Shown here piece by piece: positions 1 to 64,000 of a stretch of 64,000 bases of DNA (position 1 is the stretch's first letter; each line of letters starts with the position of its first letter). The notes below the pieces were generated by a model that had not been told where the DNA came from, searched no databases, and worked only from the letters and a program-made list of their open reading frames with translations. The DNA is from Rhodanobacteraceae bacterium ZG21-1 (GTDB lineage Bacteria > Pseudomonadota > Gammaproteobacteria > Xanthomonadales > Rhodanobacteraceae): positions 62,001 through 126,000 of the forward strand of contig JAJEJU010000020.1 in NCBI GenBank assembly GCA_021390615.1, given 5' to 3'. The position numbers and the translations under genes are program-made.

Positions 1-333
1 ACAGCCGAGGTCGTCCAGGGTCAGCACTTCGGAAGGAATGGTGCGGAATACCGCGCCGGCGCCGCGGTTCTGGTTGAACGCGTTGACGCGGAAACGCGCC
101 AGACCGGGGATCTCGAAGGAGAAGTCGGTCTCCAGGAATTCCTCGAAGTCGCGCCGCTGCTTGTCCGACATGATGTCGTAGATCAGCGAATGGACCTGCT
201 TGTGCTCCAGCGCCGGCATGTTGATGCGGCGCACGTCGCCGTCCACGCGGATCATCGGCGGCAGCCCGGCGGACAGGTGCAAGTCCGAGGCCTTGTTCTT
301 CACCGAGAAGGCAAGCAGTTCGGCGATATCCAT
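1..333 (-). CDS. pilT: Type IV pilus retraction ATPase PilT (N-terminal part, cut by window edge)
   Basis: PilT is the hexameric cytoplasmic ATPase that depolymerises type IV pili and drives twitching motility. The 111 visible residues open with MDIAELLAFSVKNKASDLHL and contain the family-typical N-terminal segment (SAGLPPMIRVDGDVRRI) and the ALEHKQVHSLIYDIM stretch, followed by FRVNAFNQNRGAGAVFR. This is the PAS-like N-terminal domain that precedes the AAA+ core. The ATPase core, with Walker A and the Asp/His boxes, lies beyond position 1. It is divergent from proC. In many proteobacteria pilT lies beside yggS, proC and yggT, and this neighbourhood keeps proC and yggT. Confidence 0.93.
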   Translation of the reverse strand, partial: MDIAELLAFSVKNKASDLHLSAGLPPMIRVDGDVRRINMPALEHKQVHSLIYDIMSDKQRRDFEEFLETDFSFEIPGLARFRVNAFNQNRGAGAVFRTIPSEVLTLDDLGC

Positions 334-632
334 CTGGCGTCCCCCTTAAACCGATCGTCTGGCAACATGGCGCGGCCCCCGGAGCATCGCGACAAACGCA
401 GATCCAGGCAAGCCGCCGACGCCGCCTGAGCCCCGAGCATCTCAACCCCCATGAAGCGCGCCGATACTACCCGCCGCACGCCCCGCCCGGCCAGTCTTTC
501 ATGGAAGGCGTGCGCAAAGTACCGACCCGGTTGGCAATCCGCCCGCACCGGGCCGACGCTGGGCGGGCCAGGCTTGCCCGCCGCGGGCGCTCCGGTAAGG
601 TAGGCGGCCCGAGGCCTCGCAGGACCCCTTCC
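334..632. other. Divergent intergenic stretch between pilT and proC
   Basis: 299 bases without a convincing gene; it must carry both promoters. The proC-frame sequence upstream of 633 is open but Arg-rich and unlike ProC, so I treat it as non-coding. Confidence 0.45.
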
Positions 633-1481
633 ATGACACGACTTGCCTTCGTCGGCGGCGGCAACATGGCGCGCAGCCTGATCGGCGGGCTGCTCAAGAC
701 CGGCGTGGCGGCCGCCGCCATCCGCGTGGCCGAACCCGGCGCCGAAGCGCGCGAGGCGCTGGGCCGCGATTTCGGCGTCGCCTGCTATGCCGAAAACCGC
801 CTGGCGGTGGCCGAGGCCGAGATCGTGGTGCTGGCGGTGAAGCCGCAGATCATGCCGGCGCTCCAGGCCGAGCTGCGCGAACCGCTGCAGCGCAGCCGCC
901 CGCTGTTGATCTCGATCGCCGCCGGCGTGCGCATCGACCAGTTGGAGCGCTGGTTCGGCCATACCTTGCCGGTCGTGCGCTGCATGCCGAATACCCCGGC
1001 CCTGATCGGCGCCGGCGCCACCGGCCTGTGCGCGAACGGACGGGTCGGCCCCGCCCAGCGCGCGCAGGCGCAGCACGTGCTCGACGCCACCGGCCTCACC
1101 CGCTGGATCGAGGACGAAGCGCAGATGGACACGGTCACCGCCCTGTCCGGCTCGGGTCCGGCCTATTTCTTCGCCCTCGTCGAGGCGCTCGAAGCCGCTG
1201 CGGTGGCCCAGGGCCTGCCGCGCGACACGGCGCGCGCGCTGGCCGCGCAGACCTGCTTGGGCGCCGGGCGCATGCTGGCGGAGAGCGGCGAGGATCCGGC
1301 CGAGCTGCGCCGGCGGGTGACCTCGCCCAACGGCACCACCCAGGCCGCGCTGGAAAGCTTCCGCGACGACGGGCTGGCCGGGCTGGTCGCACGCGCCGTC
1401 GCCGCAGCCACGCGTCGTGGCGCGGAACTGGCCGAGCAACTGGATCGCGCCGCGCCGGACGCGGCGCCGGGATCGCACTAG
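633..1481 (+). CDS. proC: Pyrroline-5-carboxylate reductase
   Basis: Catalyses the last step of proline synthesis, NAD(P)H-dependent reduction of 1-pyrroline-5-carboxylate, in the cytoplasm. The 282-residue product has the Rossmann motif FVGGGNMA near residues 6-13, the CMPNTPA loop and the family signature (TSPNGTTQAALESF) near the C-terminus. I chose the ATG at 633 because the protein aligns from MTRLAFVGGG; the open frame extends upstream but that part is not protein-like. yggT follows after 95 bases in the same direction, a common pairing. Confidence 0.95.
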   Translation: MTRLAFVGGGNMARSLIGGLLKTGVAAAAIRVAEPGAEAREALGRDFGVACYAENRLAVAEAEIVVLAVKPQIMPALQAELREPLQRSRPLLISIAAGVRIDQLERWFGHTLPVVRCMPNTPALIGAGATGLCANGRVGPAQRAQAQHVLDATGLTRWIEDEAQMDTVTALSGSGPAYFFALVEALEAAAVAQGLPRDTARALAAQTCLGAGRMLAESGEDPAELRRRVTSPNGTTQAALESFRDDGLAGLVARAVAAATRRGAELAEQLDRAAPDAAPGSH

Positions 1482-1576
1482 GACCCGCGCTCTTCCAGGG
1501 GTGCCGTTGGTTGATTGGCGAAGCGGCGCCCCTGGCCTACTCTTGCCAGGCTTTTCCCTAGTCCGGCGGGACCCGC

Positions 1577-2143
1577 GTGCTCAGCATCCTCTACTTCCTG
1601 ATCCAGATCGTGTTCGGCATGCTGGGCATGCTGTTCGTGCTGCGCCTGCTGGCCGAGGCCAGCCGCGCGGACTTCAGCAATCCGCTCTGCCAGCTCATCT
1701 ATCGCCTGAGCAATCCGGTGCTGGCGCCGATCCGGCGGGTGCTGCCGAACTGGCGCCGCATCAACCTGGCCGCCCTGCTGGTGGCCTGGCTGCTCATGCT
1801 GATCGAGCGCGTGCTGCTGTCGACCCTGTCCGGACCGTTCCCCGGCTTCCTGTCGCTGGCGGTGCTGTCGCTGGCCGATCTGCTCGACTTCGTGCTGGTG
1901 TTCTATCTGGTGGTGATCTTCGTCTGGAGCCTGCTCAGCCTGTTCCAGACCGACCGGCGCCACCCGCTGCTGCGGCTGATCGGCAACCTCGCCGAACCGC
2001 CGCTGCGCCCTCTGCGCGGCCGCGTGGTCGCGGGCGGCCTGGACTTCTCGCCGTGGCTGGCGATGGTGGTTCTGGAGCTGCTGCGCCTCCTGCTGGTCAA
2101 CCCGCTGCTCAGCCTGGGCTCCAGGCTTGCCCTCGGCGGCTGA
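1577..2143 (+). CDS. yggT: YggT family integral membrane protein
   Basis: A 188-residue hydrophobic inner-membrane protein made of two tandem YggT modules. Each has two membrane spans and the family motif around SNPLCQLIYRLSNPVLAPIRRVLP (residues about 35-58), with a second copy ending in LRPLRGRV. The start is GTG (LSILYFLIQIVFGMLGMLF). Family members sit beside proC, and roles in osmotic tolerance or membrane protein assembly have been proposed; the molecular function is not settled. Confidence 0.9.
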   Translation: MLSILYFLIQIVFGMLGMLFVLRLLAEASRADFSNPLCQLIYRLSNPVLAPIRRVLPNWRRINLAALLVAWLLMLIERVLLSTLSGPFPGFLSLAVLSLADLLDFVLVFYLVVIFVWSLLSLFQTDRRHPLLRLIGNLAEPPLRPLRGRVVAGGLDFSPWLAMVVLELLRLLLVNPLLSLGSRLALGG

Positions 2144-2238
2144 GTGCCGCTGTCCCGCCACCGCCATGCCTCGATGCCGGCCTTCGCAGCCGGCCTACCA
2201 CCCATCCGCATGCACGTTCTTTCAAGGAAGGTACTGCC

Positions 2239-4332
2239 ATGAAAACTCCGCTTCGCCTGTGCCTGCTCGCCGCCGGCATCCTCGCCGCCGGCTGCGACCG
2301 CACGCCGCCGGCCACCAGCTCGGCCACCCCGCCTGACCAGGGCCGGCCGGCCGCCGCGGCATCGACGCAGAAGCCCGACGTGGTCGCGGCGAACATCGAC
2401 GCTTCGGTGAATCCCGGCGACGACTTCTTCGACTACGCCAACGGCAGCTGGCTGAAGAGCCACCAGATCCCCGCCAGCGAGGCGAGCTGGGGCATCGGGC
2501 AAGTCGTGCAGGAAGACCTCTACACCCGCCTGCGCTCGATCAACGAGCAGGCCGCGGCGCAAGCTCAGGCCGCCAAGGGCAGCGACGAGCAGAAGATCGG
2601 CGACTTCTGGACCGTGGCGATGGACGAGGGTCTGGCCGACCGCCTCGGGCCGGCTCCGCTGAAGGACGAGCTGACCCGGATCGACGCGATCACCGACATC
2701 CAGGGCGCGCTGGACGAGAGCTTCGCCCTGCACCGACTCGGCCTGGACTCGCTGTTCGGCTTCGCCGTGGCCCAGGACGAAAAGCAGAGCGACGCGATGG
2801 CGGTGCATCTGTACCAGGGCGGGCTCGGCCTGCCGGACCGCGACTACTATTTCAATACCGAAGCCGGCGTGGCCAAGGCGCGCACGGCCTATGTCGAGCA
2901 CCTGCGGCGCATGTTCAAGCTGCTCGGCTCCGACGACGCGGCGGCGGCCAAGAGCGCCGACCAGGTGATGGCGTTCGAGACCGCGCTGGCCAAGAACTCG
3001 CGCAAGCTGGAAGACCTGCGCGATCCGCAGAAGAACTACAACAAGATGACGCCGGCCGAGCTGACCCGCCGCTACACCCCGGCGATCGCCTGGGGCCCGC
3101 GCCTCGGCGCCTGGAAGCTCGATGCCGCCTCGGTGATCGTCGGGCAGCCGGAATTCTTCGGCAACCTGCAGGACCTGCTCAAGCAGACGCCGGTGCCGGT
3201 GCTGCGCGACTACCTGCGCGTGCATCTGGCCGATGCCTACGCGCCCTGCCTGGGCAAGGACTTCTACGCCGCCTTCTTCGACTTCTACGGCCATGAGCTG
3301 TCCGGCCAGGAACAGCCGCGGCCCCGCTGGAAGCGCGTGCTGAACGCCGAAGGCGGCCCGCTGTCCATGATCCTGGGGCGCATTTTCGTCAAGGCGTATT
3401 TCCCCGAGCAGACCAAGCAGCGCTACAACACCCTGGTCGACGCCATCCGCACCGCCTACGGCGAGCGCATCGACCGGCTGGACTGGATGAGCGACGCGAC
3501 CAAGGCCAAGGCCCACGAGAAGCTGGCCGCGGTGACCCAGAAGGTCGGCTACCCGGACCACTGGAAGGACTATTCCACCCTGGACATCGGCCGCGATTCG
3601 TTCGCGCAGAACGCGATGGCGGTGCAGCGTTGGGAGTTCGACGACATGCTGTCGAAATTCGGCAAGCCGGTCGACCGCAGCGAGTGGGACATGAGCCCGC
3701 AGACCTACAACGCCTACTACAACCCCTCGAACAACGAGATCGTGCTGCCTGCCGCGCAGTTCACCATCCCCGGCTTCGCCGACGGCGACATCGACGACGC
3801 CGTGGTCTACGGCTATGCCGCCGCCTCCACCATCGGCCACGAGTTGACCCACGGCTTCGACGACCAGGGCCGCCAGTTCGACGCCAAGGGCAACCTCGCC
3901 AACTGGTGGACCAAGGACGACGCGGACAAATTCCAGCAACGCGCCGCGGTGATGGTGAAGCAGTTCAACGCCTATGAGCCGCTGCCCGGCCTGCACATCA
4001 ACGGCCAGGCCAGCCTGGGCGAGAACATCGCGGACTTCGGCGGCCTGCTGATCGGCCTCGACGCCTTCAAGAAGACCGAACAATACAAGAAGGGCGAGAA
4101 GATCGCCGGCTTCACTCCGCTGCAGCGCTTCTTCCTGGGCTATGCGCTGTCCTGGCTGTACGAGGAACACGAAGCGGCGCTGCGCCGCGGCCTGCTCAGC
4201 GACGTGCATGCGCCGGCTAAGTGGCGCGTCAACGGGCCGCTGTCGAACATGCCCGACTTCTACGAAGCCTTCGGCGTGAAGCCGGGCCAGAAGATGTGGC
4301 GCGACGAAGCGGACCGCGTGCGGATCTGGTGA
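2239..4332 (+). CDS. M13 family metallopeptidase (PepO/neprilysin-like), lipoprotein
   Basis: Zinc endopeptidase that cleaves oligopeptides, probably anchored in the cell envelope. The 697-residue product starts with a lipoprotein signal peptide whose lipobox is LAAGC near residue 19. The zinc site is HELTH at residues 534-538, with the third ligand Glu595 in GENIADFGG, and the N-terminal domain has the DDFFDYANGSW motif. The length is normal for bacterial M13 enzymes. The ATG at 2239 is preceded by AAGGA. A strong inverted repeat follows the stop codon. Confidence 0.93.
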   Translation: MKTPLRLCLLAAGILAAGCDRTPPATSSATPPDQGRPAAAASTQKPDVVAANIDASVNPGDDFFDYANGSWLKSHQIPASEASWGIGQVVQEDLYTRLRSINEQAAAQAQAAKGSDEQKIGDFWTVAMDEGLADRLGPAPLKDELTRIDAITDIQGALDESFALHRLGLDSLFGFAVAQDEKQSDAMAVHLYQGGLGLPDRDYYFNTEAGVAKARTAYVEHLRRMFKLLGSDDAAAAKSADQVMAFETALAKNSRKLEDLRDPQKNYNKMTPAELTRRYTPAIAWGPRLGAWKLDAASVIVGQPEFFGNLQDLLKQTPVPVLRDYLRVHLADAYAPCLGKDFYAAFFDFYGHELSGQEQPRPRWKRVLNAEGGPLSMILGRIFVKAYFPEQTKQRYNTLVDAIRTAYGERIDRLDWMSDATKAKAHEKLAAVTQKVGYPDHWKDYSTLDIGRDSFAQNAMAVQRWEFDDMLSKFGKPVDRSEWDMSPQTYNAYYNPSNNEIVLPAAQFTIPGFADGDIDDAVVYGYAAASTIGHELTHGFDDQGRQFDAKGNLANWWTKDDADKFQQRAAVMVKQFNAYEPLPGLHINGQASLGENIADFGGLLIGLDAFKKTEQYKKGEKIAGFTPLQRFFLGYALSWLYEEHEAALRRGLLSDVHAPAKWRVNGPLSNMPDFYEAFGVKPGQKMWRDEADRVRIW

Positions 4333-4339
4333 TAATCAT

Positions 4340-4371
4340 CGCGCCGGTCCGGCCATGACCGGGCCGGCGCG
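4340..4371 (+). terminator. Hairpin after the M13 peptidase gene
   Basis: A 13-base-pair stem with one T-G wobble, CGCGCCGGTCCGG against CCGGGCCGGCGCG, and a six-base loop, starts 8 bases after the stop. No T-run follows, so it is a terminator-like or 3'-end-protecting structure rather than a canonical intrinsic terminator. Confidence 0.55.
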
Positions 4372-4574
4372 ACGATCTATCGCTGACCCAGTGCGGGCGG
4401 GTCGATCGCCTGCCGGTTTCCACAAGTGGGCGCGCCCGTGCGCCCGCTATCGGGAAAGGCCATCTGCTCCGGACCCGCGCGCGCGGAGCGCTCCGACACT
4501 GCTACGCGATGCGCTGCGATGCCCGAGCCTGAGCGCAGCGAAACCGCCTCGACCATGCCTTGCCGGCGATAGTC

Positions 4575-5372
4575 TCAGCGCCGGGCCCACTGCGCGATGA
4601 TGCGGTGCAGTTCGTCCAGGCCGTCGAACAGCGCGGCCGGCCCCGGCTGCAGGATGATCGGCGACTTGATCTCGTAGAGGTCGCCGCTTTGCACCGCCGG
4701 AATCGCCGACCAGCCCGGCCGCGCCTTGACCCGCTCGGGGCGGAAGCGCTTGCCGCACCAGGAACCCAGGATGATGTCCGGTGCGCGCCGCACTACCTCG
4801 TCGCCGTCGGCCACGATGCGCTGGCGCGCCAGCGGTTCGCGCGCCAGTTCGGGAAATGCATCGTCGCCACCGGCGATGCCGATCAGCTCGGCGACCCAGC
4901 GGATGCCGCTGATGATCGGCTCGTCCCATTCCTCGAAATACACCTTGGGCCGCCGCGGCAGTGACGCGGCGGCATCGCGCACCGCAGCGAGATGCTGCTC
5001 CGCCCGCTGCGCATAGGCCTCGGCGGCGGCCGTCGCGCCGACCATCGCGCCGAGGCGGCGGATATAGGCGAGGATGCCGTCCACGCTGCGGTGGTTGCTG
5101 ATCCACACTTCCACGCCGGCCTTGATCAGTTCGCGCGCGATGTCGGCCTGGATGTCGGAGAAGCCGATCGCCAGGTCCGGTTCGAGCCGCAGGATCTCGC
5201 CGATCTTGGCGCTGGTGAAGGCCGAGACCTTGGGCTTCTCCTTGCGCGCCTGCGGCGGCCTGACGGTAAAGCCCGAGATGCCGACGATGCGCTGCTGCTC
5301 GCCCAGCGCGTAGAGCACCTCGGTGGGCTCCTCGGTGAGGCACACGATGCGCTGCGGAAAGCCGTCGGCCAT
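4575..5372 (-). CDS. Cobalamin-binding-type periplasmic-binding-fold protein (BtuF-like)
   Basis: A 265-residue class III substrate-binding-fold protein. The N-terminal half has IVCLTEEPTEVLYALGEQQRIVGISGFTV and EPDLAIGFSDIQADIARELIKAGVEVWI, matching the BtuF/FhuD layout; the second lobe contains FEEWDEPIISGIRWVAELIGIAGG. It has no signal peptide (it begins MADGFPQRIVCL), unlike true periplasmic BtuF, so it may act in the cytoplasm. It is the last gene of a unit with pdxH and yjbQ, 10 bases after yjbQ. Annotated relatives are called cobalamin-binding proteins; the ligand is not proven by sequence. Confidence 0.75.
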   Translation of the reverse strand: MADGFPQRIVCLTEEPTEVLYALGEQQRIVGISGFTVRPPQARKEKPKVSAFTSAKIGEILRLEPDLAIGFSDIQADIARELIKAGVEVWISNHRSVDGILAYIRRLGAMVGATAAAEAYAQRAEQHLAAVRDAAASLPRRPKVYFEEWDEPIISGIRWVAELIGIAGGDDAFPELAREPLARQRIVADGDEVVRRAPDIILGSWCGKRFRPERVKARPGWSAIPAVQSGDLYEIKSPIILQPGPAALFDGLDELHRIIAQWARR

Positions 5373-5382
5373 GCCCGTGCGC

Positions 5383-5808
5383 TCAGCAGCCGACGACGGT
5401 CGTCAGCACTTCGCGCTGGTGCGGCCGCGTGCGGTGTTCCCACAAGTAGATGCCCTGCCAGGTGCCGAGCAGCAGCCGGCCGTCGCCGAGCGGTATGTTC
5501 ACGCTGACTCCGGCCAGCACGCTGCGCACGTGCCCCGGCATGTCGTCCGGCCCTTCCGCGTCGTGATGGAACAGCGCGTCGCCGTCCGGCACCGCCCGGG
5601 CGAACCAGCGCTCCAGGTCGCCGCGCACGTCCGGGTCGGCGTTCTCGCTGATCAGCAGCGAGCAGCTGGTATGCCGGGTAAATACGTTGACCAGGCCGCT
5701 GCGCAAGCCGCTGCCGCGCACCGCCGTGGCCACCCGCTCGCTGATGTCGATGAAGCCGCGGCCCGGGGTGGCCACCGTGAAGCCATCCCGGACCACCGTC
5801 GCGTTCAC
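5383..5808 (-). CDS. yjbQ: YjbQ family protein (secondary thiamine-phosphate synthase-like)
   Basis: A 141-residue single-domain protein of the UPF0047/YjbQ family, some members of which have weak thiamine-phosphate synthase activity. Family motifs visible are NVFTRHTSCSLLISENADPDV, DALFHHDAEGPDDMPGHVRS and LLLGTWQGIYLWEHRTRPH; the conserved His residues form the presumed active site. The start is GTG, whose first bases overlap the pdxH stop codon (GTGA), which indicates translational coupling. Confidence 0.88.
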   Translation of the reverse strand: MNATVVRDGFTVATPGRGFIDISERVATAVRGSGLRSGLVNVFTRHTSCSLLISENADPDVRGDLERWFARAVPDGDALFHHDAEGPDDMPGHVRSVLAGVSVNIPLGDGRLLLGTWQGIYLWEHRTRPHQREVLTTVVGC

Positions 5809-6392
5809 GGGTAGAGCAACCGGCTGGTCCAGGTCTGGCCGTGGCGGCTCCAGCGCACCCGCTCGTGCAGCCGGTATTGCGCGCCGTACCAGAATTCGAC
5901 CATGTCCGGCTCCACCACATAGCCGCCCCAGTGCGGCGGACGCGGCACGTCCTGGCCCTCGAACTCGTGTTCGTAGCGGGCCACCCGCTGCTCGAAGGTG
6001 TCGCGATCCGGCAGGGTCTGCGACTGCAGCGAGGCCCAGGCGCCGATCTGGCTGGGCCGCGGCCGGGTGGCGAAATAGGCGTCCGACTCCTCCGGCAGCA
6101 GCTTGCGGGCGACGCCCTCGGCACGCACCTGCACGCCGTCGCGCAGCTGCTTCCAGTGGAAGCACAGGGCTACCTGCGCATGCGCCTCCAACTGGCCGCC
6201 CTTGTCGCTCTGATAGTTGCTGTGGAAACGAAAGCCGCGCTCGTCCGCCCCCTTGAGCAGGACGATGCGCGAACTCACCCGGCCGTTGGCGTCGGCGGTG
6301 GCCAGGTTCATCGCGGTCGGCTCGCGCTCGCCGCTGGCCTTGGCCTCCTCCAGCAGTCGCAAGAAAGTATCCAGGATGTCTTGGTTCAACAT
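5805..6392 (-). CDS. pdxH: Pyridoxine/pyridoxamine 5'-phosphate oxidase
   Basis: FMN-dependent enzyme that makes pyridoxal 5'-phosphate from PNP or PMP. The 195-residue product has MNLATADANGRVSSRIVLLKGADERGFRFHSNYQSDKG (FMN and phosphate binding), RPRPSQIGAWASLQS and the C-terminal WGGYVVEPDMVEFW plus RLLYP ending typical of PdxH. The start at 6392 (MLNQDILDTFLRLLEEA) is favoured over an in-frame ATG 60 bases upstream. It is the first gene of the pdxH-yjbQ-BtuF-like unit and diverges from the kinase gene beyond. Confidence 0.95.
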   Translation of the reverse strand: MLNQDILDTFLRLLEEAKASGEREPTAMNLATADANGRVSSRIVLLKGADERGFRFHSNYQSDKGGQLEAHAQVALCFHWKQLRDGVQVRAEGVARKLLPEESDAYFATRPRPSQIGAWASLQSQTLPDRDTFEQRVARYEHEFEGQDVPRPPHWGGYVVEPDMVEFWYGAQYRLHERVRWSRHGQTWTSRLLYP

Positions 6393-6432
6393 GGGTCTTG
6401 AATCACAGGCGGCGCGCGTCATCATGTCGCGC

Positions 6433-7263
6433 ATGAGAGAGGATGCTAGCACGCAGAATCAGGCCCTGGCCGGCCACCTGCTCGACCACTACGCGGGGCG
6501 CATCGCGCGCGCCAGGCGGCCCTACATCCTGGGGCTTTCCGGCCTGCAGGGCAGCGGCAAGAGCAGCCTGGCCCGGGTGATGAAGACCGAGGCCGAGGCC
6601 CGCGGCTGGCCGACGGAAGTGCTTGCGCTGGACGATTTCTACTATTCGCGCAGCGATCGCGAGGCGCTGGCGCTGCAGGTGCATCCGCTGCTGCGCACGC
6701 GCGGCGTGCCCGGCACCCACGAAATCGAGCTGCTGCTGTCGGTGCTGGCCGCGCTGCCGCATGCCTCGGACAAGCTGCCGGTGTCCTGGCCGCGCTTCGA
6801 CAAGGGCCGCGACACGCGCACGCCGCCCTCGCGCTGGCCCAAGGTGGTGCGCCCGCCGAAGCTGGTGATCGTGGAAGGCTGGGCGCTGGGCATTCGCCCG
6901 CAGCGCGAGGCGGACCTGCAGACACCGGTGAACGCGCTGGAGCGCGACGAAGACCCCGAAGGCAGCTGGCGCCACTGGGTCAACAAGCAGCTGCGCGGCT
7001 ACCAGCCGCTATGGCGCAAATTCGATGCCTTGATCGAGCTGCAGGCGCCCGGTTGGGACGTGGTGCGCCAATGGCGCAGCGAGCAGGAGGAAGATCTGCT
7101 GGCGAAGCACGCGCCGCTGGCCATGGACGCGACTGCCATGCAGCGCTTCCTGGCGCATTTCGAGCGGCTGAGCCGGCATGCCCTGGCGACCCTGCCCGAA
7201 CTGGCCGACAGCTGCGTCGAATACGACGAGCAGCGCCACGTGGTCGCACTCAGCCACAACTGA
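6433..7263 (+). CDS. P-loop kinase related to D-glycerate 3-kinase (GLYK type)
   Basis: A 276-residue P-loop NTPase with Walker A GLQGSGKSS near residues 38-46, LALDDFYYSRSDREALA, HPLLRTRGVPGTHEIELL, PRFDKGRDTR and VIVEGWALGIRP. This order is characteristic of the plant/bacterial GLYK-type glycerate kinases and their fungal Tda10 relatives, related to pantothenate and uridine kinases. The expected reaction is ATP-dependent phosphorylation of D-glycerate, inferred from the family. An alternative start lies three codons upstream (6424). Confidence 0.8.
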   Translation: MREDASTQNQALAGHLLDHYAGRIARARRPYILGLSGLQGSGKSSLARVMKTEAEARGWPTEVLALDDFYYSRSDREALALQVHPLLRTRGVPGTHEIELLLSVLAALPHASDKLPVSWPRFDKGRDTRTPPSRWPKVVRPPKLVIVEGWALGIRPQREADLQTPVNALERDEDPEGSWRHWVNKQLRGYQPLWRKFDALIELQAPGWDVVRQWRSEQEEDLLAKHAPLAMDATAMQRFLAHFERLSRHALATLPELADSCVEYDEQRHVVALSHN

Positions 7264-7515
7264 CGGCCGGCCTCGCGGTCGGCTCACCCATCTGAGGTGC
7301 GGGACCGCGGGCTGCGCAGGCAAGCCGGCCTGTGCAAGCAGCGCAGGGCTGCATGATCGAAGACGAGGCAGCATGCCGTGCCGAATCGATACTTGCGCGC
7401 AGCCGTCATCGCACGGTCATGCACCGATCCATGGGCTTCCTCGGCCGGCACGCCCGGCAGTCCGGGCGCGCTTCGTCCCTGCGAACGCCGCGGACCAGCC
7501 GCCGCAGCGCTGGGC

Positions 7516-7860
7516 TCAGCCCTGCGGCTGCACCTGCACGGCGGTGCCGTAGGCCAGCACCTCGGTGACGCCCTCGGCCACCTCGTTGGCGTCGTAGCGC
7601 ATGCCCAGCACGGCGTTGGCGCCCATTGCGGCCGCATGCTGCAGCATCAGCTCGAAGGCTTCGCCGCGCGCCTTCTCGCACAGCTCGGTGTAGATCGTGA
7701 TGTTGCCGCCCACCAGGGTCTGCAAGGCGGCGCCGATATTGCCGACGACGCTGCGCGAGCGCACCGTGAGGCCGCGCACGATGCCCAGCGGGCGGACCAC
7801 CCGGTAACCGGGAATTTCGTTGCAGGTGCTGACCAGATGCTGCTGAACGGTGGCTGCCAT
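7516..7860 (-). CDS. YbjQ family (UPF0145) protein
   Basis: A 114-residue protein with the YbjQ core: STCNEIPGYRVVRPLGIVRGLTVRSRSVVGNIGAALQTLVGGNITIYTELCEKAR, followed by MLQHAAAMGANAVLGMRYDANEV. The family forms pentameric assemblies of unknown function, sometimes called putative heavy-metal-binding. It begins at the ATG at 7860, convergent with the kinase gene and divergent from aroK. Confidence 0.88.
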   Translation of the reverse strand: MAATVQQHLVSTCNEIPGYRVVRPLGIVRGLTVRSRSVVGNIGAALQTLVGGNITIYTELCEKARGEAFELMLQHAAAMGANAVLGMRYDANEVAEGVTEVLAYGTAVQVQPQG

Positions 7861-8001
7861 GAACGTGCTCTCCGAGACATGAAACGATGCGGCGGCGCAC
7901 CGCCGCGGATGCACGCATGCTGTGGCCGTCCGCACCGGCTTGCAAGCGACGCGAGATGCGCGCGGCGGAAGCGTCGCGGGCTTCCCTGCTAGCATTCGCC
8001 T

Positions 8002-8556
8002 ATGAATCCGTCGCGCAATCTGTTCATCGTCGGTCCGACCGGAGCCGGCAAGACCTCGATCGGCCGCCGCCTCGCCGAGCACTACGGCCTGGCCTTCGTC
8101 GACCTCGATCAGGCGATCGAGCAGCAGACCGGCGCCAGTGTCAGCACGGTGTTCGAGCTGGAGGGCGAGGCCGGCTTCCGCCAGCGCGAATGCGCCCTGC
8201 TGGACCGGCACAGCCGCGACGAAGACGTGCTGCTGGCGACCGGCGCCGGCGCCGTGCTGGACCCGGACAATCGCCGAAGCCTGGCCGAGCGCGGCTACGT
8301 GGTCTGGCTGCAGGCCAGCATCGAGCAGCAGCTCGAGCGCCTGGCCCGCGATCAGCGCCGCCCGCTGCTGGCCGGCGAAGATCGCCGCGCCCGCCTGGAA
8401 TCGATGTACGCCATCCGCACCCCGCTCTATCAGGACCTGGCCGACCTGGCCGTGCCCGGCCTGCACGAAGGCGTGATCGCCGCCGGCGAGCGCTGCATCG
8501 AACTGCTCGATCGCCACTGGCGGCGCCACGCCGCGAACCAGGAGTCCGCCGCATGA
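8002..8556 (+). CDS. aroK: Shikimate kinase
   Basis: Phosphorylates shikimate at the 3-hydroxyl in the chorismate pathway. The 184-residue product has Walker [10 protein letters not shown] (residues 11-19), the shikimate-binding FVDLDQAIE segment and [14 protein letters not shown]. The stop codon overlaps the aroB start (ATGA), so the pair is translationally coupled, as in many gammaproteobacteria. Confidence 0.95.
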
Positions 8557-9647
8557 GCCCGGCGCAGCTGCAGACCATCGAAGTAGCGATCGGCGAGCGC
8601 GCCTATCCGGTATGGATCGGCCGCGGCCTGCTCGCCGACCACGCACGCTGGCGTGCGCGCCTGCGCGGCCGGCACGCGCTGGTGATCAGCAACACCACGG
8701 TGGCGCCGCTGTATTTATCGCAGCTAGGCGTCGGCCTCGACGGCCTGCGCTGGTCCTCGTTCCTGCTCGATGACGGTGAAGCGCACAAGAGCTTCGCCAA
8801 CGTAGAGCGCGCGCTGCAGGCGCTGGCCGAGCTGGGCGCCACCCGCGACGCCTGCGTGGTGGCGTTGGGCGGCGGTGTGGTCGGCGACCTGGCCGGCTTC
8901 ACCGCGGCCTGCTGGATGCGCGGCATCGACTTCGTGCAGATGCCCACCACCTTGCTGGCGATGGTCGATTCCTCGGTCGGCGGCAAGACCGGAGTGAACC
9001 TTCCGGCCGGCAAGAACCTGGTCGGCGCCTTTCACCAGCCACGCGCGGTGGCGGCCGACATCGACACGCTGGACAGCCTGCCCGCGCGCGAATACCGCGC
9101 CGGGCTGGCCGAAGTGGTGAAGGGCGCGGCGATCGGCGACCCCGCGTTCTTCGCCTGGCTGGAGCAGCACGCCGACGCCCTGCTCGCGCGCGATGACGCG
9201 CCGCTGATCGAGGCGATCGCGCGCAAGGTGCGCTACAAGGCCGGCGTGGTCGCCCGCGACGAGACCGAACGGGGCGAGCGCGCCCTGCTCAATCTCGGCC
9301 ACACCTTCGGCCATGCGCTGGAAACCGCCGGCAACTACACCGCCCTGCTGCACGGCGAAGGCGTGGCCATCGGCATGCTGCTGGCCGCGCAGTTGTCCGA
9401 GCGGCTCGGCATGAGCGGGGCCGGCGACAGCGAGCGTCTGCGCCGGCTGCTGGAACGACTCGGCCTGCCCACCGCCGTGCCCGCCGGCATGGACCCGCAA
9501 CGCCTGCTGGAACTGATGCGGCTGGACAAGAAGAACACCGCAGGCAGCCTGCGCCTGATCCTGTGGCGCGGCATCGGTCGCGCCGAGATCGTCGCCGGGG
9601 TGGCCGAAACGGATGTGCTGGCCGTGCTGCGCGCCGCCGTCGGCTGA
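8553..9647 (+). CDS. aroB: 3-dehydroquinate synthase
   Basis: NAD- and metal-dependent cyclisation of DAHP to 3-dehydroquinate. The 364-residue product carries [57 protein letters not shown] and the zinc-binding [11 protein letters not shown] segment. The longer open frame extends upstream, but the ATG at 8553, overlapping the aroK stop, is clearly the start by homology and coupling. Confidence 0.96.
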
Positions 9648-9858
9648 TCGTCGGCCGCCACTGCCGCCCGCGATCGGGCCAGCCCGGTCGCGATCGCCCA
9701 TGGCTTTTGCCCGACCGGCGCCGAAGCTGACGTGCGCGCCTTTCCGCCGCCCGGTGCGACGGCATGACGCCTGTCACCGCATCCGGCTGATAAGCCGCAG
9801 TGCAGCCGCGTCGCCGAACGGACCATGCTCGACGGCAAGCCTTTTAGGGATGGCCGCC

Positions 9859-10452
9859 ATGACTATTGCCGCTTCGTCTTCGCTCCCAAGTGCCTCGACC
9901 TTGCGCAGCCGCGCCGCCGGCATGTTCGCCTGCGCCGGCTTCGGCAGCTTCTGGGCCATGACCGCGCTGACCAACCTGCCCGCCAGCCTGAGGGGACCCG
10001 GCTATGCCATCACCGGCGCCGCCTCGCTCGCCTTGCTGGCGGCGGGCATCGGCCTGCTCCGCGACGCACGGCACGCGCCGCCGCCGGATGCTGCCGGCGC
10101 GGCCGCGCGGCGACGCACCGCACGCGACTTTCTGCTGATCTTCGTCGCCGAGATCGTCGCGATGAATATCGCCGCCCAGCTGCTGGCCGGATCGCACATG
10201 GCCTACCTGATGCCGGTGATCGCCATCATCGTCGGCATCCATTTCTACCCGCTCGCCGGCCTGCTGCGCTCGCCGCACTACCGCATCACCGCCGGCGTGA
10301 TGAGCCTGGCCGGCGTCCTGGGCATCGCCGCGATCGCCGCCGGCGGTAACCTGGCCGCCTGCCAGGCACTGGTCGACTTCAGCTGCGCAGTCGCTTTATG
10401 GGTCAGCGGCCTGGTGTCCTGGCGCCGCGCGCTGCAGACACGGCGCGCCTGA
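9859..10452 (+). CDS. Hypothetical multi-span membrane protein
   Basis: I do not recognise a named family. The 197-residue product has about six hydrophobic segments, including AGMFACAGFGSFWAMTAL, AASLALLAAGIGLL, FLLIFVAEIVAMNIAAQLL, LMPVIAIIVGIHFYPLAGLL, MSLAGVLGIAAIAAGG and VALWVSGLVSW, with an Arg-rich loop (ARRRTARDF). The start at 9859 has AGGGA eight bases upstream; 9850 is an in-frame alternative. It sits alone between aroB and the WGR gene. Confidence 0.7.
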   Translation: MTIAASSSLPSASTLRSRAAGMFACAGFGSFWAMTALTNLPASLRGPGYAITGAASLALLAAGIGLLRDARHAPPPDAAGAAARRRTARDFLLIFVAEIVAMNIAAQLLAGSHMAYLMPVIAIIVGIHFYPLAGLLRSPHYRITAGVMSLAGVLGIAAIAAGGNLAACQALVDFSCAVALWVSGLVSWRRALQTRRA

Positions 10453-10547
10453 GCGCGACTCGCTGCGCAGCGCACGTCTCGCCAAGCCCGCGCCGGGCCT
10501 TCTAGAATGAGCGGTCTGCGGCTGCCTGCCGCTCCATCGCGGATACC

Positions 10548-10808
10548 ATGCGTCTCTACCTGCAAACCGTGCCCGGCCCGACCGAGGCGCCCCGCTACGT
10601 CCAGATCGTGCTCGAGCAGGATCTGCTGGGCGGCTGGACGCTGTACCGGGAGTCCGGCGTGCAGGGCGGCCGCGCCACGCTCAAGCGCGAGCAGTACATG
10701 GAGCGGGACGACGCCATCCATGCGCTGGAAAACGCCCGCGACGCCCAGCTCAAGCGCGGCTACCGCCTGATGTTCAGCCAGGGCCTCGACGGCCCGCATG
10801 CGCGCTAG
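10548..10808 (+). CDS. WGR domain protein
   Basis: An 86-residue protein that is essentially a single WGR domain: RYVQIVLEQDLLGGWTLYRESGVQGGRATLKREQY, then ALENARDAQLKRGYRL. The WGR fold occurs in PARPs and in short stand-alone bacterial proteins, where it is presumed to bind nucleic acid. A TAGAAT -10-like box at 10503-10508 precedes it. hemE follows in the same direction after 36 bases. Confidence 0.75.
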   Translation: MRLYLQTVPGPTEAPRYVQIVLEQDLLGGWTLYRESGVQGGRATLKREQYMERDDAIHALENARDAQLKRGYRLMFSQGLDGPHAR

Positions 10809-10844
10809 CCCATCGCGGCCGCCTGTCCGACCCACGCCTCTCTC

Positions 10845-11927
10845 ATGTCCGATACCCTGAAGAACGACCGTTTCCTGCGCGCCCTGCGCCGCCAGCCCAC
10901 CGACACCACGCCGATCTGGGTGATGCGCCAGGCCGGACGCTACCTCCCCGAATACCGCGCCACGCGCGAGCGTGCCGGCAGCTTCATGGCGCTGGCGCAG
11001 CATCCCGAGCTGGCCTGCGAAGTGACCCTGCAGCCGCTGGAGCGCTTCGAGCTCGACGCCGCGATCCTGTTCTCCGACATCCTCACCATTCCCGATGCGA
11101 TGGGCCTGGGGCTGAGCTTCGCCCAGGGCGAAGGCCCGCAGTTCGCGCACCCGGTGCGCAGCGCCGCCGATGTGGCGAAGCTGGCCGTACCCGACATGGA
11201 CGGCGGCTTGCGCTATGTGATGGATGCGGTGCGACTGGTGCGCAAGCAGTTGGCCGACCGCGTGCCGCTGATCGGCTTTTCCGGCAGCCCGTGGACGTTG
11301 GCCTGTTACATGGTCGAGGGCCACGGCTCGCGCGACTTCGCCACGCTGAAGGCGATGTGCTGGAACGATCCGGCGCTGGCTCATCGCCTGCTCGACACGC
11401 TGGCGCAGTCGGTCGCGGCTTATCTCGCCGCGCAGGCCGCCGCCGGCGCGCAGGCGCTGATGGTGTTCGATACCTGGGGCGGCCTGCTCGCGCCCGCCGC
11501 GTTCAAGGAATTTTCGCTGCGCTATCTGGCCCAGGTGGTCGCCGCGCTGCAGGCCGACGCGCATGCGCGCGAGTTGCCGGTGATCCTGTTCTCCAAGGGC
11601 GCCGGCCGACATCTCGGCGCGCTCGCCGACACCGGCTGCGCCGGCCTGGGCGTGGACTGGACCATCGACCTGGACGATGCGCGCCGCGCCGTCGCCGGCC
11701 GCGTCGCGTTGCAGGGCAATCTCGACCCGGCCGTGCTGCTGTCCACGCCCGAGGTGATCCGCCGCGAGGCGCGCGCGGTGATGGACAGCTACGGCAACCA
11801 TCCCGGCCACGTCTTCAATCTCGGCCATGGGATCACGCCCGAGGTCGATCCCGAACACCTGCGCGTACTGGTGGACGAAGTGCATGCCTACGGCCGCGCG
11901 ATGCGCGAGGCGGCGTCGACGCGCTGA
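10845..11927 (+). CDS. hemE: Uroporphyrinogen decarboxylase
   Basis: Heme-pathway enzyme converting uroporphyrinogen III to coproporphyrinogen III in the cytoplasm. The 360-residue product has the N-terminal signature [53 protein letters not shown], and [11 protein letters not shown], with [19 protein letters not shown] at the C-terminus. Length and motifs are complete. Confidence 0.96.
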
Positions 11928-12345
11928 GCCGGCGTTCGCGGCGGCATGGCCGCGGCCTCGCCGCCCGCAGGCAGGGACTGGCCGATCGCCGAGTCGCGAC
12001 AATGCATCCGGCTCGCCGACGGGCAAGGTGGCCGCGCGCGGCTTTCGCCGACACTTCGCAGCCGATCTGGCCGCATCCCAGCCATTCGCTGCCTGGTTGT
12101 TCGCCCCTTGCATCTGCAACGCCGGTCAGCCATGGCGCGTCGACCGCCGCAAGCACTCGTTGCGACATCGCCATCGGGACCAGGCAGCCCCACCCTTCGA
12201 TGCGGCACGCAGCCATGCCCTCGCGCACGGCAATCATGCGGCGCCCGCATCCCCGACTATCGTGAGAATTTGCCGAACCTGCGCGGCTCGCGGCATGATC
12301 CGTCAGGGGACATCAGCCGCCGACGGCTCGGCAGAGGGAACCAGC
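11928..12345. other. 418-base intergenic stretch, no gene seen
   Basis: Between hemE and the DUF4328 gene, reading frames are only GC-driven shadows with no family resemblance. The last 15 bases carry the ribosome-binding site (AGAGGGAA) for the downstream gene. I see no tRNA, strong hairpin or repeat. Confidence 0.5.
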
Positions 12346-13113
12346 ATGGACTCGGAAAATCCGTATCGCGCGCCGGACAGCGGCTTGGTCGACGGGCCTG
12401 CGCCGAAGGGGCGCAGCTACGTTTTTCGCTCGCCGCAGGCATTGAGCCGCGTCACCGCCGGCCTGCTGATCGCCGGCATCGTGCTGACCGTGTTGACCAT
12501 CGTAGTCATGGCGATGCTGCAGCAGGCGCTGCAGCACGCGGTCAATCACGACCTCGCGCAAGCCGAGCTTGCCGCCGCCCTGAAGAGCCGGGGCGCCACG
12601 CAGACGCTGCTGGCCGGGCTGGAAGGATTGGTGTTGATCGCCACCTATGTCGTCGCCGGCATGTGGATCTACCGCGTCGGCTGCAATGCGCGCGCGCTCG
12701 GCGCCAAGGGCATCGACGACAGCCCGGGCTGGGCAGTGGGCTGGTATTTCATTCCCTTCATGAATCTGGTGCGGCCGTTCCGCGCCATGAACCAGATCTG
12801 GCTGGCCAGCGCGGAGCCCGCACGCTGGAGCTCGATGTCGACCCCGATCTTTCTGCGCTTCTGGTGGGCTTTCTGGCTGATCGCCAACGTGCTCGGAGGC
12901 TTCGTCACGCGCATGCCGGCCGAGCAAAACGATGCGGCGGGGCTGGTCCAGCTGCAGTCGATGCTGATCGTCAGCGAAACTGCCGACATGGTGGCGAAGA
13001 TCTTCTTCCTGGTGGTGGTGCTGCGCCTTACGCGCAGCCAGATCGATCAGCACGACCGCGGGCCGGCATCGCCACGACGGCTGGAGCCGAATTTTCCGCC
13101 GCTGTCGTCCTGA
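12346..13113 (+). CDS. DUF4328 domain membrane protein
   Basis: A 255-residue protein beginning MDSENPYRAPDSGLVDG, a N(P)YxxP leader common in such proteins. It continues with membrane spans at about residues 38-60 and 85-105, then the DUF4328 signature IYRVGCNARALGAKGIDDSPGWAVGWYFIPFMNLVRPFRAMNQIW, and two further spans (FLRFWWAFWLIANVLGGF and VAKIFFLVVVLRL). Function is unknown. The start at 12346 follows AGAGGGA; the frame is open far upstream but not protein-like there. Confidence 0.82.
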   Translation: MDSENPYRAPDSGLVDGPAPKGRSYVFRSPQALSRVTAGLLIAGIVLTVLTIVVMAMLQQALQHAVNHDLAQAELAAALKSRGATQTLLAGLEGLVLIATYVVAGMWIYRVGCNARALGAKGIDDSPGWAVGWYFIPFMNLVRPFRAMNQIWLASAEPARWSSMSTPIFLRFWWAFWLIANVLGGFVTRMPAEQNDAAGLVQLQSMLIVSETADMVAKIFFLVVVLRLTRSQIDQHDRGPASPRRLEPNFPPLSS

Positions 13114-13164
13114 ACATCAGGCGTCGCGAACGCAGGCCCGAGGCGACCGCGCGCGCCTCTCGGC

Positions 13165-14190
13165 TCAAAGCCCGTTGACGCTCTGCGCGTTGCCCTTCAT
13201 CGCCGAGCGCCATAGCGGGAACGGCGCCTGCGAGCCGCCGTCGCGCGTCCATACGGCCACATAGTCGACGATCATCGGATGCCCCGGCTCGGTCGCCGGC
13301 GAGGGCGTGTGGAAACCGGCCAGGGTGTCGGCGAAACCGCCGCCCATGGCCACGTTGAGCAGCAGGAAATAGCCGCCGTGGCTGGTCATGTCGTCCCAGG
13401 TGTCCTGCGGCAGCTGGTCCTGGACGACCCGGTTGAGCGGATGGCCGTCGACGTACCAGCGCAGCTCCGCCGGCGCCACGCTGCGGTCCCATTCGAAGGT
13501 GTAGATGTGGAAAGCCGCCTGGCAGCCGACGCCGGGACAGATCAGCTTGGCCGCGATGCCGCGGGGTTCGTGGCACGGCCCCAGCGGATAGATGCCGCAA
13601 TGCAGGGTGCCCCACACGCCATTGCTGCCGTTGATGCTCTCCATGATGTCGAACTCGCCCATCTGCGGCCATTCCACGCTGCTGCGATAAGGCGCGCCCA
13701 GCGCCCAGAACGCCGGCCAGTAGCCCTGCGCCGCCGCGCCGGTCACGGCGGGAATCTGGATGCGCGCCTCGATGCGCAGCACGCCGCCCTCCGGCGCCTT
13801 GAAATCGTCCCGGTTGCTCTCGATGCGCGCCGAGGTCCAGTTGCCTTCGGCATCGCGGCGCGGGGTGATCAGCAGGTGGCCGTGGCCGTCCAGGCTGATG
13901 TTGGCGGGATCGGCCGTGTAGGTTTCGACTTCCAGCGTGCCCCAGTGCGGCGGGCCGCCGGGATAGCGCTGCCCGAGGTCGAAGCGCCACTTGCTTCGGT
14001 CCGGCAGGCTGCCGGCCGGGCCGCTGAAGTCATCGTCGAAGCGCAGTACCCAGCCGCCTGGCGCGGTCGGGATGGTGCTATGGACGACATCGTGGAAGGT
14101 CATGCCGGCGACGGAGATCAGCGAGGCGGCGAGCACCGCGGAAACCAGCAGCCAGGCCCAACGCATCAAACCTTTTTTGTTTGGCTCCAT
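13165..14190 (-). CDS. Glycoside hydrolase family 16 protein, exported or membrane-anchored
   Basis: Predicted beta-1,3- or mixed-linkage beta-glucan hydrolase. The 341-residue product has an N-terminal hydrophobic signal/anchor (MRWAWLLVSAVLAASLISVAG, positions 8-28), then a GH16 jelly roll. The catalytic EFDIME motif is at residues 179-184, with Glu179 as nucleophile and Glu184 as acid/base, within WPQMGEFDIMESINGSNGVWGTLHCG. FHIYTFEWDRSVAPAELRWYVDG is also typical. Starts at 14190 (MEPNKKGLMRW) or 14169 are both possible. Convergent with the DUF4328 gene. The exact glucan substrate cannot be read from the sequence. Confidence 0.88.
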   Translation of the reverse strand: MEPNKKGLMRWAWLLVSAVLAASLISVAGMTFHDVVHSTIPTAPGGWVLRFDDDFSGPAGSLPDRSKWRFDLGQRYPGGPPHWGTLEVETYTADPANISLDGHGHLLITPRRDAEGNWTSARIESNRDDFKAPEGGVLRIEARIQIPAVTGAAAQGYWPAFWALGAPYRSSVEWPQMGEFDIMESINGSNGVWGTLHCGIYPLGPCHEPRGIAAKLICPGVGCQAAFHIYTFEWDRSVAPAELRWYVDGHPLNRVVQDQLPQDTWDDMTSHGGYFLLLNVAMGGGFADTLAGFHTPSPATEPGHPMIVDYVAVWTRDGGSQAPFPLWRSAMKGNAQSVNGL

Positions 14191-14528
14191 CCCGGACGCT
14201 CCCAACGCTTGGATCCCCCTGTGCTCAGTCTCCGCGCCCATGCGGCACAGGCCATTATTGCCTGCTTGGCCGCGCCAGCACAGCTCTGCGACCGCTGGCA
14301 GGGCCGAAATGCGCCCTGCCGCCGTGCATGTGCGGCACCGCCATACCGCGTGCGGCGCCCGTCCGACGGCCATGGGGCACGCTGCCGGCGCAGCGCGCCC
14401 CGCACACGCCACAGCATGCATCGACAGCTCCGGCCGGCTGCCGCCGCTTTGGCGACAGGCCGCGCCGCCACGTACAATCGAGGCTTTCCACTATTGACCG
14501 CATGCCTCCGGGCGTGCCGTGAGCGTTC
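14191..14528. other. Divergent intergenic stretch between GH16 gene and valS
   Basis: 338 bases with no gene. The right part holds a plausible valS promoter (next entry). The left part would hold the GH16 promoter, but I cannot point to convincing boxes. Confidence 0.5.
14449..14478 (+). promoter_or_regulatory. Likely sigma-70 promoter of valS
   Basis: TTGGCG at 14449-14454, an 18-base spacer and TACAAT at 14473-14478, about 50 bases ahead of the valS ATG. The -10 box matches five of six consensus positions; the -35 is weaker. Confidence 0.45.
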
Positions 14529-17381
14529 ATGGACAAGAGTTTCGAGCCCAGCCAGATCGAATCCAAGTGGTACGACCGCTGGGAAGCGGACAACGCCTTC
14601 AAGCCCTCGGGCCACGGCGATCCCTACTGCATCCTGCTGCCGCCGCCCAACGTCACCGGCACCCTGCACATGGGCCATGCGTTCCAGCAGACCGTGATGG
14701 ACATGCTGGTGCGCTACCAGCGCATGCGCGGCTCGAACACACTGTGGCAGGTAGGCACCGACCACGCCGGCATCGCCACCCAGAAGATCGTGGAGAACCA
14801 GCTGGCCGCCGAGGGCAAGTCACGCCACGACCTGGGCCGCGCGCCCTTCGTCGAGCGGGTGTGGCAATGGAAGGAAGAATCCGGCTCCATCATCACCCGC
14901 CAGATGCGCCGCCTCGGCGTCGCCGCGGACTGGTCGCGCGAGCGCTTCACCATGGACGAAGGCCTCTCGGCCGCGGTGCGCAAGGTGTTCGTGAGCTGGT
15001 ATCGCGACGGCCTGATCTACCGCGGCAACCGCCTGGTGAACTGGGACCCGGTGCTGGGCACCGCGGTGTCGGACCTGGAAGTGAACAACGTCGAGCGCGA
15101 CGGCCATCTGTGGTCGATCCGTTATCCGGTAGCCAACCCGGACGGGACCGACGGCGACGAAAGCCTGGTGGTCGCCACCACGCGTCCGGAAACCATGCTG
15201 GGCGACGTCGCGGTGGCGGTGCATCCGGACGACGAGCGCTATCGCCACCTGGTCGGCAAGAGCTTGAAGCTGCCGCTGAGCGGGCGCGAAATCCCGGTGA
15301 TCGCCGATGACTACGTCGACAAGGACTTCGGCACCGGCTGCGTGAAGATCACCCCTGCGCACGACTTCAACGACTACGCGGTGGGTCAGCGGCATCGGCT
15401 GGCGCCGATCAACATCTTCACCCTGGACGCCAAGGTCAACGACAACGCCCCGGCGAAATACCGCGGCCTTGATCGTTACGAGGCGCGCAAGCTGGTGCTG
15501 GCCGATCTCGAAGCCGCCGGCCTGCTGGTCGAGACCAAGCCGCACAAACTGCAGGTGCCGGTGAGCGAGCGCTCCGACGCGGTGATCGAGCCGATGCTCA
15601 CCGACCAGTGGTTCATCGACCTCACCAGCGACACGCTGAAGGACGGCCGCCCCGGCGGGCGCCGCGCGATCACCGAGCCTGCGCTGGACGCGGTGCGTTC
15701 GGGCGCGATCAAGTTCGTGCCGGAAAACTGGTCGACCACCTATGTGCAGTGGCTGGAGAACATCCAGGACTGGTGCATCAGCCGCCAGCTGTGGTGGGGC
15801 CATCGCATTCCCGCCTGGTACGACGAGGCCGGCAACATCTTCGTCGGCGAGGACGAGGTCGACGCGCGCGCGCATGCCGCCGTGGCGCCGGTGGGCGCGC
15901 TGCGCCAGGACGAGGATGTGCTGGACACCTGGTTCAGTTCGGCGCTGTGGCCGTTCTCCACCCTGGGCTGGCCGGCCGGCGGCCCGGTGCAGAACGAGCG
16001 CGGCGAGGTGGTCGCCGACTGGAGCCGCGACCACGTCTTCCTGCCCAGCGCGGTGCTGGTCACCGGCTTCGACATCATCTTCTTCTGGGTCGCCCGCATG
16101 GTGATGGCGACCAAGTACTTCACCGGGCAGGTGCCGTTCCGCGAGGTCTACATCAACGCCCTGGTGCGCGACAGCGAAGGCCAGAAGATGTCCAAGTCCA
16201 AGGGCAACACCCTGGACCCGCTGGACCTGATCGACGGCATCGCGCTGCCGCCGCTGCTGGAGAAATCCACCCGCTCGCTGCTGCTGCCGCAGGCGCGCGA
16301 GAAGGTGGAGAAATACGTGCGCAAGCACTATCCCGAGGGCATCCCGGCGATCGGCACCGATGCGCTGCGCTTCACCTTCGCTGCGCTGGCCAGCTACAGC
16401 CGCACGATCAACTTCGACATCAAGCGCGCCGAAGGCTACAAGGCGTTCTGCAACAAGCTGTGGAACGCCGCGCGCTTCGTGCTGATGAACCTGCCCGAGG
16501 GTCCGGTGACGGCCGTCGCCGGAGCGCCGGCCACCGAGGCCGAGCGCTGGATCCTCACCCGCCTGCAGCAGACCCTCGGCGAAGTCGAGCAGCACTTCGC
16601 CAGCTATCGCTTCGACCTGCTGGCGCAGGCGCTCTACGAATTCGTCTGGAACGAATACTGCGACTGGTTCCTGGAGCTGTCCAAGCCGGCGCTCAACGGC
16701 GGCGACGAAGCGGCCGCAGCCTCTACCCGGCACACCTTGCTGGTGGTGCTGGAAACCGTGCTGCGCGCGCTGCATCCGATCGTGCCGTTCATCACCGAGG
16801 AAATCTGGCAGTCGGTGGCGCCGCGCCTGAGCCTGACCGAAACCAGCCTAATGCAGCGGCCGTGGCCGCAGGTCGCCGAGATCGCCTCCGACGAGGCCGC
16901 CACGGCGGAGATCGAGTGGTTCAAGAGCGTACTCGGCGGCATTCGCCGGATCCGTTCGGAAATGAATATTCCGCCGGGCAAGACCATTCCGCTGCTGCTG
17001 GCAGGCGGCGACAACAGCGATCGCATACTCGTGACCAAGTTCGAAAGCCAGATCGGCTTTCTCGCCCGCGTGGACGCACCACGCTGGCTTGCAGGCGATG
17101 CGGAGGAACCGGCGTCCGCCGCGGCTTCGGTCGGCAAACTGCGCGTGCTGATTCCACTCGAAGGCTTGATCGACATCGGGGCCGAGAAGCTCCGGCTTGG
17201 CAAGGAGGTCGAGCGTATCCAGCGCGAGTACGACAAGAGCTCGAAAAAACTCCACAACGAGGAGTTCTGCCGGAACGCTCCCCCCGAAGTCGTCGATCAG
17301 GAATTGAAGCGCAAAGAGGATTGGGCTATTCAACTGGCTGCTCTGAGTGAACAGCTGTTGAAGCTCCACAAAGTGATCTAA
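14529..17381 (+). CDS. valS: Valyl-tRNA synthetase
   Basis: Class I synthetase charging tRNA-Val. The 950-residue product has the HIGH-type motif [14 protein letters not shown] near residues 39-52, the editing (CP1) domain with [21 protein letters not shown], the KMSKS loop ([14 protein letters not shown], about residue 553), an anticodon-binding domain and a C-terminal coiled coil ([23 protein letters not shown]). Complete. The start is ATG at 14529. Confidence 0.97.
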
Positions 17382-17450
17382 ACACCGCAGCCGCAGACGC
17401 CTGAAACGCATCTGGCTATGCTCCGATCGAACGACCCATCAGGTGACGCC

Positions 17451-17798
17451 ATGACCCGATCCGCCAAGACCCTGCTGCTCGCCGCCGCCACGCTCGGCCT
17501 CGCGGCCTGCGGCCATTCCGCCAGCCAGCACGAAGGCAACGGCGCCACGCCGTTGCGCAGCTATACCGCCAGCGACAATTCGCTGGTGCTCGCCTGCGGC
17601 AGCAAGGCCTTCGACTTCAAGTCGGTGGTGCGCATCGGCGAACCCTTCGCCAGCGCCAAGCTGTTCCCCGACGGCACCTGGGAACTGGCGACCTCGGACA
17701 GCTCGTCGCCGGACGCGGTGCGCTACTACGCGCAGCAGCGCGGCGAAAGCTGCCAGGTGATTACCTCCAGCCAGTGGCAGAAGCAGGGCGGCAACTGA
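17451..17798 (+). CDS. Small predicted lipoprotein, function unknown
   Basis: A 115-residue protein with a lipoprotein signal peptide (MTRSAKTLLLAAATLGLAACGH; lipobox LAAC). The mature part is short and hydrophilic, with VLACGSKAFDFKSVVRIGEPFASAKLFPDG and a second cysteine pair candidate (Cys in LACGS and ESCQV). No family recognised. RBS AGGTGA precedes the ATG at 17451. It follows valS in the same direction. Confidence 0.7.
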   Translation: MTRSAKTLLLAAATLGLAACGHSASQHEGNGATPLRSYTASDNSLVLACGSKAFDFKSVVRIGEPFASAKLFPDGTWELATSDSSSPDAVRYYAQQRGESCQVITSSQWQKQGGN

Positions 17799-17818
17799 GT
17801 CGCACACGATCCCGCCGC

Positions 17819-17836
17819 GCCGGCCGCATGGCCGGC
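17819..17836. terminator. Hairpin between convergent genes
   Basis: GCCGGCC-GCAT-GGCCGGC, a perfect 7-bp stem with a four-base loop, lies between the stops of the lipoprotein gene and rimI. There is no T-run, so intrinsic termination is only possible. Confidence 0.4.
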
Positions 17837-17859
17837 CGGCGTGACGGCAAACCCCGCCG

Positions 17860-18330
17860 CTAGCGCGCGCTGAGTTCCAGCGCCATCACGATGGCGTCTT
17901 CGCGGCCGTCGCGCGCCGGGTAGTAGCGCGGGCGCCGGCCGATCTCGACGAAACCGATCGACGCGTAAAGCGTCTGCGCCACCGGATTGGACGGCCGCAC
18001 TTCGAGGAATACGCGGTGCGCGCCGTTCCAGCGCGCGACGTCGAGCAGGCGCCGCAGCAGATGCCGGCCCAGCCCCTCGCCGCGCCGCGCCGGATCGATG
18101 CAGATGTTCAACACATGCGCCTCGCCGGCGGCCACTGAGAGAATGCCGTAGCCGGCCAGCTGGCCGTCGGCCCACAGCGTCCAGCACGGATGGCCGGCGC
18201 GCAGGCAGTCGCCGAAGATGCCTTCGGTCCAGGGAAAATCGTAGGAAGCCTGCTCCAGCACGACCACCGCGGGCACGTCGCGCAGCTGCATCGCGCGCAT
18301 CTCGGTGGCGGGATGAGCGACCGCGACCAC
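17860..18330 (-). CDS. rimI: Ribosomal protein S18 alanine N-acetyltransferase
   Basis: GNAT enzyme acetylating the N-terminal alanine of S18. The 156-residue product contains VLEQASYDFPWTEGIFGDCLRAGHPCW, the acetyl-CoA loop ICIDPARRGEGLGRHLLRRLL, and FLEVRPSNPVAQTLYASIGFVEIGRRPRYYP, the classic RimI C-terminus. I favour the GTG at 18330, five bases after the holD stop; an ATG at 18300 is an alternative. Being directly downstream of holD matches the E. coli holD-rimI order. Confidence 0.9.
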   Translation of the reverse strand: MVAVAHPATEMRAMQLRDVPAVVVLEQASYDFPWTEGIFGDCLRAGHPCWTLWADGQLAGYGILSVAAGEAHVLNICIDPARRGEGLGRHLLRRLLDVARWNGAHRVFLEVRPSNPVAQTLYASIGFVEIGRRPRYYPARDGREDAIVMALELSAR

Positions 18331-18335
18331 GGCGC

Positions 18336-18830
18336 CTAGCCGTCCGACGAGGCCAGCGCGCGGCGCAGATGGCGCAGCGCATTCCACAGCCGCCGCTTGC
18401 CGGCCGCGTCGGCCAGCACCTGGCCGGGCACGTCGGCCAGCACGATCTGCGCGCGCTGCTGCAGCTCGACCGGCAGCTCCCGGCCCAGCGCATGCGCCTG
18501 CGCCTCGCCGAACGCCAGGTAGGCACGAGCGGAGGGCAGCGCCGCCAGTCGTCCGTCAGTCACTTCCACGCGCGCCGCGCGGGCCAGCCCCGCGCCGAAG
18601 GCGCACAGCGCGCGGCCGAGCAGGTCCAGCTCCCGCGGCATGCAGCCGCCGGGCAAGACCACCACGCAGTGCACGGCCAGGCCCTCGGGCGCGGCAGCCA
18701 TTGCCGGCGACTCCGCCGCGGCGACATCGGCAGGCTGCCCCGCCGCCGCGCCGCGCAGCGCCCAGGGCGTCAGCCCGAGCGCACGCAGCACGCGCTGGCG
18801 CTGCGCCGCAGGCGCGGGCAAGGCGCTCAC
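18336..18830 (-). CDS. holD: Probable DNA polymerase III psi subunit (HolD-like)
   Basis: A 164-residue protein resembling HolD, the psi subunit that links the clamp loader to chi and SSB. The N-terminus RQRVLRALGLTPWALR closely resembles the E. coli HolD N-terminal chi-binding segment (RRDWQLQQLGITQWSLR), and the C-terminal KRRLWNALRHLRRAL resembles the ARAALWQQI region. Position immediately before rimI supports it. The start is GTG at 18830, overlapping the pssA stop (GTGA). HolD is a fast-evolving, often unannotated gene, so the call rests on short motifs plus synteny. Confidence 0.7.
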   Translation of the reverse strand: MSALPAPAAQRQRVLRALGLTPWALRGAAAGQPADVAAAESPAMAAAPEGLAVHCVVVLPGGCMPRELDLLGRALCAFGAGLARAARVEVTDGRLAALPSARAYLAFGEAQAHALGRELPVELQQRAQIVLADVPGQVLADAAGKRRLWNALRHLRRALASSDG

Positions 18831-19603
18831 GTCCCGCCCCGACGGCGACGGCGCGTCGCCAGGCCGACCACGGTCATCACCGGCCCGGACAGCAGGTACA
18901 GCCCGAACACCCCGAACAGCACGAACGGCGGGTTCAGCGCCAGCAGCACCAGCAGCAGCAGCAGCGCGATGATCCAGATGAAGGGCACGCGGTCGCGCTC
19001 GCCCATCGGCAGCGACTTGAAGCTGAAATAGCGGAAGCGGCTCACCATCAGCAGGCCGACGATCACCGCCAGCACGCCGGCCAGCGGGGCCACGTCGCTG
19101 CCTTCCGCGTCCAGCTTGTCCATGCACCATACGAACGACATGCACACCGCCGCCGCCGCGGGGCTGGGCAGACCCTGGAAATAGCGCTTGTCGATCACCC
19201 CGACCTGGGTGTTGAAGCGGGCCAGGCGCAACGCGGCGCAGGCGGCGTAGATGAAGGCCGCGGCCCAGCCCAGCTTGCCCCACTGGGGGCCGTAGTCGGC
19301 CAGCGTGCGCAGCGACCAGTTGTACATCACCAGCGACGGCGCCAGGCCGAAGCTGACCAGGTCGGAGAGCGAGTCGTACTGCACGCCGAACTCGCTCTGC
19401 GTGCCGGTGGCGCGCGCCACGCGGCCATCCATGCCGTCCAGCAGGGCCGCCACGAATACCGCGATCGCCGCCTCGCTGTAGCGCGCGCCGATGCTGGCCA
19501 CGATCGCGTAGTAGCCGGCGAACAGCGCCCCGGTGGTGAACAGGTTCGGCAACAAATAGATGCCGCGGTGCCGTGGCGTGCGTACTGGCGTGCTGTCGCT
19601 CAT
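18827..19603 (-). CDS. pssA: CDP-diacylglycerol-serine O-phosphatidyltransferase
   Basis: Membrane enzyme making phosphatidylserine from CDP-diacylglycerol and serine. The 258-residue product has the CDP-alcohol phosphatidyltransferase motif DGMDGRVARATGTQSEFGVQYDSLSD with the expected spacing of Asp, Gly, Arg and Asp residues, and about six to eight membrane spans (YLLPNLFTTGALFAGYYAIVAS, WIIALLLLLVLLAL, LFGVFGLYLLSG). It is the first gene of pssA-holD-rimI. Confidence 0.93.
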   Translation of the reverse strand: MSDSTPVRTPRHRGIYLLPNLFTTGALFAGYYAIVASIGARYSEAAIAVFVAALLDGMDGRVARATGTQSEFGVQYDSLSDLVSFGLAPSLVMYNWSLRTLADYGPQWGKLGWAAAFIYAACAALRLARFNTQVGVIDKRYFQGLPSPAAAAVCMSFVWCMDKLDAEGSDVAPLAGVLAVIVGLLMVSRFRYFSFKSLPMGERDRVPFIWIIALLLLLVLLALNPPFVLFGVFGLYLLSGPVMTVVGLATRRRRRGGT

Positions 19604-19711
19604 GAATCAAACCGTGACCCGAAGCATGCAGTGTAAACCATCCGCCGCTTGAGTCCGGGCGCGGCGGATGCTAACAAGTGTGCCCTCATCTACTGCCGCA
19701 ATGGAAAAACC

Positions 19712-20134
19712 ATGCGCCGCCCCCTGCTTGCCCTCGTGCTGCTGTCGTTCGCGCCCCTGCTGTGCGCCCAGGTCTACAAATGGAAGGACGCCAGCGGCAC
19801 CATGCACTACTCGGAAACCCCGCCCCCCACCGGCACCAAGTACAGCCGGGTCAGCATGAGCGGCCTGACCGACCCGTCCGGGCCTTCCCAAGCGGCCCCA
19901 GCCCCGGCCGCCACCGCGGCGCAGCCGGCGCAGGCCGCAGCGAACAGCCAGGCCGACGCTGCCAGCACCCAGAAAGCCTGCAGCGATCTGCAGCACAACA
20001 TGAGCCAGCTGCAGGGCAGCGGCGCGGTGAGCACGGACGACGGCAAGGGCCACACGACGGCCATGAGCCCCGCCCAGCGCCAGCAGGAGCTGGCCAAGGA
20101 ACAGAGCCAATACCAGCAGTATTGCCTGAAGTAA
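19712..20134 (+). CDS. DUF4124 domain protein, exported
   Basis: A 140-residue protein with a signal peptide (MRRPLLALVLLSFAPLLCAQ) followed by the DUF4124 core VYKWKDASGTMHYSETPPPTGTKYSRV. An Ala/Gln-rich linker and a C-terminal helical segment (SPAQRQQELAKEQSQYQQYC) follow. The domain is periplasmic and of unknown function, very common in Lysobacterales. The start ATG is at 19712. Its last codons merge into a short imperfect repeat (20124-20195). Confidence 0.82.
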   Translation: MRRPLLALVLLSFAPLLCAQVYKWKDASGTMHYSETPPPTGTKYSRVSMSGLTDPSGPSQAAPAPAATAAQPAQAAANSQADAASTQKACSDLQHNMSQLQGSGAVSTDDGKGHTTAMSPAQRQQELAKEQSQYQQYCLK

Positions 20135-20195
20135 TACGGGCCGAAGTCATACGTCCCGAAGTCATGCAGGCCCGGAGTGATACGGCCCGAAGTGA
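20124..20195. repeat. About five imperfect 14-17 bp direct repeats
   Basis: Units resembling CCGAAGTGATACGGGC recur head to tail: CCTGAAGTAATACGGG, CCGAAGTCATACGTC, CCGAAGTCATGCAGGC, CCGGAGTGATACGGC, CCGAAGTGATCCACGGC. The first unit contains the 3' end and TAA stop of the DUF4124 gene, so the array has grown out of, or into, the coding end. Confidence 0.6.
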
Positions 20196-20261
20196 TCCAC
20201 GGCCTGGCCGCCCGTCCTGACCGCCGCTATGGCGATCGGGCGCGGCCGCCGGCCCCGCGGC

Positions 20262-20267
20262 TATAAT
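20262..20267 (+). promoter_or_regulatory. -10 box upstream of proS
   Basis: TATAAT, a perfect sigma-70 -10 hexamer, 29 bases before the proS ATG. I see no good -35 at the right distance in this very GC-rich leader. Confidence 0.4.
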
Positions 20268-20296
20268 CGGCGCTTTTTACCGCCGGATCGAAGCCC

Positions 20297-21994
20297 ATGC
20301 GCCTCAGCCAATTCCACCTGGCCACCGTCAAGGAAGTCCCCGCCGACGCCGAAATCGCCAGCCACCAGCTGATGCTGCGCGCCGGCATGATCCGCAAACT
20401 CGCCTCCGGCCTGTATACCTGGAGCCCGCTCGGCCTGCGCGTGCTGCGCAAGGTCGAGGCGATCGTCCGCGAGGAAATGGACCGCGCCGGCGCGATCGAG
20501 CTGCTGATGCCCTCGGTGCAGCCGCGCGAGCTGTGGGAGGAAACCGGCCGCTGGGAGAAATTCGGCGGCCAACTGCTGAAGATCAAGGACCGCAAGGAGC
20601 AGGAGTTCTGCTACGGCCCGACCCATGAGGAAGTGATCACCGACTTCGCGCGCAACGAGCTGAAGAGCTACAAGCAGCTGCCGGTGAACTTCTACCAGAT
20701 CCAGACCAAGTTCCGCGACGAGATCCGCCCGCGCTTCGGCGTGATGCGTGCACGCGAGTTCCTGATGAAGGACGCCTATTCCTTCCATCTCAGCCAGGAA
20801 TCGCTGGCCGCGACCTACGAGGCGATGTATCAGGCCTACACGCGCATCTTCACCCGCCTCGGCCTGGGCTTCCGCGCGGTGCAGGCCGATACCGGCGCGA
20901 TCGGCGGCAACGCCAGCCACGAGTTCCAGGTGCTGGCCGATTCCGGCGAGGACGCGATCGCCTTCTCCGACGGCTCCGATTACGCGGCCAACATCGAGAA
21001 GGCCGAGGCGCTGGCGCCCTCGATCCAGCGCCCCGCGCCGAGTGCAGCGTTGCAGTTGGTCGATACGCCTACCCAGAAGACCATCGACGAAGTCGCGGCC
21101 TTCCTCGGGGTGGCTCCGCAGCAGTGCGTCAAGACCCTGCTGGTGCGCGGCCGCGACGGCCTGGTGGCGCTGTGCGTGCGCGGCGACCACGAGATCAACG
21201 AGGTGAAGGCCGGCAAGCTGGCCGAGCTGCCGGGCGAATCGGCGCTGGCCTCCGAAGAGGAAATCCTGGCCCTGACCGGCACCCGCCCGGGGTTCCTGGG
21301 CCCGGTCGGCCTGCCCGCCTCGGTGCCGGTCATCGTCGATCGCAGCGCCGCCGTGCTGGCCGACTTCGTCTGCGGCGGCAACCGCGACGGCAGCCACTAC
21401 ACCGGCGCCAACTGGGAGCGCGACGCCCGCGTCACCCGGGTGGAGGATCTGCGCAAGGTGGTCGAGGGCGATCCCTCGCCGGACGGCAAGGGCCTGCTGC
21501 GCATGGCGCGCGGCATCGAAGTCGGCCACGTGTTCCAGCTCGGCAAGAAATACGCGGAAGCGCTGAAGGCCAGCGTGCTCGACGACCAGGGCAAGAGCCA
21601 GGTAATGAGCATGGGCTGCTATGGCATCGGCGTCAGCCGCATCGTCGCCGCGGCGATCGAGCAGCGCCACGACGAAGCCGGCATCGTCTGGCCCGAGGCG
21701 ATGGCGCCCTGGCGCGTCGTGGTGTGCGTCCTCAACCAGCGCAACGTGCCCGAGGTGACCGAGGCCGCCGAGACGCTGTACCGCACGCTGTGCGAGCGCG
21801 GCATCGAAACCGTGCTGGACGATCGCGGCCTGCGCCCCGGCGCGATGTTCGCCGACATGGAGCTGATCGGCATTCCGCACCGGGTGGTGATCAGCGAGCG
21901 CGGCGTCGCCGCCGGCAGCTTCGAATATCGGGGCCGCAGCGACAGCGAAAGCCGCACGCTGTCCGCCGAAGCACTGCTCGAGTTGCTTGCCTGA
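20297..21994 (+). CDS. proS: Prolyl-tRNA synthetase (bacterial type with editing domain)
   Basis: Class II synthetase. The 565-residue product begins [50 protein letters not shown]. It has motif 2 [31 protein letters not shown], an inserted YbaK-like editing domain at about residues 240-380 ([32 protein letters not shown]), and the C-terminal anticodon domain with [13 protein letters not shown]-type sequence. Complete. Confidence 0.97.
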
Positions 21995-22004
21995 TTATGA
22001 GCGC

Positions 22005-22028
22005 GCCGCGCCTTCATTAAGGCGCGGC
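22005..22028 (+). terminator. Hairpin 10 bases after proS
   Basis: A perfect 10-bp inverted repeat GCCGCGCCTT / AAGGCGCGGC around a CATT loop, starting 10 bases after the proS stop. It is followed by ATTCGG rather than a T-run, so termination may be partial or need Rho. Confidence 0.55.
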
Positions 22029-22062
22029 ATTCGGCGAGGGGGAGATCGCCGCAGCGTTCGAA

Positions 22063-22076
22063 GCGAATTAATTCGC
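22063..22076. promoter_or_regulatory. Perfect palindrome in the AT-richer leader of the H-NS-like gene
   Basis: GCGAATTAATTCGC is a 14-bp perfect palindrome in the 22.03-22.28 kb leader, which is visibly richer in A+T than its surroundings. It may be an operator or part of an autoregulatory silencer region; this is inference only. Confidence 0.3.
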
Positions 22077-22280
22077 CATTCGTCTAAATTCGAGCGCCGG
22101 CCCTGCATATCGCAATAGCCCAAGCCGGGCTAATTCGACCGGCCGATTTTCGAAGCCTGCGGGTAATTGCCGTGATTTTGCATTCGGTCGCCACTTCGGC
22201 CAGAATTGCACCGGCATTAAGGACTTTCGCCAATCCATTATTCGACGGAACAAGCTGTCACCCCACCCCGGAGTTAAAAC

Positions 22281-22604
22281 ATGGCTGTCGATATCAAGAA
22301 TCTGAATCACAATCAGCTGAACGAGCTGATCAGCAAGGCGCAGCTGCGCCAGACCGAACTGCGCAAGGAAAAGGTTTCCAAACTGCGTGAGAAGGTTCAC
22401 GCGCTGATCAAGGCCGAGGGTTATACCTTCGACGACATTTTCGGCGCCACCCGCGCCAAGGGTCGCCGCAGCACCGGCACGGTCGCGCCGAAGTACCGCA
22501 ACCCGGCCAATCCGGAGCAGATGTGGACCGGGCGGGGCAAGCGTCCGCGCTGGTTCAACGAAGCGCTGAAGGCCGGCAAGAAGGAAAAGGATCTGGCGAT
22601 CTAA
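22281..22604 (+). CDS. H-NS family nucleoid-associated protein
   Basis: A 107-residue H-NS histone-like protein. An N-terminal coiled-coil oligomerisation region (NQLNELISKAQLRQTELRKEKVSKLREKVHALIKAEGYTFDDIF) is followed by a basic linker (RAKGRRST) and the C-terminal DNA-binding motif PEQMWTGRGKRPRWFNEAL, the family's TWTGRGRxPxW signature. Such proteins silence AT-rich acquired DNA. The RBS GGAG is 7 bases before the ATG at 22281. An intrinsic terminator follows. Confidence 0.92.
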   Translation: MAVDIKNLNHNQLNELISKAQLRQTELRKEKVSKLREKVHALIKAEGYTFDDIFGATRAKGRRSTGTVAPKYRNPANPEQMWTGRGKRPRWFNEALKAGKKEKDLAI

Positions 22605-22634
22605 TCGCCAAGCTCCGCAGCAATGCAACAAAAG

Positions 22635-22662
22635 CGCCGGCCTCGAGCCGGCGTATTATTTT
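22635..22662 (+). terminator. Intrinsic terminator after the H-NS-like gene
   Basis: CGCCGGC-CTCGA-GCCGGCG (7-bp perfect stem) followed directly by TATTATTTT. It lies between convergent genes. Confidence 0.8.
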
Positions 22663-22699
22663 GCGCCGGCGCCCGGATCGATTAACTCGGCCGGCGCGC

Positions 22700-23959
22700 T
22701 CACAGCGAACGCCGCGGCGAAATCAGCAGATCGCCGAACAGCAGCCCGGCCACCAGCGACACCAGCAAGGTAATCAGCAGCACGCCGGTATCCATGCCGA
22801 GCGTGGCGTCGTGCTCCATCAGATAGGACACGCTGCGAAAGCCCACGCTGCCCGGCACCAGCAGAATGATGCCCGGCTCGCGAATCACCGCGCCGGGCCG
22901 GTGTGCGAATCGCGCGTAGACATTGGCCAGGGCGCCCAGCAGCAGGCCGCCGAGAAAGACGCCGAACGGCGCGGCCGGAATGGTGCCCGCGATAATCCCG
23001 CCCCAGCGCGTGGCGAGATAGCCGAGCACCACCGCCAGCATCACCACCAGCCAGTCGCGCCGGGCGGCGCGGAACAGGATGGCGAAGCCGAAGGCGCCGA
23101 CCAGCAGGGCCGGCACGTCGGTCCAGGAAGGCAGCGGCGGCAACGCGAAGTCGCGCGCCTGGATGCCCACCGCCTCGCATACCTGGGTGGCCGCCAGGGT
23201 GCCGAAGGTAAGCTTGAGCAAGGTGGAGACGGCGCCGCCCATGCGCGCCATGCCGGCCACCAGATGCTGGCTGGAGATCTCGCGCACCGCCGTGGTCAGG
23301 GCCATGCCCGGCACCAGCACGATCAGGCTGGCCAGTACCACCGACTTGATCGCCAGCGGCACCACGAAGGCGCTGACCACGGTGGCGACCGTGGTGGCCA
23401 CCATCGCGCTGATCGCGTCGCTGGCCACCGCCAGCCGCGGCCGCGTGGCCGAGAGCACGGTGATCCCGCCGATGATCAGGCCGATCAGCGCCGCCGTGAC
23501 CAGGTCGGGCCACGAGCTGTGCAGCAGCAGCGCCACCACGCTGGCCGCCGACAGGCCATAGCTGGCGATCAGCCCGGCCTGGGCGCGCCGGGTGTCCGGC
23601 AGGCCCAGCGTGCGCAGCAGGCGAAAGCCTTCGCGCAGATCCAGTTCGCCGGCAATGACGCGGTCGGCGATCGTGTCAGCCTGGCACAGGCGTGCCAGGT
23701 TGACGTCGCCGGGCGGCAGGCGCACCACTTGAGTGACCTTGGCCAGCGCCTCCTCGCCCTGCACCAGCTCGGCGAAGGACACGATGATGGCGGTCGGGCT
23801 GGACCACACCTCGGCATTCAGGCCCAGCCGCTGCGCGGAGCCGGCGATGGCCATCTCCAGACGGGGCGACGAAGTGCCGTACTGGTGCAGCCGCCGTGCC
23901 AGTTCGAGCAGGAAGGCAATGCGCAGGTCCTCCGGCACCACCGCGGACGGACTGTTCAT
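22700..23959 (-). CDS. ThrE-type threonine/serine exporter family protein
   Basis: A 419-residue inner-membrane protein that fuses both halves of the ThrE family. The N-terminal ThrE domain has LARRLHQYGTSSPRLEMAIAGSAQRLGL and ADRVIAGELDLREG; about ten membrane spans follow. The second half includes VLVPGSVGFRSVSYLMEHDATLGMDTGVLL, typical of the ThrE_2 part. Family members export L-threonine and L-serine by proton exchange. The start is ATG at 23959. Confidence 0.88.
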   Translation of the reverse strand: MNSPSAVVPEDLRIAFLLELARRLHQYGTSSPRLEMAIAGSAQRLGLNAEVWSSPTAIIVSFAELVQGEEALAKVTQVVRLPPGDVNLARLCQADTIADRVIAGELDLREGFRLLRTLGLPDTRRAQAGLIASYGLSAASVVALLLHSSWPDLVTAALIGLIIGGITVLSATRPRLAVASDAISAMVATTVATVVSAFVVPLAIKSVVLASLIVLVPGMALTTAVREISSQHLVAGMARMGGAVSTLLKLTFGTLAATQVCEAVGIQARDFALPPLPSWTDVPALLVGAFGFAILFRAARRDWLVVMLAVVLGYLATRWGGIIAGTIPAAPFGVFLGGLLLGALANVYARFAHRPGAVIREPGIILLVPGSVGFRSVSYLMEHDATLGMDTGVLLITLLVSLVAGLLFGDLLISPRRSL

Positions 23960-24151
23960 GCCGCCCCCAGGGCGCGACGAGGAAGACGGGGCAAGGGCGG
24001 CATCGGCAGGAGTGCGGGCGGCATGGCAGGCAAACAGAGGCGGGAGCTCATTCTCGCCGGGAACGAGCGGTTTGAATACGCGCGCCGCATGACGCCGGCC
24101 CTCGCAAGGCCGCGGGCCTGCGGCTCCGCGATCACCTGACGCCGCGCTGCA

Positions 24152-24589
24152 CTAGGCAGCTGCTCGCACCAGCAAGGTGGCGCCGTCGACCGCCACCACC
24201 TCTACCGTGGCGCCGAGCGGCAGGTCCGGCCCGCTGACCAGCCATTGCCCGTCGCCGACAGCCGCCTTGCCGCGCCCGTTGACGATCGCCTCGGCCAGCA
24301 CGTAGCGGCGCCCGACCAACTGCTCGCCGCGACGATTGAGCGGCTCGCCGGCGGGCTGTTCGCGCGCCAGGCGCGGCCGCAGCAGGTAGGCATAGGCCAC
24401 GCAGGCCAGCAGCGCGAGCACGGCGAAGACCAGCGCCTGCGCCAGCAGGGGCAGCCCCGGGAACAGCAGCAGCACGGCACCGGTCAGCGCCGCGCCGATG
24501 CCGATCCACAACATGAAATAGCCCGGCATGGCCACTTCGGCCCCGATCAGCAGCAAGGCCACGATCCACCACAGGTAATGCCCGACCAT
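24152..24589 (-). CDS. NfeD-like membrane protein
   Basis: A 145-residue protein with three membrane spans (YLWWIVALLLIGAEVAMPGYFMLWIGIGAALTGAVLLLFP and ALVFAVLALLACVAYAYLL) and a C-terminal OB-fold domain (GEQLVGRRYVLAEAIVNGRGKAAVGDGQWLVSGPDLPLGATVEVVAVDGATLLV). NfeD proteins partner SPFH-domain proteins, and the upstream neighbour is exactly that, 54 bases away. YbbK/QmcA pairs of this kind organise membrane microdomains. Confidence 0.88.
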   Translation of the reverse strand: MVGHYLWWIVALLLIGAEVAMPGYFMLWIGIGAALTGAVLLLFPGLPLLAQALVFAVLALLACVAYAYLLRPRLAREQPAGEPLNRRGEQLVGRRYVLAEAIVNGRGKAAVGDGQWLVSGPDLPLGATVEVVAVDGATLLVRAAA

Positions 24590-24643
24590 GTTCCCTCCTT
24601 CCGTGACGGCGCGTTCGCCGCCCCGTCGTTTCGGCCCAGCCGC

Positions 24644-25606
24644 TCAGCGCGGCGGCGGCACCCGCGGCAGCGCCGTGCCAGCGCCGGCCTGCTGCTGGCC
24701 CAGCGATTCCTTGGCCAGCTCGGCGATGCCCGCCAGCGAGCCGAGCACGCCGGTGGCTTCGATCGGCAGCAGCAGCATCTTCTGGTTGGGCGACTGCGCA
24801 ATCACCTTCAGCGCGTCGACGTAGTTGTTGGCGACGAAGTAGTTCAGCGCATTGACGTTGCCGGAGGCGATCGCCTGCGAGACCAGGGTGGTCGCCTTGG
24901 CTTCCGCCTCGGCCGAACGCTCGCGCGCCTCGGCCGCGCGGAACGCGGCCTCGCGCTTGCCTTCGGCGGCAAGGATGGCGGACTGCTTCTCGCCGTCGGC
25001 CTTGAGGATCGCCGCCTGGCGGAAGCCCTCGGCCTCCAGGATGTTGGCGCGCTTCTCGCGCTCGGCCTTCATCTGCCGCGCCATCGAGTCGACCAGGTCG
25101 CGCGGCGGCGCGATGTCCTTGATCTCGATGCGGTTGACCTTGACGCCCCAGGGATGGGTCGCTTCGTCCACCACGCGCAGCAGCTGCGCATTGATCGCAT
25201 CGCGCTTGCTCAGGCTTTCGTCCAGATCCATCGAGCCGAGCACGGTGCGGATATTGGTCATCACCAGCGCCAGCGAGGCCTGCTGCAGATTGGCCACCTC
25301 ATAGGCGGCCTTCGACGCGTCCAGCACCTGGTAGAACACCACGCCGTCGACGCGCACCACCGCGTTGTCCTTGGTGATCACGTCCTGCGATGGCACCTCC
25401 AGCACCTGCTCCATCATGTTCATCTTGCGCCCGACCGTCTGGTACACCGGGATCAGAAAGTGCAGCCCCGGCGTCAAGGTGCGCGTGTAGCGCCCGAAGG
25501 TCTCCACCGTCCATTCATAGCCCTGCGGCACGATGCGCACCAGCTTGGCCAGCACGATCACCACCACGACCACCAGCACCAACGCGACGACGCTGCCCAT
25601 GCCCAT
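24644..25606 (-). CDS. qmcA: SPFH/stomatin-family membrane protein (QmcA-like)
   Basis: A 320-residue single-span protein ([22 protein letters not shown] at about residues 6-26) with the SPFH domain starting [31 protein letters not shown] long Ala/Glu/Lys-rich helix ([31 protein letters not shown]) and [17 protein letters not shown] follow. It matches QmcA/YbbK. GGGAGGGAGC precedes the two candidate ATGs at 25606 and 25600. First gene of the SPFH-NfeD pair. Confidence 0.92.
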
Positions 25607-25929
25607 GCTCCCTCCCTCTCGTTGCATCCAGTATAGGCCAGGCCTGCAAAGCTCCCGTTAGAAATGCGTCGGTGCATGCCGGGCATGTGGAAGATGCGCC
25701 AGGCACATGACGCAGCCCGCCAGACTCCAATGCCAGACGAGCCACGCAGCGCAACAGCAGGCGGCCCCAGCAGGGCCCTTCAGTTCGATTCGGCAATGAC
25801 CGGTGCGGCCAGCGCGCAGCTCAGCGATGTCTTGATCCGTCGCCCCGCCAGACCGCCGGCTTGGCCTGCGTTCCTTCCCGCGGGCAAGGGCGGACAACGC
25901 CAATCAAGCTGCGATGGACCCATCCGTGC
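25607..25929. other. 323-base gap between the SPFH gene and the sensor-kinase gene
   Basis: No gene-like frame. It contains the end of the minus-strand exporter locus and the promoter region of qmcA. A GTTCGATTC string at about 25783 resembles a tRNA T-loop, but no cloverleaf can be built around it. Confidence 0.45.
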
Positions 25930-27327
25930 TCAGGCCGCATGGGCCAGCGGCAGCACCAGACTCACCCGCAGGCCGCCCGACTCGCGATTGGCCAGGGTGA
26001 CGCGGCCGCCGTGCGCTTCGGCGATCTCGCGCGCCAGCGCCAGTCCCAGCCCGGTGCCGGAGCGCTTGGTCGAATAGAACGGCAGCAGCGCCTGGGCCAG
26101 CACCGCTTCGCTCATGCCGGGGCCGCGATCCGCCACTTCGATGCGCAGCTCGCGGGCCACCGTGACCAGCGCGAGCGTCACGCCATCCTCAGGACCACCC
26201 GCCTCGTGCGCGTTCTTGATCAGGTTGATCAGCACCTGCTCGATCTGCACCGGATCGAACCAGCCCGGCTGCTTCGGCGGCTCGCCACGCAGCTCGAAGC
26301 GGCAGTGCAGCGCCAGCCCTTCCAGGAACGGCTCCCACGCCACGTTGGCGCAGCGCGGCGCAGGCAGCTTGGCGAAGCTGGCGTAGCCGGCGATGAAATC
26401 ATGCAGGTGACGGGCGCGCTCGCCGATGGTGGCGAACACGCCGGGCAGCCGTGCGGTGTCGCCGCGCCGGGCCAGCTCGGCGCCGGAGTGCGCCAGCGAG
26501 GAGATCGGCGCCAGCGAGTTGTTGAGCTCGTGGCTGAGCACGCGGATCACCCGCTTCCACGCCGCCACCTCTTGCCGCGACAGCTCGCGCGTCATGCGCC
26601 GGAACAGCTGCAGGCGGTGCGGCCGTCCCTGCAGGCGAAAGCCGCGCTGCGACAGATGGAAGGTCTCCTCGTTGCCGTCCATTTCGACGTTGAGCAAGGT
26701 GTCCTCGCCGCTCTCGGCGGCCAGGCGCAGCGCCTCCGGCACGCGCGTCAGCAGGCTGGAGAACTCCAGGCCGTGCAGGCTGCGCCCGTCGTTGAACAGA
26801 TGGCGCGCGGCGATATTGGCGTAGGCGACATGGCCGCCGGCGTCGGTGAGCACCAGGGCCACCGGGGTGTTCTGCACCACCGTATCGAGCAGCAATTCAC
26901 GCTGCGCCAGATGCTGGCGCTGCTCGCGCAGGGTCTGGCCCAGCGCGTTGTGCATGCGGATCAGCCGGCCCAGCTCGTCGCCGCGATCGGCGACGATGGA
27001 AAAACTGAAGTCGCCGTCGCGGTAGCTCGCCACCGCGCCTTCCAGCGCGCGCAGCAGGCGACTCAGCGGCGCCATCACCACGTGCGCCAGCCACAAAGCC
27101 AGCGGCAGCAGCAGCAACAGGGTCAGCAGCAGTCCGCTCCAGGCGCCGAGCGGATGCGCCGCCGGCTCGTGCAGGCCCAGCTCCTGGTTGAACGCCTGCA
27201 GCAGCTGCGGCAGCGGCCACTGGGTGATGCCGACGTAGATCAGCGCGCCGCTCACCGCGGCCGCGCCCAGCAGCAGGGTCAGCCGCACGCGCAGCGAATT
27301 GAGCCAGCCCAGCCCCAGACCTGTCAT
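25930..27327 (-). CDS. Sensor histidine kinase (NtrY-like), partner of the sigma-54 activator
   Basis: A 465-residue inner-membrane kinase. Two membrane spans (about residues 17-34 and 64-82) enclose a short periplasmic loop, then come HAMP (about 85-135), a PAS domain (about 145-245; NTPVALVLTDAGGHVAYANIAAR), the DHp box IRVLSHELNNSLAPI with phospho-acceptor His266, and a HATPase domain with LINLIKNAHEAGG, DRGPGM and GTGLGLALAREIAEAHGG. It is the last gene of the minus-strand locus, 37 bases after the small proline-rich gene. It presumably phosphorylates the activator encoded just upstream. Confidence 0.92.
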   Translation of the reverse strand: MTGLGLGWLNSLRVRLTLLLGAAAVSGALIYVGITQWPLPQLLQAFNQELGLHEPAAHPLGAWSGLLLTLLLLLPLALWLAHVVMAPLSRLLRALEGAVASYRDGDFSFSIVADRGDELGRLIRMHNALGQTLREQRQHLAQRELLLDTVVQNTPVALVLTDAGGHVAYANIAARHLFNDGRSLHGLEFSSLLTRVPEALRLAAESGEDTLLNVEMDGNEETFHLSQRGFRLQGRPHRLQLFRRMTRELSRQEVAAWKRVIRVLSHELNNSLAPISSLAHSGAELARRGDTARLPGVFATIGERARHLHDFIAGYASFAKLPAPRCANVAWEPFLEGLALHCRFELRGEPPKQPGWFDPVQIEQVLINLIKNAHEAGGPEDGVTLALVTVARELRIEVADRGPGMSEAVLAQALLPFYSTKRSGTGLGLALAREIAEAHGGRVTLANRESGGLRVSLVLPLAHAA

Positions 27328-27364
27328 GCCTGGCCTCACCGGCGCGGACGATCGACGCGCGCAA

Positions 27365-27697
27365 TCAGCGGCATGCAGGATTTCGCGGATTGACCGGGCA
27401 GTCCACCGGTGGCCTGCCGTCCTGGCCGATCGACGCGCTGCCTGAGATCGGCGCCTTGCCCGACGGGTCGGCCGGCGGTGGCGGTGCGGGGGGCTGCGGC
27501 CGCTTGTCGGTGAACTTGAAATGCTTGCTCGACGAGTCGCTGCCCAGCCGCGGGGTACTCCGATAGCTGGCGCTGCCGCTGTGTGCGGGCTGCGCGCTCC
27601 AGGTGTCGCTGAGGCCGGTGGCGGGCGGCGCCGATTGTGCCGAAACCGCGCCGACGACCAGGCCGAGCAGGAGTAGAACGACAGGACGGTGGCGCAT
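27365..27697 (-). CDS. Small exported proline-rich protein, function unknown
   Basis: A 110-residue protein with a clear signal peptide (MRHRPVVLLLLGLVVGAVSA). Its low-complexity mature part contains HFKFTDKRPQPPAPPPPADPSGKAPISGSASIGQDGRPP and ends with two cysteines (CPVNPRNPACR). No family recognised. It lies between the activator and kinase genes, separated by 289 bases from the former and 37 from the latter, so it may be co-expressed with the kinase and could influence its sensing; that is speculation from position. Confidence 0.65.
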   Translation of the reverse strand: MRHRPVVLLLLGLVVGAVSAQSAPPATGLSDTWSAQPAHSGSASYRSTPRLGSDSSSKHFKFTDKRPQPPAPPPPADPSGKAPISGSASIGQDGRPPVDCPVNPRNPACR

Positions 27698-27780
27698 GGC
27701 TGCATTCCTCGTGGGCGAAGCCTGTGGCGGGGCCACCATCTTAGAACCTGCTCCGGATGTTCCAATAGTCACATCGTGTC

Positions 27781-27791
27781 GTCCGCGGACA
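27781..27791. promoter_or_regulatory. Possible second enhancer site for the sigma-54 activator
   Basis: GTCCGCGGACA reproduces 11 of the 12 bases of the palindrome found upstream of the sigma-54 promoter at 51106-51117. It lies 84 bases upstream of the small proline-rich gene. I found no correctly spaced -24/-12 element beside it, so it may be a chance GC-rich palindrome. Confidence 0.3.
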
Positions 27792-27986
27792 TTCGCAGGA
27801 CGGAGAGCCGCGGAGCCTCGCTCGCTTGCCCGCCTCCGCGAGCCATCATCCGACCGGTGGTCGGCCTCCCCGCCTCCCTGGCCGGGATGCAGGCGGCTCC
27901 CGCTGCGCGGCGCGAACTGCCGTGGGCGGCGCCAACCACGAGGGTCGCTGCAGCGCCTGTTGCCGCAGGCGACCTCTTGCCTCGAG

Positions 27987-29327
27987 TCACAACTGGCTGG
28001 CCAGTCCATAGCGCTCCATGCGCCGATACAGCGCCTGGCGCGACAGGCCCAGCGCCTGCGCGGCGCGGCTGACCACGCCGTCGGCCCGCCCCAGCGCGGC
28101 CTCCACCGCCTCGCGGCTGGGCTCGTCCAGATTCCGCGCGGCGCCGGCGGCATGTTGCGGCAGATTGAGCAGCTCCGGGCTGATCGGCGCGTCGCCAGTC
28201 AGCAGCGCAGCGCGTTCGATGGCGTTTTTCAGCTCGCGCACATTACCCGGCCAGGGATAGGCCAGCATGGCCTCACGCGCAACGTCACCCAGGCTGGCGC
28301 GGCCGCCGAGGAAGTGCTCGGCCAGCGGCAGGATGTCGTCGCTGCGCTCGGCCAGCGGCGGCAGGTTCACCTCAATCACGTTCAAGCGGTAATACAGGTC
28401 TTCGCGAAAGGTGCCGGCGCGGATCATGCCCTTCAGGTCCGCATTGGTCGCGCTGAGCACGCGCACCTTGGACTGGCGCGTGCGCCCGGAGCCCAAACGC
28501 TCGAACTGCCCGGTCTCCAGCACGCGCAGCAGCTTCACTTGGCCGGACAGCGGCAGGTTGCCGATCTCGTCCAGGAACAAGGTGCCGCCGTCGGCCAGCT
28601 CGAAACGCCCTTCGCGCGCCTTGTTCGCGCCGGTGTAGGCGCCGGCCTCGGCGCCGAACAGCTCGGCTTCGATCAACTCGCCCGGCAGCGCGCCGCAGTT
28701 GACCGCGACGAAAGGCCCGCGCCGCACCGCGGAGTTGGCGTGCACGATCGCCGCGATGCGTTCCTTGCCGGCGCCGTTCGGCCCGGTGATCAGCACCGGC
28801 ACGTCCGAGCGCGCCACCTGGCAGGCAAGCTCCAGCGTGCGCGCCATCGCCTCGGAGGCGAACACCAGCCCGTCCAGCTCGTACTTGCTCTGCAGCGCCT
28901 CGCGCCGGCGCCGGCGCTCGTGCCTGGCGCGGCTCATCTCGCGGGTGGACTCCGACAGCTCCAGCAGGTTCTCCACCGTGGCCAGCAGCTTGCTGTCGTC
29001 CCAGGGCTTGGCCAGATAGTCGGCCGCGCCTGCCTTGACCAGCTCCACCGCCGTCTCGAGATGCGTCCAGGCGGTGAGCAGGATCACCGGCAGGTCGGTA
29101 TGGCGTTGGCGGATCTCGCGGAACAGCGCCACGCCCTCTTCGCCCGAGGTGGTGTCGGCGGTGAAGTTCATATCCTGAATCACCACGTCCACCTGCTCGC
29201 GCTCCAGCATGTCCAGTCCCTGCTCGGGAGTCAGCGCGCAATGCGTGCGGATCTCGTGCAGGGACAAGGCCAGCGACAGCGCCTCGCCTACGGCGGGATT
29301 GTCATCGATGATCAAAACGGTACGCAT
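27987..29327 (-). CDS. NtrC-family sigma-54-dependent response regulator
   Basis: A 446-residue activator. The receiver domain has phospho-acceptor Asp52 (VVIQDMN), Thr85 and Lys107 (LAKPW). The AAA+ domain has Walker A GPNGAGKE (about 182-189), the sigma-54 contact loop GAYTGA (229-234, Phe replaced by Tyr), Walker [11 protein letters not shown] (about 247-256) and [22 protein letters not shown]. The C-terminal Fis-type HTH is [24 protein letters not shown]. The frame aligns from [10 protein letters not shown] at 29327. It sits at the end of the permease locus, and its predicted target promoter lies at 51035-51050. Confidence 0.94.
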
Positions 29328-29413
29328 GCGAAATCTGCCCATGCCGGAATGGATGCGGCTCCACCCGCAAAGGTTGCCATGACGTTCGGGCTATGCAAAT
29401 CCGTCATGCCGAT

Positions 29414-29962
29414 TCAGCCGCCCTGTGAGGTCGGAGGTGTGGGTGGGGTCGGTGGGGTCGGTGGCGTGGGAGGAGTGGGCGGCGTAGGTGGTGTGGGAGG
29501 TGTGGGAGGTGTGGGAGGCGTCGGAGGCGTCGGAGGCGTGGGTGGAATCGGCGGCGTAGGCGGATCGGGCGGCAGCATCGCCGCATAGTCCCCTGCGGCC
29601 AGCACCTGCGTGATCTCGGCGCCATCGCGGCGCAGGCGCAGCTGCACCGTGGCCGGCCGGCGCTGACGCAGGCCGGCGAGCAGATCGTCGACGCGACGCA
29701 CCGGCTGGTCGTCGACGGCGAGGATCAAGTCGCCCGGCCGCAGGCCGAACATGGCCTGCGGCTCGAGCTTCTCCACCGCCACGCCCGGGCCGCCGGCGGA
29801 CGAGGTCAGCAGCAGCCGGCGCCCCTCGCTGCGCCAGCTGAGCGTGTCGTCGGTGGTGCGCAGGTAACTGACGTACGAAGCATCCTTGGCGGCCACCGCA
29901 GTCAGCGGTGCCGCCAGGATCGAGGCCAGCGCCAGAGCATGGACCCAGGAGCGATATCGCAT
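29414..29962 (-). CDS. Exported PDZ-domain protein with a Pro-Pro-Thr repeat tail
   Basis: A 182-residue protein: signal peptide (residues 1-25), then a PDZ-like domain at about 50-118 with AMFGLRPGDLILAVDDQPVRRVDDLLAGL and VQLRLRRDG. After YAAMLPPD the tail is fifteen Pro-Pro-Thr triplets (one is Pro-Pro-Ile), ending SQGG. No protease domain is present, so it is a peptide- or protein-binding module of the periplasm, perhaps tethered or spaced by a rigid polyproline-type helix. It lies 39 bases after the DUF885 gene and 86 before the activator gene. Confidence 0.82.
   Translation of the reverse strand: MRYRSWVHALALASILAAPLTAVAAKDASYVSYLRTTDDTLSWRSEGRRLLLTSSAGGPGVAVEKLEPQAMFGLRPGDLILAVDDQPVRRVDDLLAGLRQRRPATVQLRLRRDGAEITQVLAAGDYAAMLPPDPPTPPIPPTPPTPPTPPTPPTPPTPPTPPTPPTPPTPPTPPTPPTSQGG
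29429..29563. repeat. Fifteen tandem 9-bp units encoding Pro-Pro-Thr
   Basis: On the plus strand the units read NGT-NGG-NGG (for example TGTGGGAGG, CGTCGGAGG, GGTCGGTGG). Three consecutive TGTGGGAGG units and two CGTCGGAGG units are identical at DNA level, so replication slippage is likely and the copy number should vary between strains. Confidence 0.85.
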
Positions 29963-30001
29963 GAATGACTCCTCGCGGACGATCGGGTGGGTTTACGGCG
30001 A

Positions 30002-31831
30002 CTACGAAGCGCTGGCCGCCGGCGGATGCGCCGGCGCCCGGCCCGCCTTCACGTCGGCGATCCAGCTCTTCACCCGCGCTTCCAGCACGTCCAGCGGCAG
30101 CGCGCCGCCGTTGAGGATCTCGTCGTGGAAGGCGCGCAGGTCGAACTGTGTACCCAGTTCCTGCTTGGCCAGCGCGCGCAGCTCCAGAATCTTCAGTTCG
30201 CCGGTCTTGTAGGCCAGCGCCTGCCCGGGCCAGGTGATGTAGCGGTCGGTTTCGGCCTGTACGTCAGGCTCGTCCTCGCTGGAATTGGCGTGGAAGAAAT
30301 CGACCATCTGCTGGCGCGTCCAGTGCTTGTAATGCACACCGGTATCCAGCACCAGGCGGTCGGCGCGCAGCAGCTCGTCGGACAGGCGGCCGTAGTCGGA
30401 CAGCGGGTCCTGGTAGAAGCCGATGTCCTTGCCGAGCTGCTCGGCATACAGCGCCCAGCCCTCGATGTAGGCGGTGTAGCCGGCCTGTTGGCGGAACGGC
30501 GGCAGCGCCGGCAGGGTCTGCGCGATGGAGATCTGCAGGTGATGGCCGGGAATGCCTTCGTGGTAGGCGGTGGACTCGGTGCTGAGCAGGCTGCGATTGG
30601 CGTAGTCGCCGGTGTTGACGTAGATCATGCCCGGGCGCGAACCGTCCGGCGTGCCCTGGTGGTATTCGGCCGCGGTGGCTTCTTTCTCGCGGAACGCCTC
30701 CACCGGCACCACCACCACCTTGGTCTTCGGCAGCAGGCCGAACAGCTTGGGCAGCTCGGGCTGCATCTGCGCCAAGTACTTGCGGTAATGGTCGAGGATG
30801 TCCTCGCGCGAGGTCGCGTGCACCTTCGGATTGTTCTTCAGCGAGGCGCGGAAGCTGTCCAGGTCGGCGAAGCCCTGCGACTTCGCGATCTTGGTCATCT
30901 CGCCCTGGATGCGCTTCACCTCGGCCTGGCCGATCTCGTGGATCTGCTCCGGCGTCTCGTGGGTGGTGGTCATCTGCTCGATGTCGAAGCGATAGATCTC
31001 GTCGCCGTGCGGCAGCTGCCAGACGCCAGGCTCGCTACGGCCGTGCGGCGCGTAGTCCTTCGCCACGAATTGGCCGAGCTTGCGATAGGCCGGGCGTATC
31101 TGCTGGTCGATCGCGGCCAGGATCGCCGTACGCAGGCGCTGCTGGTCGGCTGCCGACACGCTGGCCGGGAAATGCTTCAGCGGCTGCGCGAACACGCTGT
31201 CCGCAGCGTCCGGCTTGGCGATGTTGTCGATCTGCGGGACCACCTTCTCGAGGATGTAGCGCGGCGGCATCATGCCGTCCTTCATGCCCTGCCGCGCCAG
31301 CGCGATGACCTGGTCGAACGCCGCCGGCACCGCCTTCAGGCGGGTCAGGTAGTCGTCGTATTCCTTGGTGTTGTCGAACGGGATCGAACTGATGAAGCCG
31401 GCCAGCTGCAGATGGACGCCGCTCATCTGGTCCAGCGGCATCTCGTAGAGCTTGAGGTCGTAGCTGCGAAGGCCGTCCTTGAGCTGACGCACCATCAACT
31501 CCTGGTTGAGGCGGTCGGTGTCGGAGAAGCCGGTGGTGTCGATCGCCTCGAAGCGGCGCAGGAAATCCTGGGCGACCTTCTGCTCGGCCGCCGCGTGGGC
31601 CAGCGAGAGATCGCTCCAGCGATCGTTGTAGCGCAGGTCGCCCAGGATGGTGGCGAACTCCGGCTGGGTCTGCAGGTTGTGCTGCCACTGCTCGGCCAGC
31701 AGCGCGTTCAGCGCGGCCACCCGCGTGGCGACATCCTGCGCCTGCGGCGCGGGCGTCGACGCCGAGGCTGCGAGCGGCATCGCCAGGGCGATCAGCAGGC
31801 TCGCGCACAAGCGCTTGGATCGGATCTTCAT
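30002..31831 (-). CDS. DUF885 family metallopeptidase-like protein, exported
   Basis: A 609-residue protein with a signal peptide (RSKRLCASLLIALAMPLAASAS). The DUF885 family signature HEGIPGHH is at residues 424-431, preceded by YVNTGDYANRSLLSTESTAYHE and followed by QAGYTAYIEGWALYAEQLGKDIGFY. The HExxxGHH site and downstream Glu resemble zinc peptidases of the gluzincin type; some family members are dipeptidyl or amino-acid-ester hydrolases. GAGGGA is 6 bases before the ATG at 31831. It follows the last permease by 74 bases, which suggests it handles the exporter's cargo or its degradation. Confidence 0.88.
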   Translation of the reverse strand: MKIRSKRLCASLLIALAMPLAASASTPAPQAQDVATRVAALNALLAEQWQHNLQTQPEFATILGDLRYNDRWSDLSLAHAAAEQKVAQDFLRRFEAIDTTGFSDTDRLNQELMVRQLKDGLRSYDLKLYEMPLDQMSGVHLQLAGFISSIPFDNTKEYDDYLTRLKAVPAAFDQVIALARQGMKDGMMPPRYILEKVVPQIDNIAKPDAADSVFAQPLKHFPASVSAADQQRLRTAILAAIDQQIRPAYRKLGQFVAKDYAPHGRSEPGVWQLPHGDEIYRFDIEQMTTTHETPEQIHEIGQAEVKRIQGEMTKIAKSQGFADLDSFRASLKNNPKVHATSREDILDHYRKYLAQMQPELPKLFGLLPKTKVVVVPVEAFREKEATAAEYHQGTPDGSRPGMIYVNTGDYANRSLLSTESTAYHEGIPGHHLQISIAQTLPALPPFRQQAGYTAYIEGWALYAEQLGKDIGFYQDPLSDYGRLSDELLRADRLVLDTGVHYKHWTRQQMVDFFHANSSEDEPDVQAETDRYITWPGQALAYKTGELKILELRALAKQELGTQFDLRAFHDEILNGGALPLDVLEARVKSWIADVKAGRAPAHPPAASAS

Positions 31832-31905
31832 GGGCATTCCCTCGTCTGGTGTCGGGTGATTGTCACTGTGGCGGCGCCCGGCTTCCTGTGCCGGAACGCA
31901 TGGAT

Positions 31906-33138
31906 TCACGCCGCCCGCGTCGCCACCACTGGCGGTACCGCCGCGGCGCGCAGGGCCGGCCCCAGCACGGCGAGCTGGCCGAGCGAGAGCAGCACCAGCG
32001 CGCCCAGCGGCAGATAGGTCCATGGCAGCCGCGTCAGCTCGTAGTGGCGCATCAACCACAGGTTGATCGCGTAAGCCAGGCACAGGCCGAGCAGCACGCC
32101 CAGGCCCACCAGCAGCAGATTCTCCAGCTGCAGCTCGCGCAGGATGTGGCTGCGCCGCGCGCCCAGCGCGCGACGCACGCCGATCTGGCGGGTACGCTGC
32201 TGCACCCAGTAGCTGGTCAGGCCCATGATGCCGGCCAGGGTCACCACCAGCACCACCACGCTGACGCCGGCGAGCAGCCAGACCGAGGCCTTGAAGCGCG
32301 CCAGCATCTGCTCGCGCATCTCCGCATAGGTCTGATAGTTCGGATCGATTCCTTCGACCAGCTCGGCACCCAGCTCGCGCTGCAGCGTGGCCTGCACCGC
32401 CTTGCGTACGCCGGCGACCTCGGCGCCGTCCGTGCGCACGGCGAATACCGGCATCGGCCACATCCCCGGGATGCCCGGGAACAGCATGCTGTAATCGATG
32501 TCGTCGCGATTGTCCTGGCTGAACTTGTTGCGCATCAGGTGCTCCACCACGCCGATCACGGTGCGCCGTCCTGCGTTCGCGTCGTCGCCGATGCGGATCA
32601 CCTTGCCCAGCGCATCGCCGCCAGGGAACAGGCGCTCGGCGAGAGCGCGGGTGATGATGGTCGGGCCGCTGTCGTCGAGTCCCACGCTCTTGTAATGGAC
32701 GTCGCGCTCGCTCGCGCTGAAGTCGCGCCCCGCCAGCAGGCGCAGGCCCAGCGCCTCGGTCAGGTGATCGCCGATGTAGACCGCCGTATTGGCCCTGCGG
32801 CCGGTGCCGTCGCCGATCACGTCGCCGTTCATCTGCGCGCTGGTTTCCATCGGCAGCGAACCCGCCACGCTGACCGCGCTCACTCCCGGCACGGCGTGCA
32901 GCGCCGCCTCGGCTTCGAGCAAGCGGCTGGCCGGCCAGGGCTGGCCGCGCGACACCAGCTGCCAGGCGACGATCAACTGATTGGGCTCGGCCACGCCGTC
33001 GGGCGTCAACAGCGGCACCAGCCGCTGCTGCAGCAGGAACAGCACGTTGCAGGCGATCGCGCAGGCCAGCGCCACCTGCAGTACCACCAGCAAGGGCATC
33101 AGTCGGTGACGCCACAAAGGATGCACGATGTGCCGCAT
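31906..33138 (-). CDS. FtsX/MacB-type ABC permease, B subunit of pair 6
   Basis: A 410-residue permease with TM1 at about residues 14-36 (MPLLVVLQVALACAIACNVLFLL), a periplasmic MacB-type domain (PGVSAVSVAGSLPME, LGLRLLAGRDFSASE, IITRALAERLFPGGDALGKVIRIG) and three C-terminal spans. The coupling segment is RTRQIGVRRALGARRSHIL, and the tail ends VVATRAA. It is the most distant of the B subunits: it starts MRHIVHPLWRHR, not with the RPIL motif of the others. It lies 11 bases after its A partner and is the final permease before the DUF885 gene. Confidence 0.9.
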   Translation of the reverse strand: MRHIVHPLWRHRLMPLLVVLQVALACAIACNVLFLLQQRLVPLLTPDGVAEPNQLIVAWQLVSRGQPWPASRLLEAEAALHAVPGVSAVSVAGSLPMETSAQMNGDVIGDGTGRRANTAVYIGDHLTEALGLRLLAGRDFSASERDVHYKSVGLDDSGPTIITRALAERLFPGGDALGKVIRIGDDANAGRRTVIGVVEHLMRNKFSQDNRDDIDYSMLFPGIPGMWPMPVFAVRTDGAEVAGVRKAVQATLQRELGAELVEGIDPNYQTYAEMREQMLARFKASVWLLAGVSVVVLVVTLAGIMGLTSYWVQQRTRQIGVRRALGARRSHILRELQLENLLLVGLGVLLGLCLAYAINLWLMRHYELTRLPWTYLPLGALVLLSLGQLAVLGPALRAAAVPPVVATRAA

Positions 33139-33149
33139 GCCGATCTCCC

Positions 33150-34469
33150 TCAGGCCTGTTTGATCTGCAAGGCCGGCGGCAGGCGGCAGATACGCCACGC
33201 CGGCAGGATGCCCACGACTAGCCCGACCGCCAGCGACAGCAGCAGCAAGCCGGCGAAGACCATGCCGCTGAAGTCCGCCGCCACCGCATAGCTGACTGGC
33301 TGCTGGCGCACGATCCACAGCCCGCACCAGGTCAGCGGCAGCGCGATCAGGCCGCCGATCAGGCCGATCAGGCCGGTCTCGATCAGGTGCTGCGCGAACA
33401 CCTGGCGCCGGCTCGCGCCCAGCGCGCGCCGGATCGCCACGTCGGCCTGCCGGCGCAGGAAGCGCGCGGCCAGCAGGCCGGCCACGTTGATCATGCACAG
33501 CAGCAGGAAGGCGCCGGCCAGCATGACGTTCAGGCGCACGTCGTCGGGTACCACGTGGTTCGCCGTCATCCAGCCGCTGGCGTCGTACAGACGCGCCTGC
33601 GGTGGATGGGCGAAGCGCCCAGCGTCGTGCTGCGCCTGCGCATAGCCGAACAGGAAACGCTGGTAATCGGCGACCGCGGCAGTCCCGTCCAGCGCCAGCC
33701 ATACCTCCAGCCAGCGGCACTGGCCGACCTCGGCGGACTGGAAGCTCACCACCGCCGCATCCTTGCTGCATTCGCCCGAAGTAAGCGGCCCCACCCCGCC
33801 GTCCAGCGCCGCCTCGACCGGCACGAAGAACTGCTCGTTCTGGCCAAGCACGCTGCCCAGATTGCGCGACACATCGAGGAACTGCATGCGTGGGCTCCAC
33901 GGCGCAATCACTCCGATCACCCGATAGACATGCTTGCCCATCGCCACGTTGCGGCCGACCGCGTCGTCGGTGCCGAACAGCTTCTGTGCCAGGTCGGCGT
34001 CGATCAGCACCACCGGCGCGCGCGAAGACTGTTCTGCCGGCATCCAGCTGCGGCCATGGCGCAAGGCTACGCCCAGCATGTCCGGCAGCGGCCCGTAGGC
34101 CATCAGACCCATCACCTGGTCGGACTGGCGACCGTCGGGATTGCCGACCTGCTGCAGGCTCTGCGCCAGCGCAGCCTGCTGGCGCGCGCGACCGGTGTCG
34201 ACCAGCGCTTTGGCATCGCTTAGGCGCAGATAGCTGTCCGGGACTGCCTGGCGCTCGTTGTCGCGATCGCCAGGCTCGTGCGCATCCATGCTGGCCACGT
34301 AGAGGTGCGCGCTGATGCCCGGCAACGGTTCGCCTGACAGCGTGGTGGCGATGGTCAGCGCGGCCATGCACGCGGCCACACCGATCGCCATGGTCAACAC
34401 CAGCAGCGACAACATCGGCAGGTTCTGCCGACAGCGCCGCAAAGCCAGTCTCAGGTAATAGCCGAACAT
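33150..34469 (-). CDS. FtsX/MacB-type ABC permease, A subunit of pair 6
   Basis: A 439-residue permease. The start is placed at the ATG at 34469 (MFGYYLRLALRRCRQN), matching the MFGYYLDLALRS opening of other A subunits; a GTG one codon earlier is also in frame. The coupling segment is RRQADVAIRRALGASRRQVF. The periplasmic domain carries the A-type cysteine pair (SGEC, 16 residues, CRWLEVWLALD). The sequence between is the most divergent of the six A subunits, for example PLPGISAHLYVASMDAHEPGD where others have a PQLDP-like stretch. 40 bases after pair 5. Confidence 0.9.
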   Translation of the reverse strand: MFGYYLRLALRRCRQNLPMLSLLVLTMAIGVAACMAALTIATTLSGEPLPGISAHLYVASMDAHEPGDRDNERQAVPDSYLRLSDAKALVDTGRARQQAALAQSLQQVGNPDGRQSDQVMGLMAYGPLPDMLGVALRHGRSWMPAEQSSRAPVVLIDADLAQKLFGTDDAVGRNVAMGKHVYRVIGVIAPWSPRMQFLDVSRNLGSVLGQNEQFFVPVEAALDGGVGPLTSGECSKDAAVVSFQSAEVGQCRWLEVWLALDGTAAVADYQRFLFGYAQAQHDAGRFAHPPQARLYDASGWMTANHVVPDDVRLNVMLAGAFLLLCMINVAGLLAARFLRRQADVAIRRALGASRRQVFAQHLIETGLIGLIGGLIALPLTWCGLWIVRQQPVSYAVAADFSGMVFAGLLLLSLAVGLVVGILPAWRICRLPPALQIKQA

Positions 34470-34509
34470 CACGCGCAGACCCTCCTCACATCGCCCTTCG
34501 AATGCCGTG

Positions 34510-35742
34510 TCATACCGAGCGCGTCGCCACTACCGGCGGCACTGCCGCGGCGCGCAGCGCCGGCGCCAGCACCGCCAGCTGGCCGATGCCCCACAGCAAG
34601 GCCGCGCCGACGGGCAGGTAGGCCAGCGGCAGTCGCGGCAGTTCGTAGCGGTGCATCAGGAACAGGTTGATGCCGTAGGCGAACACCATGCCCAGCACGA
34701 TGCCGGCGCTGGCCAGCAGGAAGTTCTCGGTCTGGAAGTAGTGCAGGATGTCGCCGCGGGTGGCACCCAGCGCGCGGCGCACGCCGATGGTGCGGCGGCG
34801 CTGCGCCACCCAGAAGCTGGCCAGCCCGAAGATGCCCAGCGCGGTGACCAGCAACAGGGCCACGCAGATGCCCACGAGCAGGCCGGCCATCGCGCGGTCG
34901 TTCTGGAAGAACTCGGCGCGGATCTGCTCCCAGTTCCGGCTGGCCAGGATCACCCGGTGCGGGTTGCGCGCCTTCAGCGCCGCCAGTGCGGCCTGCATGA
35001 CGCGGGCGCGATCCTGCGGCGCGGTGCGGATCAGGAAACTGTTGCCCTCCTTCACCAGCTCGCGGATCGGCAGCACCAGGCTGTAGTCGCCGCCCAGCGC
35101 CAGGTTGCTGCCGCGCGCCAGGTGCGCGACCACGCCGACCACGCGGATCGGCACGCTGCGGAAGTAGATCTGCCGGCCCAGCGGGTTCTGCCCGGGCCAC
35201 AGCTGCTCGGCCATGGCCTGGGTGATGACCAGCGTATGCGGCACGCCCTGCTCCTGCGCGTCGCCGCCGGCGAAGGCTTTGGAGACCTCGTCGGCGTAGC
35301 GGAATTCTTCCGGCTGCAGCTCGCGACCGGCCACCAGCCGCGTGCCCAGCGTCGCCAGCAGATTTTCGCCGGTATACATGGCCGCGTTGAGCGAGGCGGT
35401 CTTCTGCGCGGGGTCCAGCTTGACCTCGGTATTGAACTCGGAGCCGGCCAGCGGCACCAGGCCGGCCAGGCTGACCTGCCGCACGCCGGGCACGGCGCGC
35501 AGCGCAGCCAGGTCTTCCTGCACGCGCGCCTTCGCGTCGGGCTCCTCGCGCAGATTGGCCACGTCGATCGCCAGCAGCTCCTGCTCGGCGATGCCGCTGG
35601 GCATGGCCATGGCCTGCAGGCGCTGGCTGATCAGGAACACCGCGTTGCACACGATCGCACAGGTCAGCGCTATCTCCAGGATCACCAGCCAGGCGGTGAT
35701 CTTGTGCTTGCGCAGAGCGGAAACGATCGGCCGCACGGTCAT
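34510..35742 (-). CDS. FtsX/MacB-type ABC permease, B subunit of pair 5
   Basis: A 410-residue permease opening MTVRPIVSALRKHKITAWLVILEIALTCAIVCNAVFLIS (TM1). The periplasmic domain has PGVRQVSLAGLVPLAG, LGTRLVAGRELQPEEF and LVITQAMAEQLWPGQNPLGRQIYFR; the coupling segment is RRRTIGVRRALGATRGDILHYFQTENFLLAS. It is very close to the pair-2 B subunit (shared QNPLGKTI-like and NDRAMAGLLVGI stretches). The start is 2 bases after the A5 stop, so translation is probably coupled. Confidence 0.92.
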   Translation of the reverse strand: MTVRPIVSALRKHKITAWLVILEIALTCAIVCNAVFLISQRLQAMAMPSGIAEQELLAIDVANLREEPDAKARVQEDLAALRAVPGVRQVSLAGLVPLAGSEFNTEVKLDPAQKTASLNAAMYTGENLLATLGTRLVAGRELQPEEFRYADEVSKAFAGGDAQEQGVPHTLVITQAMAEQLWPGQNPLGRQIYFRSVPIRVVGVVAHLARGSNLALGGDYSLVLPIRELVKEGNSFLIRTAPQDRARVMQAALAALKARNPHRVILASRNWEQIRAEFFQNDRAMAGLLVGICVALLLVTALGIFGLASFWVAQRRRTIGVRRALGATRGDILHYFQTENFLLASAGIVLGMVFAYGINLFLMHRYELPRLPLAYLPVGAALLWGIGQLAVLAPALRAAAVPPVVATRSV

Positions 35743-35744
35743 GC

Positions 35745-37046
35745 TCAAGCCTCCTTCAGCTGCAGCGCGGGGGCGATCTGGCAGGCGCGCCAGGCCGGCA
35801 GCAGACCGGCCGTCAGGCTGGCGCCCAGCGCCAGCGCGAAGGTGACCAGCAACATCGGCGCATCCAGCTGGGCCAGCGCGGCGTAGTCGGTCGGCCGCTG
35901 CCGCACCAGCCACAGCCCGCCCAGCGCCAGCAGCAGGCCGCCCAGGCCGCCGCTCAGGCCGATCACGCCCGACTCCACCAGCAGCTGCGCGAACAGCGCG
36001 CGCTTGGAGGCGCCGAGCGCGCGACGGACCCCCAGCTCGTCGTTGCGGCGCATGAACTTGGCCAGCATCAGCCCCACCGTGTTGACCAGGCACACCAGCA
36101 GGAAGCCCGCCGCCAGCCAGGTCTGCAGGCGCACGTCGCTGGGCACCACGCGCTGGTAGCCCAGCCAGTCCATCAGGTTGCGCAGGCGCACGTTGAGCGG
36201 ACGCTGGAAGCGCCCCAGCGCCTGCTGCTCCTGCGAATAGTGTTCGAGGAAACTGCGGTAGCCGACCGCCTGCGCCGGATCGTCCAACTGCACCCAGAAC
36301 TGCAGCCAGACGCAGGGCGCCGTGGCCAACTGGCCGACCGCATAGCCGCCCCAGCAGCTGATGCTGCCGTTGATGGCGAGCTTGGCGTCCAACGCGCTCT
36401 GCAGCGGCAGGAACACGTCCTCGGCACGGGCGTAGCTGCCGGCGATGTGCAGATCGTAGAAGTGCGGACTGGGCCGCCAGGCGTCGAGCACGCCAACGAT
36501 GCGGAACGCGCTGTCGCCCAGCTGCAGCAGCTGGCCGGTGCTGTCGCGGCCGCCGAACAGACGGTCGTTGAGCGAACGGCTGATCACCGCCACGCGCGCC
36601 TTGGCCTGGTCGTCGGCCGCGGACCAGGCGCGGCCGTAGCGCATCGGCACCTCGAACATCGGGAAGAAGTCGGCAGTGGTGTAGCGCGCGTCGGCAAAGA
36701 ACGGATCGACGTCGCCGCGCGGCGGCTCCACCGGCACCGAGCCGCCGGTCATCAACGCCTGGCGCTCGGCGCGATGCGCGCGCAGCAGGTTCATGCCGTC
36801 GATCAGGGTGACCTGTCCAGGCGGCTCCACGCCGGGCCGATAGCCGTCCAGATCCTGTGGATCCAGCTGCGGATAGAACAGCATCTGGCTGCGCCCCGGC
36901 AGCGGATCGTTCGACAGCACATGCAGCACGGTCAGCGTGGTCATGCTGGTGCCGATGCCCAGCGCGATCGCCAGCACCATCAGCCCGGTGAGCGCCTTGT
37001 GGCGGCTGAAGCTGCGCAGCGCGAGATCGAGGTAGTAGCCGAACAT
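35745..37046 (-). CDS. FtsX/MacB-type ABC permease, A subunit of pair 5
   Basis: A 433-residue permease: MFGYYLDLALRSFSRHKALTGLMVLAIALGIGTSMTTLTVLHVLSNDPLPGRS. The periplasmic domain includes YTTADFFPMFEVPMRYGRAWS, RLFGGRDSTGQLL and IVGVLDAWRPSPHFYDLH. The cysteine pair is ISCWGG, 13 residues between, then CVWLQFWVQLDD. Coupling segment RRNDELGVRRALGASKRALF; tail ALQLKEA. Its closest relative in the window is A2 (shared FYPQLDP, DLDGYRPG and RFQRPLNVRLR type blocks). Confidence 0.92.
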   Translation of the reverse strand: MFGYYLDLALRSFSRHKALTGLMVLAIALGIGTSMTTLTVLHVLSNDPLPGRSQMLFYPQLDPQDLDGYRPGVEPPGQVTLIDGMNLLRAHRAERQALMTGGSVPVEPPRGDVDPFFADARYTTADFFPMFEVPMRYGRAWSAADDQAKARVAVISRSLNDRLFGGRDSTGQLLQLGDSAFRIVGVLDAWRPSPHFYDLHIAGSYARAEDVFLPLQSALDAKLAINGSISCWGGYAVGQLATAPCVWLQFWVQLDDPAQAVGYRSFLEHYSQEQQALGRFQRPLNVRLRNLMDWLGYQRVVPSDVRLQTWLAAGFLLVCLVNTVGLMLAKFMRRNDELGVRRALGASKRALFAQLLVESGVIGLSGGLGGLLLALGGLWLVRQRPTDYAALAQLDAPMLLVTFALALGASLTAGLLPAWRACQIAPALQLKEA

Positions 37047-37084
37047 TCAAGAGCTCCCGTGCACGATCGTTCGCGCGGCCGCCG

Positions 37085-38299
37085 TCATACCGAGCGCGTG
37101 GCCACCACCGGCGGCACCGCCGCCGCGCGCCGCGCCGGCCCCAGCACCGCCAGCTGGCCCAGGCACCACAGGGTCAGCGCGCCCACCGGCAGGTACAGCA
37201 GCGGCAGTCGCGGCAATTCGTAGAAGCGCATCAGCGCCAGATTCAAGCCGTAGGCCAGCAGCATGCCCAGCGCGATGCCGAAGCTGACGATCAGGAAATT
37301 CTCGGTCTGGAAGTAGCGCAGGATGTCGCCGCGGGTGGCGCCGATCGCGCGGCGGATGCCGATCTGCTTGCTGCGTTGGGTGACCCAGAAGCTGGCCAGG
37401 CCAACGATGCCCAGCGCGGTCACCAGCAGCAGGGCCACGATCACCCCGAGCAGGATGCCGGCCATCGCACGGTCGGCGCGGAAATAGCGCAGGCGCAGTT
37501 CGTCCAGGGTCTGGCTGGCCTGGTTGTCGAGCACGGCGTCCGGCGCGATCTTCACCACCGCCGCGCGGGCGTCGCGCAACACGCGCGGCAGCTGCGCCGG
37601 ATCGGCGCGCAGCAGATAGTTGCCGGCGAGATACATGCCCGGCTGCGCCGGCACGAACACCGACCACTGGATGGTTTCAGGACCACCCTCGCCGCCGTCC
37701 TGCCGCGCCAGGCTCGCGATCACCCCGACCACGCGGAAATGATCGTGGTCGGACCAGAACTCCTTGCCCAGCGGGTCCGCCCCCGGCCACAGATGCTCGG
37801 CCAGCGTGCGCGTCACCATCACCGGCGCATCGTCCGGCTCGAAGTGATTCAGCGGACGGAAATCGTCGGCCTGCGGCGCGCGACCGGCCACCAGCCGCAG
37901 GCCCAGGGCCTCGAACGTGCCCGGGCCGCCGAGGTAGAAATCGATCACGCCGCCGAAGTGCTGCCCGGCCTGGTCGAGGGTGATGCCGGCCGTCCCCGCA
38001 TGCTGGCCGAACGGCACCGCGTTGATCGCGCCGACCGACTGCATGCCGGGAATCCGGCGCAGCCCGTCCAGCATGCGCGCATTGAGATCAATCGAGCCGG
38101 CCTCGTCGAAGCCGGACAGCTTGATGACCGCCAGCGCGCGCTGGTCGATGCCGCTGTCGATCTGAGTCTGACGCAGCCGGCTGACGATCAGGAAACAGGC
38201 GTTGCACAACACCGCGCAGGCCAGCGCGATCTCCAGCGCGATCAGCAAGGTGGCCAGTCGATACTTGCGCAGGGCGGCTAGGATGGGCTGGATCTGCAT
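37085..38299 (-). CDS. FtsX/MacB-type ABC permease, B subunit of pair 4
   Basis: A 404-residue permease, the shortest of the array: MQIQPILAALRKYRLATLLIALEIALACAVLCNACFLIVS as TM1. Periplasmic features are PGMQSVGAINAVPFGQ, LGLRLVAGRAPQADDF and VMVTRTLAEHLWPGADPLGKEFWSD. Coupling segment RSKQIGIRRAIGATRGDILRYFQTENFLIVS; end VVATRSV. Start at 38299 by alignment with the QIRPIL opening of the pair-3 B subunit; the open frame has an upstream ATG at 38329. Gap to A4 is 58 bases. Confidence 0.92.
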   Translation of the reverse strand: MQIQPILAALRKYRLATLLIALEIALACAVLCNACFLIVSRLRQTQIDSGIDQRALAVIKLSGFDEAGSIDLNARMLDGLRRIPGMQSVGAINAVPFGQHAGTAGITLDQAGQHFGGVIDFYLGGPGTFEALGLRLVAGRAPQADDFRPLNHFEPDDAPVMVTRTLAEHLWPGADPLGKEFWSDHDHFRVVGVIASLARQDGGEGGPETIQWSVFVPAQPGMYLAGNYLLRADPAQLPRVLRDARAAVVKIAPDAVLDNQASQTLDELRLRYFRADRAMAGILLGVIVALLLVTALGIVGLASFWVTQRSKQIGIRRAIGATRGDILRYFQTENFLIVSFGIALGMLLAYGLNLALMRFYELPRLPLLYLPVGALTLWCLGQLAVLGPARRAAAVPPVVATRSV

Positions 38300-38357
38300 G
38301 GCTAGGCCACCTGTCGGGAAGGCGCGCATGGGAACGGACTGGCGCTGGAAAAATCCA

Positions 38358-39677
38358 TTACAGCGTCTTCAGCTGCAGCGCCGGCGTGATGCGGCTGGCG
38401 CGCAGCGCGGGCAGCATGCCGGCCAGCAGGCTCGCGGCGATGGCCAGCCCGAACGTGGCCAGGAACATCGGCACGTCCAGATGCACCAGGTCGGCATATT
38501 CGACCGGCTGCCGGCGCACCAGCCACAGGCCGAGCATGGCCAGCAGCCAGCCGCCGATGCCGCCCAGCAGGCCGATCACTCCCGCCTCCACCAGACACTG
38601 CGCGAACACCGTGCCGCGCGACGCGCCGAGCGCGCGGCGCACGCCGATCTCGCCGCTGCGGCGCAGGAATTTGGCCAGCAGCAGCCCCACCGTGTTGAAC
38701 AGGCAAATCAACAGGAAGGCGAAGGCCAGCCAGGTCTGCAGCCGCACGTCGCCGGGAATGGCGCGATTGAAGTCCAGCCACTGCAGCAACGACATCATGC
38801 GGGTGTCGTCGGCGTGCACGAAGCGGCCCAGCGCCTTCTGCTGCTGCGCGTAGGCGGCGATGAAATCGCGGTAGGCGCCGACCTTGGCGACGCTGTCGAG
38901 CTGCACCCACAGCATCACCCACACGCAGGGCCCGGTGCGCAGATCGGACCCCTGCGCGGTGCTCCAGCAGGTGAACACGTTGTAATCGTGGCCGACGATG
39001 TCCTGGCCGCTGTTGAACGGCATGAACACGTCTTCCGGCTTGCTGTAGAAGGATGCGGTCTGACCCTCCGCATAGCGGCCGCCGGCAACGTCGTAGAACA
39101 GCGGCGACGGCCGCCACGGCGCGAGCACGCCGACGATGCGCACGTCGGCGCCCTTCAGCCGCAGCGTGCGGCCCACGCTGTCGGCGCCGCCGAACAATTT
39201 GTTGTTCAAGTCGTCCGAGATCACCACCACCCGCGCGCGCTGCGCGTCGTCCTGTGCGGTCCAGGCGTCGCCGTAGCGGAACGGCACATCGAACATCGGG
39301 AAGAAATCCGCGGTGGTCGACAAGGTCTGCGCCATCAGCGGCGGCAGGTTCACTCCTGGCGCGTTGAGCTTGAGCGCGGCGCTGGCGATCAGCGCCTGGC
39401 GATCGGCGCGATGGGCGCTCCACAGCTCGGTGGCCGAACGATAGTCCATCATGTCGAACGGCGCGTGCCGCTCGCCCGGAGCCGGCGACGGGTTCACCTG
39501 CGGGAAAAACAGCGTGCTGCTGCGTGTGGGCACCGGATCGCCAGAGAGGATGTGCATCACCGTCAGCATGGTCATGCTCGCACCGATGCCTACCGCGATC
39601 GCCAGCACCATCAGCGCGGTGAGCGCGCGATGGCGCTTGAGGCTGCGCAGGGCCAGGTCGAGGTAGTAACCAAACAT
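38358..39677 (-). CDS. FtsX/MacB-type ABC permease, A subunit of pair 4
   Basis: A 439-residue permease starting at MFGYYLDLALRSLKRHRALTALMVLAIAVGIGASMTMLTVMHILSGDPVPTRS. Periplasmic blocks include LSTTADFFPMFDVPFRYGDAWTAQDD and NKLFGGADSVGRTL. The cysteine pair is FTCWST, 13 residues between, CVWVMLWVQLDS. Coupling segment RRSGEIGVRRALGASRGTVF. It is preceded by the widest gap inside the array (121 bases after B3), which holds a perfect 20-bp palindrome, so it may begin a second transcript or be subject to attenuation. Confidence 0.92.
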   Translation of the reverse strand: MFGYYLDLALRSLKRHRALTALMVLAIAVGIGASMTMLTVMHILSGDPVPTRSSTLFFPQVNPSPAPGERHAPFDMMDYRSATELWSAHRADRQALIASAALKLNAPGVNLPPLMAQTLSTTADFFPMFDVPFRYGDAWTAQDDAQRARVVVISDDLNNKLFGGADSVGRTLRLKGADVRIVGVLAPWRPSPLFYDVAGGRYAEGQTASFYSKPEDVFMPFNSGQDIVGHDYNVFTCWSTAQGSDLRTGPCVWVMLWVQLDSVAKVGAYRDFIAAYAQQQKALGRFVHADDTRMMSLLQWLDFNRAIPGDVRLQTWLAFAFLLICLFNTVGLLLAKFLRRSGEIGVRRALGASRGTVFAQCLVEAGVIGLLGGIGGWLLAMLGLWLVRRQPVEYADLVHLDVPMFLATFGLAIAASLLAGMLPALRASRITPALQLKTL

Positions 39678-39771
39678 GCCACGTCTCCATCGCTCGAAAG
39701 CCATCGCTGCACGAACAGAAGCCGGGCCGGCGCCAGCACGGCACCATGCGACTTGCCCGCTCCCCACCTTC

Positions 39772-39791
39772 GCCTCCCGCGCGCGGGAGGC
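39772..39791 (-). terminator. Perfect 20-bp palindrome between permease pairs 3 and 4
   Basis: GCCTCCCGCGCGCGGGAGGC, self-complementary, begins 7 bases after the stop of the pair-3 B gene. In RNA it would form a very stable hairpin with a minimal loop. No T-run follows, so it may be an attenuator, an RNA-processing or stabilising element, or a partial terminator. Confidence 0.45.
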
Positions 39792-39798
39792 CGGACCG

Positions 39799-41028
39799 TC
39801 ACGCGGCCCGTGTCGCCACCACCGGCGGCACTGCGGCCGCGCGCTGTGCCGGCCCCAGCACCGCGCCCTGCCCGATCAGCCACAGCGCCAGCGCGCCGGC
39901 CGGCAAATACAGCATCGGCAGCCGCGGCAGCTCGTAGTGCGCCATCAGGAACAGGTTGATGCCGTAGGCCAGCAGCATGCCGAGCAGGATGCCGATGCCC
40001 ACCAGCAGAAAGTTCTCCAGCTGGAAGTAACGCAGGATGTCGCCGCGGGTCGCGCCCAGCGCGCGGCGGATGCCGATCTGCGCGCGCCGCTGGGTCACCC
40101 AGAAGCTGGACAGGCCGACGATGCCCACCGCGGTCACCGCCAGCATCACCGCGCAGACCAGCACCAGCATCCAGGCCATGCTGCTGGTGTCGGCGAAATA
40201 GCGGTTGCGGATCGCCTCGTAGGTATTGCCATTGATCACCGCCGACGGGTTGAGCGCCTGCATTTTCTGAACAGCCTCGCGCAGGATGCGCTCGCGCTCC
40301 GCCGGCGGGCAGCGCAGCACGTAGTTGGCCAGCGCCTGATCGGGCCCCATCGGGAAGAAGCTGCTGTGGTAGCTGCGCAGGCCGTCCGAGCCGAACAGGC
40401 GCGGACGCAGCACGTCGGCGACCACGCCGACCACGGTGAAATAGGCCGGCTTCGAATAGATGGTCTTGCCCAGCGGCGACTGGCCAGGCCACAGCTTCTT
40501 GGCCAGCGACTCGGTGATCACCGTGACATGCGTGCTGGGCAGCGCCCCCGAACCGATCAGGCTGCCGGGGTATTCGTCGGCGTTGAAGAAGCGGCCTTGC
40601 CGCAGGCGCAAGCCCAGCACGCGCTCGGTGCCCTGGGCCATCATGTACAGCGATACATTGGTGTTCTGGTCGCTGGAGCGATCCTCGAGCACGGAATCGG
40701 GCTGCGTGCCGAAGCTCCAGCCCCAGTTGTCGGTGCTCAGCGGCAAGGAGCTGATGACGCCGGCGGCCTGCACGCCGGCAATGCCCTGCAGGGCGGCCAG
40801 GTTGCGCGGGATGTCGGCGGCCGCGCGGGTGGGGTCGGCGCCGTGCATGGACACCGAAATCAGCTCTTTCTCGTCGATGGCGTTCGGCAGGCTGATCGAG
40901 GCGACACGCCGGCTGATCATGAACACGGCGTTGCACAGCACCGCGCAGGCCAGGGCAATCTCCAGCACGATCAGGATCGCCGGGATGCGGTGCTTGCGCA
41001 GGGTAGCGAGGATCGGGCGAATTTGCAT
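39799..41028 (-). CDS. FtsX/MacB-type ABC permease, B subunit of pair 3
   Basis: A 409-residue permease: MQIRPILATLRKHRIPAILIVLEIALACAVLCNAVFMIS. Periplasmic features are VQAAGVISSLPLSTDNWGW, LGLRLRQGRFFNADEYPG, and VTVITESLAKKLWPGQSPLGKTIYSK. Coupling segment RRAQIGIRRALGATRGDILRYFQLENFLLVG; end VVATRAA. It groups with the pair-4 B subunit in TM1 and coupling-helix sequence. Start 7 bases after the A3 stop. Confidence 0.92.
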   Translation of the reverse strand: MQIRPILATLRKHRIPAILIVLEIALACAVLCNAVFMISRRVASISLPNAIDEKELISVSMHGADPTRAAADIPRNLAALQGIAGVQAAGVISSLPLSTDNWGWSFGTQPDSVLEDRSSDQNTNVSLYMMAQGTERVLGLRLRQGRFFNADEYPGSLIGSGALPSTHVTVITESLAKKLWPGQSPLGKTIYSKPAYFTVVGVVADVLRPRLFGSDGLRSYHSSFFPMGPDQALANYVLRCPPAERERILREAVQKMQALNPSAVINGNTYEAIRNRYFADTSSMAWMLVLVCAVMLAVTAVGIVGLSSFWVTQRRAQIGIRRALGATRGDILRYFQLENFLLVGIGILLGMLLAYGINLFLMAHYELPRLPMLYLPAGALALWLIGQGAVLGPAQRAAAVPPVVATRAA

Positions 41029-41035
41029 GGCGACC

Positions 41036-42340
41036 TCAGGCGGCTTTCAGTTGCGGAGCAGGCGCCAGCACGCAGGCGCGCCAGGCGGGCAGCAGGCCGG
41101 CGATCAGGCTGGCGGCCAGCGCCACGGCGAAGGTGGAACCGAACATGGTCAGATCCAGCCGCGCCAGGCTGGCGTATTCGGCCGGCTGGTGGCGAACGCC
41201 CCACAGGCCCAGTTCGGCGAACAACAAGCCGAACAGGCCGCCGGCCAGGCCGACGATGCTGGCCTCGACCATGAACTGGGCGAACACGGTGCGGCGGGTG
41301 GCGCCCAGCGCGCGGCGCACGCCGATCTCGCGCGAGCGGCGCAGGCACTTGGCGAGCAGCAGGCCCACCGTGTTCACCACGCAGATCAGCAGGAAGCCGA
41401 AGGCCAGGTAGGTCTGCAGGCGCACGTCATCCGGCACCACCTCGCGATCGCGCAGCCAGCCCATCAGGTCGAGCAGGGCCGTTTCGCTGCGCTTGAAGCG
41501 CCCCAGCGCCATCTGTTCCTTCGCATAGTTGGCCAGGAATTCCCGGTAGTCGGCCACCGCCTTGGCGCTGTCGAGCTGCACCCAGAAACCCAGCCATTCG
41601 CAGGGCGCCTCCTCCAACTTGTTGATGTTGCCCACCGAGGCATAGCATTCGATGTCCTGCGGATCCATGTTCAGCGCGCGTGCCGTCGACAGCGGCATGA
41701 ACAACGCCTCGCCGTCACCATAGCTGCGTCCGCCCAGCTCCTGCGTGTAGAAGCGCGGCTGCGGCGCCCAGTGCTGCAGCACACCGACGATGCGAAAGTC
41801 GTGGTTGTTGATGCGCAGCATCTTGCCGACGCTGTTGGCGCCGCCGTACAGCTTGTCGTTGAGGAAATCGGAGATCACCACCAGCGCGGCGCGGTTCGTG
41901 TCGTCCTCTGCGGTCCAGCCGTTGCCGTAGCGGAACGGCACCTCGAACATCGGGAAGAAATCCGTGGTGGTGATTACGCCGTCGCTGAAATACGGATGCT
42001 CGGTGCTGTGTTCGGGCACGATCTTGGCCTGGGTCAGCGCCAGCGCCGCCCGATGAGTGCCGCGGCCGGCATGCAGCAGGTTCATCGCGTCCACATAGCC
42101 CATCAGGCTATCCGGCTTGGTCTGGCCGGCCACGTAGCCGCTCAGCGAGTTCGGGTCCACCTGGGCATAGAACAGCCGGCTGCTCTTCTGCGGCAGCGGA
42201 TCGCCGGACAGCAGCCGCAGCAGGGTCAGGGTGGTGATCGAAGCGCCGATGCCCAGAGCCAGGGTCAGCACCATCAGCGCGGTGAGCACGCGGTTGCGCT
42301 TCAGGCTGCGCAGTGCCAGATCAAGGTAGTAGCCGAACAT
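41036..42340 (-). CDS. FtsX/MacB-type ABC permease, A subunit of pair 3
   Basis: A 434-residue permease: MFGYYLDLALRSLKRNRVLTALMVLTLALGIGASITTLTLLRLLSGDPLPQKS. Periplasmic blocks are VITTTDFFPMFEVPFRYGNGWTAEDD, DKLYGGANSVGKML and FRIVGVLQHWAPQPRFY. The cysteine pair is IECYAS, 14 residues between, CEWLGFWVQLDS. Coupling segment RRSREIGVRRALGATRRTVF; tail PQLKAA. The N-terminal 30 residues are nearly identical to those of A2. Confidence 0.92.
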   Translation of the reverse strand: MFGYYLDLALRSLKRNRVLTALMVLTLALGIGASITTLTLLRLLSGDPLPQKSSRLFYAQVDPNSLSGYVAGQTKPDSLMGYVDAMNLLHAGRGTHRAALALTQAKIVPEHSTEHPYFSDGVITTTDFFPMFEVPFRYGNGWTAEDDTNRAALVVISDFLNDKLYGGANSVGKMLRINNHDFRIVGVLQHWAPQPRFYTQELGGRSYGDGEALFMPLSTARALNMDPQDIECYASVGNINKLEEAPCEWLGFWVQLDSAKAVADYREFLANYAKEQMALGRFKRSETALLDLMGWLRDREVVPDDVRLQTYLAFGFLLICVVNTVGLLLAKCLRRSREIGVRRALGATRRTVFAQFMVEASIVGLAGGLFGLLFAELGLWGVRHQPAEYASLARLDLTMFGSTFAVALAASLIAGLLPAWRACVLAPAPQLKAA

Positions 42341-42371
42341 CGAGATCCCCCCAAGATGCGATGCGATGTGC

Positions 42372-43592
42372 CTATGCCGCGCGCGTGGCTTCGACCGGCG
42401 GCACCGCCGCGGCGCGCAGCGCCGGACCGAGCACCGCCAGCTGGCCGAGCAGCCACAGCGACAGCGCGCCGACCGGGAAGTACAGCGCAGGCAGGCGCGG
42501 CAGCTCGTAGTACCTCATCAGCAGCAGGTTGATGCCGTAGGCGAAGGCCATGCCGATCGCGATGCCGATGCTGGCGAGCAGGAAGTTCTCGGTCTGGAAG
42601 TAGTGGAGGATGTTGCGCCGGGTGGCGCCCAGCGCACGGCGCACGCCGATCTGGCGATGCCGCTGCGCCACCCAGAAGCTGGCCAGGCCGACGATGCCGA
42701 AGGCGGTGACCACCAGCAGCACCGCGATCACGCCGACCAGCAGGCCGGCCATCGCGCGGTCGTTGTGGAAAAACTCCTCGCGCAGCTGGCTCATGCTTTT
42801 CTTGTCCAGGATCACCCGGTGCGGGTCGATCTTGTGCAAGGTTGCCGCCGCGGCCTTGATGACCGCGTCGCGCTGTTCGGGCGTGGTGCGCAGCACGTAG
42901 TCGGAAGCGTTGTCCAGGCTGGCGCGCATCGGTATCACCAGGGTCCATTGCGCGGTGTTGTCGCCGTTGGACAGCGAGGGACGGATCAGTGCCTTGACCA
43001 CCCCGACCACCTGCTGCGGGCTGTCCTTGCCCATCCAGATGGTCTTGCCCAGCGGGTTCTGCCCCGGCCACAGCCGCTCGGCCAGCGCGCTGGTCACGAT
43101 GACTACCTTGGAAGCCTTGGACGGATCCTTCTGGGCGTCGCCGAGATCGGTGTACTCGTCCGCATTGAAATCGCGCCCGGCCACCAGCTGCGCACCGAGC
43201 ACCCCGACCAGGTTCTCGCCGAAGTAGGTGGTCGCGTTGAGAGTGGATTCCTTCTGCGTGGGATCGAGCATGATGCCGGTGTTCCACGAGCTGTTGGTGA
43301 AGGGCAGCTGGGTCGCCAGGGTCACCGCCTTGACGCCGGGGATGCGGCGCAGCGCCTCCAGGTCGGCGGCCGTGCGGGCCTTGGCGTCGGGCAAGGCGCC
43401 GATGCTGGCGGACTGCACTTCCACCAGCTCGGTCTCGGCGATGCCGCCGGTCATCTGCATGCGCTGCAGGCGCTGGCTGATCATGAACACGGCATTGCAC
43501 ACGATGGCGCAGGTCAGCGCGATCTCCAGCACCAGCAGGAGCGCGGTGGTCTTGTGTCGCAGCAGCGAGGAGAGGATCGGACGCACGTCCAT
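42372..43592 (-). CDS. FtsX/MacB-type ABC permease, B subunit of pair 2
   Basis: A 406-residue permease: MDVRPILSSLLRHKTTALLLVLEIALTCAIVCNAVFMIS, with TM1 at about residues 15-38. Periplasmic features are PGVKAVTLATQLPFTN, LGAQLVAGRDFNADEYTD and VIVTSALAERLWPGQNPLGKTIWMG. The coupling segment is RHRQIGVRRALGATRRNILHYFQTENFLLAS, near-identical to B5. The last span ends GQLAVLGPALRAAAVPPVEATRAA. The ATG is one base after the A2 stop, indicating coupling. Confidence 0.92.
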   Translation of the reverse strand: MDVRPILSSLLRHKTTALLLVLEIALTCAIVCNAVFMISQRLQRMQMTGGIAETELVEVQSASIGALPDAKARTAADLEALRRIPGVKAVTLATQLPFTNSSWNTGIMLDPTQKESTLNATTYFGENLVGVLGAQLVAGRDFNADEYTDLGDAQKDPSKASKVVIVTSALAERLWPGQNPLGKTIWMGKDSPQQVVGVVKALIRPSLSNGDNTAQWTLVIPMRASLDNASDYVLRTTPEQRDAVIKAAAATLHKIDPHRVILDKKSMSQLREEFFHNDRAMAGLLVGVIAVLLVVTAFGIVGLASFWVAQRHRQIGVRRALGATRRNILHYFQTENFLLASIGIAIGMAFAYGINLLLMRYYELPRLPALYFPVGALSLWLLGQLAVLGPALRAAAVPPVEATRAA

Positions 43593-43593
43593 A

Positions 43594-44898
43594 TCAGTTG
43601 CTCTTCAGTTGCAGGGCGGGGGCGATCTGGCAGGCGCGCCAGGACGGCAGCAGGCCGGCGGCCAGGCTGGCGCACACGGCGAGCACGAGGGTGATCAGCA
43701 GCATCGAGGCATCCAGGTGCGCCAGCTCGGCGTAGTCGGATGGCTGCCGCCGCACGATCCACAGCCCGAGCAGGGCCAGCAGCAGGCCGATGGCGCCGCC
43801 GACCACGCCGACGATGCCGGACTCGACCAGCAGCTGCGCGAAGACCGCGCGGCGCGAGGCGCCCAGCGCGCGGCGCACGCCCAGCTCGCCGCGCCGGCGC
43901 AGGAACTTGGTCAGCATCAGGCCCATGGTGTTGACCAGGCAGACCAGCAGGAAGCCCAGCGCCAGCCACATCTGCAGACGCACGTCGCTGGGCACCACCT
44001 TGTTGTAGTCCAGCCATTCGGTCAGGCCGCGCAGGCGCACGTTGGGCGGGCGCTGGAAGCGGCCCAGGGCCTTCTGCTCCTGCACGTAATGGGTCAGGTA
44101 TTCCTTGTAGGCGCTGGCCTTGGCCGGCGTATCCAGCTGCACCCAGTACTGCAGCCAGACGCAGGGCGAGGTCTCGATGTGATCGTCGTCGCCGCCGCCT
44201 TTGCCCCAGCAGTCGATCGAGCCGTTGCGGCTGAGGCGGACGTCACGCGACGCGCTCAGCGGCACGAACACGCCCTCGCTGTCCGAGTAGTTGCCCATGT
44301 TGACGTCGTAGAAATGCGGCGAGGGGCGCCAGCTGTCGAGCACGCCGACGACACGGAAGGCGGCATCGTTCATGCGCAAGGTCTGGCCGGTGGAATCCTT
44401 GCCGCCGAACAGCTTGTCGTTCATCCCGCGCGACAGCACCACCACGCGGGCATGCGCCTCGTCGTCGGCGCCGCTCCAGGGATGCCCGTACAGGAACGGC
44501 ACCTGGAACATCGGGAAGAAATCCGCGGTGGTGTAGCGCGCATCTTCATAGAACGGATCGATCGCGCTGTCGGCCGGCTGGATCGGCACCGCGCCGCCGG
44601 TCATCAGTGCCTGGCGGTCGGCGCGCGCCGCATGCAGTAGGTTCATGCCGTCGACCCAGGTCACCTGGGCCATCGGTTCGTCGCCCGGGTGATAGCCATC
44701 CATATCGCGCGGATCGAGCTGCGGGTAGTACAGCTGGCCGCTGCGTCCGGGCAGCGGATCGCCGGAGAGCACGTGCAGCACGGTCAGCGTGGTCATGCTT
44801 GCGCCGATGCCCAGCGCCAGGGTCATCACCATCAGCGCGGTGAGCACGCGGTTGCGCTTCAGGCTGTGCAGCGCCAGATCAAGGTAGTAGCCGAACAT
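43594..44898 (-). CDS. FtsX/MacB-type ABC permease, A subunit of pair 2
   Basis: A 434-residue permease: TM1 at about residues 17-44, periplasmic domain about 45-305, TM2 309-332, TM3 about 355-382, TM4 about 398-418. Key blocks are YTTADFFPMFQVPFLYGHPWS, DKLFGGKDSTGQTL and VVGVLDSWRPSPHFYDVN. The cysteine pair is Cys230 and Cys246 (15 residues between), then VWLQYWVQLD. Coupling segment RRRGELGVRRALGASRRAVF (about 335-353). Start at 44898 by alignment with other A subunits; a slightly longer start (MSMFGYY) is possible. Confidence 0.92.
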   Translation of the reverse strand: MFGYYLDLALHSLKRNRVLTALMVMTLALGIGASMTTLTVLHVLSGDPLPGRSGQLYYPQLDPRDMDGYHPGDEPMAQVTWVDGMNLLHAARADRQALMTGGAVPIQPADSAIDPFYEDARYTTADFFPMFQVPFLYGHPWSGADDEAHARVVVLSRGMNDKLFGGKDSTGQTLRMNDAAFRVVGVLDSWRPSPHFYDVNMGNYSDSEGVFVPLSASRDVRLSRNGSIDCWGKGGGDDDHIETSPCVWLQYWVQLDTPAKASAYKEYLTHYVQEQKALGRFQRPPNVRLRGLTEWLDYNKVVPSDVRLQMWLALGFLLVCLVNTMGLMLTKFLRRRGELGVRRALGASRRAVFAQLLVESGIVGVVGGAIGLLLALLGLWIVRRQPSDYAELAHLDASMLLITLVLAVCASLAAGLLPSWRACQIAPALQLKSN

Positions 44899-44927
44899 CG
44901 ACATTCCTCGGGTTGCATTTGGTTCGT

Positions 44928-46169
44928 TCATACGGATCGCGTGGCCTCCACCGGCGGCACCCGCGAAGCGCGCAGGGCCGGCGCCAGCACGGCACCCTGC
45001 CCCAGCACCAGCAGCACCAGCACGCCGATCGCCACATAGTCCAGGGACAGCCGCCCCAGCTGGAAATGGGTCACCGTCCACAGGTTGAAGCCGACCGCCA
45101 GCACGATGCCCAGCACCACGCCCGCCGCGCTGATCAGGAAGTTCTCGGTGAGGAAGTAGGCGAGGATGTCGCGCTGACGTGCGCCCAGCGCGCGCCGCAC
45201 GCCGATCTGCCGGCGGCGCTGGCCCACCCAGAAGCTGGTGAGGCCGACGATGCCCGCAGCGGTGATCGCCAGCAGCACCACGCAGATGACGCCCATCAGG
45301 ATCGCCATGCCGCGGTCGCTGTCGTACACCTTGTGGCGGATGGTGGCGTAGTCCTGGATGCCGTCCTTCGGCTCGATGATGCGCAGGCGGCTCTGCGCAT
45401 ACAGCGCCTTGGGCGCCTCGCGCATGGCGTCGGCCAGCTGGCCGGGCTTGGCCCGCACGACGTAGTAGACGCCGCGCGGATCGTCCGCACGGATCGGCCA
45501 GATCAGCGACTCTCCGGCATGGGTGCGGCTCCATCGATCCACACCTTGCCGTTGCAAGGTATCGACGATGCCGACGACGGTGGTCGGTGCCGTGCCCATC
45601 GTGTAGAAGCTTTTGCCCAGCGCGTTGCCGCCGGGGAACAAGCGGTCGGCCAAGGCCTTGCTCACGATCACTGCCGGTGGCGTAAGCGCCTGCTGGGCGC
45701 CCATCGGCAGTACCTCGTCGGGATGGAAATTGCGTCCCGCCACGAGCTTGAGCCCCAGCGTATCGATGAAATGTTCGTCGCCGGTGTACACCGCCGTATC
45801 GGTGGTCGGCTTGGTCTGCTCCGGCGTCATGGTGACGAAGTTGTCCCAGCCGAGGCCCTTCAACGGATAGCCGCTGGCCGGCGTGGCATCGAGCACCGCG
45901 GGCAGCTGGCGCAGCGCGAGCAGGTCGGCGCGCACCAGCGCATCGACCTGCGGCGTCGATTCGTCGATGCCGGCCCACATGTTGGCGACCACGAACACGT
46001 TGGCCTCGTCCACGCCGCTGACCACGGCCAGGTTGGCCAACCGCGCCTGGATGATGAACAGCGCGTTGCACACGATCGCCAGGGTCAGCGCGATCTGCAG
46101 CACGATCAGCAAGGTGCCAGCCTTGTGTCGGCGCAGCGCAACGAGGATGGGGCGAATCTGCAGGTTCAC
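44928..46169 (-). CDS. FtsX/MacB-type ABC permease, B subunit of pair 1
   Basis: A 413-residue permease starting with GTG at 46169 behind a strong GAGGAGG ribosome-binding site. TM1 is KAGTLLIVLQIALTLAIVCNALFII. The periplasmic domain has LPAVLDATPASGYPLKG, LGLKLVAGRNFHPDEV and VIVSKALADRLFPGGNALGKSFYTM. Coupling segment RRRQIGVRRALGARQRDILAYFLTENFLISA; end VEATRSV. It is more diverged than the central B subunits (no alanine-rich RAAAVPP before the tail; it has RASRVPP). Confidence 0.91.
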   Translation of the reverse strand: MNLQIRPILVALRRHKAGTLLIVLQIALTLAIVCNALFIIQARLANLAVVSGVDEANVFVVANMWAGIDESTPQVDALVRADLLALRQLPAVLDATPASGYPLKGLGWDNFVTMTPEQTKPTTDTAVYTGDEHFIDTLGLKLVAGRNFHPDEVLPMGAQQALTPPAVIVSKALADRLFPGGNALGKSFYTMGTAPTTVVGIVDTLQRQGVDRWSRTHAGESLIWPIRADDPRGVYYVVRAKPGQLADAMREAPKALYAQSRLRIIEPKDGIQDYATIRHKVYDSDRGMAILMGVICVVLLAITAAGIVGLTSFWVGQRRRQIGVRRALGARQRDILAYFLTENFLISAAGVVLGIVLAVGFNLWTVTHFQLGRLSLDYVAIGVLVLLVLGQGAVLAPALRASRVPPVEATRSV

Positions 46170-46179
46170 GCTTGCCTCC

Positions 46180-47502
46180 TCAGCTCGATTTCAATTGCCA
46201 GGCCGGCTGCACGTGTGCCGCGCGCCAAGCCGGGTAGAAGGCCGCCAGCACGGTGGCCGCGATGGCCACCAGCAGGGTCAGGCTCACCAGCGAGAAATCC
46301 AGGTGCGCCAGCCGGGCGATCTCCGGCTTGAACAGGATGTCCACGCTCGACACGCCCAGCGCGGTGAGCAGCAGGCCCAGCAGGCCGCCGGCCAGGCCCA
46401 CTGCGCCGGCCTCGATTAGGTATTGCGCATAGATCTCGCCGCGCGTGGCGCCCAGCGCGCGGCGCACGCCGATCTCGCCGGCGCGGCGCATGAACTTCGC
46501 CAGCAGCAGGCCGACGGTGTTGACCAGGCAGATCAGGAAGAAGCCCAGCGCCACCACCAGCGAGATGCGGCTTTCCGGCGACACCACCTGTTCGTAGTCC
46601 ATCCACTCCATCACGTCGCGCAGGCGTATGTTCGGCGCCCAGTTGAAGCGGCCGGCGTGCTGCTGGTTGGCGGCGTAGTTGGTGAGGAAGCGGCGATAGC
46701 TTTCGACCTCGGCGGCACTGTCCAGCTCCACCCAGGGCGTGATCCACACGCAGCTGCTCTGCGTGTAGTCCGTCCAGTTGGTGTAGCTGAGCTGGCCGCG
46801 GCAGGTGTTGCGGCCGTTGATGTAGATGTGCAGGTCCAGCGCGCGGGTGAACAGCATGTAGAAGTCCGTCTGCTCGGCAAAGCCGCTGGTGCTGAACAGG
46901 TCGTAGAAGCGCGGCTGCGGATTCCAGTGGCTGAGCACGCCCACCACGCGATAGTCGTGCCCGCCGAGATTGACCGTGCGACCGGTGCTGTCGGCGCCGG
47001 CGAACAGCTTCTGGTTGAGCTCATCACTGATGACGATGTCGGCAGCCCGCTGGTCGTCGTCCTGCGCGCTCCAGCTGCTGCCGTAGCGGAACGGCACCTC
47101 GAACATCGCGAAGAAATCGCTGCCGACGGCGTAGCCGTTGGCGTTCAGCGGCAGCTCGCGCTTGCCGTCCGGCATCGCTGTGAGCTGCACCGGGTACAGC
47201 ATGGTCTGGCGCTTGGCCGCGGGCGCATGCAGCAGCGCCATCGCGTCCACATAGCCCAGCGCCTCCGGCGGCTCGTTGCGCGGCAGGTTCTGCTGCGGCC
47301 CCCAGCTGTCCAGCTGCGGGGTGAACAGCTGCGACGACTTGTCCGGGATCGGGTTGCCCGAGACGGCGCGAAACACCGAATAGGTGATCATCGACGCCGC
47401 CACCCCGAAGCCGATCGCCATGACCATCAGCGCAGTCAGCGCCGGATTGCGGCGGAGACTGCGCAGGCCTAGCTTCAGGTAGTAGCCGGATGTCGCGATC
47501 AT
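46180..47502 (-). CDS. FtsX/MacB-type ABC permease, A subunit of pair 1
   Basis: A 440-residue permease, first of the array: MIATSGYYLKLGLRSLRRNPALTALMVMAIGFGVAASMITYSVFRAVSGNPIPDKS. Periplasmic blocks are YAVGSDFFAMFEVPFRYGSSWSAQDD, QKLFAGADSTGRTV and YRVVGVLSHWNPQPRFYD. The cysteine pair is NTCRG, 16 residues between, CVWITPWVELDS. Coupling segment RRAGEIGVRRALGATRGEIY; tail WQLKSS. The start lacks the MFGYYL of the other A genes. It follows the TolC-type gene by 28 bases. Confidence 0.91.
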   Translation of the reverse strand: MIATSGYYLKLGLRSLRRNPALTALMVMAIGFGVAASMITYSVFRAVSGNPIPDKSSQLFTPQLDSWGPQQNLPRNEPPEALGYVDAMALLHAPAAKRQTMLYPVQLTAMPDGKRELPLNANGYAVGSDFFAMFEVPFRYGSSWSAQDDDQRAADIVISDELNQKLFAGADSTGRTVNLGGHDYRVVGVLSHWNPQPRFYDLFSTSGFAEQTDFYMLFTRALDLHIYINGRNTCRGQLSYTNWTDYTQSSCVWITPWVELDSAAEVESYRRFLTNYAANQQHAGRFNWAPNIRLRDVMEWMDYEQVVSPESRISLVVALGFFLICLVNTVGLLLAKFMRRAGEIGVRRALGATRGEIYAQYLIEAGAVGLAGGLLGLLLTALGVSSVDILFKPEIARLAHLDFSLVSLTLLVAIAATVLAAFYPAWRAAHVQPAWQLKSS

Positions 47503-47530
47503 GTGTCTGGACCTTCGCCTTGGAGTCGTG

Positions 47531-48874
47531 TCACTGCAGCAGCCGGTTGACGTCTTCGATGTCGCTCAGCTCGATCGTCCCCGCCGCCTGCTTGAGCGAC
47601 AGCTTGTTCAGCACGTACTGGTAGCGCTGCTGGGTGTAGGTGAAGCGCGACTCGGCCAACACCTGGATCGCGTTCACCACTTCGATCAGCCGCTGCGTGC
47701 CGATCTCGTAGCCGGCCTTCAGCGAGGCCAGCGACTTCTCCGCGGCGGCCACCGAATCGCGCGCGGTCTGCACTTGCTCGGCGCCATCCACCACCAGGTT
47801 GAAGTAGTTGTAGACGTCGCGCACGGCCTGGCGGCGCTGGCTTTCCAGACTGTCCGAATCGGCGTCGCGCTGGTGGATCGCCTGGCGTACCTGCGACTGC
47901 ACCAGGCCGCCGCTGAACAACGGAATGCTCAGGGTCAGGCCGACCGTGGTGGTGCTCGGCCCGTAGGCGGCGCTGCCCGGCCTCTCGTTCGACCAGCTGC
48001 CGAACTTGTCGAACTGCACGCCGGCGCTGAGCGTGGGCAGGTGCCCGGCGCGTGCCGCCAAGATCTTGTGCTCGTCCGAGGTCACCGCATAGCGCGCGGC
48101 CAGGATGGTCGGGTTGGTCTGCTCGGCCACGCTGGCCCAGGCCTTGGGATCGTTCGGCTCGGGCGGCTGCATCGGCAGTTCGTCGCGCAGCTTCTTCAGC
48201 GTGCCGGCCGGCTTGCCGGTGATCTGCTCCAGCGCCCGCTCGGCGTCCTTCAGGCTGTCCTGCGCGCTGATCCGCTGCGACTTGATGTAGAGGTACAGCG
48301 CCTGCGACTGGCTGACGTCGGCGGCCATCGCCAGGCCGTTCTTGAAGCGCGCGCTGGTCTGCTCGAACTCCTGCTTGTAGCCGTCCTCGTAGGCCTGGTT
48401 GATCTCCAGCGCGTCCTGCGCCTGCAGCACGTTGAAATAGGCCGTAGCCACGCGCACGTAGAGGTTCTGCAGGGCGGCGCGATAGGTCTCGTCCTGCGAA
48501 CTGGCGATGGCGTGCGCCGCGCGCAGGCTGGCGATGTCGGCCAGGTTGACGATGGTCTGGTTGAGCGAGCCATTCAGATCGCGGCCGCGCGTATGCCCGC
48601 CGTTGCTCGCCGACACCGTATTGCCGTTCTGCTGGTTGCTGCTGCCGCCATGCACTTGATCGAGGCTCAGGCCCGCGGACAGCTGCGGCAGCAGCGCTGC
48701 GCGCGCCTGCGGCACCTGCTCGGCCACGACCAGGCGCTGGGCGTCGGCGCCGGCCAGCACCGGGTCGTTGGCGACGGCCTGGCGATACACGTCCAGCAAG
48801 TCCTCGCAGCGCCCCGTCGAGGGCGCCAGGGACAGCAGGCATAACAGCGGCAGCAGCTTGGCTCGCATGGGCAT
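47531..48874 (-). CDS. TolC-family outer-membrane efflux protein
   Basis: A 447-residue outer-membrane channel protein with a signal peptide (RAKLLPLLCLLSLAPSTGRC) and two OEP repeats. The first starts LLDVYRQAVANDPVLAGADAQRLVVAEQVPQARAALLPQLSAG and the second TNPTILAARYAVTSDEHKILAARAGHLPTLSAG; LFSGGLVQSQVRQA and LIEVVNAIQVLAESRFTYTQQRYQYVLN are also typical. TolC trimers form the outer-membrane duct of tripartite exporters; here it should dock with the HlyD-type adaptor encoded upstream. Starts at 48874 or 48868 are possible. Confidence 0.94.
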   Translation of the reverse strand: MPMRAKLLPLLCLLSLAPSTGRCEDLLDVYRQAVANDPVLAGADAQRLVVAEQVPQARAALLPQLSAGLSLDQVHGGSSNQQNGNTVSASNGGHTRGRDLNGSLNQTIVNLADIASLRAAHAIASSQDETYRAALQNLYVRVATAYFNVLQAQDALEINQAYEDGYKQEFEQTSARFKNGLAMAADVSQSQALYLYIKSQRISAQDSLKDAERALEQITGKPAGTLKKLRDELPMQPPEPNDPKAWASVAEQTNPTILAARYAVTSDEHKILAARAGHLPTLSAGVQFDKFGSWSNERPGSAAYGPSTTTVGLTLSIPLFSGGLVQSQVRQAIHQRDADSDSLESQRRQAVRDVYNYFNLVVDGAEQVQTARDSVAAAEKSLASLKAGYEIGTQRLIEVVNAIQVLAESRFTYTQQRYQYVLNKLSLKQAAGTIELSDIEDVNRLLQ

Positions 48875-48908
48875 ACTCAGGGCGTGGTGAACGGGAGGGC
48901 GCACGGCA

Positions 48909-49625
48909 TCAGGCGCTGTGACGGTTGTCCTGGGTCGCCGTGCGGAAGCGCGGATCCTCGGCGAGGTCGACCACCTGGCCGTCGATCACGTGCACGTTGC
49001 GCTGCGCGCGCAGGGCCAGCTCGGGATCGTGGGTGACCATCACGATGGTGGCGCCCTCGCGGTGGATCTCCTCGAGCAGCTCCATCACGCCGCGGGCCAT
49101 CTGGGTGTCCAGGTTGCCGGTCGGTTCGTCGGCCAGCAGCAGGCGCGGCGAGCCGGCCAGCGCACGGGCGATCGCCACGCGCTGCTGCTGGCCGCCGGAG
49201 AGTTCCGCCGGATAGTGCTTGGCGCGCGAGGCCAGGCCGACGCGCTCCAGCGAATCCATGATGCGCTGCTTGCGCTCGGCCGCCTTCATGCCGCGGTAGC
49301 GCAGCGGCACCTCGACGTTGTCGTAGACGTTGAGATCGGGAATCAGGTTGAAGGCCTGGAAGATGAAGCCGATCTTCTCGTTGCGGATCTTCGAGCGGGC
49401 GTTGTCGTTGAGCTGGCTCACCTCGATGCCGTCGAGGTGGTACTGGCCGCCGGTGAAGGTCTCGAGCAGGCCGGCGATGGTTAGGAAGGTGGTCTTGCCG
49501 GAACCCGAAGGCCCGGTGACGGCGACGAACTCGCCTTCCTTCACGTCGATGTTGAAATCGCGCAGCGCATAGGTTTCCACCACTTCGGTGCGGTAGACCT
49601 TGGACAGGTGGGTCATCTTGAGCAT
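48909..49625 (-). CDS. ABC transporter ATPase (MacB/LolD type)
   Basis: A 238-residue ATPase, the only nucleotide-binding subunit in the locus. Walker A GPSGSGKTT is at about residues 38-46, then the Q-loop FIFQAFNLIPDLNVYDNVEVPLRYRG, the signature ELSGGQQQRVAIARAL, Walker B LLLADEPTGNLD and the switch VTHDPELA. Genes of this type energise FtsX/MacB permeases by mechanotransmission. With twelve permease genes downstream, the single ATPase probably pairs with several permease heterodimers. 34 bases before the TolC-type gene. Confidence 0.96.
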   Translation of the reverse strand: MLKMTHLSKVYRTEVVETYALRDFNIDVKEGEFVAVTGPSGSGKTTFLTIAGLLETFTGGQYHLDGIEVSQLNDNARSKIRNEKIGFIFQAFNLIPDLNVYDNVEVPLRYRGMKAAERKQRIMDSLERVGLASRAKHYPAELSGGQQQRVAIARALAGSPRLLLADEPTGNLDTQMARGVMELLEEIHREGATIVMVTHDPELALRAQRNVHVIDGQVVDLAEDPRFRTATQDNRHSA

Positions 49626-49715
49626 GAGTACGTCCTTCAGTGGTGGAGTGAATGAACTTTCAAGAGTGCGGCCAGGAATGGCCGCTGTTTGACGTCGCGC
49701 CCGGGGACGAGCGCG

Positions 49716-50987
49716 CTAGTTGCTGATCGCCACCCGCGCGGCGTTCTTGAAGTTATCGGTGCCGGAGATCACGATGCGATCGCCCTGCTTCAGGCCGTCG
49801 AGGATCTCCACCTTGTCGATGCTGCTGGCGCCGACGCGGATCGGCGTGCGGGTGGCGATGCCGTCGCGCACCACGTAGGCGTAGCTGCCGCCGGACTCGT
49901 CCACGAAGGAGCCGCGCTGCACGGTGAGCACGTCCTCGCGGCGGTCGAGCAGCACGCGCACCGACAGGCGCTGGTTCTGCCGCAGCTGCTTCGGCGTCTC
50001 GCCGTCGAAGCGCAGCCGGGCAGCCACCTCGCCGTTCACTACCTCGGGCGAGATCGCGCTCACCAGACCCTTCCACACATTGCCGTTGCCGCTGATCTCG
50101 CCGGCCATGCCGATGCCGAGGTCGCGCGCGAAGCTCTCAGGCACCTGCATCTCGACCTGCAGCGCCGACAGGTCGATCACGCTCAGCAGTTGCGCGTCCT
50201 TCGCCACCGTGGCGCGTTCGGCGATGAACAGCTGGCCGACCTGGCCGTCCACCGGCGACTTCACGTTGAGGCTGTCCACCTGGCGCTGCAGGTCCTGCAC
50301 CACCAGCAGCTGGTTGTCGTGCGCCAGCTTCTTCGACTGCACGTTGAACTTCAGGCTGTCGTTGTTCATGCCCATGTCGGACTTGGCGTGGGCCAGCGCG
50401 ATGCGCGCCTTCTCCAGCGTGTCCTTCGACTGGTCCACCTCGACGCCGGTGGCGGCGCCGGCGGCGAAGGCCTTCTGCTCGCGCGCCAGGTTGGTCTCGG
50501 CGCTCTTCTCATCGATCTGCGCGTTGTCGTAGGCCTTCTGCAGCTCGCTCTGCTTGGTGCGCGCGTCGACTTGGGCCTGCATGTAGTCGACCTGCATGGC
50601 ATCGGCCTTCGACTGCTCCTGCGCCAGCTTGCTGATCAGGTCCGGGCTGTCGATCACCGCCAGCACCTGGTCCTTGCGCACCGAGTCGCCGGCGTGCACT
50701 TTCAAGGTCACGGCGCCGCCGTACACGGCGTACAGGGTCGGGCTGACCGCCGCGACTACCTTGCCCTCGGCGGCGATGTCGCGCACGAACTGACCGCGCT
50801 CCACCGTGGCGAAGGCCAGCCGCGAACTGCTCACCGAGGCGTCGGCGGAAAACAGCCGGGCGATGCCGGGCATGGCCAGCGCCAGCACGGCGACCACCGC
50901 CACGCCGCCACCGATCAGCAGCCAGCGCCGCTTGCTGTTGGATTTGACCTCGATCGTCCGGTCTTGTGCGGAGGTATCGCGAATCAT
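49716..50987 (-). CDS. HlyD/MacA-type periplasmic adaptor protein
   Basis: A 423-residue membrane-fusion protein. The N-terminal anchor is at about residues 20-42 (RRWLLIGGGVAVVAVLALAMPG), then a first lipoyl half (GAVTLKVHAGDSVRKDQVLAVIDSPDL). A long coiled coil follows (LAQEQSKADAMQVDYMQAQVDARTKQSELQKAYDNAQ and onward), a second lipoyl half (VKSPVDGQVGQLFIAERATV) and beta-barrel domains. It is the first gene of the exporter operon. The ATG at 50987 is about 35 bases downstream of the predicted sigma-54 transcription start; the longer open frame would run through the promoter and is rejected. Confidence 0.94.
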   Translation of the reverse strand: MIRDTSAQDRTIEVKSNSKRRWLLIGGGVAVVAVLALAMPGIARLFSADASVSSSRLAFATVERGQFVRDIAAEGKVVAAVSPTLYAVYGGAVTLKVHAGDSVRKDQVLAVIDSPDLISKLAQEQSKADAMQVDYMQAQVDARTKQSELQKAYDNAQIDEKSAETNLAREQKAFAAGAATGVEVDQSKDTLEKARIALAHAKSDMGMNNDSLKFNVQSKKLAHDNQLLVVQDLQRQVDSLNVKSPVDGQVGQLFIAERATVAKDAQLLSVIDLSALQVEMQVPESFARDLGIGMAGEISGNGNVWKGLVSAISPEVVNGEVAARLRFDGETPKQLRQNQRLSVRVLLDRREDVLTVQRGSFVDESGGSYAYVVRDGIATRTPIRVGASSIDKVEILDGLKQGDRIVISGTDNFKNAARVAISN

Positions 50988-51034
50988 CTGTCTCAGGCCC
51001 CTCGCCGCGGAATGGCGGCTGCTGGGCTGATTAC

Positions 51035-51050
51035 GCAAAGCCCGTGCCAA
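51035..51050 (-). promoter_or_regulatory. Sigma-54 (-24/-12) promoter of the exporter operon
   Basis: On the minus strand TTGGCACGGGCTTTGC contains TGGCAC, a 5-base spacer and TTGC, with the invariant GG and GC doublets exactly 12 bases apart. Transcription would start near 51023, leaving a leader of about 36 bases before the HlyD-type ATG at 50987. An NtrC-family activator gene in the same locus makes this a strong call. Confidence 0.85.
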
Positions 51051-51105
51051 CCAAGAAATGCCTTTCTGTTCAATGCATTGGGCCGGCTCGGCCACGGCGG
51101 ACGGG

Positions 51106-51163
51106 TGTCCGCGGACAATTTCGCGGACAGGCGGACAGTGCCCGCCGGACACGCCGGCGGACA
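51106..51163. promoter_or_regulatory. Probable enhancer (activator-binding) cluster
   Basis: A perfect palindrome TGTCCGCGGACA (51106-51117) is followed by further same-orientation copies of GCGGACA at 51123-51129, 51131-51137 and 51157-51163, and CCGGACA at 51145-51151. The cluster lies about 55-130 bases upstream of the sigma-54 promoter, the expected place for an NtrC-type upstream activating sequence. Binding by the locus regulator is inference. Confidence 0.65.
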
Positions 51164-51230
51164 AGCGCCCGACCGCCGCCGCGCCCGGGCCTTGCGCCGC
51201 AGGCTTCGCGCCGCTTAACGTCTGCGCGGT

Positions 51231-51243
51231 TCCAATGATTGGA
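51231..51243. promoter_or_regulatory. Inverted repeat just before the cysteine-peptidase gene
   Basis: TCCAAT-G-ATTGGA, a perfect 6-bp inverted repeat around one base, ends 8 bases before the GTG start at 51252. It could be an operator or a start-site-occluding hairpin; the region has no strong ribosome-binding site. Confidence 0.35.
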
Positions 51244-51251
51244 CTAGCCCC

Positions 51252-53144
51252 GTGCCAAACCGCCGTTCATTGCTGCCGCTGCTGCTGGCGGCCATGTCGA
51301 TCTTGTTGGGCCGTCCGGGCGATGCGCAGGCCAAGGACGCCTTCGTGGTGATCTCCGGCGGCGGCAACCCGGGCAGCAACCACTATTCGCAGTACCTGCA
51401 GGCGCGCGCCTACGCGAGTTATCTGCATGCGCACTACCCGCACGATGCGATCTGGACTTTCTTCGGCGCAGGCAATCGCAGCGGCAGGCCGCCAGCGCTG
51501 TTCGACGTCGAGCGCACCGTGACCGACAACCAGGGCCGCGAGCGCACCACCTGGATCGCCGGCGCGCTGCCGGACAACCGCCCGGCCCGCAAGGAAGAAC
51601 TCGCCCGCGCCTTCCGCGACGAGATCCTGCCGACGGTGAAAGACGGCGGCACGCTGTACCTGTTCGTCGGCGACCATGGCGGCCCGTCCTCGGATTCGCG
51701 CGGCGAAAGCATCATCAGCCTGTGGGGCTGGGACCGTGATCCGACCGTGCCGTACGGTTGGCGCGATTACCGCTACTCCGAAGACCTGGGCGTCGCCGAG
51801 CTGCGCCGCTGGCTGTCCGCCGGGCTCGGGCGCGGCCGGGTGGTGTTCGTGATGAGCCAGTGTTTCTCCGGCGGTTTCCACTATCTCGGCCTGCCGCGCG
51901 AAGAGACGCCCGACCCGGCATGGTTCACGCGGCGGCCGGCGCGTTCGCAGCTGCCGGGCCAGACCGAACTGCCGCCGGTGGCGGGCTTCACCGCAACCGA
52001 TGACCAGTCGTATGCCTCGGGCTGCACTTCCGACGTGTCGGCCGACAAGTGGGCCGGCTACGAACGCTATCTGCCGGAAAACCTCACCGGCCTGGACCTG
52101 TTCACCCTGAAGCCCGGCTCGTTGCCGGCGCGCCCCTCGCTGTACGAGGCTCATGTGCAGGCGGTGCTGGCCGACCGCACCATCGACAAGCCGCGCGCCA
52201 CCTCCGAGCAATATCTCAGCGACTGGTCGCGCACTATCGAGCGGCTGGAGCCGGGCGACGGCCTGGTCGCCGCGGTCAAGCCTGCGCTGGCGCATTTCCG
52301 CCAGGTCATGGACGGCGAGCCGCCGGTGTCCACCGATGCCGCGCTGCAGGCGCGCGCGCAGGAATTCCACCGCTACGTCGAACGCTTGAATCGGGACAAC
52401 CCTGCCTACGAAAAGCTGGAGCATGCCCCGCAGGCCAGGCTCGAGCAGATCGCCCAGCTCGGCATGTCCGCGCCGGCCGCTCGGCGCGGGTCGCCGTATC
52501 CACAGGACGACGACGAAAGCCAGATGAACGATCAAGCGCTGTTCGTGCGCCTGTGGAGCAAGACCATCGAGCCGGCCTGGCAGCACGCGCTGGAGGCCGG
52601 CGAACTGAACTCGCTACCGGCCGCCGAGTTGGCCTACGAGCGCGATCTGGCACAGCTGCGCGCGTCGGCGGACGATGCCGCCGGCAACGCCTCGAACAAC
52701 CCGGCAAGCACGATCGACCCGGCCATGCTGGCCTATTACGAGGGCGGCTACGCCGATCCGGCAAGCTTCGATCCGGCACGCGCCAAGGTCGTCGCGGACT
52801 GGGACAGCCACCGCTATCACGCCATCCTGGACTGGGCCAAAAAGTCCAAGGACGCGTCGGTAAGCGCCGCCGCCAGCGCGGTGCTGGCCCTGGTGCCCGC
52901 ACAGCTGTACGACCCCGATGCCGCGACGGAAGCGCCTGACCAGGCGGCCGACACATCGAAGCCGAAGCATGCACCGAAGGCATCGCGGCCCACGCCCGAT
53001 ATCGCCGCCGCGCGCATCCTGCTCTACCGGCGAGTGCAGGCCGCCTGGCAATTCCTGCTGGAAACCAACGAGAAGCCGGCACTGGCGCGGCTCGCCGCAC
53101 TGACTCAATTGGAACGCACGCCGCTGCCGCTGGCGCGGCGTTGA
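51252..53144 (+). CDS. Exported caspase/legumain-like (clan CD) cysteine peptidase
   Basis: A 630-residue protein with a signal peptide (RRSLLPLLLAAMSILLGRPGDAQA). The N-terminal half is a clan CD peptidase fold: KDAFVVISGGGNPGSNHYSQYLQARAYASYL, then His142 in LFVGDHGG and Cys204 in VFVMSQCFSGGF, the His-Gly and QCxSG dyad of C13/caspase-type enzymes. The C-terminal half (about 330-630) is helical and unrecognised. The start is GTG; an internal ATG at 51294 would destroy the signal peptide. It diverges from the exporter operon, sharing a 264-base intergenic region with its sigma-54 promoter. Substrate unknown. Confidence 0.82.
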   Translation: MPNRRSLLPLLLAAMSILLGRPGDAQAKDAFVVISGGGNPGSNHYSQYLQARAYASYLHAHYPHDAIWTFFGAGNRSGRPPALFDVERTVTDNQGRERTTWIAGALPDNRPARKEELARAFRDEILPTVKDGGTLYLFVGDHGGPSSDSRGESIISLWGWDRDPTVPYGWRDYRYSEDLGVAELRRWLSAGLGRGRVVFVMSQCFSGGFHYLGLPREETPDPAWFTRRPARSQLPGQTELPPVAGFTATDDQSYASGCTSDVSADKWAGYERYLPENLTGLDLFTLKPGSLPARPSLYEAHVQAVLADRTIDKPRATSEQYLSDWSRTIERLEPGDGLVAAVKPALAHFRQVMDGEPPVSTDAALQARAQEFHRYVERLNRDNPAYEKLEHAPQARLEQIAQLGMSAPAARRGSPYPQDDDESQMNDQALFVRLWSKTIEPAWQHALEAGELNSLPAAELAYERDLAQLRASADDAAGNASNNPASTIDPAMLAYYEGGYADPASFDPARAKVVADWDSHRYHAILDWAKKSKDASVSAAASAVLALVPAQLYDPDAATEAPDQAADTSKPKHAPKASRPTPDIAAARILLYRRVQAAWQFLLETNEKPALARLAALTQLERTPLPLARR

Positions 53145-53516
53145 CCGCGCCGCCGCGGAGCCTGCCCAGCTCGGCGGCGCGCTCTGCGTGCTGACATGAA
53201 CACGCTGCGTGCAGCACCGGCCCCTCCACGACTAACACCGTGAATCGGACGTCTGGACGTCTGGACGTCTGATTGATCGTGTTCATCAATGCTTCGAATG
53301 CGGCGTGTGTCGAACACAGAGCACGAGCCGCAAACACTGTCGCTCGCGGCCGATATCGCCGCCATATGCACCCTGCCATCCGCATGAGGACGCGAACCAT
53401 CGCATCCCATGGCCGGTCAGATATCGTCCGGCCAGCTCGCGCAGACGCAGTGCGCAGCGGTCGATCCGCCAGAGTGGGCCGAGTCGATCCAGTCAGGCCA
53501 GTCTGATCGGGGCGAT
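53145..53516. other. 372-base intergenic stretch with a short tandem repeat
   Basis: No convincing gene. It lies between the cysteine-peptidase gene and the heme-related gene, which converge on it. It contains the 3-copy GGACGTCT repeat at 53247-53270; otherwise nothing recognisable. Confidence 0.5.
53247..53270. repeat. Three perfect tandem copies of GGACGTCT
   Basis: Three head-to-tail 8-bp units, each with the palindrome GACGTC at its core, are flanked by AATC and GATTG. Position after the cysteine-peptidase gene suggests a slippage-prone spacer or a protein-binding array. Confidence 0.7.
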
Positions 53517-54095
53517 CTAGCCGCGGCGCAGCGGAACCGCCTCGGCCTGCGCGATCCGTTGCGCTGCCTGTCGGCCCAGGCTGGATAAAGCGTCGTGTTC
53601 GATCGCTTCCAGCATGCCGATCCCGGCCAGCTCGCGGTGACGAAAGGCCACCACGCGCGCCGCCGCCGAACGCAGGCCGCGATGACGCAGCGCGCGCAAG
53701 CTGGGCGGCTTCGCCTCGGCATCCTGCAGCAGCGCATCCCAGGCCAGGTAATCGGTATCCGGCAACAGATGCAGACGCGCGCGCAGCTCGCCGTTCTGGT
53801 CGAGGCATTCCAGCCACTCGCGCGGCCCGTCCTCGGTGACCACGCTGGCGGCGGCGAACCAGCGTGCCTGCAGCAGCGGCGCCAGTTCGCGCTGCGCCAG
53901 CAGCACGCCGTCGACCCATGGTTCGGCGGAGGCGGGACGTGCGGTCACGTACAGCACGCTGCCCAGCAACGGCAGCTGGCGCGCCAATTGCGGCGGCGAC
54001 AGGCGCAGCCACTGGCGCGACGCATACAGGGGGGCGCCGCTGGAAAAGCGGCAGATCGACGGGGAAACGGCAGCGAGCCAGCCAAACACAGGCAC
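53517..54095 (-). CDS. HemS/ChuX-like heme-utilisation protein (single half-domain)
   Basis: A 192-residue protein resembling one half of the HemS/HmuS heme-handling fold. LARQLPLLGSVLYVTARP resembles the LPxLGxVLALTRN block, and WLECLDQNGELRARLHLLPDTDYLAWDALLQD resembles the LQFFDAxGxAVHKVYL…AWDAL block. It lies 110 bases downstream of hemP on the same strand, supporting a role in heme binding or delivery after uptake. Family members are duplicated or single-domain cytoplasmic proteins. The start (GTG at 54095) is uncertain. Similarity is by eye, so confidence is moderate. Confidence 0.55.
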   Translation of the reverse strand: MPVFGWLAAVSPSICRFSSGAPLYASRQWLRLSPPQLARQLPLLGSVLYVTARPASAEPWVDGVLLAQRELAPLLQARWFAAASVVTEDGPREWLECLDQNGELRARLHLLPDTDYLAWDALLQDAEAKPPSLRALRHRGLRSAAARVVAFRHRELAGIGMLEAIEHDALSSLGRQAAQRIAQAEAVPLRRG

Positions 54096-54205
54096 CTCCG
54101 GTGACCAGGCCCGGCTGGCCGCACTAGGGCGGCGCTGGCGGAGGCGAAACGCGGCGATGCGCGTCGGAAGGCGGCGTATCCCTGTTCAGGTCGCCGCGCG
54201 GGGAT

Positions 54206-54412
54206 TTACTTGGTGAGGATCAGCTTGTCGTTGCGGGTCAGTCGCAGGTGGTATTCGCCGCCCTGGTGCTGGATCACCAGCTCGCGCTCGCCTTGCAGCA
54301 GCGCCTGGCTGGAGGTGCGGCGCAGCGGTGTCGCCGCTTCCCGCGCATGCGACAGCGTGAGGCGCGGGCGCGCTTCGGATTTCGACGACAAGGACAGGAT
54401 GGGCAGCGACAT
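54206..54412 (-). CDS. hemP: Hemin uptake protein HemP
   Basis: A 68-residue protein whose C-terminal GERELVIQHQGGEYHLRLTRNDKLILTK is the HemP signature (GxxYxLRxTRxxKLILTK). HemP/HmuP is a small regulator or accessory of heme uptake, usually iron-repressed. The ATG at 54412 has GGAG a few bases upstream. The promoter carries a Fur box (next entries). Confidence 0.92.
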   Translation of the reverse strand: MSLPILSLSSKSEARPRLTLSHAREAATPLRRTSSQALLQGERELVIQHQGGEYHLRLTRNDKLILTK

Positions 54413-54444
54413 GGGGACTCCGCGATCAGGTCAGGGCGGATTTG

Positions 54445-54472
54445 ATGATAATGATTCTCATTTGACTGTCAA
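54445..54472 (-). promoter_or_regulatory. hemP promoter
   Basis: On the minus strand TTGACA (54467-54472), a 16-base spacer, and TATCAT (54445-54450), about 33 bases before the hemP ATG. The -35 is a perfect consensus match. Confidence 0.7.
54447..54465. promoter_or_regulatory. Fur box over the hemP promoter
   Basis: GATAATGATTCTCATTTGA matches the 19-base Fur consensus at 14 positions and lies between and over the -35 and -10 boxes, so Fe-Fur binding would block RNA polymerase. This AT-rich island stands out in a GC-rich region. Confidence 0.8.
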
Positions 54473-54608
54473 CAGCCGAAACCGCGTAAGCGGTCGCGCC
54501 GGCAGCAGCTCACCTATCCGCCAGGACCCTGACCCTGCCGTCGGACTCCAACCGCCATGCCAGACGGTTTGCCGAATCACCGCCCTGGCCGAAATCCGGA
54601 AGTCCGCA

Positions 54609-55577
54609 TCAGGCTACGGCCTGTTCGATGCGTTGGCGCATGCCTTGGTCCAGCCGCGGCAGGATCTCCAGCGCGGCCAGGTTCTGCTGCAACTGCTCGA
54701 TGCGGCTGGCGCCGAGGATCACGCTGGAAACCTGCGGATTGCTCAGGCACCAGGCGATCGCCAGCTGCGCCAGGCTGCCGCCGAGTTCGTCGGCCAGTGG
54801 CTGCAGCCGCCGCAACTTGGCCAGCGCGGAGGGTCCTGCATCGCCGTCGAGCAGTTCCCGGCGCAGCTCGTCGTGCACGGCCAGGCGCGAGTCCGCCGGC
54901 ACGCCGTCGTTGTACTTGCCGCTGAGCAGGCCCGAAGCCAGCGGCGACCACACCGTCGTGCCCATGCCGTAGCGCTGGTACAGCGGCGCGTATTCCTGTT
55001 CGACGCGGTCGCGCTGCAGCAGGTTGTAGCGCGGCTGCTCCATGGTCGGCGCATACAGGTGCGCGGCCGCGGCGACGCGATGGGCTTCTTCGATCGCCTC
55101 GGCCGGCCAGCCGCTGGTGCCCCAGTACAGCACCTTGCCCTGCCGCACCAGGGTATCCATCGCGGCCACCGTTTCGGCGACCGGTGTCTCGGGGTCGTAC
55201 TGATGGCAGAAATACAGGTCGAGATAATCCACGCGCAGCCGCTGCAAGGCCTGATGGCAGGCCTCGATCACATGCTTGCGCGACAGGCCGCGCTGTGTCG
55301 GCAGCGGCTGCGCCACCGCACCGAGCATCACCTTGCTGGACACGCAATAGCTGTCGCGCGGAAAGCGCAGGTCGGCCAGCACGTCGCCCATCAACTGCTC
55401 GGCAGCGCCGTGGCCGTAGCTCTCCGCGTTGTCGAAGAAATTCACCCCGTGGTCGTGCGCCAGCGCGAGCAGCTCGCGTGCCTGCGAACGCCCCACCTGC
55501 CCGCCGAAGGTGAGCCAGGCGCCGAACGACAGCGCGGAGAGCTGCAGGCCGGAGCGGCCGAGGCGGCGATAAAGCAT
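54609..55577 (-). CDS. Aldo/keto reductase
   Basis: A 322-residue NADPH-dependent TIM-barrel oxidoreductase of the YghZ/potassium-channel-beta-subunit type. The catalytic tetrad is visible: Asp49 and Tyr54 (NFFDNAESYGHG), Lys82 (SSKVM) and His125 (DLYFCHQYDPETPVAETV). GYSPLASG-like VWSPLASGLLSGKYNDG follows, with VSSVILGASRIEQLQQNL at the NADP-binding C-terminus. The start at 55577 (MLYRRLGRSGLQLSALSFG) is favoured over an upstream in-frame ATG. Substrate unknown, possibly methylglyoxal or other aldehydes by family. Confidence 0.93.
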   Translation of the reverse strand: MLYRRLGRSGLQLSALSFGAWLTFGGQVGRSQARELLALAHDHGVNFFDNAESYGHGAAEQLMGDVLADLRFPRDSYCVSSKVMLGAVAQPLPTQRGLSRKHVIEACHQALQRLRVDYLDLYFCHQYDPETPVAETVAAMDTLVRQGKVLYWGTSGWPAEAIEEAHRVAAAAHLYAPTMEQPRYNLLQRDRVEQEYAPLYQRYGMGTTVWSPLASGLLSGKYNDGVPADSRLAVHDELRRELLDGDAGPSALAKLRRLQPLADELGGSLAQLAIAWCLSNPQVSSVILGASRIEQLQQNLAALEILPRLDQGMRQRIEQAVA

Positions 55578-55652
55578 GGAGGCATTCCTGGCTGGGACAG
55601 AACGCGAGCATGCCAACAAGCGCGTGCGGTCGTCCAACCGCGAACGAATCGC

Positions 55653-56552
55653 CTAGCCCGCCGCGCCGGCGGCGTAGGTCTTGATCGCCTCGGCGAGATA
55701 GTCGAACAGCAGGCGCACGCGGCGGTCCGTGCGCAGGTCTTCGTGCATCGCCAGCCAGGTGTCCATGCCCAGCGTAAAGGATTCGGGCAGCAGCCGCACC
55801 AGCTCGCGATCGCGTGCGGCCAGGGCGCACTGGCATACGCCGATGCCGTAGCCGGCGCGGATCGCCGCCAGCTGACCGAGGTCGTTATCGGTGCGCAGGC
55901 TGAAATCGCTGTGCTCGAGCGAAAGCGCACGGGCGATGGCGCGCAAGGCCGGCGTCTCGCGGTCGTAGCCGATCAAGGCATGCCGCGCCAGGTCCTCGAT
56001 GCGCCGCGGCCGCCCATGTTCCTTCAGGTAGCGGCGATGCGCGTGCAGGCCAAGCATGATGCTGCCGACGCGCCGGGTCAGCAGCGCCGCCTGGGTGGGA
56101 CGCACCATGCGCACCGCGATGTCGGCGTCCTTGCGCAACAGATCCTCGTTGCGGTTGGACAGCGACAGCTCGACCGCGATACCGGGATGCTGGCGGCGGA
56201 AGTCGGCCAGGATAGCTGGCAGCACCTCGGCGCCGACCACATCGCTGCAGGTGATCCGCACCGTGCCGCGTTCGTCCTGATTGCCGCCCGAGGCGGCTCG
56301 GCGCAGCGCCGCCGAGGCGGCCGCCATGCTCTGCGCGTGCGCGATCAGTTCGCTGCCGAGATCGGTCAGCCGCAGCCCCTGCGGCGAGCGCGTGAACAAG
56401 GCCACGCCCAGTCCGGCCTCCAGCTCGCGGATATGTCGGCCCAGGCTGGGCTGGGTCATGCCCAGCGCGCGCGCAGCCGCCGACAGGCTGCCCTCCTGCG
56501 CGACCGCCAGGAAGGACCGGTAGAGCTCCCAGCCGGGCTCGTGCTTAGCCAT
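55653..56552 (-). CDS. LysR-family transcriptional regulator
   Basis: A 299-residue regulator with the N-terminal winged HTH (LYRSFLAVAQEGSLSAAARALGMTQPSLGRHIRELEAGLGVALFTRSPQGLRLTDLG) and a LysR substrate-binding domain (GTVRITCSDVVGAEVLPAILADFRRQHPGIAVEL). It is divergent from the epimerase gene and upstream of the aldo/keto reductase on the same strand, so either could be its target. A perfect 14-bp palindrome overlaps its start codon, suggesting autoregulation. Confidence 0.93.
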   Translation of the reverse strand: MAKHEPGWELYRSFLAVAQEGSLSAAARALGMTQPSLGRHIRELEAGLGVALFTRSPQGLRLTDLGSELIAHAQSMAAASAALRRAASGGNQDERGTVRITCSDVVGAEVLPAILADFRRQHPGIAVELSLSNRNEDLLRKDADIAVRMVRPTQAALLTRRVGSIMLGLHAHRRYLKEHGRPRRIEDLARHALIGYDRETPALRAIARALSLEHSDFSLRTDNDLGQLAAIRAGYGIGVCQCALAARDRELVRLLPESFTLGMDTWLAMHEDLRTDRRVRLLFDYLAEAIKTYAAGAAG

Positions 56553-56564
56553 ACATATATGTAT
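56551..56564. promoter_or_regulatory. Palindromic operator candidate at the LysR start
   Basis: ATACATATATGTAT is a perfect 14-bp palindrome and very AT-rich for this genome. It overlaps the first bases of the LysR start codon and lies in the region that divides it from the epimerase gene. Confidence 0.5.
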
Positions 56565-56734
56565 AGCAGAAGTTCAACGATAGGCAATTTTTATTTAGCC
56601 AGGCCAGGGCCATGCTGTGCCTGCCGACACACCATCCGCAGCGCGTGTGGCCACGGCGCCCTCACTGCCACGACATCATCCGCGCCCCCAACGCCGATCA
56701 GGCAACTCGGGCGACCAACACAGAGGACAGGCTC

Positions 56735-57724
56735 ATGAGCGAGACGAAGACGGCCCTGGTACTGGGCGCCACCGGCGGCGCCGGCGGCGAGATCGCGCAG
56801 GCGCTGCGCCGGCGCGGCTGGACAGTGCGCGGCCTGGTGCGCGATGTCGCGCGGCCAGGCCTGGATCCGTCCATCGCCTGGGTGGCCGGCGACGCCATGC
56901 AGGGCGAGAGCGTGATGCGCGCGGCGCAGGGTGCGCAGGTGCTGGTGCATGCGGTGAATCCGCCGGGCTACCGCGACTGGGACAAGCTGGTGCTGCCGAT
57001 GATCGACCACAGCATCGCCGCGGCCCGCCGCCATGGCGCGCGCGTCGTGCTGCCGGGCACGGTCTACAACTACGGCCCCGACGCCCTGCCGCAGCTGCGC
57101 GAAGATTCGCCGCAGCATCCGCTGACCCGCAAAGGCGCGATCCGCGTCGAGCTGGAACGACGCCTGCAGGCCGCTGCCGACCAAGGCGTGCGCAGCCTGA
57201 TCCTGCGCTGCGGCGACTTCTTCGGGCCGCGCGCCGGCAACAACTGGTTCACCACCCTGGTGAAGCCCGGCCGTGCGCCGCGCAGCATCGGCTATCCGGG
57301 GCCGCGCGAGCTGCCGCATGCCTGGGCCTATCTGCCCGACGTCGGCGAAACCGTGGCGCGCCTGCTCGAGCGCGAGCCGCAGCTGGAGGCCTTCGAACGC
57401 TTCCATTTCAACGGCCACTGGGTGGACGGCAACACCATGATCGATGCGGTTCGCCATGCCTCGGGCAACCCGCGGCTGGCCGCGTATGCCTTCCCCTGGT
57501 TCGTGACCGCCCTGGCCGCACCGTTCGTGACCGTCATGCGCGAAGTGCGCGAGATGCGCTACCTGTGGCAACAGCCGCTGCAGCTGGACAACCGCAAGCT
57601 GGTCGACCTGCTCGGCGCCGAACCGCACACCGCGCTGGACCAGGCGGTGCATGCCACCCTGGTCGGTCTGGGCTGCCTGAAAGACGCCGAGCCTGCCGCC
57701 CGCGGCTTGGGCCGCCATGCCTGA
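56735..57724 (+). CDS. NAD(P)-dependent epimerase/dehydratase family protein
   Basis: A 329-residue extended SDR. The N-terminal dinucleotide motif is LVLGATGGAGGEIAQALRRRGW, then LVHAVNPPGYRDWDKLVLPMIDHSIAAARRHGARVVLPGTVYNYG (with the YxxxK-related region degenerate), and LRCGDFFGPRAGNNWF. The usual catalytic Tyr-X3-Lys is not clear, since TVYNYG is followed by GPDAL, so it may be an NmrA/atypical SDR with a binding role. ATG at 56735 after GAGGACAGG. Divergent from the LysR gene and possibly regulated by it. Confidence 0.82.
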   Translation: MSETKTALVLGATGGAGGEIAQALRRRGWTVRGLVRDVARPGLDPSIAWVAGDAMQGESVMRAAQGAQVLVHAVNPPGYRDWDKLVLPMIDHSIAAARRHGARVVLPGTVYNYGPDALPQLREDSPQHPLTRKGAIRVELERRLQAAADQGVRSLILRCGDFFGPRAGNNWFTTLVKPGRAPRSIGYPGPRELPHAWAYLPDVGETVARLLEREPQLEAFERFHFNGHWVDGNTMIDAVRHASGNPRLAAYAFPWFVTALAAPFVTVMREVREMRYLWQQPLQLDNRKLVDLLGAEPHTALDQAVHATLVGLGCLKDAEPAARGLGRHA

Positions 57725-57801
57725 GCGCATGGCGTCACCCGCGACGACGCGACGACGGACATGCCACACTGCGTCACCCCGTCCGCACCGCTGGAGGCGC
57801 T

Positions 57802-58227
57802 ATGAACTCGATGCCCTCGACCTGGTGGAACCGCAACTGGAAGTGGTTCCTGCCTACCGGCTGCCTCAGCCTGCTGGTGCTGGCGGGCGCAGCGGTGTTC
57901 GGCCTGGTCATGCTGGTCTTCGGCATGATGAAGTCCAGCGATGCCTACCGGCTGGCGGTGGCCCAGGCCGAACACGAGCCTGCGGTGATCGCCGCGCTGG
58001 GCCAGCCGATCCAGGAAGGGCGCATGGTCTCGGGCAACATCCGCACCAGCAACGATCGCGGCAGCGCCCGGCTGGCCATTCCGCTGTCGGGTCCCAAGGG
58101 CAGCGGCAAGCTGTATGTGGAAGCCGAGGAGCGCGCCGGCGCCTGGCAGGTTCAGGCGCTGATCTTCGAGGATGAGCAAAGCCACCAGCGCACCACACTG
58201 ACGCCCACCGCGCCCGCAGCGCGCTAA
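57802..58227 (+). CDS. Coa1-like (cytochrome oxidase assembly factor-type) membrane protein
   Basis: A 141-residue protein with one N-terminal membrane span (FLPTGCLSLLVLAGAAVFGLVMLVFG), then a small domain: SSDAYRLAVAQAEHEPAVIAALGQPIQEGRMVSGNIRTSNDRGSARLAIPLSGPKGSGKLYVEAEERAGAWQVQALIF. This resembles the bacterial Coa1/Tim21-like domain. Function in bacteria is unproven. RBS CTGGAGG before the ATG at 57802. Its stop overlaps the pgpA stop by 3 bases on the opposite strand. Confidence 0.7.
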   Translation: MNSMPSTWWNRNWKWFLPTGCLSLLVLAGAAVFGLVMLVFGMMKSSDAYRLAVAQAEHEPAVIAALGQPIQEGRMVSGNIRTSNDRGSARLAIPLSGPKGSGKLYVEAEERAGAWQVQALIFEDEQSHQRTTLTPTAPAAR

Positions 58228-58736
58228 CTGCAGAATCGCAGCACCACGGCGGCGAACAGGCCGGCCACCACGTCGTCCACCATCACGCCGAGGCCGCCCT
58301 TGAGGCGCCGGTCGAGCGCGCGGATCGGCCACGGCTTCCACACGTCGAACAGGCGGAACAGCAGAAAGCCCAGCAGCGGCGCCCACCAGGCCGGCGGCGC
58401 GCTGCGCAGCGGCGAGGCCAGCAGCGGCAGCAGCGCGATCCACTGGCCGACGAATTCGTCCCAGACCAGGCTGCGGTGATCGTCCACGCCAAGCGCGCGC
58501 CCGGCCACGTCGCAGGCCCACACGCCGACAGCGAAACTCAGCAGCAGCAGGCCGAGATAGATCGGCCAGTCCAGGCCGCGCAGCAGCAGCCACCACAACA
58601 CCAGGGCAGCCAGCGAACCGAAGGTGCCCTGCGCCACCGGCGCCAGCCCCGAGCCGAAGCCGCTGGCCAGCCAGCCGGCCGGCGTCGCCAGCAAGGCGCG
58701 GCGCTGCGCCGGAGTCAATACCTTCTTCGCGCTCAT
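58224..58736 (-). CDS. pgpA: Phosphatidylglycerophosphatase A
   Basis: A 170-residue inner-membrane phosphatase that makes phosphatidylglycerol from PGP. Motifs are GFGSGLAPVAQGTFGSLAALVLWWLL, VWACDVAGRALGVDDHRSLVWDEFVGQWIALLPL and GGLGVMVDDVVAG, including the acidic D-H-x4-V-x-DE-x2-G pattern. The start overlaps the thiL stop (ATGA), as in many proteobacteria where thiL-pgpA are adjacent. Confidence 0.95.
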   Translation of the reverse strand: MSAKKVLTPAQRRALLATPAGWLASGFGSGLAPVAQGTFGSLAALVLWWLLLRGLDWPIYLGLLLLSFAVGVWACDVAGRALGVDDHRSLVWDEFVGQWIALLPLLASPLRSAPPAWWAPLLGFLLFRLFDVWKPWPIRALDRRLKGGLGVMVDDVVAGLFAAVVLRFCS

Positions 58737-59707
58737 GCGAAATGCTCCCAGCCGCGGCGCTGCGGCGTCAGCCAGTGGCCGTCCTCGTCGCGTACGCGCA
58801 CGCCGCTGCCGGCCACGATGCGGCCGATCACCGTAGCGCCGCCCTCACATCCGCGCAGCACCTCGCGCACCGCATCCAGGCGCTCGGCCGGCACGGTGAA
58901 GCACAATTCGTAATCGTCGCCACCGCTCAGCGCGAACTCGCGCGCCACCTGCGCAGCGCATTTTTCCAGCAGCGCGGGCGAACAAGGCAGCGCCGCAGCC
59001 TCCAACTCAGCCGCCACGCCGCTGGCCGCACAGACATGAGCGAGGTCGGCCAGCAGGCCGTCGGAAATATCGATGCAGGCGCTGGCACGACTGCGCAAGG
59101 CGAGGCCCGTCATCACGCGCGGCGTGGGACGATGCAGGCGTCCGATCAAGTAGTTTGCCGCCGCGTCGACCGAACCTTGTCCATCCTGCAGCAGGCGCAG
59201 GCCGGCCGCCGCGTCGCCGAGCGTGCCGGTGACCAGGATCGCGTCACCCACCTGCGCGCCGGCGCGCCGCAAGGCCTGGCCGGGCGGTACGAAACCATGC
59301 ACCGCCACGCTGAGCGTCAGCGGGCCGCGCGTGGTATCGCCGCCAACCAGGGCCAGCCGGTGCGCCTGTGCCAGCTCGGCGAAACCTTCGGCCAGACCAT
59401 CGACGAAAAGCGCCTGCGCCTCGACGGAAGCCTCACCCGGCAGGGTCAGCGCCAGCATGGCCCAGGCCGGGCTGGCGCCCATCGCGGCCAGATCCGAGAG
59501 ATTCACCGCCAGCGCCTTCCAGCCGAGCTCGGCCGGCGCCGTGCCGGACAGAAAATGCACGCCCTCGACCATGGTGTCGATCGCGACCGCCAGCTCCTGC
59601 CCGGCCGGCACCGCGAGCAGCGCGGCATCGTCGCCGATGCCCAGCCGCACATCGTCGCGCAACAGCGCGGTGCGCTCGCGTATCCGGTCGATCAAGCGAA
59701 ATTCCAT
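58733..59707 (-). CDS. thiL: Thiamine-monophosphate kinase
   Basis: Phosphorylates thiamine monophosphate to the diphosphate cofactor. The 324-residue product has the AIRS-like fold with MEFRLIDRIRE, LGIGDDAALL, VAIDTMVEGVHFLSG, VNLSDLAAMGASPAWAMLALTLP, LVGGDTTRGPLTLSVAVHG, CIDISDGLLADLAHV and ALSGGDDYELCFTVP. The start is at 59707 by homology. In related genomes it follows nusB; here an amidase gene on the other strand separates them. Confidence 0.95.
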   Translation of the reverse strand: MEFRLIDRIRERTALLRDDVRLGIGDDAALLAVPAGQELAVAIDTMVEGVHFLSGTAPAELGWKALAVNLSDLAAMGASPAWAMLALTLPGEASVEAQALFVDGLAEGFAELAQAHRLALVGGDTTRGPLTLSVAVHGFVPPGQALRRAGAQVGDAILVTGTLGDAAAGLRLLQDGQGSVDAAANYLIGRLHRPTPRVMTGLALRSRASACIDISDGLLADLAHVCAASGVAAELEAAALPCSPALLEKCAAQVAREFALSGGDDYELCFTVPAERLDAVREVLRGCEGGATVIGRIVAGSGVRVRDEDGHWLTPQRRGWEHFA

Positions 59708-59844
59708 AGTGCCGCCACATCCTCTCGAGCAGCGCAGAGCAGAGCATCTGGCAGAGGCCGATGCAAGCCGTTGCGCCCGCAGCGGCGACGCAAACGGATG
59801 CCGCACGTATCATGATCGACACGGACCGACAGCGAGCGAAGCGC

Positions 59845-61335
59845 ATGTTCAAGGAATACGCCGACCACGACGCGACCGCCCTGGCCGAGTTGATCGCGCG
59901 CGGCGAAGTCTCCGCCGACGAGGTGCTGGAAGCCGCGCTGGCACGAGCGGCGGCAGTGAATCCCCGGCTCGCCGCGATCTGCGTGCCGATGGAAGCGATC
60001 GCGCGCGAACGTGCCCGCCAGCCCTTGCAAGGGCCCTTCGCAGGCGTGCCCTTCCTGGTGAAGGACATCGCGCAGGATCATGCCGGCGTACCGAGCAGCG
60101 GCGGCAGCCGCGCGCTGCGCCGATGGGTGCCCGCGCAGCACGCGGAAATCGTGCGCCGCTTCCTCGACGCAGGCCTGGTGATCTTCGGCAAGACCGCCAC
60201 GCCGGAATTCGGCCTGAAGGCCGAGACCTCGCCGCAGCTGTGGGGCCCCACACGCAATCCCTGGGATCTGCGGCGTACCCCGGGCGGTTCGTCCGGCGGC
60301 GCCGCGGCGGCAGTCGCGGCGGGCATCGTGCCGATGGCAGGTGCCTCCGACGGCGGCGGCTCGATCCGCATCCCTGCCGCGTATTGCGGCCTGTTCGGTC
60401 TGCGCCCCTCGCGCGGCCGGGTGCCCACCGGCCCGCTGCGCGGCGAGCTGTGGGAAGGCGCGGTCAGCGAGCTGGCGATCAGCCGCAGCGTGCGCGACTC
60501 GGCCCGCCTGCTCGACGCGATCGCCGGCGCGGACGTCGGCGCTCCGTTCGCGATCGCTGCGCCGGTGCGCCCGTATGCCGAGGAGATCCGCCGGGATCCG
60601 GGCCGCCTGCGCATCGGCTATGACGTTGCGTCGCCGATCGGTGCACCGGTGCACCCGGAATACGTGCGGGCGGTGCAGCGGGCTGCGGAGCAACTGGCCC
60701 CGCTGGGTCACACGGTGGAAGAAGCGCGACCCGAAGTCGACGGCCAGGCGCTGGCGCGCAGCTTCGTCAGCATGTATTTCGGCCAGGTCGCCGCCAGCAT
60801 CGCGCAGGCGCGTGAGCTCACCGGCGCCCGCGCGCGCGAATTCGAGCTGGAGACGCGGATCCTCGGCCTGCTCGGACGCAGCCTCAGCGCCGGCGACTAT
60901 GTCGAGGAGCAGGCGCGCTGGAACGACTACGCACGTGCGCTGGGACGCTTCCACCAGCGCTACGATCTCTACCTCACTCCCAGCTGCGCGCAGCCGCCGA
61001 ACCTGATCGGCGAGCTGGACACGCCACCGCTCAAGCGCGCCGCGGCCGAAGTGGTGCTGCTGTTGCGCGCAGGCCGGCTGCTGCGCATGAGCGGCATGGT
61101 CGACACGCTGATCCACGACAGCCTGCAGCGCGTGCCGTTCACCCAGCTGTCCAATGTCACCGGCACGCCAAGCATGTCGCTGCCGCTACACTGGGCAAGC
61201 CTGGACGGTGACACGGCCGAGCTGCCCTTCGGCGTGCAGTTCGTCGCCAGGCCCGGCGACGAGGCCAGCTTGTTCCGTTTGGCCGCCCAACTGGAACAGA
61301 CCGACGCCTGGCAGGTGCGCCGTCCGGCGCTCTAG
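59845..61335 (+). CDS. Amidase (amidase-signature family)
   Basis: A 496-residue Ser-Ser-Lys hydrolase. The triad fits perfectly: Lys73 (LVKDIAQDH), cis-Ser149 in RTPGGSSGGAAAAVAAG, nucleophile Ser173 in GASDGGGSIRIPA, with the 76- and 24-residue spacings of the family. VEPR-type sequence and PFTQLSNVTGTPSMSLPL are also present. The substrate amide cannot be read from sequence. Start at 59845 (MFKEYADHDATALAELI) chosen; 59812 is an in-frame alternative. It lies on the opposite strand between nusB-GNAT and thiL, interrupting the usual operon. Confidence 0.9.
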   Translation: MFKEYADHDATALAELIARGEVSADEVLEAALARAAAVNPRLAAICVPMEAIARERARQPLQGPFAGVPFLVKDIAQDHAGVPSSGGSRALRRWVPAQHAEIVRRFLDAGLVIFGKTATPEFGLKAETSPQLWGPTRNPWDLRRTPGGSSGGAAAAVAAGIVPMAGASDGGGSIRIPAAYCGLFGLRPSRGRVPTGPLRGELWEGAVSELAISRSVRDSARLLDAIAGADVGAPFAIAAPVRPYAEEIRRDPGRLRIGYDVASPIGAPVHPEYVRAVQRAAEQLAPLGHTVEEARPEVDGQALARSFVSMYFGQVAASIAQARELTGARAREFELETRILGLLGRSLSAGDYVEEQARWNDYARALGRFHQRYDLYLTPSCAQPPNLIGELDTPPLKRAAAEVVLLLRAGRLLRMSGMVDTLIHDSLQRVPFTQLSNVTGTPSMSLPLHWASLDGDTAELPFGVQFVARPGDEASLFRLAAQLEQTDAWQVRRPAL

Positions 61336-61482
61336 ACAGAACAACAGCCATGCCGCCGGATGGCGGCGCACGCCGCAAGGACTAGCTCGATCCTTGCTGG
61401 AATCTGTTCGTGGCGAACTGGCCGCAGTCGCTCGAGTTCCGCTCGTTGTCCGGCGCAACCGTAAGCGGCGAACGCCCGCGGC

Positions 61483-62022
61483 TCAACGGATCAGCAACTG
61501 CACCGGCACGCCGTGATACGTGGTGTCCTGCCAGAGGCGGAAACCGGCTTTCTCGGCCAGGCGCAGCGAGGCCAGGTTGTCCGGCTCGATGATGCACACC
61601 GCACGATGCTCGCCCAGATGCGCCTGGCCCCAGGCCAGCACGGCCGCGAGCGCCTCGCTGGCGTAGCCCCTGCCGTGCACGTCGGAGGCCAGCACCCAGC
61701 CCAGCTCGGGCATGCCGTCGAGCGCAGGAACGATCTCGCGCTTGAAATCGGCGTAGCCGATGTCGCCGATGCAGCGACCGCTGGCCTTCTCCTCGATCGC
61801 CCAATAGCCGTAGCCGAGCACGCACCACAGGCCGTGGTAGCGCAGCAGGCGCATCCACGCCTCCTGCGAGGTGGAAGGCTTGCCGCCGATATGGCGCACG
61901 ACGACCGGGTCGGCCCAGATCGCGGCCAGTGCCGCATGGTCTTCCGCGCGATGCCCGCGCAAGCGCAGGCGCTCGGTTTCCAGCTCGGGCACCACCTGCG
62001 ATGACGGCGCCGTCTCGCTCAC
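61483..62022 (-). CDS. GNAT acetyltransferase (RimJ/RimL-like)
   Basis: A 179-residue acetyltransferase: LETERLRLRGHRAEDHAALAAIWADPVVVRHIGG at the N-terminus, WAIEEKASGRCIGDIGYADFKREI, and the acetyl-CoA loop LASDVHGRGYASEALAAVLAWGQAHLG, then VCIIEPDNLASLRLAEKAGFRLWQDTTYHGVPVQLL. The start is GTG, overlapping the nusB stop (GTGA), so it is coupled to nusB. Substrate unknown. Confidence 0.9.
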   Translation of the reverse strand: MSETAPSSQVVPELETERLRLRGHRAEDHAALAAIWADPVVVRHIGGKPSTSQEAWMRLLRYHGLWCVLGYGYWAIEEKASGRCIGDIGYADFKREIVPALDGMPELGWVLASDVHGRGYASEALAAVLAWGQAHLGEHRAVCIIEPDNLASLRLAEKAGFRLWQDTTYHGVPVQLLIR

Positions 62023-62465
62023 CCGCGCTTCTCGGCGCTGCGCAGCTGGGTGGCGAGCTTGTCCAGCACGCCGTTGACGTAGCTGTGCCCGTGGTCGGCG
62101 CCGAAGCGCTTGGTGACCTCGATCGCCTCGTTGATCACCACGCGATAAGGCACGTCGGGGCGGAACTTCAATTCATACGCAGCCAGGCGCAGCACCGCAC
62201 GCTCGATCGGATCGATCTGCTCCACCTCGCGATCGATATACGGCTGCAGCGATTCGTCGATCGCGGCGACGTTCCGCTCGACGCCTTGCAGCAGGTCCTC
62301 AAAATATTCCTGGTCGGCCACTTCCATGTCCTGCTCGTGGCGGAACTGCTCGATCACCGCCTTCATGTGGCTGCCGCTCATCTGCCAGGCGTACAGCGCC
62401 TGCAGCGCGCGCCGGCGCGCGCGCGAACGCGCGGCCAGATCAATGCCTTCCGGTCGAGGCGCCAT
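62019..62465 (-). CDS. nusB: Transcription antitermination factor NusB
   Basis: A 148-residue helical RNA-binding protein that, with NusE/S10, prevents termination on rRNA operons. Motifs are ARSRARRRALQALYAWQMSG, IDREVEQIDPIERAVLRLAAYELKFRPDVPYRVVINEAIEVTKRFGADHGHSYVNGVLDKL. The ATG overlaps the ribH stop by one base (TGATG). In the ribH-nusB-GNAT unit. Confidence 0.95.
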   Translation of the reverse strand: MAPRPEGIDLAARSRARRRALQALYAWQMSGSHMKAVIEQFRHEQDMEVADQEYFEDLLQGVERNVAAIDESLQPYIDREVEQIDPIERAVLRLAAYELKFRPDVPYRVVINEAIEVTKRFGADHGHSYVNGVLDKLATQLRSAEKRG

Positions 62466-62926
62466 CACAGCTGGCCGTACAGGTTGGCCATCTCCAGCGC
62501 GGCCAGCGCGGCGTCGGCGCCCTTGTTGCCGGCCTTGGTGCCGGCGCGCTCGATCGCCTGCTCGATGCTGTCGGTGGTGAGCACGCCGAAGCTCACCGGC
62601 ACACCGGTGTCCAGCGCGGCCTTGGCCAGGCCCTTGGCACATTCGCCGGCGACGTAGTCGAAATGCGGCGTGCTGCCGCGGATCACCGCGCCCAGCGCGA
62701 TCACTGCGGCGTACTTGCCGCCCGCGGCCAGCTTGTGCGCGGCCAGCGCGATTTCCCAGGCACCCGGCACGCGGATCAGCTCGATGTCTTCATCCTTCAC
62801 CCCGTGGCGCACCAGCGCGTCACGCGCGCCGGCTACCAGCGGCTCGACCACGAAGCCGTTGAAACGGCCGGCGACGATGGCAAAACGGCCCTTGGGCGTG
62901 GCGAAATCGCCTTCGATGATCTTCAT
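62465..62926 (-). CDS. ribH: 6,7-dimethyl-8-ribityllumazine synthase
   Basis: Penultimate riboflavin enzyme. The 153-residue product has [38 protein letters not shown] and [27 protein letters not shown], with the catalytic His in HFDYV, and [28 protein letters not shown]. Complete. Confidence 0.97.
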
Positions 62927-62970
62927 AGACTGCGGAATCCTGTGGCTGCGGGGCCCGGCGGGCCGGCCGC

Positions 62971-63333
62971 CTATTTTACGGCTTTGCGGCCGGGCGTGCC
63001 CGCCGGCCCGGCGCAGAGCCCTGTCGACGCCAGGCGCCGAGAGGTCTTGAACCGGCGCTCAGGGCCCCGCAGCAGGGGCCTCTCGCCGTCGACCCGCTCG
63101 AAAGCGCTGCCCAGCGGTGCATCCCGTAAAGAATGTCTCCGGGTCAGGCTTGGAGTGGTGTCCACATCGTATACGCCGCGCCAGGTGGCATCGTCGATGT
63201 ACGCGTCGGCTTCCAGCCCAGCCGGGAAGCACTGGCCGTTGTCGATCCCGCTGTCCGGCGCTTCGCGGCAGCAGTAGCCCGCCGGGCGGCATTCCACAGC
63301 GATCTTGTCGGTCACTAGCTCGCGGGCCAACAC
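62971..63333 (-). pseudogene. Decayed DUF2185-domain (Imm33-like) gene
   Basis: The frame begins with GTG directly after a TAG, 8 bases after the LD-carboxypeptidase stop. The first about 60 codons have high GC3 (about 50 of 60) and read ARELVTDKIAVECRPAGYCCREAP, AYIDDATWRGVYDVDTT, then, after a break, DAPLGSAFERVDGE. These blocks match the DUF2185 layout (VGYxYREEPD, DxYxDDPxNWxxYDVDTIA, LLDAPxGSAFER). The usual DSGWRFF is altered, and the N-H-D-P-E segment appears only in the +1 frame (PDPE), suggesting compensating frameshifts. Beyond GSAFER the frame loses coding character. Could be a sequencing artefact in a live gene. Confidence 0.5.
62973..62978 (-). promoter_or_regulatory. -10 box candidate for ribH inside a large inverted repeat
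   Basis: TAAAAT on the minus strand, 47-52 bases before the ribH ATG. It sits in the AT-rich loop of nested inverted repeats (CCGGCGGGC and CCGGCCGC on one side, GCGGCCGG and GCCCGCCGG on the other), so it might instead be a terminator loop. I see no FMN-riboswitch consensus here. Confidence 0.3.
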
Positions 63334-63341
63334 CTAGCGCT

Positions 63342-64000
63342 TTAGGACGCGGCAGGCTCGACAGCGACGGCATGCTTCGGCGGCAGGTGCGGATAGCCGC
63401 TGAAGTGCAGGCTGGCCGCACCCGCGGCGACGCGCAGCCGCGCCGGCACGCCGAACGGCAGGGTGAACTTGTCGAGCTCGTGGCCGAACGGCAGGCCGTC
63501 GAGCACCGGGATGCCGGCTACGCGGCGAATCTGCGCGAAGCCCGCCGCCAGGTCGTAGCCGTTGTCGTAGGCGCTGGGCCGGCACTGGGTGAAGTCGCCG
63601 AGCAACAGGGCACGCTGCCGGCCCAGCACACCGGAGAGATGCAGTTGGTACAGCAGCCGCTCGATGCGGAACGGTGGCTCGGTGACGTCCTCGACGAACA
63701 AGATGCCGCCGTCGATGCGGGGGAAATACGGGGTCTGCAGCAGGCTGCACAGCATGGCCAGGTTGCCGCCCCACAGCGGTCCCTCCACGTCCAGCCCTTC
63801 CAGGCCGGGCGCCGTGGCGTCCGCGACGCGCCATTCGGCCTGCGCGCTCGGCGCACTCACGGTGCGCCAGAAATGCGGCAGGGTCAGCGCGCTCGGATGC
63901 TCCGCGCCGAAGTCCGGCCCCAGCATCGGCCCGCCGAAGGTGGTCAGCCCGCAGCGCGCATGCAGGGCCAGCTGCAGTGCGGTGAAATCGCTGTGCCCGA
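63342..64000 (-). CDS. ldcA: LD-carboxypeptidase (S66/LdcA family), C-terminal part
   Basis: Serine peptidase that removes the terminal D-alanine from muropeptide tetrapeptides during peptidoglycan recycling. About 219 residues are visible: the GLTTFGGPMLGPDFG region, LWGGNLAMLCSLLQTPYFP with FVEDVTEPPFRIERLLYQLHLSGVL (catalytic Glu region), and GHELDKFTLPFGVPARL with the catalytic His (GHxxxKxTLPxG). The nucleophile Ser lies beyond 64000. Confidence 0.92.
   Translation of the reverse strand, partial: GHSDFTALQLALHARCGLTTFGGPMLGPDFGAEHPSALTLPHFWRTVSAPSAQAEWRVADATAPGLEGLDVEGPLWGGNLAMLCSLLQTPYFPRIDGGILFVEDVTEPPFRIERLLYQLHLSGVLGRQRALLLGDFTQCRPSAYDNGYDLAAGFAQIRRVAGIPVLDGLPFGHELDKFTLPFGVPARLRVAAGAASLHFSGYPHLPPKHAVAVEPAAS

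What the first reader, a model, noticed from the sequence alone, without database searches (positions are those of the whole stretch)
31906..50987. Six tandem pairs of FtsX/MacB permeases served by a single ATPase, adaptor and TolC
Seen: one HlyD-type gene, one MacB/LolD-type ATPase and one TolC-type gene are followed by twelve co-directional permease genes in strict A/B alternation (A about 433-440 residues, B about 404-413). Gaps are mostly 1-60 bases. Known: MacB-type transporters use a permease dimer plus ATPase, a MacA adaptor and TolC. Inference: one shared energising and duct module may combine with six alternative A/B heterodimers, giving a family of exporters or sensors of differing specificity. 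The cargo is unknown; peptides are likely by family.
Basis: partly seen in the sequence, partly recalled or inferred. Interest (0 to 1): 0.85.

Follow-up and report, generated by a model that had tools for sequence, protein, structure and literature searches.

The report
One engine, many paired export permeases
In this soil bacterium one ATP-burning engine and one adaptor sit beside six different permease pairs, two more pairs lie elsewhere without an engine of their own, and the same genetic switch also appears to turn on a small peptide of no named family, which suggests a modular export machine, probably of the kind its relatives need to calm plant immunity.

Summary
In detail: adaptor, one ATPase, TolC and twelve permeases in strict A/B alternation (31906-50987, minus strand). 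All A match the N-half and all B the C-half of the two-half permease model ADOP, so each pair is best read as a split MacB/LolCE-type heterodimer. In 61 genomes, 56 such loci each hold one ATPase but 1 to 12 pairs. The pairs are old, separately inherited subfamilies. Further pairs lie elsewhere, nearly always without an ATPase (two in this genome). In the many-pair clade the ATPase is far more conserved than LolD, and paralogues share the ATPase-contact motif but not the periplasmic domain. A shared engine is likely, though unproven.

New here: a sigma-54 promoter with a perfect palindrome TGTCCGCGGACA 68 bp upstream of it (78 at the median elsewhere), and an NtrC-type regulator and kinase nearby. 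The same composite site marks some orphan pairs, stand-alone tolC and DUF885 genes, and a small-peptide family without Pfam or NCBIfam model, found in 141 of 233 family genomes. The peptide is a candidate cargo or accessory subunit. A published Rhodanobacter permease (dssA, 17-gene operon) needed to suppress Arabidopsis immunity probably belongs here.

The parts
49716..50987 (-). HlyD/MacA-type periplasmic adaptor, 423 aa
   Evidence: Pfam HlyD_D23 and HlyD_3 over cut-off; TIGR01730 118 bits against cut-off 94.9; DarC 81.8 bits, below its cut-off
48909..49625 (-). single ABC ATPase of the MacB/LolD/DarD type, 238 aa, Walker A, LSGGQ, Walker B and THD present
   Evidence: best NCBIfam match DarD 254 bits, below its cut-off; motifs; next best in own genome 47% identical
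47531..48874 (-). TolC-type outer membrane duct, 447 aa
   Evidence: OEP; TIGR01844 312 bits against cut-off 225
46180..47502 (-). permease A1
   Evidence: MacB_PCD and FtsX; ADOP N-half
44928..46169 (-). permease B1
   Evidence: MacB_PCD and FtsX; ADOP C-half
43594..44898 (-). permease A2 (modelled: MacB fold)
   Evidence: AlphaFold2 pLDDT 83, top PDB match MacB 5gko
42372..43592 (-). permease B2 (modelled: MacB fold)
   Evidence: AlphaFold2 pLDDT 92, top PDB match MacB 5gko
41036..42340 (-). permease A3
39799..41028 (-). permease B3
38358..39677 (-). permease A4
37085..38299 (-). permease B4
35745..37046 (-). permease A5
34510..35742 (-). permease B5
33150..34469 (-). permease A6
31906..33138 (-). 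permease B6
30002..31837 (-). DUF885 protein, 611 aa, 68 bases after B6; recurrent in the locus in other genomes, and behind the same regulatory site elsewhere in G014
   Evidence: Pfam DUF885 594 bits; L326
27987..29327 (-). NtrC-family sigma-54 response regulator, 446 aa (GAYTGA form of the loop)
   Evidence: Response_reg, Sigma54_activat, HTH_8; sequence; synteny
25930..27327 (-). histidine kinase, 465 aa (start uncertain)
   Evidence: HATPase_c over cut-off, HAMP below its cut-off; H-box seen by eye in the sequence
51106..51117 (.). palindrome TGTCCGCGGACA, proposed binding site of the NtrC-type regulator
   Evidence: conserved upstream of the adaptor across genera
51034..51049 (-). sigma-54 promoter TGGCACGGGCTTTGCG, 10 of 11 consensus positions (consensus recalled)

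Best explanation
This is a modular tripartite ABC exporter of the MacB/LolCDE (type VII) class. A and B are the two halves of one permease dimer. A single ATPase, a single adaptor and a TolC duct are shared by several alternative A/B heterodimers: six here plus two encoded elsewhere in the genome. By analogy with MacB, ATP hydrolysis on the common ATPase would drive the periplasmic domains of whichever pair is bound and push a periplasmic substrate through adaptor and TolC, the pair setting the specificity. The operon is transcribed from a sigma-54 promoter, probably activated by the nearby NtrC-type regulator and kinase through the palindrome TGTCCGCGGACA. The same switch also serves, in various genomes, some orphan pairs, stand-alone tolC and DUF885 genes, and a small peptide that is either cargo or an accessory subunit. 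Shown by computation: anatomy, gene numbers, conservation, promoter-like sites and the genes behind them. Inferred: sharing, direction, substrate and regulator binding.
For: One ATPase over 200 bits in each of 56 main loci, 23 of which hold 2-12 pairs. Of 22 loci with A/B pairs away from an adaptor, 21 lack an ATPase over 200 bits; two of the 22 (G015) may be pieces of a broken array. A and B are equal in number in all 22 and in 55 of 56 main loci; the exception, G039, has one extra B-like hit of 70 bits. Divergence of the ATPase relative to LolD is 0.25 in the many-pair clade and 0.46 in single-pair genomes. Paralogue identity is 71-76% around the RRALGA motif and 30-40% in the periplasmic domain. 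A and B distance matrices correlate, r 0.91 overall and 0.86 within genomes; A and B choose the same partner pair in another genome in 3112 of 4126 comparisons, 772 expected. Composite dyad plus sigma-54 site (dyad up to 1 mismatch) upstream of 103 of 126 adaptors (the 126 contain duplicate genomes) and 7 of 21 orphan loci, against 0 of 2940 shuffles. A strict genome-wide search gave 67 sites in 30 of 61 genomes, 0 for the reversed pattern: 28 exporter, 6 orphan pair, 25 peptide, 8 other. The 8 include two tolC, pcm followed by tolC, and a DUF885 gene.
Against: No biochemical, expression or interaction data. The many-pair state is largely one clade, so the ATPase result is not many independent events; the adaptor is also more conserved there, and one genome of that clade, G017, has a single A and yet an ATPase 95% identical to the window's. 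Over all 178 pairs the single nearest A and nearest B in other genomes belong to the same pair in only 112. The two orphan pairs of this genome lack the composite site and carry their own regulators, BlaI/BlaR1 and LytTR. One orphan locus (L118) has its own ATPase at 72% identity, and L126 has a weak ABC ATPase (76 bits) about 6 kb away. I did not exclude that another cellular ATPase serves orphan pairs. Peptide number does not follow pair number (Spearman -0.21, 24 genomes). One genus (g24) has many pairs but no recognised peptide.
Confidence: 0.72

Rival explanations
1. An antimicrobial-efflux array: each pair removes a different toxic peptide or amphiphile from periplasm or membrane, as MacAB or BceAB do, and the small peptide is an AcrZ-like membrane subunit that tunes the pump rather than its cargo.
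For: Two orphan pairs sit behind BlaI/BlaR1 and LytTR sensors, which suggests envelope or antibiotic stress (recalled). The peptide's N-terminal hydrophobic stretch holds 8 of the 13 invariant columns, Glu4 among them, and many paralogues are short (about 27-57 aa) and lack the C-terminal Cys motif. Pair number and peptide number are unrelated.
Against: The long form, present in most of the peptide-bearing genomes looked at, carries a conserved C-terminal two-cysteine motif after what looks by eye like a signal peptide. No resistance phenotype is known to me; none was searched for.
Confidence: 0.35
2. The small co-regulated peptide is the cargo: Sec-exported, possibly disulfide-looped, then pushed out through TolC by the exporter, acting as signal, bacteriocin or host-directed factor.
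For: Same sigma-54/palindrome site as exporter, tolC and DUF885; present in 137 of 167 genomes with two or more A permeases and in 4 of 66 others; coding signature with ribosome binding sites and more synonymous than nonsynonymous codon changes in 3 of 8 comparisons (20 to 8, 18 to 7, 19 to 11). MacAB-TolC takes Sec-exported, disulfide-bonded peptides from the periplasm (PMC8277102, passages).
Against: Not adjacent to the exporter; strongly conserved N-terminus unlike a plain signal peptide; one peptide for eight pairs in this genome; 5 of 8 codon comparisons show no synonymous excess; the association is mostly phylogenetic.
Confidence: 0.35
3. Most copies are redundant gene dosage from tandem duplication, without distinct specificity.
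For: Adjacent tandem arrangement and variable copy number.
Against: Within-genome paralogues average 47% (A) and 43% (B) identity, and each of the six window pairs groups first with pairs of other genera, not with another window pair.
Confidence: 0.06
4. Each pair uses a different ATPase encoded elsewhere; neighbouring the ATPase is incidental.
For: 15 further ABC ATPase matches in the genome at E 1e-20.
Against: The next best is 47% identical and beside its own permeases, and another is LolD; the contact motif is uniform among paralogues.
Confidence: 0.08

Closest known systems
ADOP family duplicated permeases (NCBIfam TIGR03434)
   Same: A equals the N-half, B the C-half; many paralogues per genome and copies without an ATPase (the ADOP side of this is recalled)
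   Different: split into two genes, below the curated score, and the main array has an ATPase, adaptor and sometimes TolC. That ADOP permeases are acidobacterial and lack ATPases is recalled, not from a call
MacAB-TolC
   Same: fold of A and B (top PDB match 5gko), MacB_PCD and FtsX domains, adaptor and TolC
   Different: MacB is a homodimer with fused ATPase (recalled); here separate ATPase, heterodimers, many alternative pairs
Darobactin exporter DarB/C/D
   Same: best named match of the ATPase (DarD), and DarC among the matches of the adaptor; two-half permease
   Different: all below curated cut-offs; DarB is one chain (777 model positions); one permease per system (recalled)
Shared ATPases MsmK, MceG and FhuC
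   Same: one ATPase serving several permeases (PMC4519317, PMC9947336, PMC10147376; titles and starts of abstracts in the search listing only)
   Different: these are importers; here an exporter class, with shared adaptor and duct as well
dssA of Rhodanobacter R179 (PMC11928319)
   Same: an ABC transporter permease in a 17-gene operon, conserved in Xanthomonadales; deletion impairs suppression of flg22 root growth inhibition (sections 8 and 11 read)
   Different: the parts read give no sequence, domain architecture, regulator or cargo; identity with this array is my inference, since supplements could not be read

Membership tests
ADOP (TIGR03434) | score over the curated cut-off of 622.3 bits | tested here: not met
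   each of the 12 permeases scores 148-205 bits; A plus B of any pair also stays below
ADOP (TIGR03434) | both halves in one chain | tested here: not met
   A and B are separate genes in 12 of 12
ADOP (TIGR03434) | no ATPase gene nearby (recalled) | tested here: not met
   main array has one; 21 of 22 other loci have none over 200 bits
MacB/FtsX (type VII) permeases | MacB_PCD and FtsX domains | tested here: met
   12 of 12 over cut-off
MacB/FtsX (type VII) permeases | MacB-like fold | tested here: met
   A2 and B2 models, top match 5gko, TM-score by query 0.68 each; only these 2 of 12 modelled
MacAB-TolC proper | ATPase fused to permease; MacA equivalog score | tested here: not met
   separate ATPase gene; MacA 52.8 bits against 342
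Darobactin exporter | DarD, DarC and DarB equivalog scores | tested here: not met
   254 against 375, 81.8 against 450, at most 31 against 700
LolCDE | LolD equivalog score | tested here: not met
   217 against 307.75; a match over that cut-off is at C17:1111529
Shared-ATPase transporters | one ATPase physically energises several permeases | not testable with these tools
   indirect support only
NtrC/sigma-54 regulon | activator with receiver, sigma-54 AAA and Fis-type HTH domains | tested here: met
NtrC/sigma-54 regulon | -24/-12 promoter with upstream dyad | tested here: met
NtrC/sigma-54 regulon | the regulator binds that dyad | not testable with these tools
   inferred from neighbourhood
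NtrC/sigma-54 regulon | an rpoN gene in this genome | not tested
   no search was made for it
dssA operon | sequence identity with R179 dssA | not tested
   R179 sequence and supplements not available here

The most novel reading that the evidence does not exclude
A combinatorial peptide-secretion system: one ATPase, adaptor and TolC power a swappable set of permease heterodimers (up to 15 in one genome), switched by a dedicated NtrC/sigma-54 circuit that also makes a family of small two-cysteine peptides without any named family, which are the exported cargo and contribute to the suppression of plant immunity by Rhodanobacter and relatives.
Probability: 0.17. Interest if true: 0.92.

Novelty: new variant of a known kind. 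Interest (0 to 1): 0.74.

Why it matters
Shared ATPases are reported for bacterial importers; a MacB-class exporter in which one engine serves many permease heterodimers would be a new way of broadening export specificity, and could explain orphan FtsX/ADOP permeases in general. The regulon found here gives a concrete handle on cargo, and may join a published but mechanistically open plant-immunity phenotype (dssA) to a defined machine, promoter and candidate peptide, all testable by gene removal in harmless root commensals.

Tried and rejected
Sigma-54 scan: my first scan had an indexing error in the -12 element and found no strong site; recurring TGTCCG fragments in that output led to the palindrome, and the corrected scan found the promoter.

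One peptide per pair: rejected, no correlation. All orphan pairs in one regulon: rejected, 7 of 21 loci carry the site; the two orphans of this genome do not.

1-mismatch copies of the bare palindrome in the own genome are at chance level (15 places, 3 of them perfect, against 23 for the reversed control), so composite sites were used. One of the 3 perfect copies (C18:587632, L243) has no sigma-54 site beside it.

RNA element upstream of the operon: none in Rfam for 50900-54700. Peptide in Pfam or NCBIfam: best E-values 0.12 and 0.16 among 8 members, taken as no match.

A LolD for the control was first taken from the wrong locus (L005) and replaced by the TIGR02211 hits in 30 genomes; G036 was dropped because its match is cut off and broken, leaving 19 genomes of the many-pair clade (G017, with a single A, among them) and 10 single-pair-clade genomes (G014, with two separate single-pair loci, among them). 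Pair G015_oL130_3 (B truncated) was dropped before the tree and distance tests (178 of 179 kept).

One search scored only 7 candidates per genome, so pair counts above 7 there are truncated; the cross-table was counted by hand and typed into. 9 of 56 peptide matches were not checked for a promoter. Several adaptor loci end at contig ends, so pair counts are minima.
Full report
What is there. On the minus strand of 31906-50987 lie a periplasmic adaptor, one ABC ATPase, a TolC and twelve permeases, all intact, with gaps of 1-121 bases between permease genes. Twelve of twelve permeases carry MacB_PCD and FtsX domains. The alternation is real at family level: all six A match the first half and all six B the second half of the two-half permease model ADOP. 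A model of A2 (pLDDT 83) and one of B2 (pLDDT 92) both find MacB of Acinetobacter baumannii as the best solved structure, followed by MacB-like and LolCDE structures. A and B are therefore best read as the two subunits of a MacB/LolCE-like heterodimer.

How general. Among 61 genomes (own plus 60 relatives) the adaptor is found in 53 and an A permease in 53. I mapped 56 adaptor loci in stretches of about 7-40 kb: every one holds exactly one ATPase over 200 bits, and 23 hold 2 to 12 pairs; some end at contig ends. Single-pair loci are spread over the order; expansion is mainly in one part of the own family, with a separate four-pair case in another family (G048). Named carriers include Rhodanobacter, Dyella, Frateuria, Fulvimonas, Luteibacter and Pinirhizobacter, and one Roseateles (best 80 loci of more). 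The six window pairs each group first with pairs from other genera rather than with each other; paralogues average 47% (A) and 43% (B) identity within a genome, and A and B distances run in parallel (r 0.91; within genomes 0.86), although the single nearest A and nearest B in other genomes come from the same pair in only 112 of 178. So these are old, separately kept subfamilies in which the pair is mostly the unit.

Is the engine shared? Own genome: eight A copies, two of them in pairs at C16 and C18 with no match of the ATPase model in the 18 kb taken around each. Across relatives and own genome 22 loci hold pairs without an adaptor; one of them (L118) has its own ATPase, another (L126) has a weak ABC ATPase (76 bits) about 6 kb away, and two (G015) may be fragments of a broken array. 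The ATPase is 94.5% identical on average between 19 genomes of the many-pair clade in which LolD is 77.3% identical; between 10 single-pair genomes of the family the figures are 85.2% and 72.6%. At LolD identity 70-75% the ATPase is 92.9% (39 comparisons) against 86.5% (26), and at 75-80% 95.4% (62) against 87.8% (6). The adaptor is also more constrained, as expected of a second shared part. But the contrast is essentially between clades, and G017, in the many-pair clade yet with a single A, keeps the conserved ATPase. Among within-genome paralogues the cytoplasmic RRALGA region, where MacB-class permeases meet the ATPase (recalled), is 71-76% identical and the periplasmic domain 30-40%. This is what one engine with many front ends would give. 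It is not proof.

The switch. Behind the pairs lies a recurrent order: optional DUF885, an NtrC-type sigma-54 regulator, a kinase, Band 7 and NfeD proteins and a ThrE-type exporter. Upstream of the adaptor is the palindrome TGTCCGCGGACA (51106-51117) and, nearer the gene, a sigma-54 promoter (51034-51049), 68 bases start to start. In other genomes that distance is 78 at the median, interquartile 77-78, range 64-87. The composite is present in 103 of 126 adaptor upstreams (several genomes are counted twice; the 23 misses are mostly single-pair and more distant loci) and in 7 of 21 orphan loci, and in 0 of 2940 shuffles. A strict genome-wide search gave 67 sites in 30 of 61 genomes and none for the reversed pattern. 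They lie before 28 exporters, 6 orphan pairs, 25 small-peptide genes and 8 others. Of the 8 others, two are stand-alone tolC, one is pcm followed by a tolC-like frame cut off by the stretch (66 bits), one is a DUF885 gene, one a DUF4440 protein, two are alpha/beta hydrolases, and one (in a genome where no exporter was found) is unexplained. TolC and DUF885 genes, which sit inside the operon in some genomes, are thus found under the same kind of site elsewhere in others.

The peptide. In this genome the second composite site (C16:313298) precedes a 73-residue ORF ending in SCALPSDGVICPRRVG, upstream of a trmL-like gene (trmL recognised by eye, not by a search). The 8 aligned members have invariant M1, E4, L11, A14, C19, L21, G24, M26 and, near the C-terminus, C, D, G, C, P; no Pfam or NCBIfam model matches at E below 0.1. 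Long forms are about 62-74 residues. The family occurs in 25 of 61 genomes at E 0.01 and 141 of 233 family genomes at E 1e-6. Of 167 genomes with two or more A, 137 have it; of 66 with one or none, 4 (hand count). Of 56 matches, 32 lie behind a perfect composite; 12 loci covering 15 of the remaining 24 were fetched and all 12 have a composite with one mismatch in the dyad; 9 were not checked. Ribosome-binding-like sequences stand before many of the ORFs, and 3 of 8 codon comparisons show more synonymous than nonsynonymous changes (G003/G028 20 to 8, G013/G034 18 to 7, G010/G032 19 to 11); the other 5, among them G005/G030 (10 to 14), do not. Short paralogues lack the C-terminal motif. Cargo and accessory subunit remain about equally likely; a Sec-exported, disulfide-bonded peptide handled by MacAB-TolC is known (PMC8277102, passages), and a small membrane protein bound to a pump is known in AcrZ (PMC7267776, start of abstract in listing).

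Biology. Ordon et al. 2025 (PMC11928319; abstract, sections 8, 11, 33 and 51 read, and passages) found that an ABC transporter permease, dssA, within an operon of 17 genes in Rhodanobacter R179, is needed for full suppression of flg22-induced root growth inhibition in Arabidopsis, and is conserved in Xanthomonadales. Annotation, phylogenetic range and operon size fit this system, but the sequence link is my inference. The held main text does not contain the words MacB, FtsX or TolC. Apart from this paper, none of the papers listed by my searches appeared, from title and start of abstract, to describe the array, the regulon or the peptide; that library holds open-licence papers only.

Verdict. 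The sighting is correct and more general than stated; sharing of one engine is the best explanation at about 0.72; the regulon with its peptide family is the most novel part.

Noticed in passing
L001 (G000:C16) 5439-10437: Orphan A/B pair directly behind a BlaI-type repressor and a BlaR1-type M56 peptidase; similar neighbours in G007, G009, G013 and G034.
   Followed up: partly
L002 (G000:C18) 5585-10232: Second orphan A/B pair behind a LytS-like kinase and LytTR response regulator.
   Followed up: partly
L103, L104, L105, L106, L107: A second, related system in five genomes: adaptor and an ATPase 56-58% identical to this one, near two or three long frames that each match both A and B models, so apparently fused permeases with one ATPase.
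   Followed up: partly
L236 (Roseateles toxinivorans): A close copy of the adaptor-ATPase-TolC-A-B locus in a betaproteobacterium, with the palindrome, suggesting transfer.
   Followed up: no
window 29414-29962: Small PDZ protein with a long proline-threonine tail between DUF885 and the regulator.
   Followed up: no
window 51270-53144: Divergent 624-aa frame upstream of the adaptor without any Pfam match; overlaps minus-strand frames and may not be a gene.
   Followed up: no
L118 (G012): An A/B pair with its own ATPase, 72% identical to the window's, but no adaptor match in the 20 kb taken.
   Followed up: no
G022: A genome with a peptide gene (E 4.7e-11) but no adaptor, ATPase or A permease at the thresholds used.
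   Followed up: no
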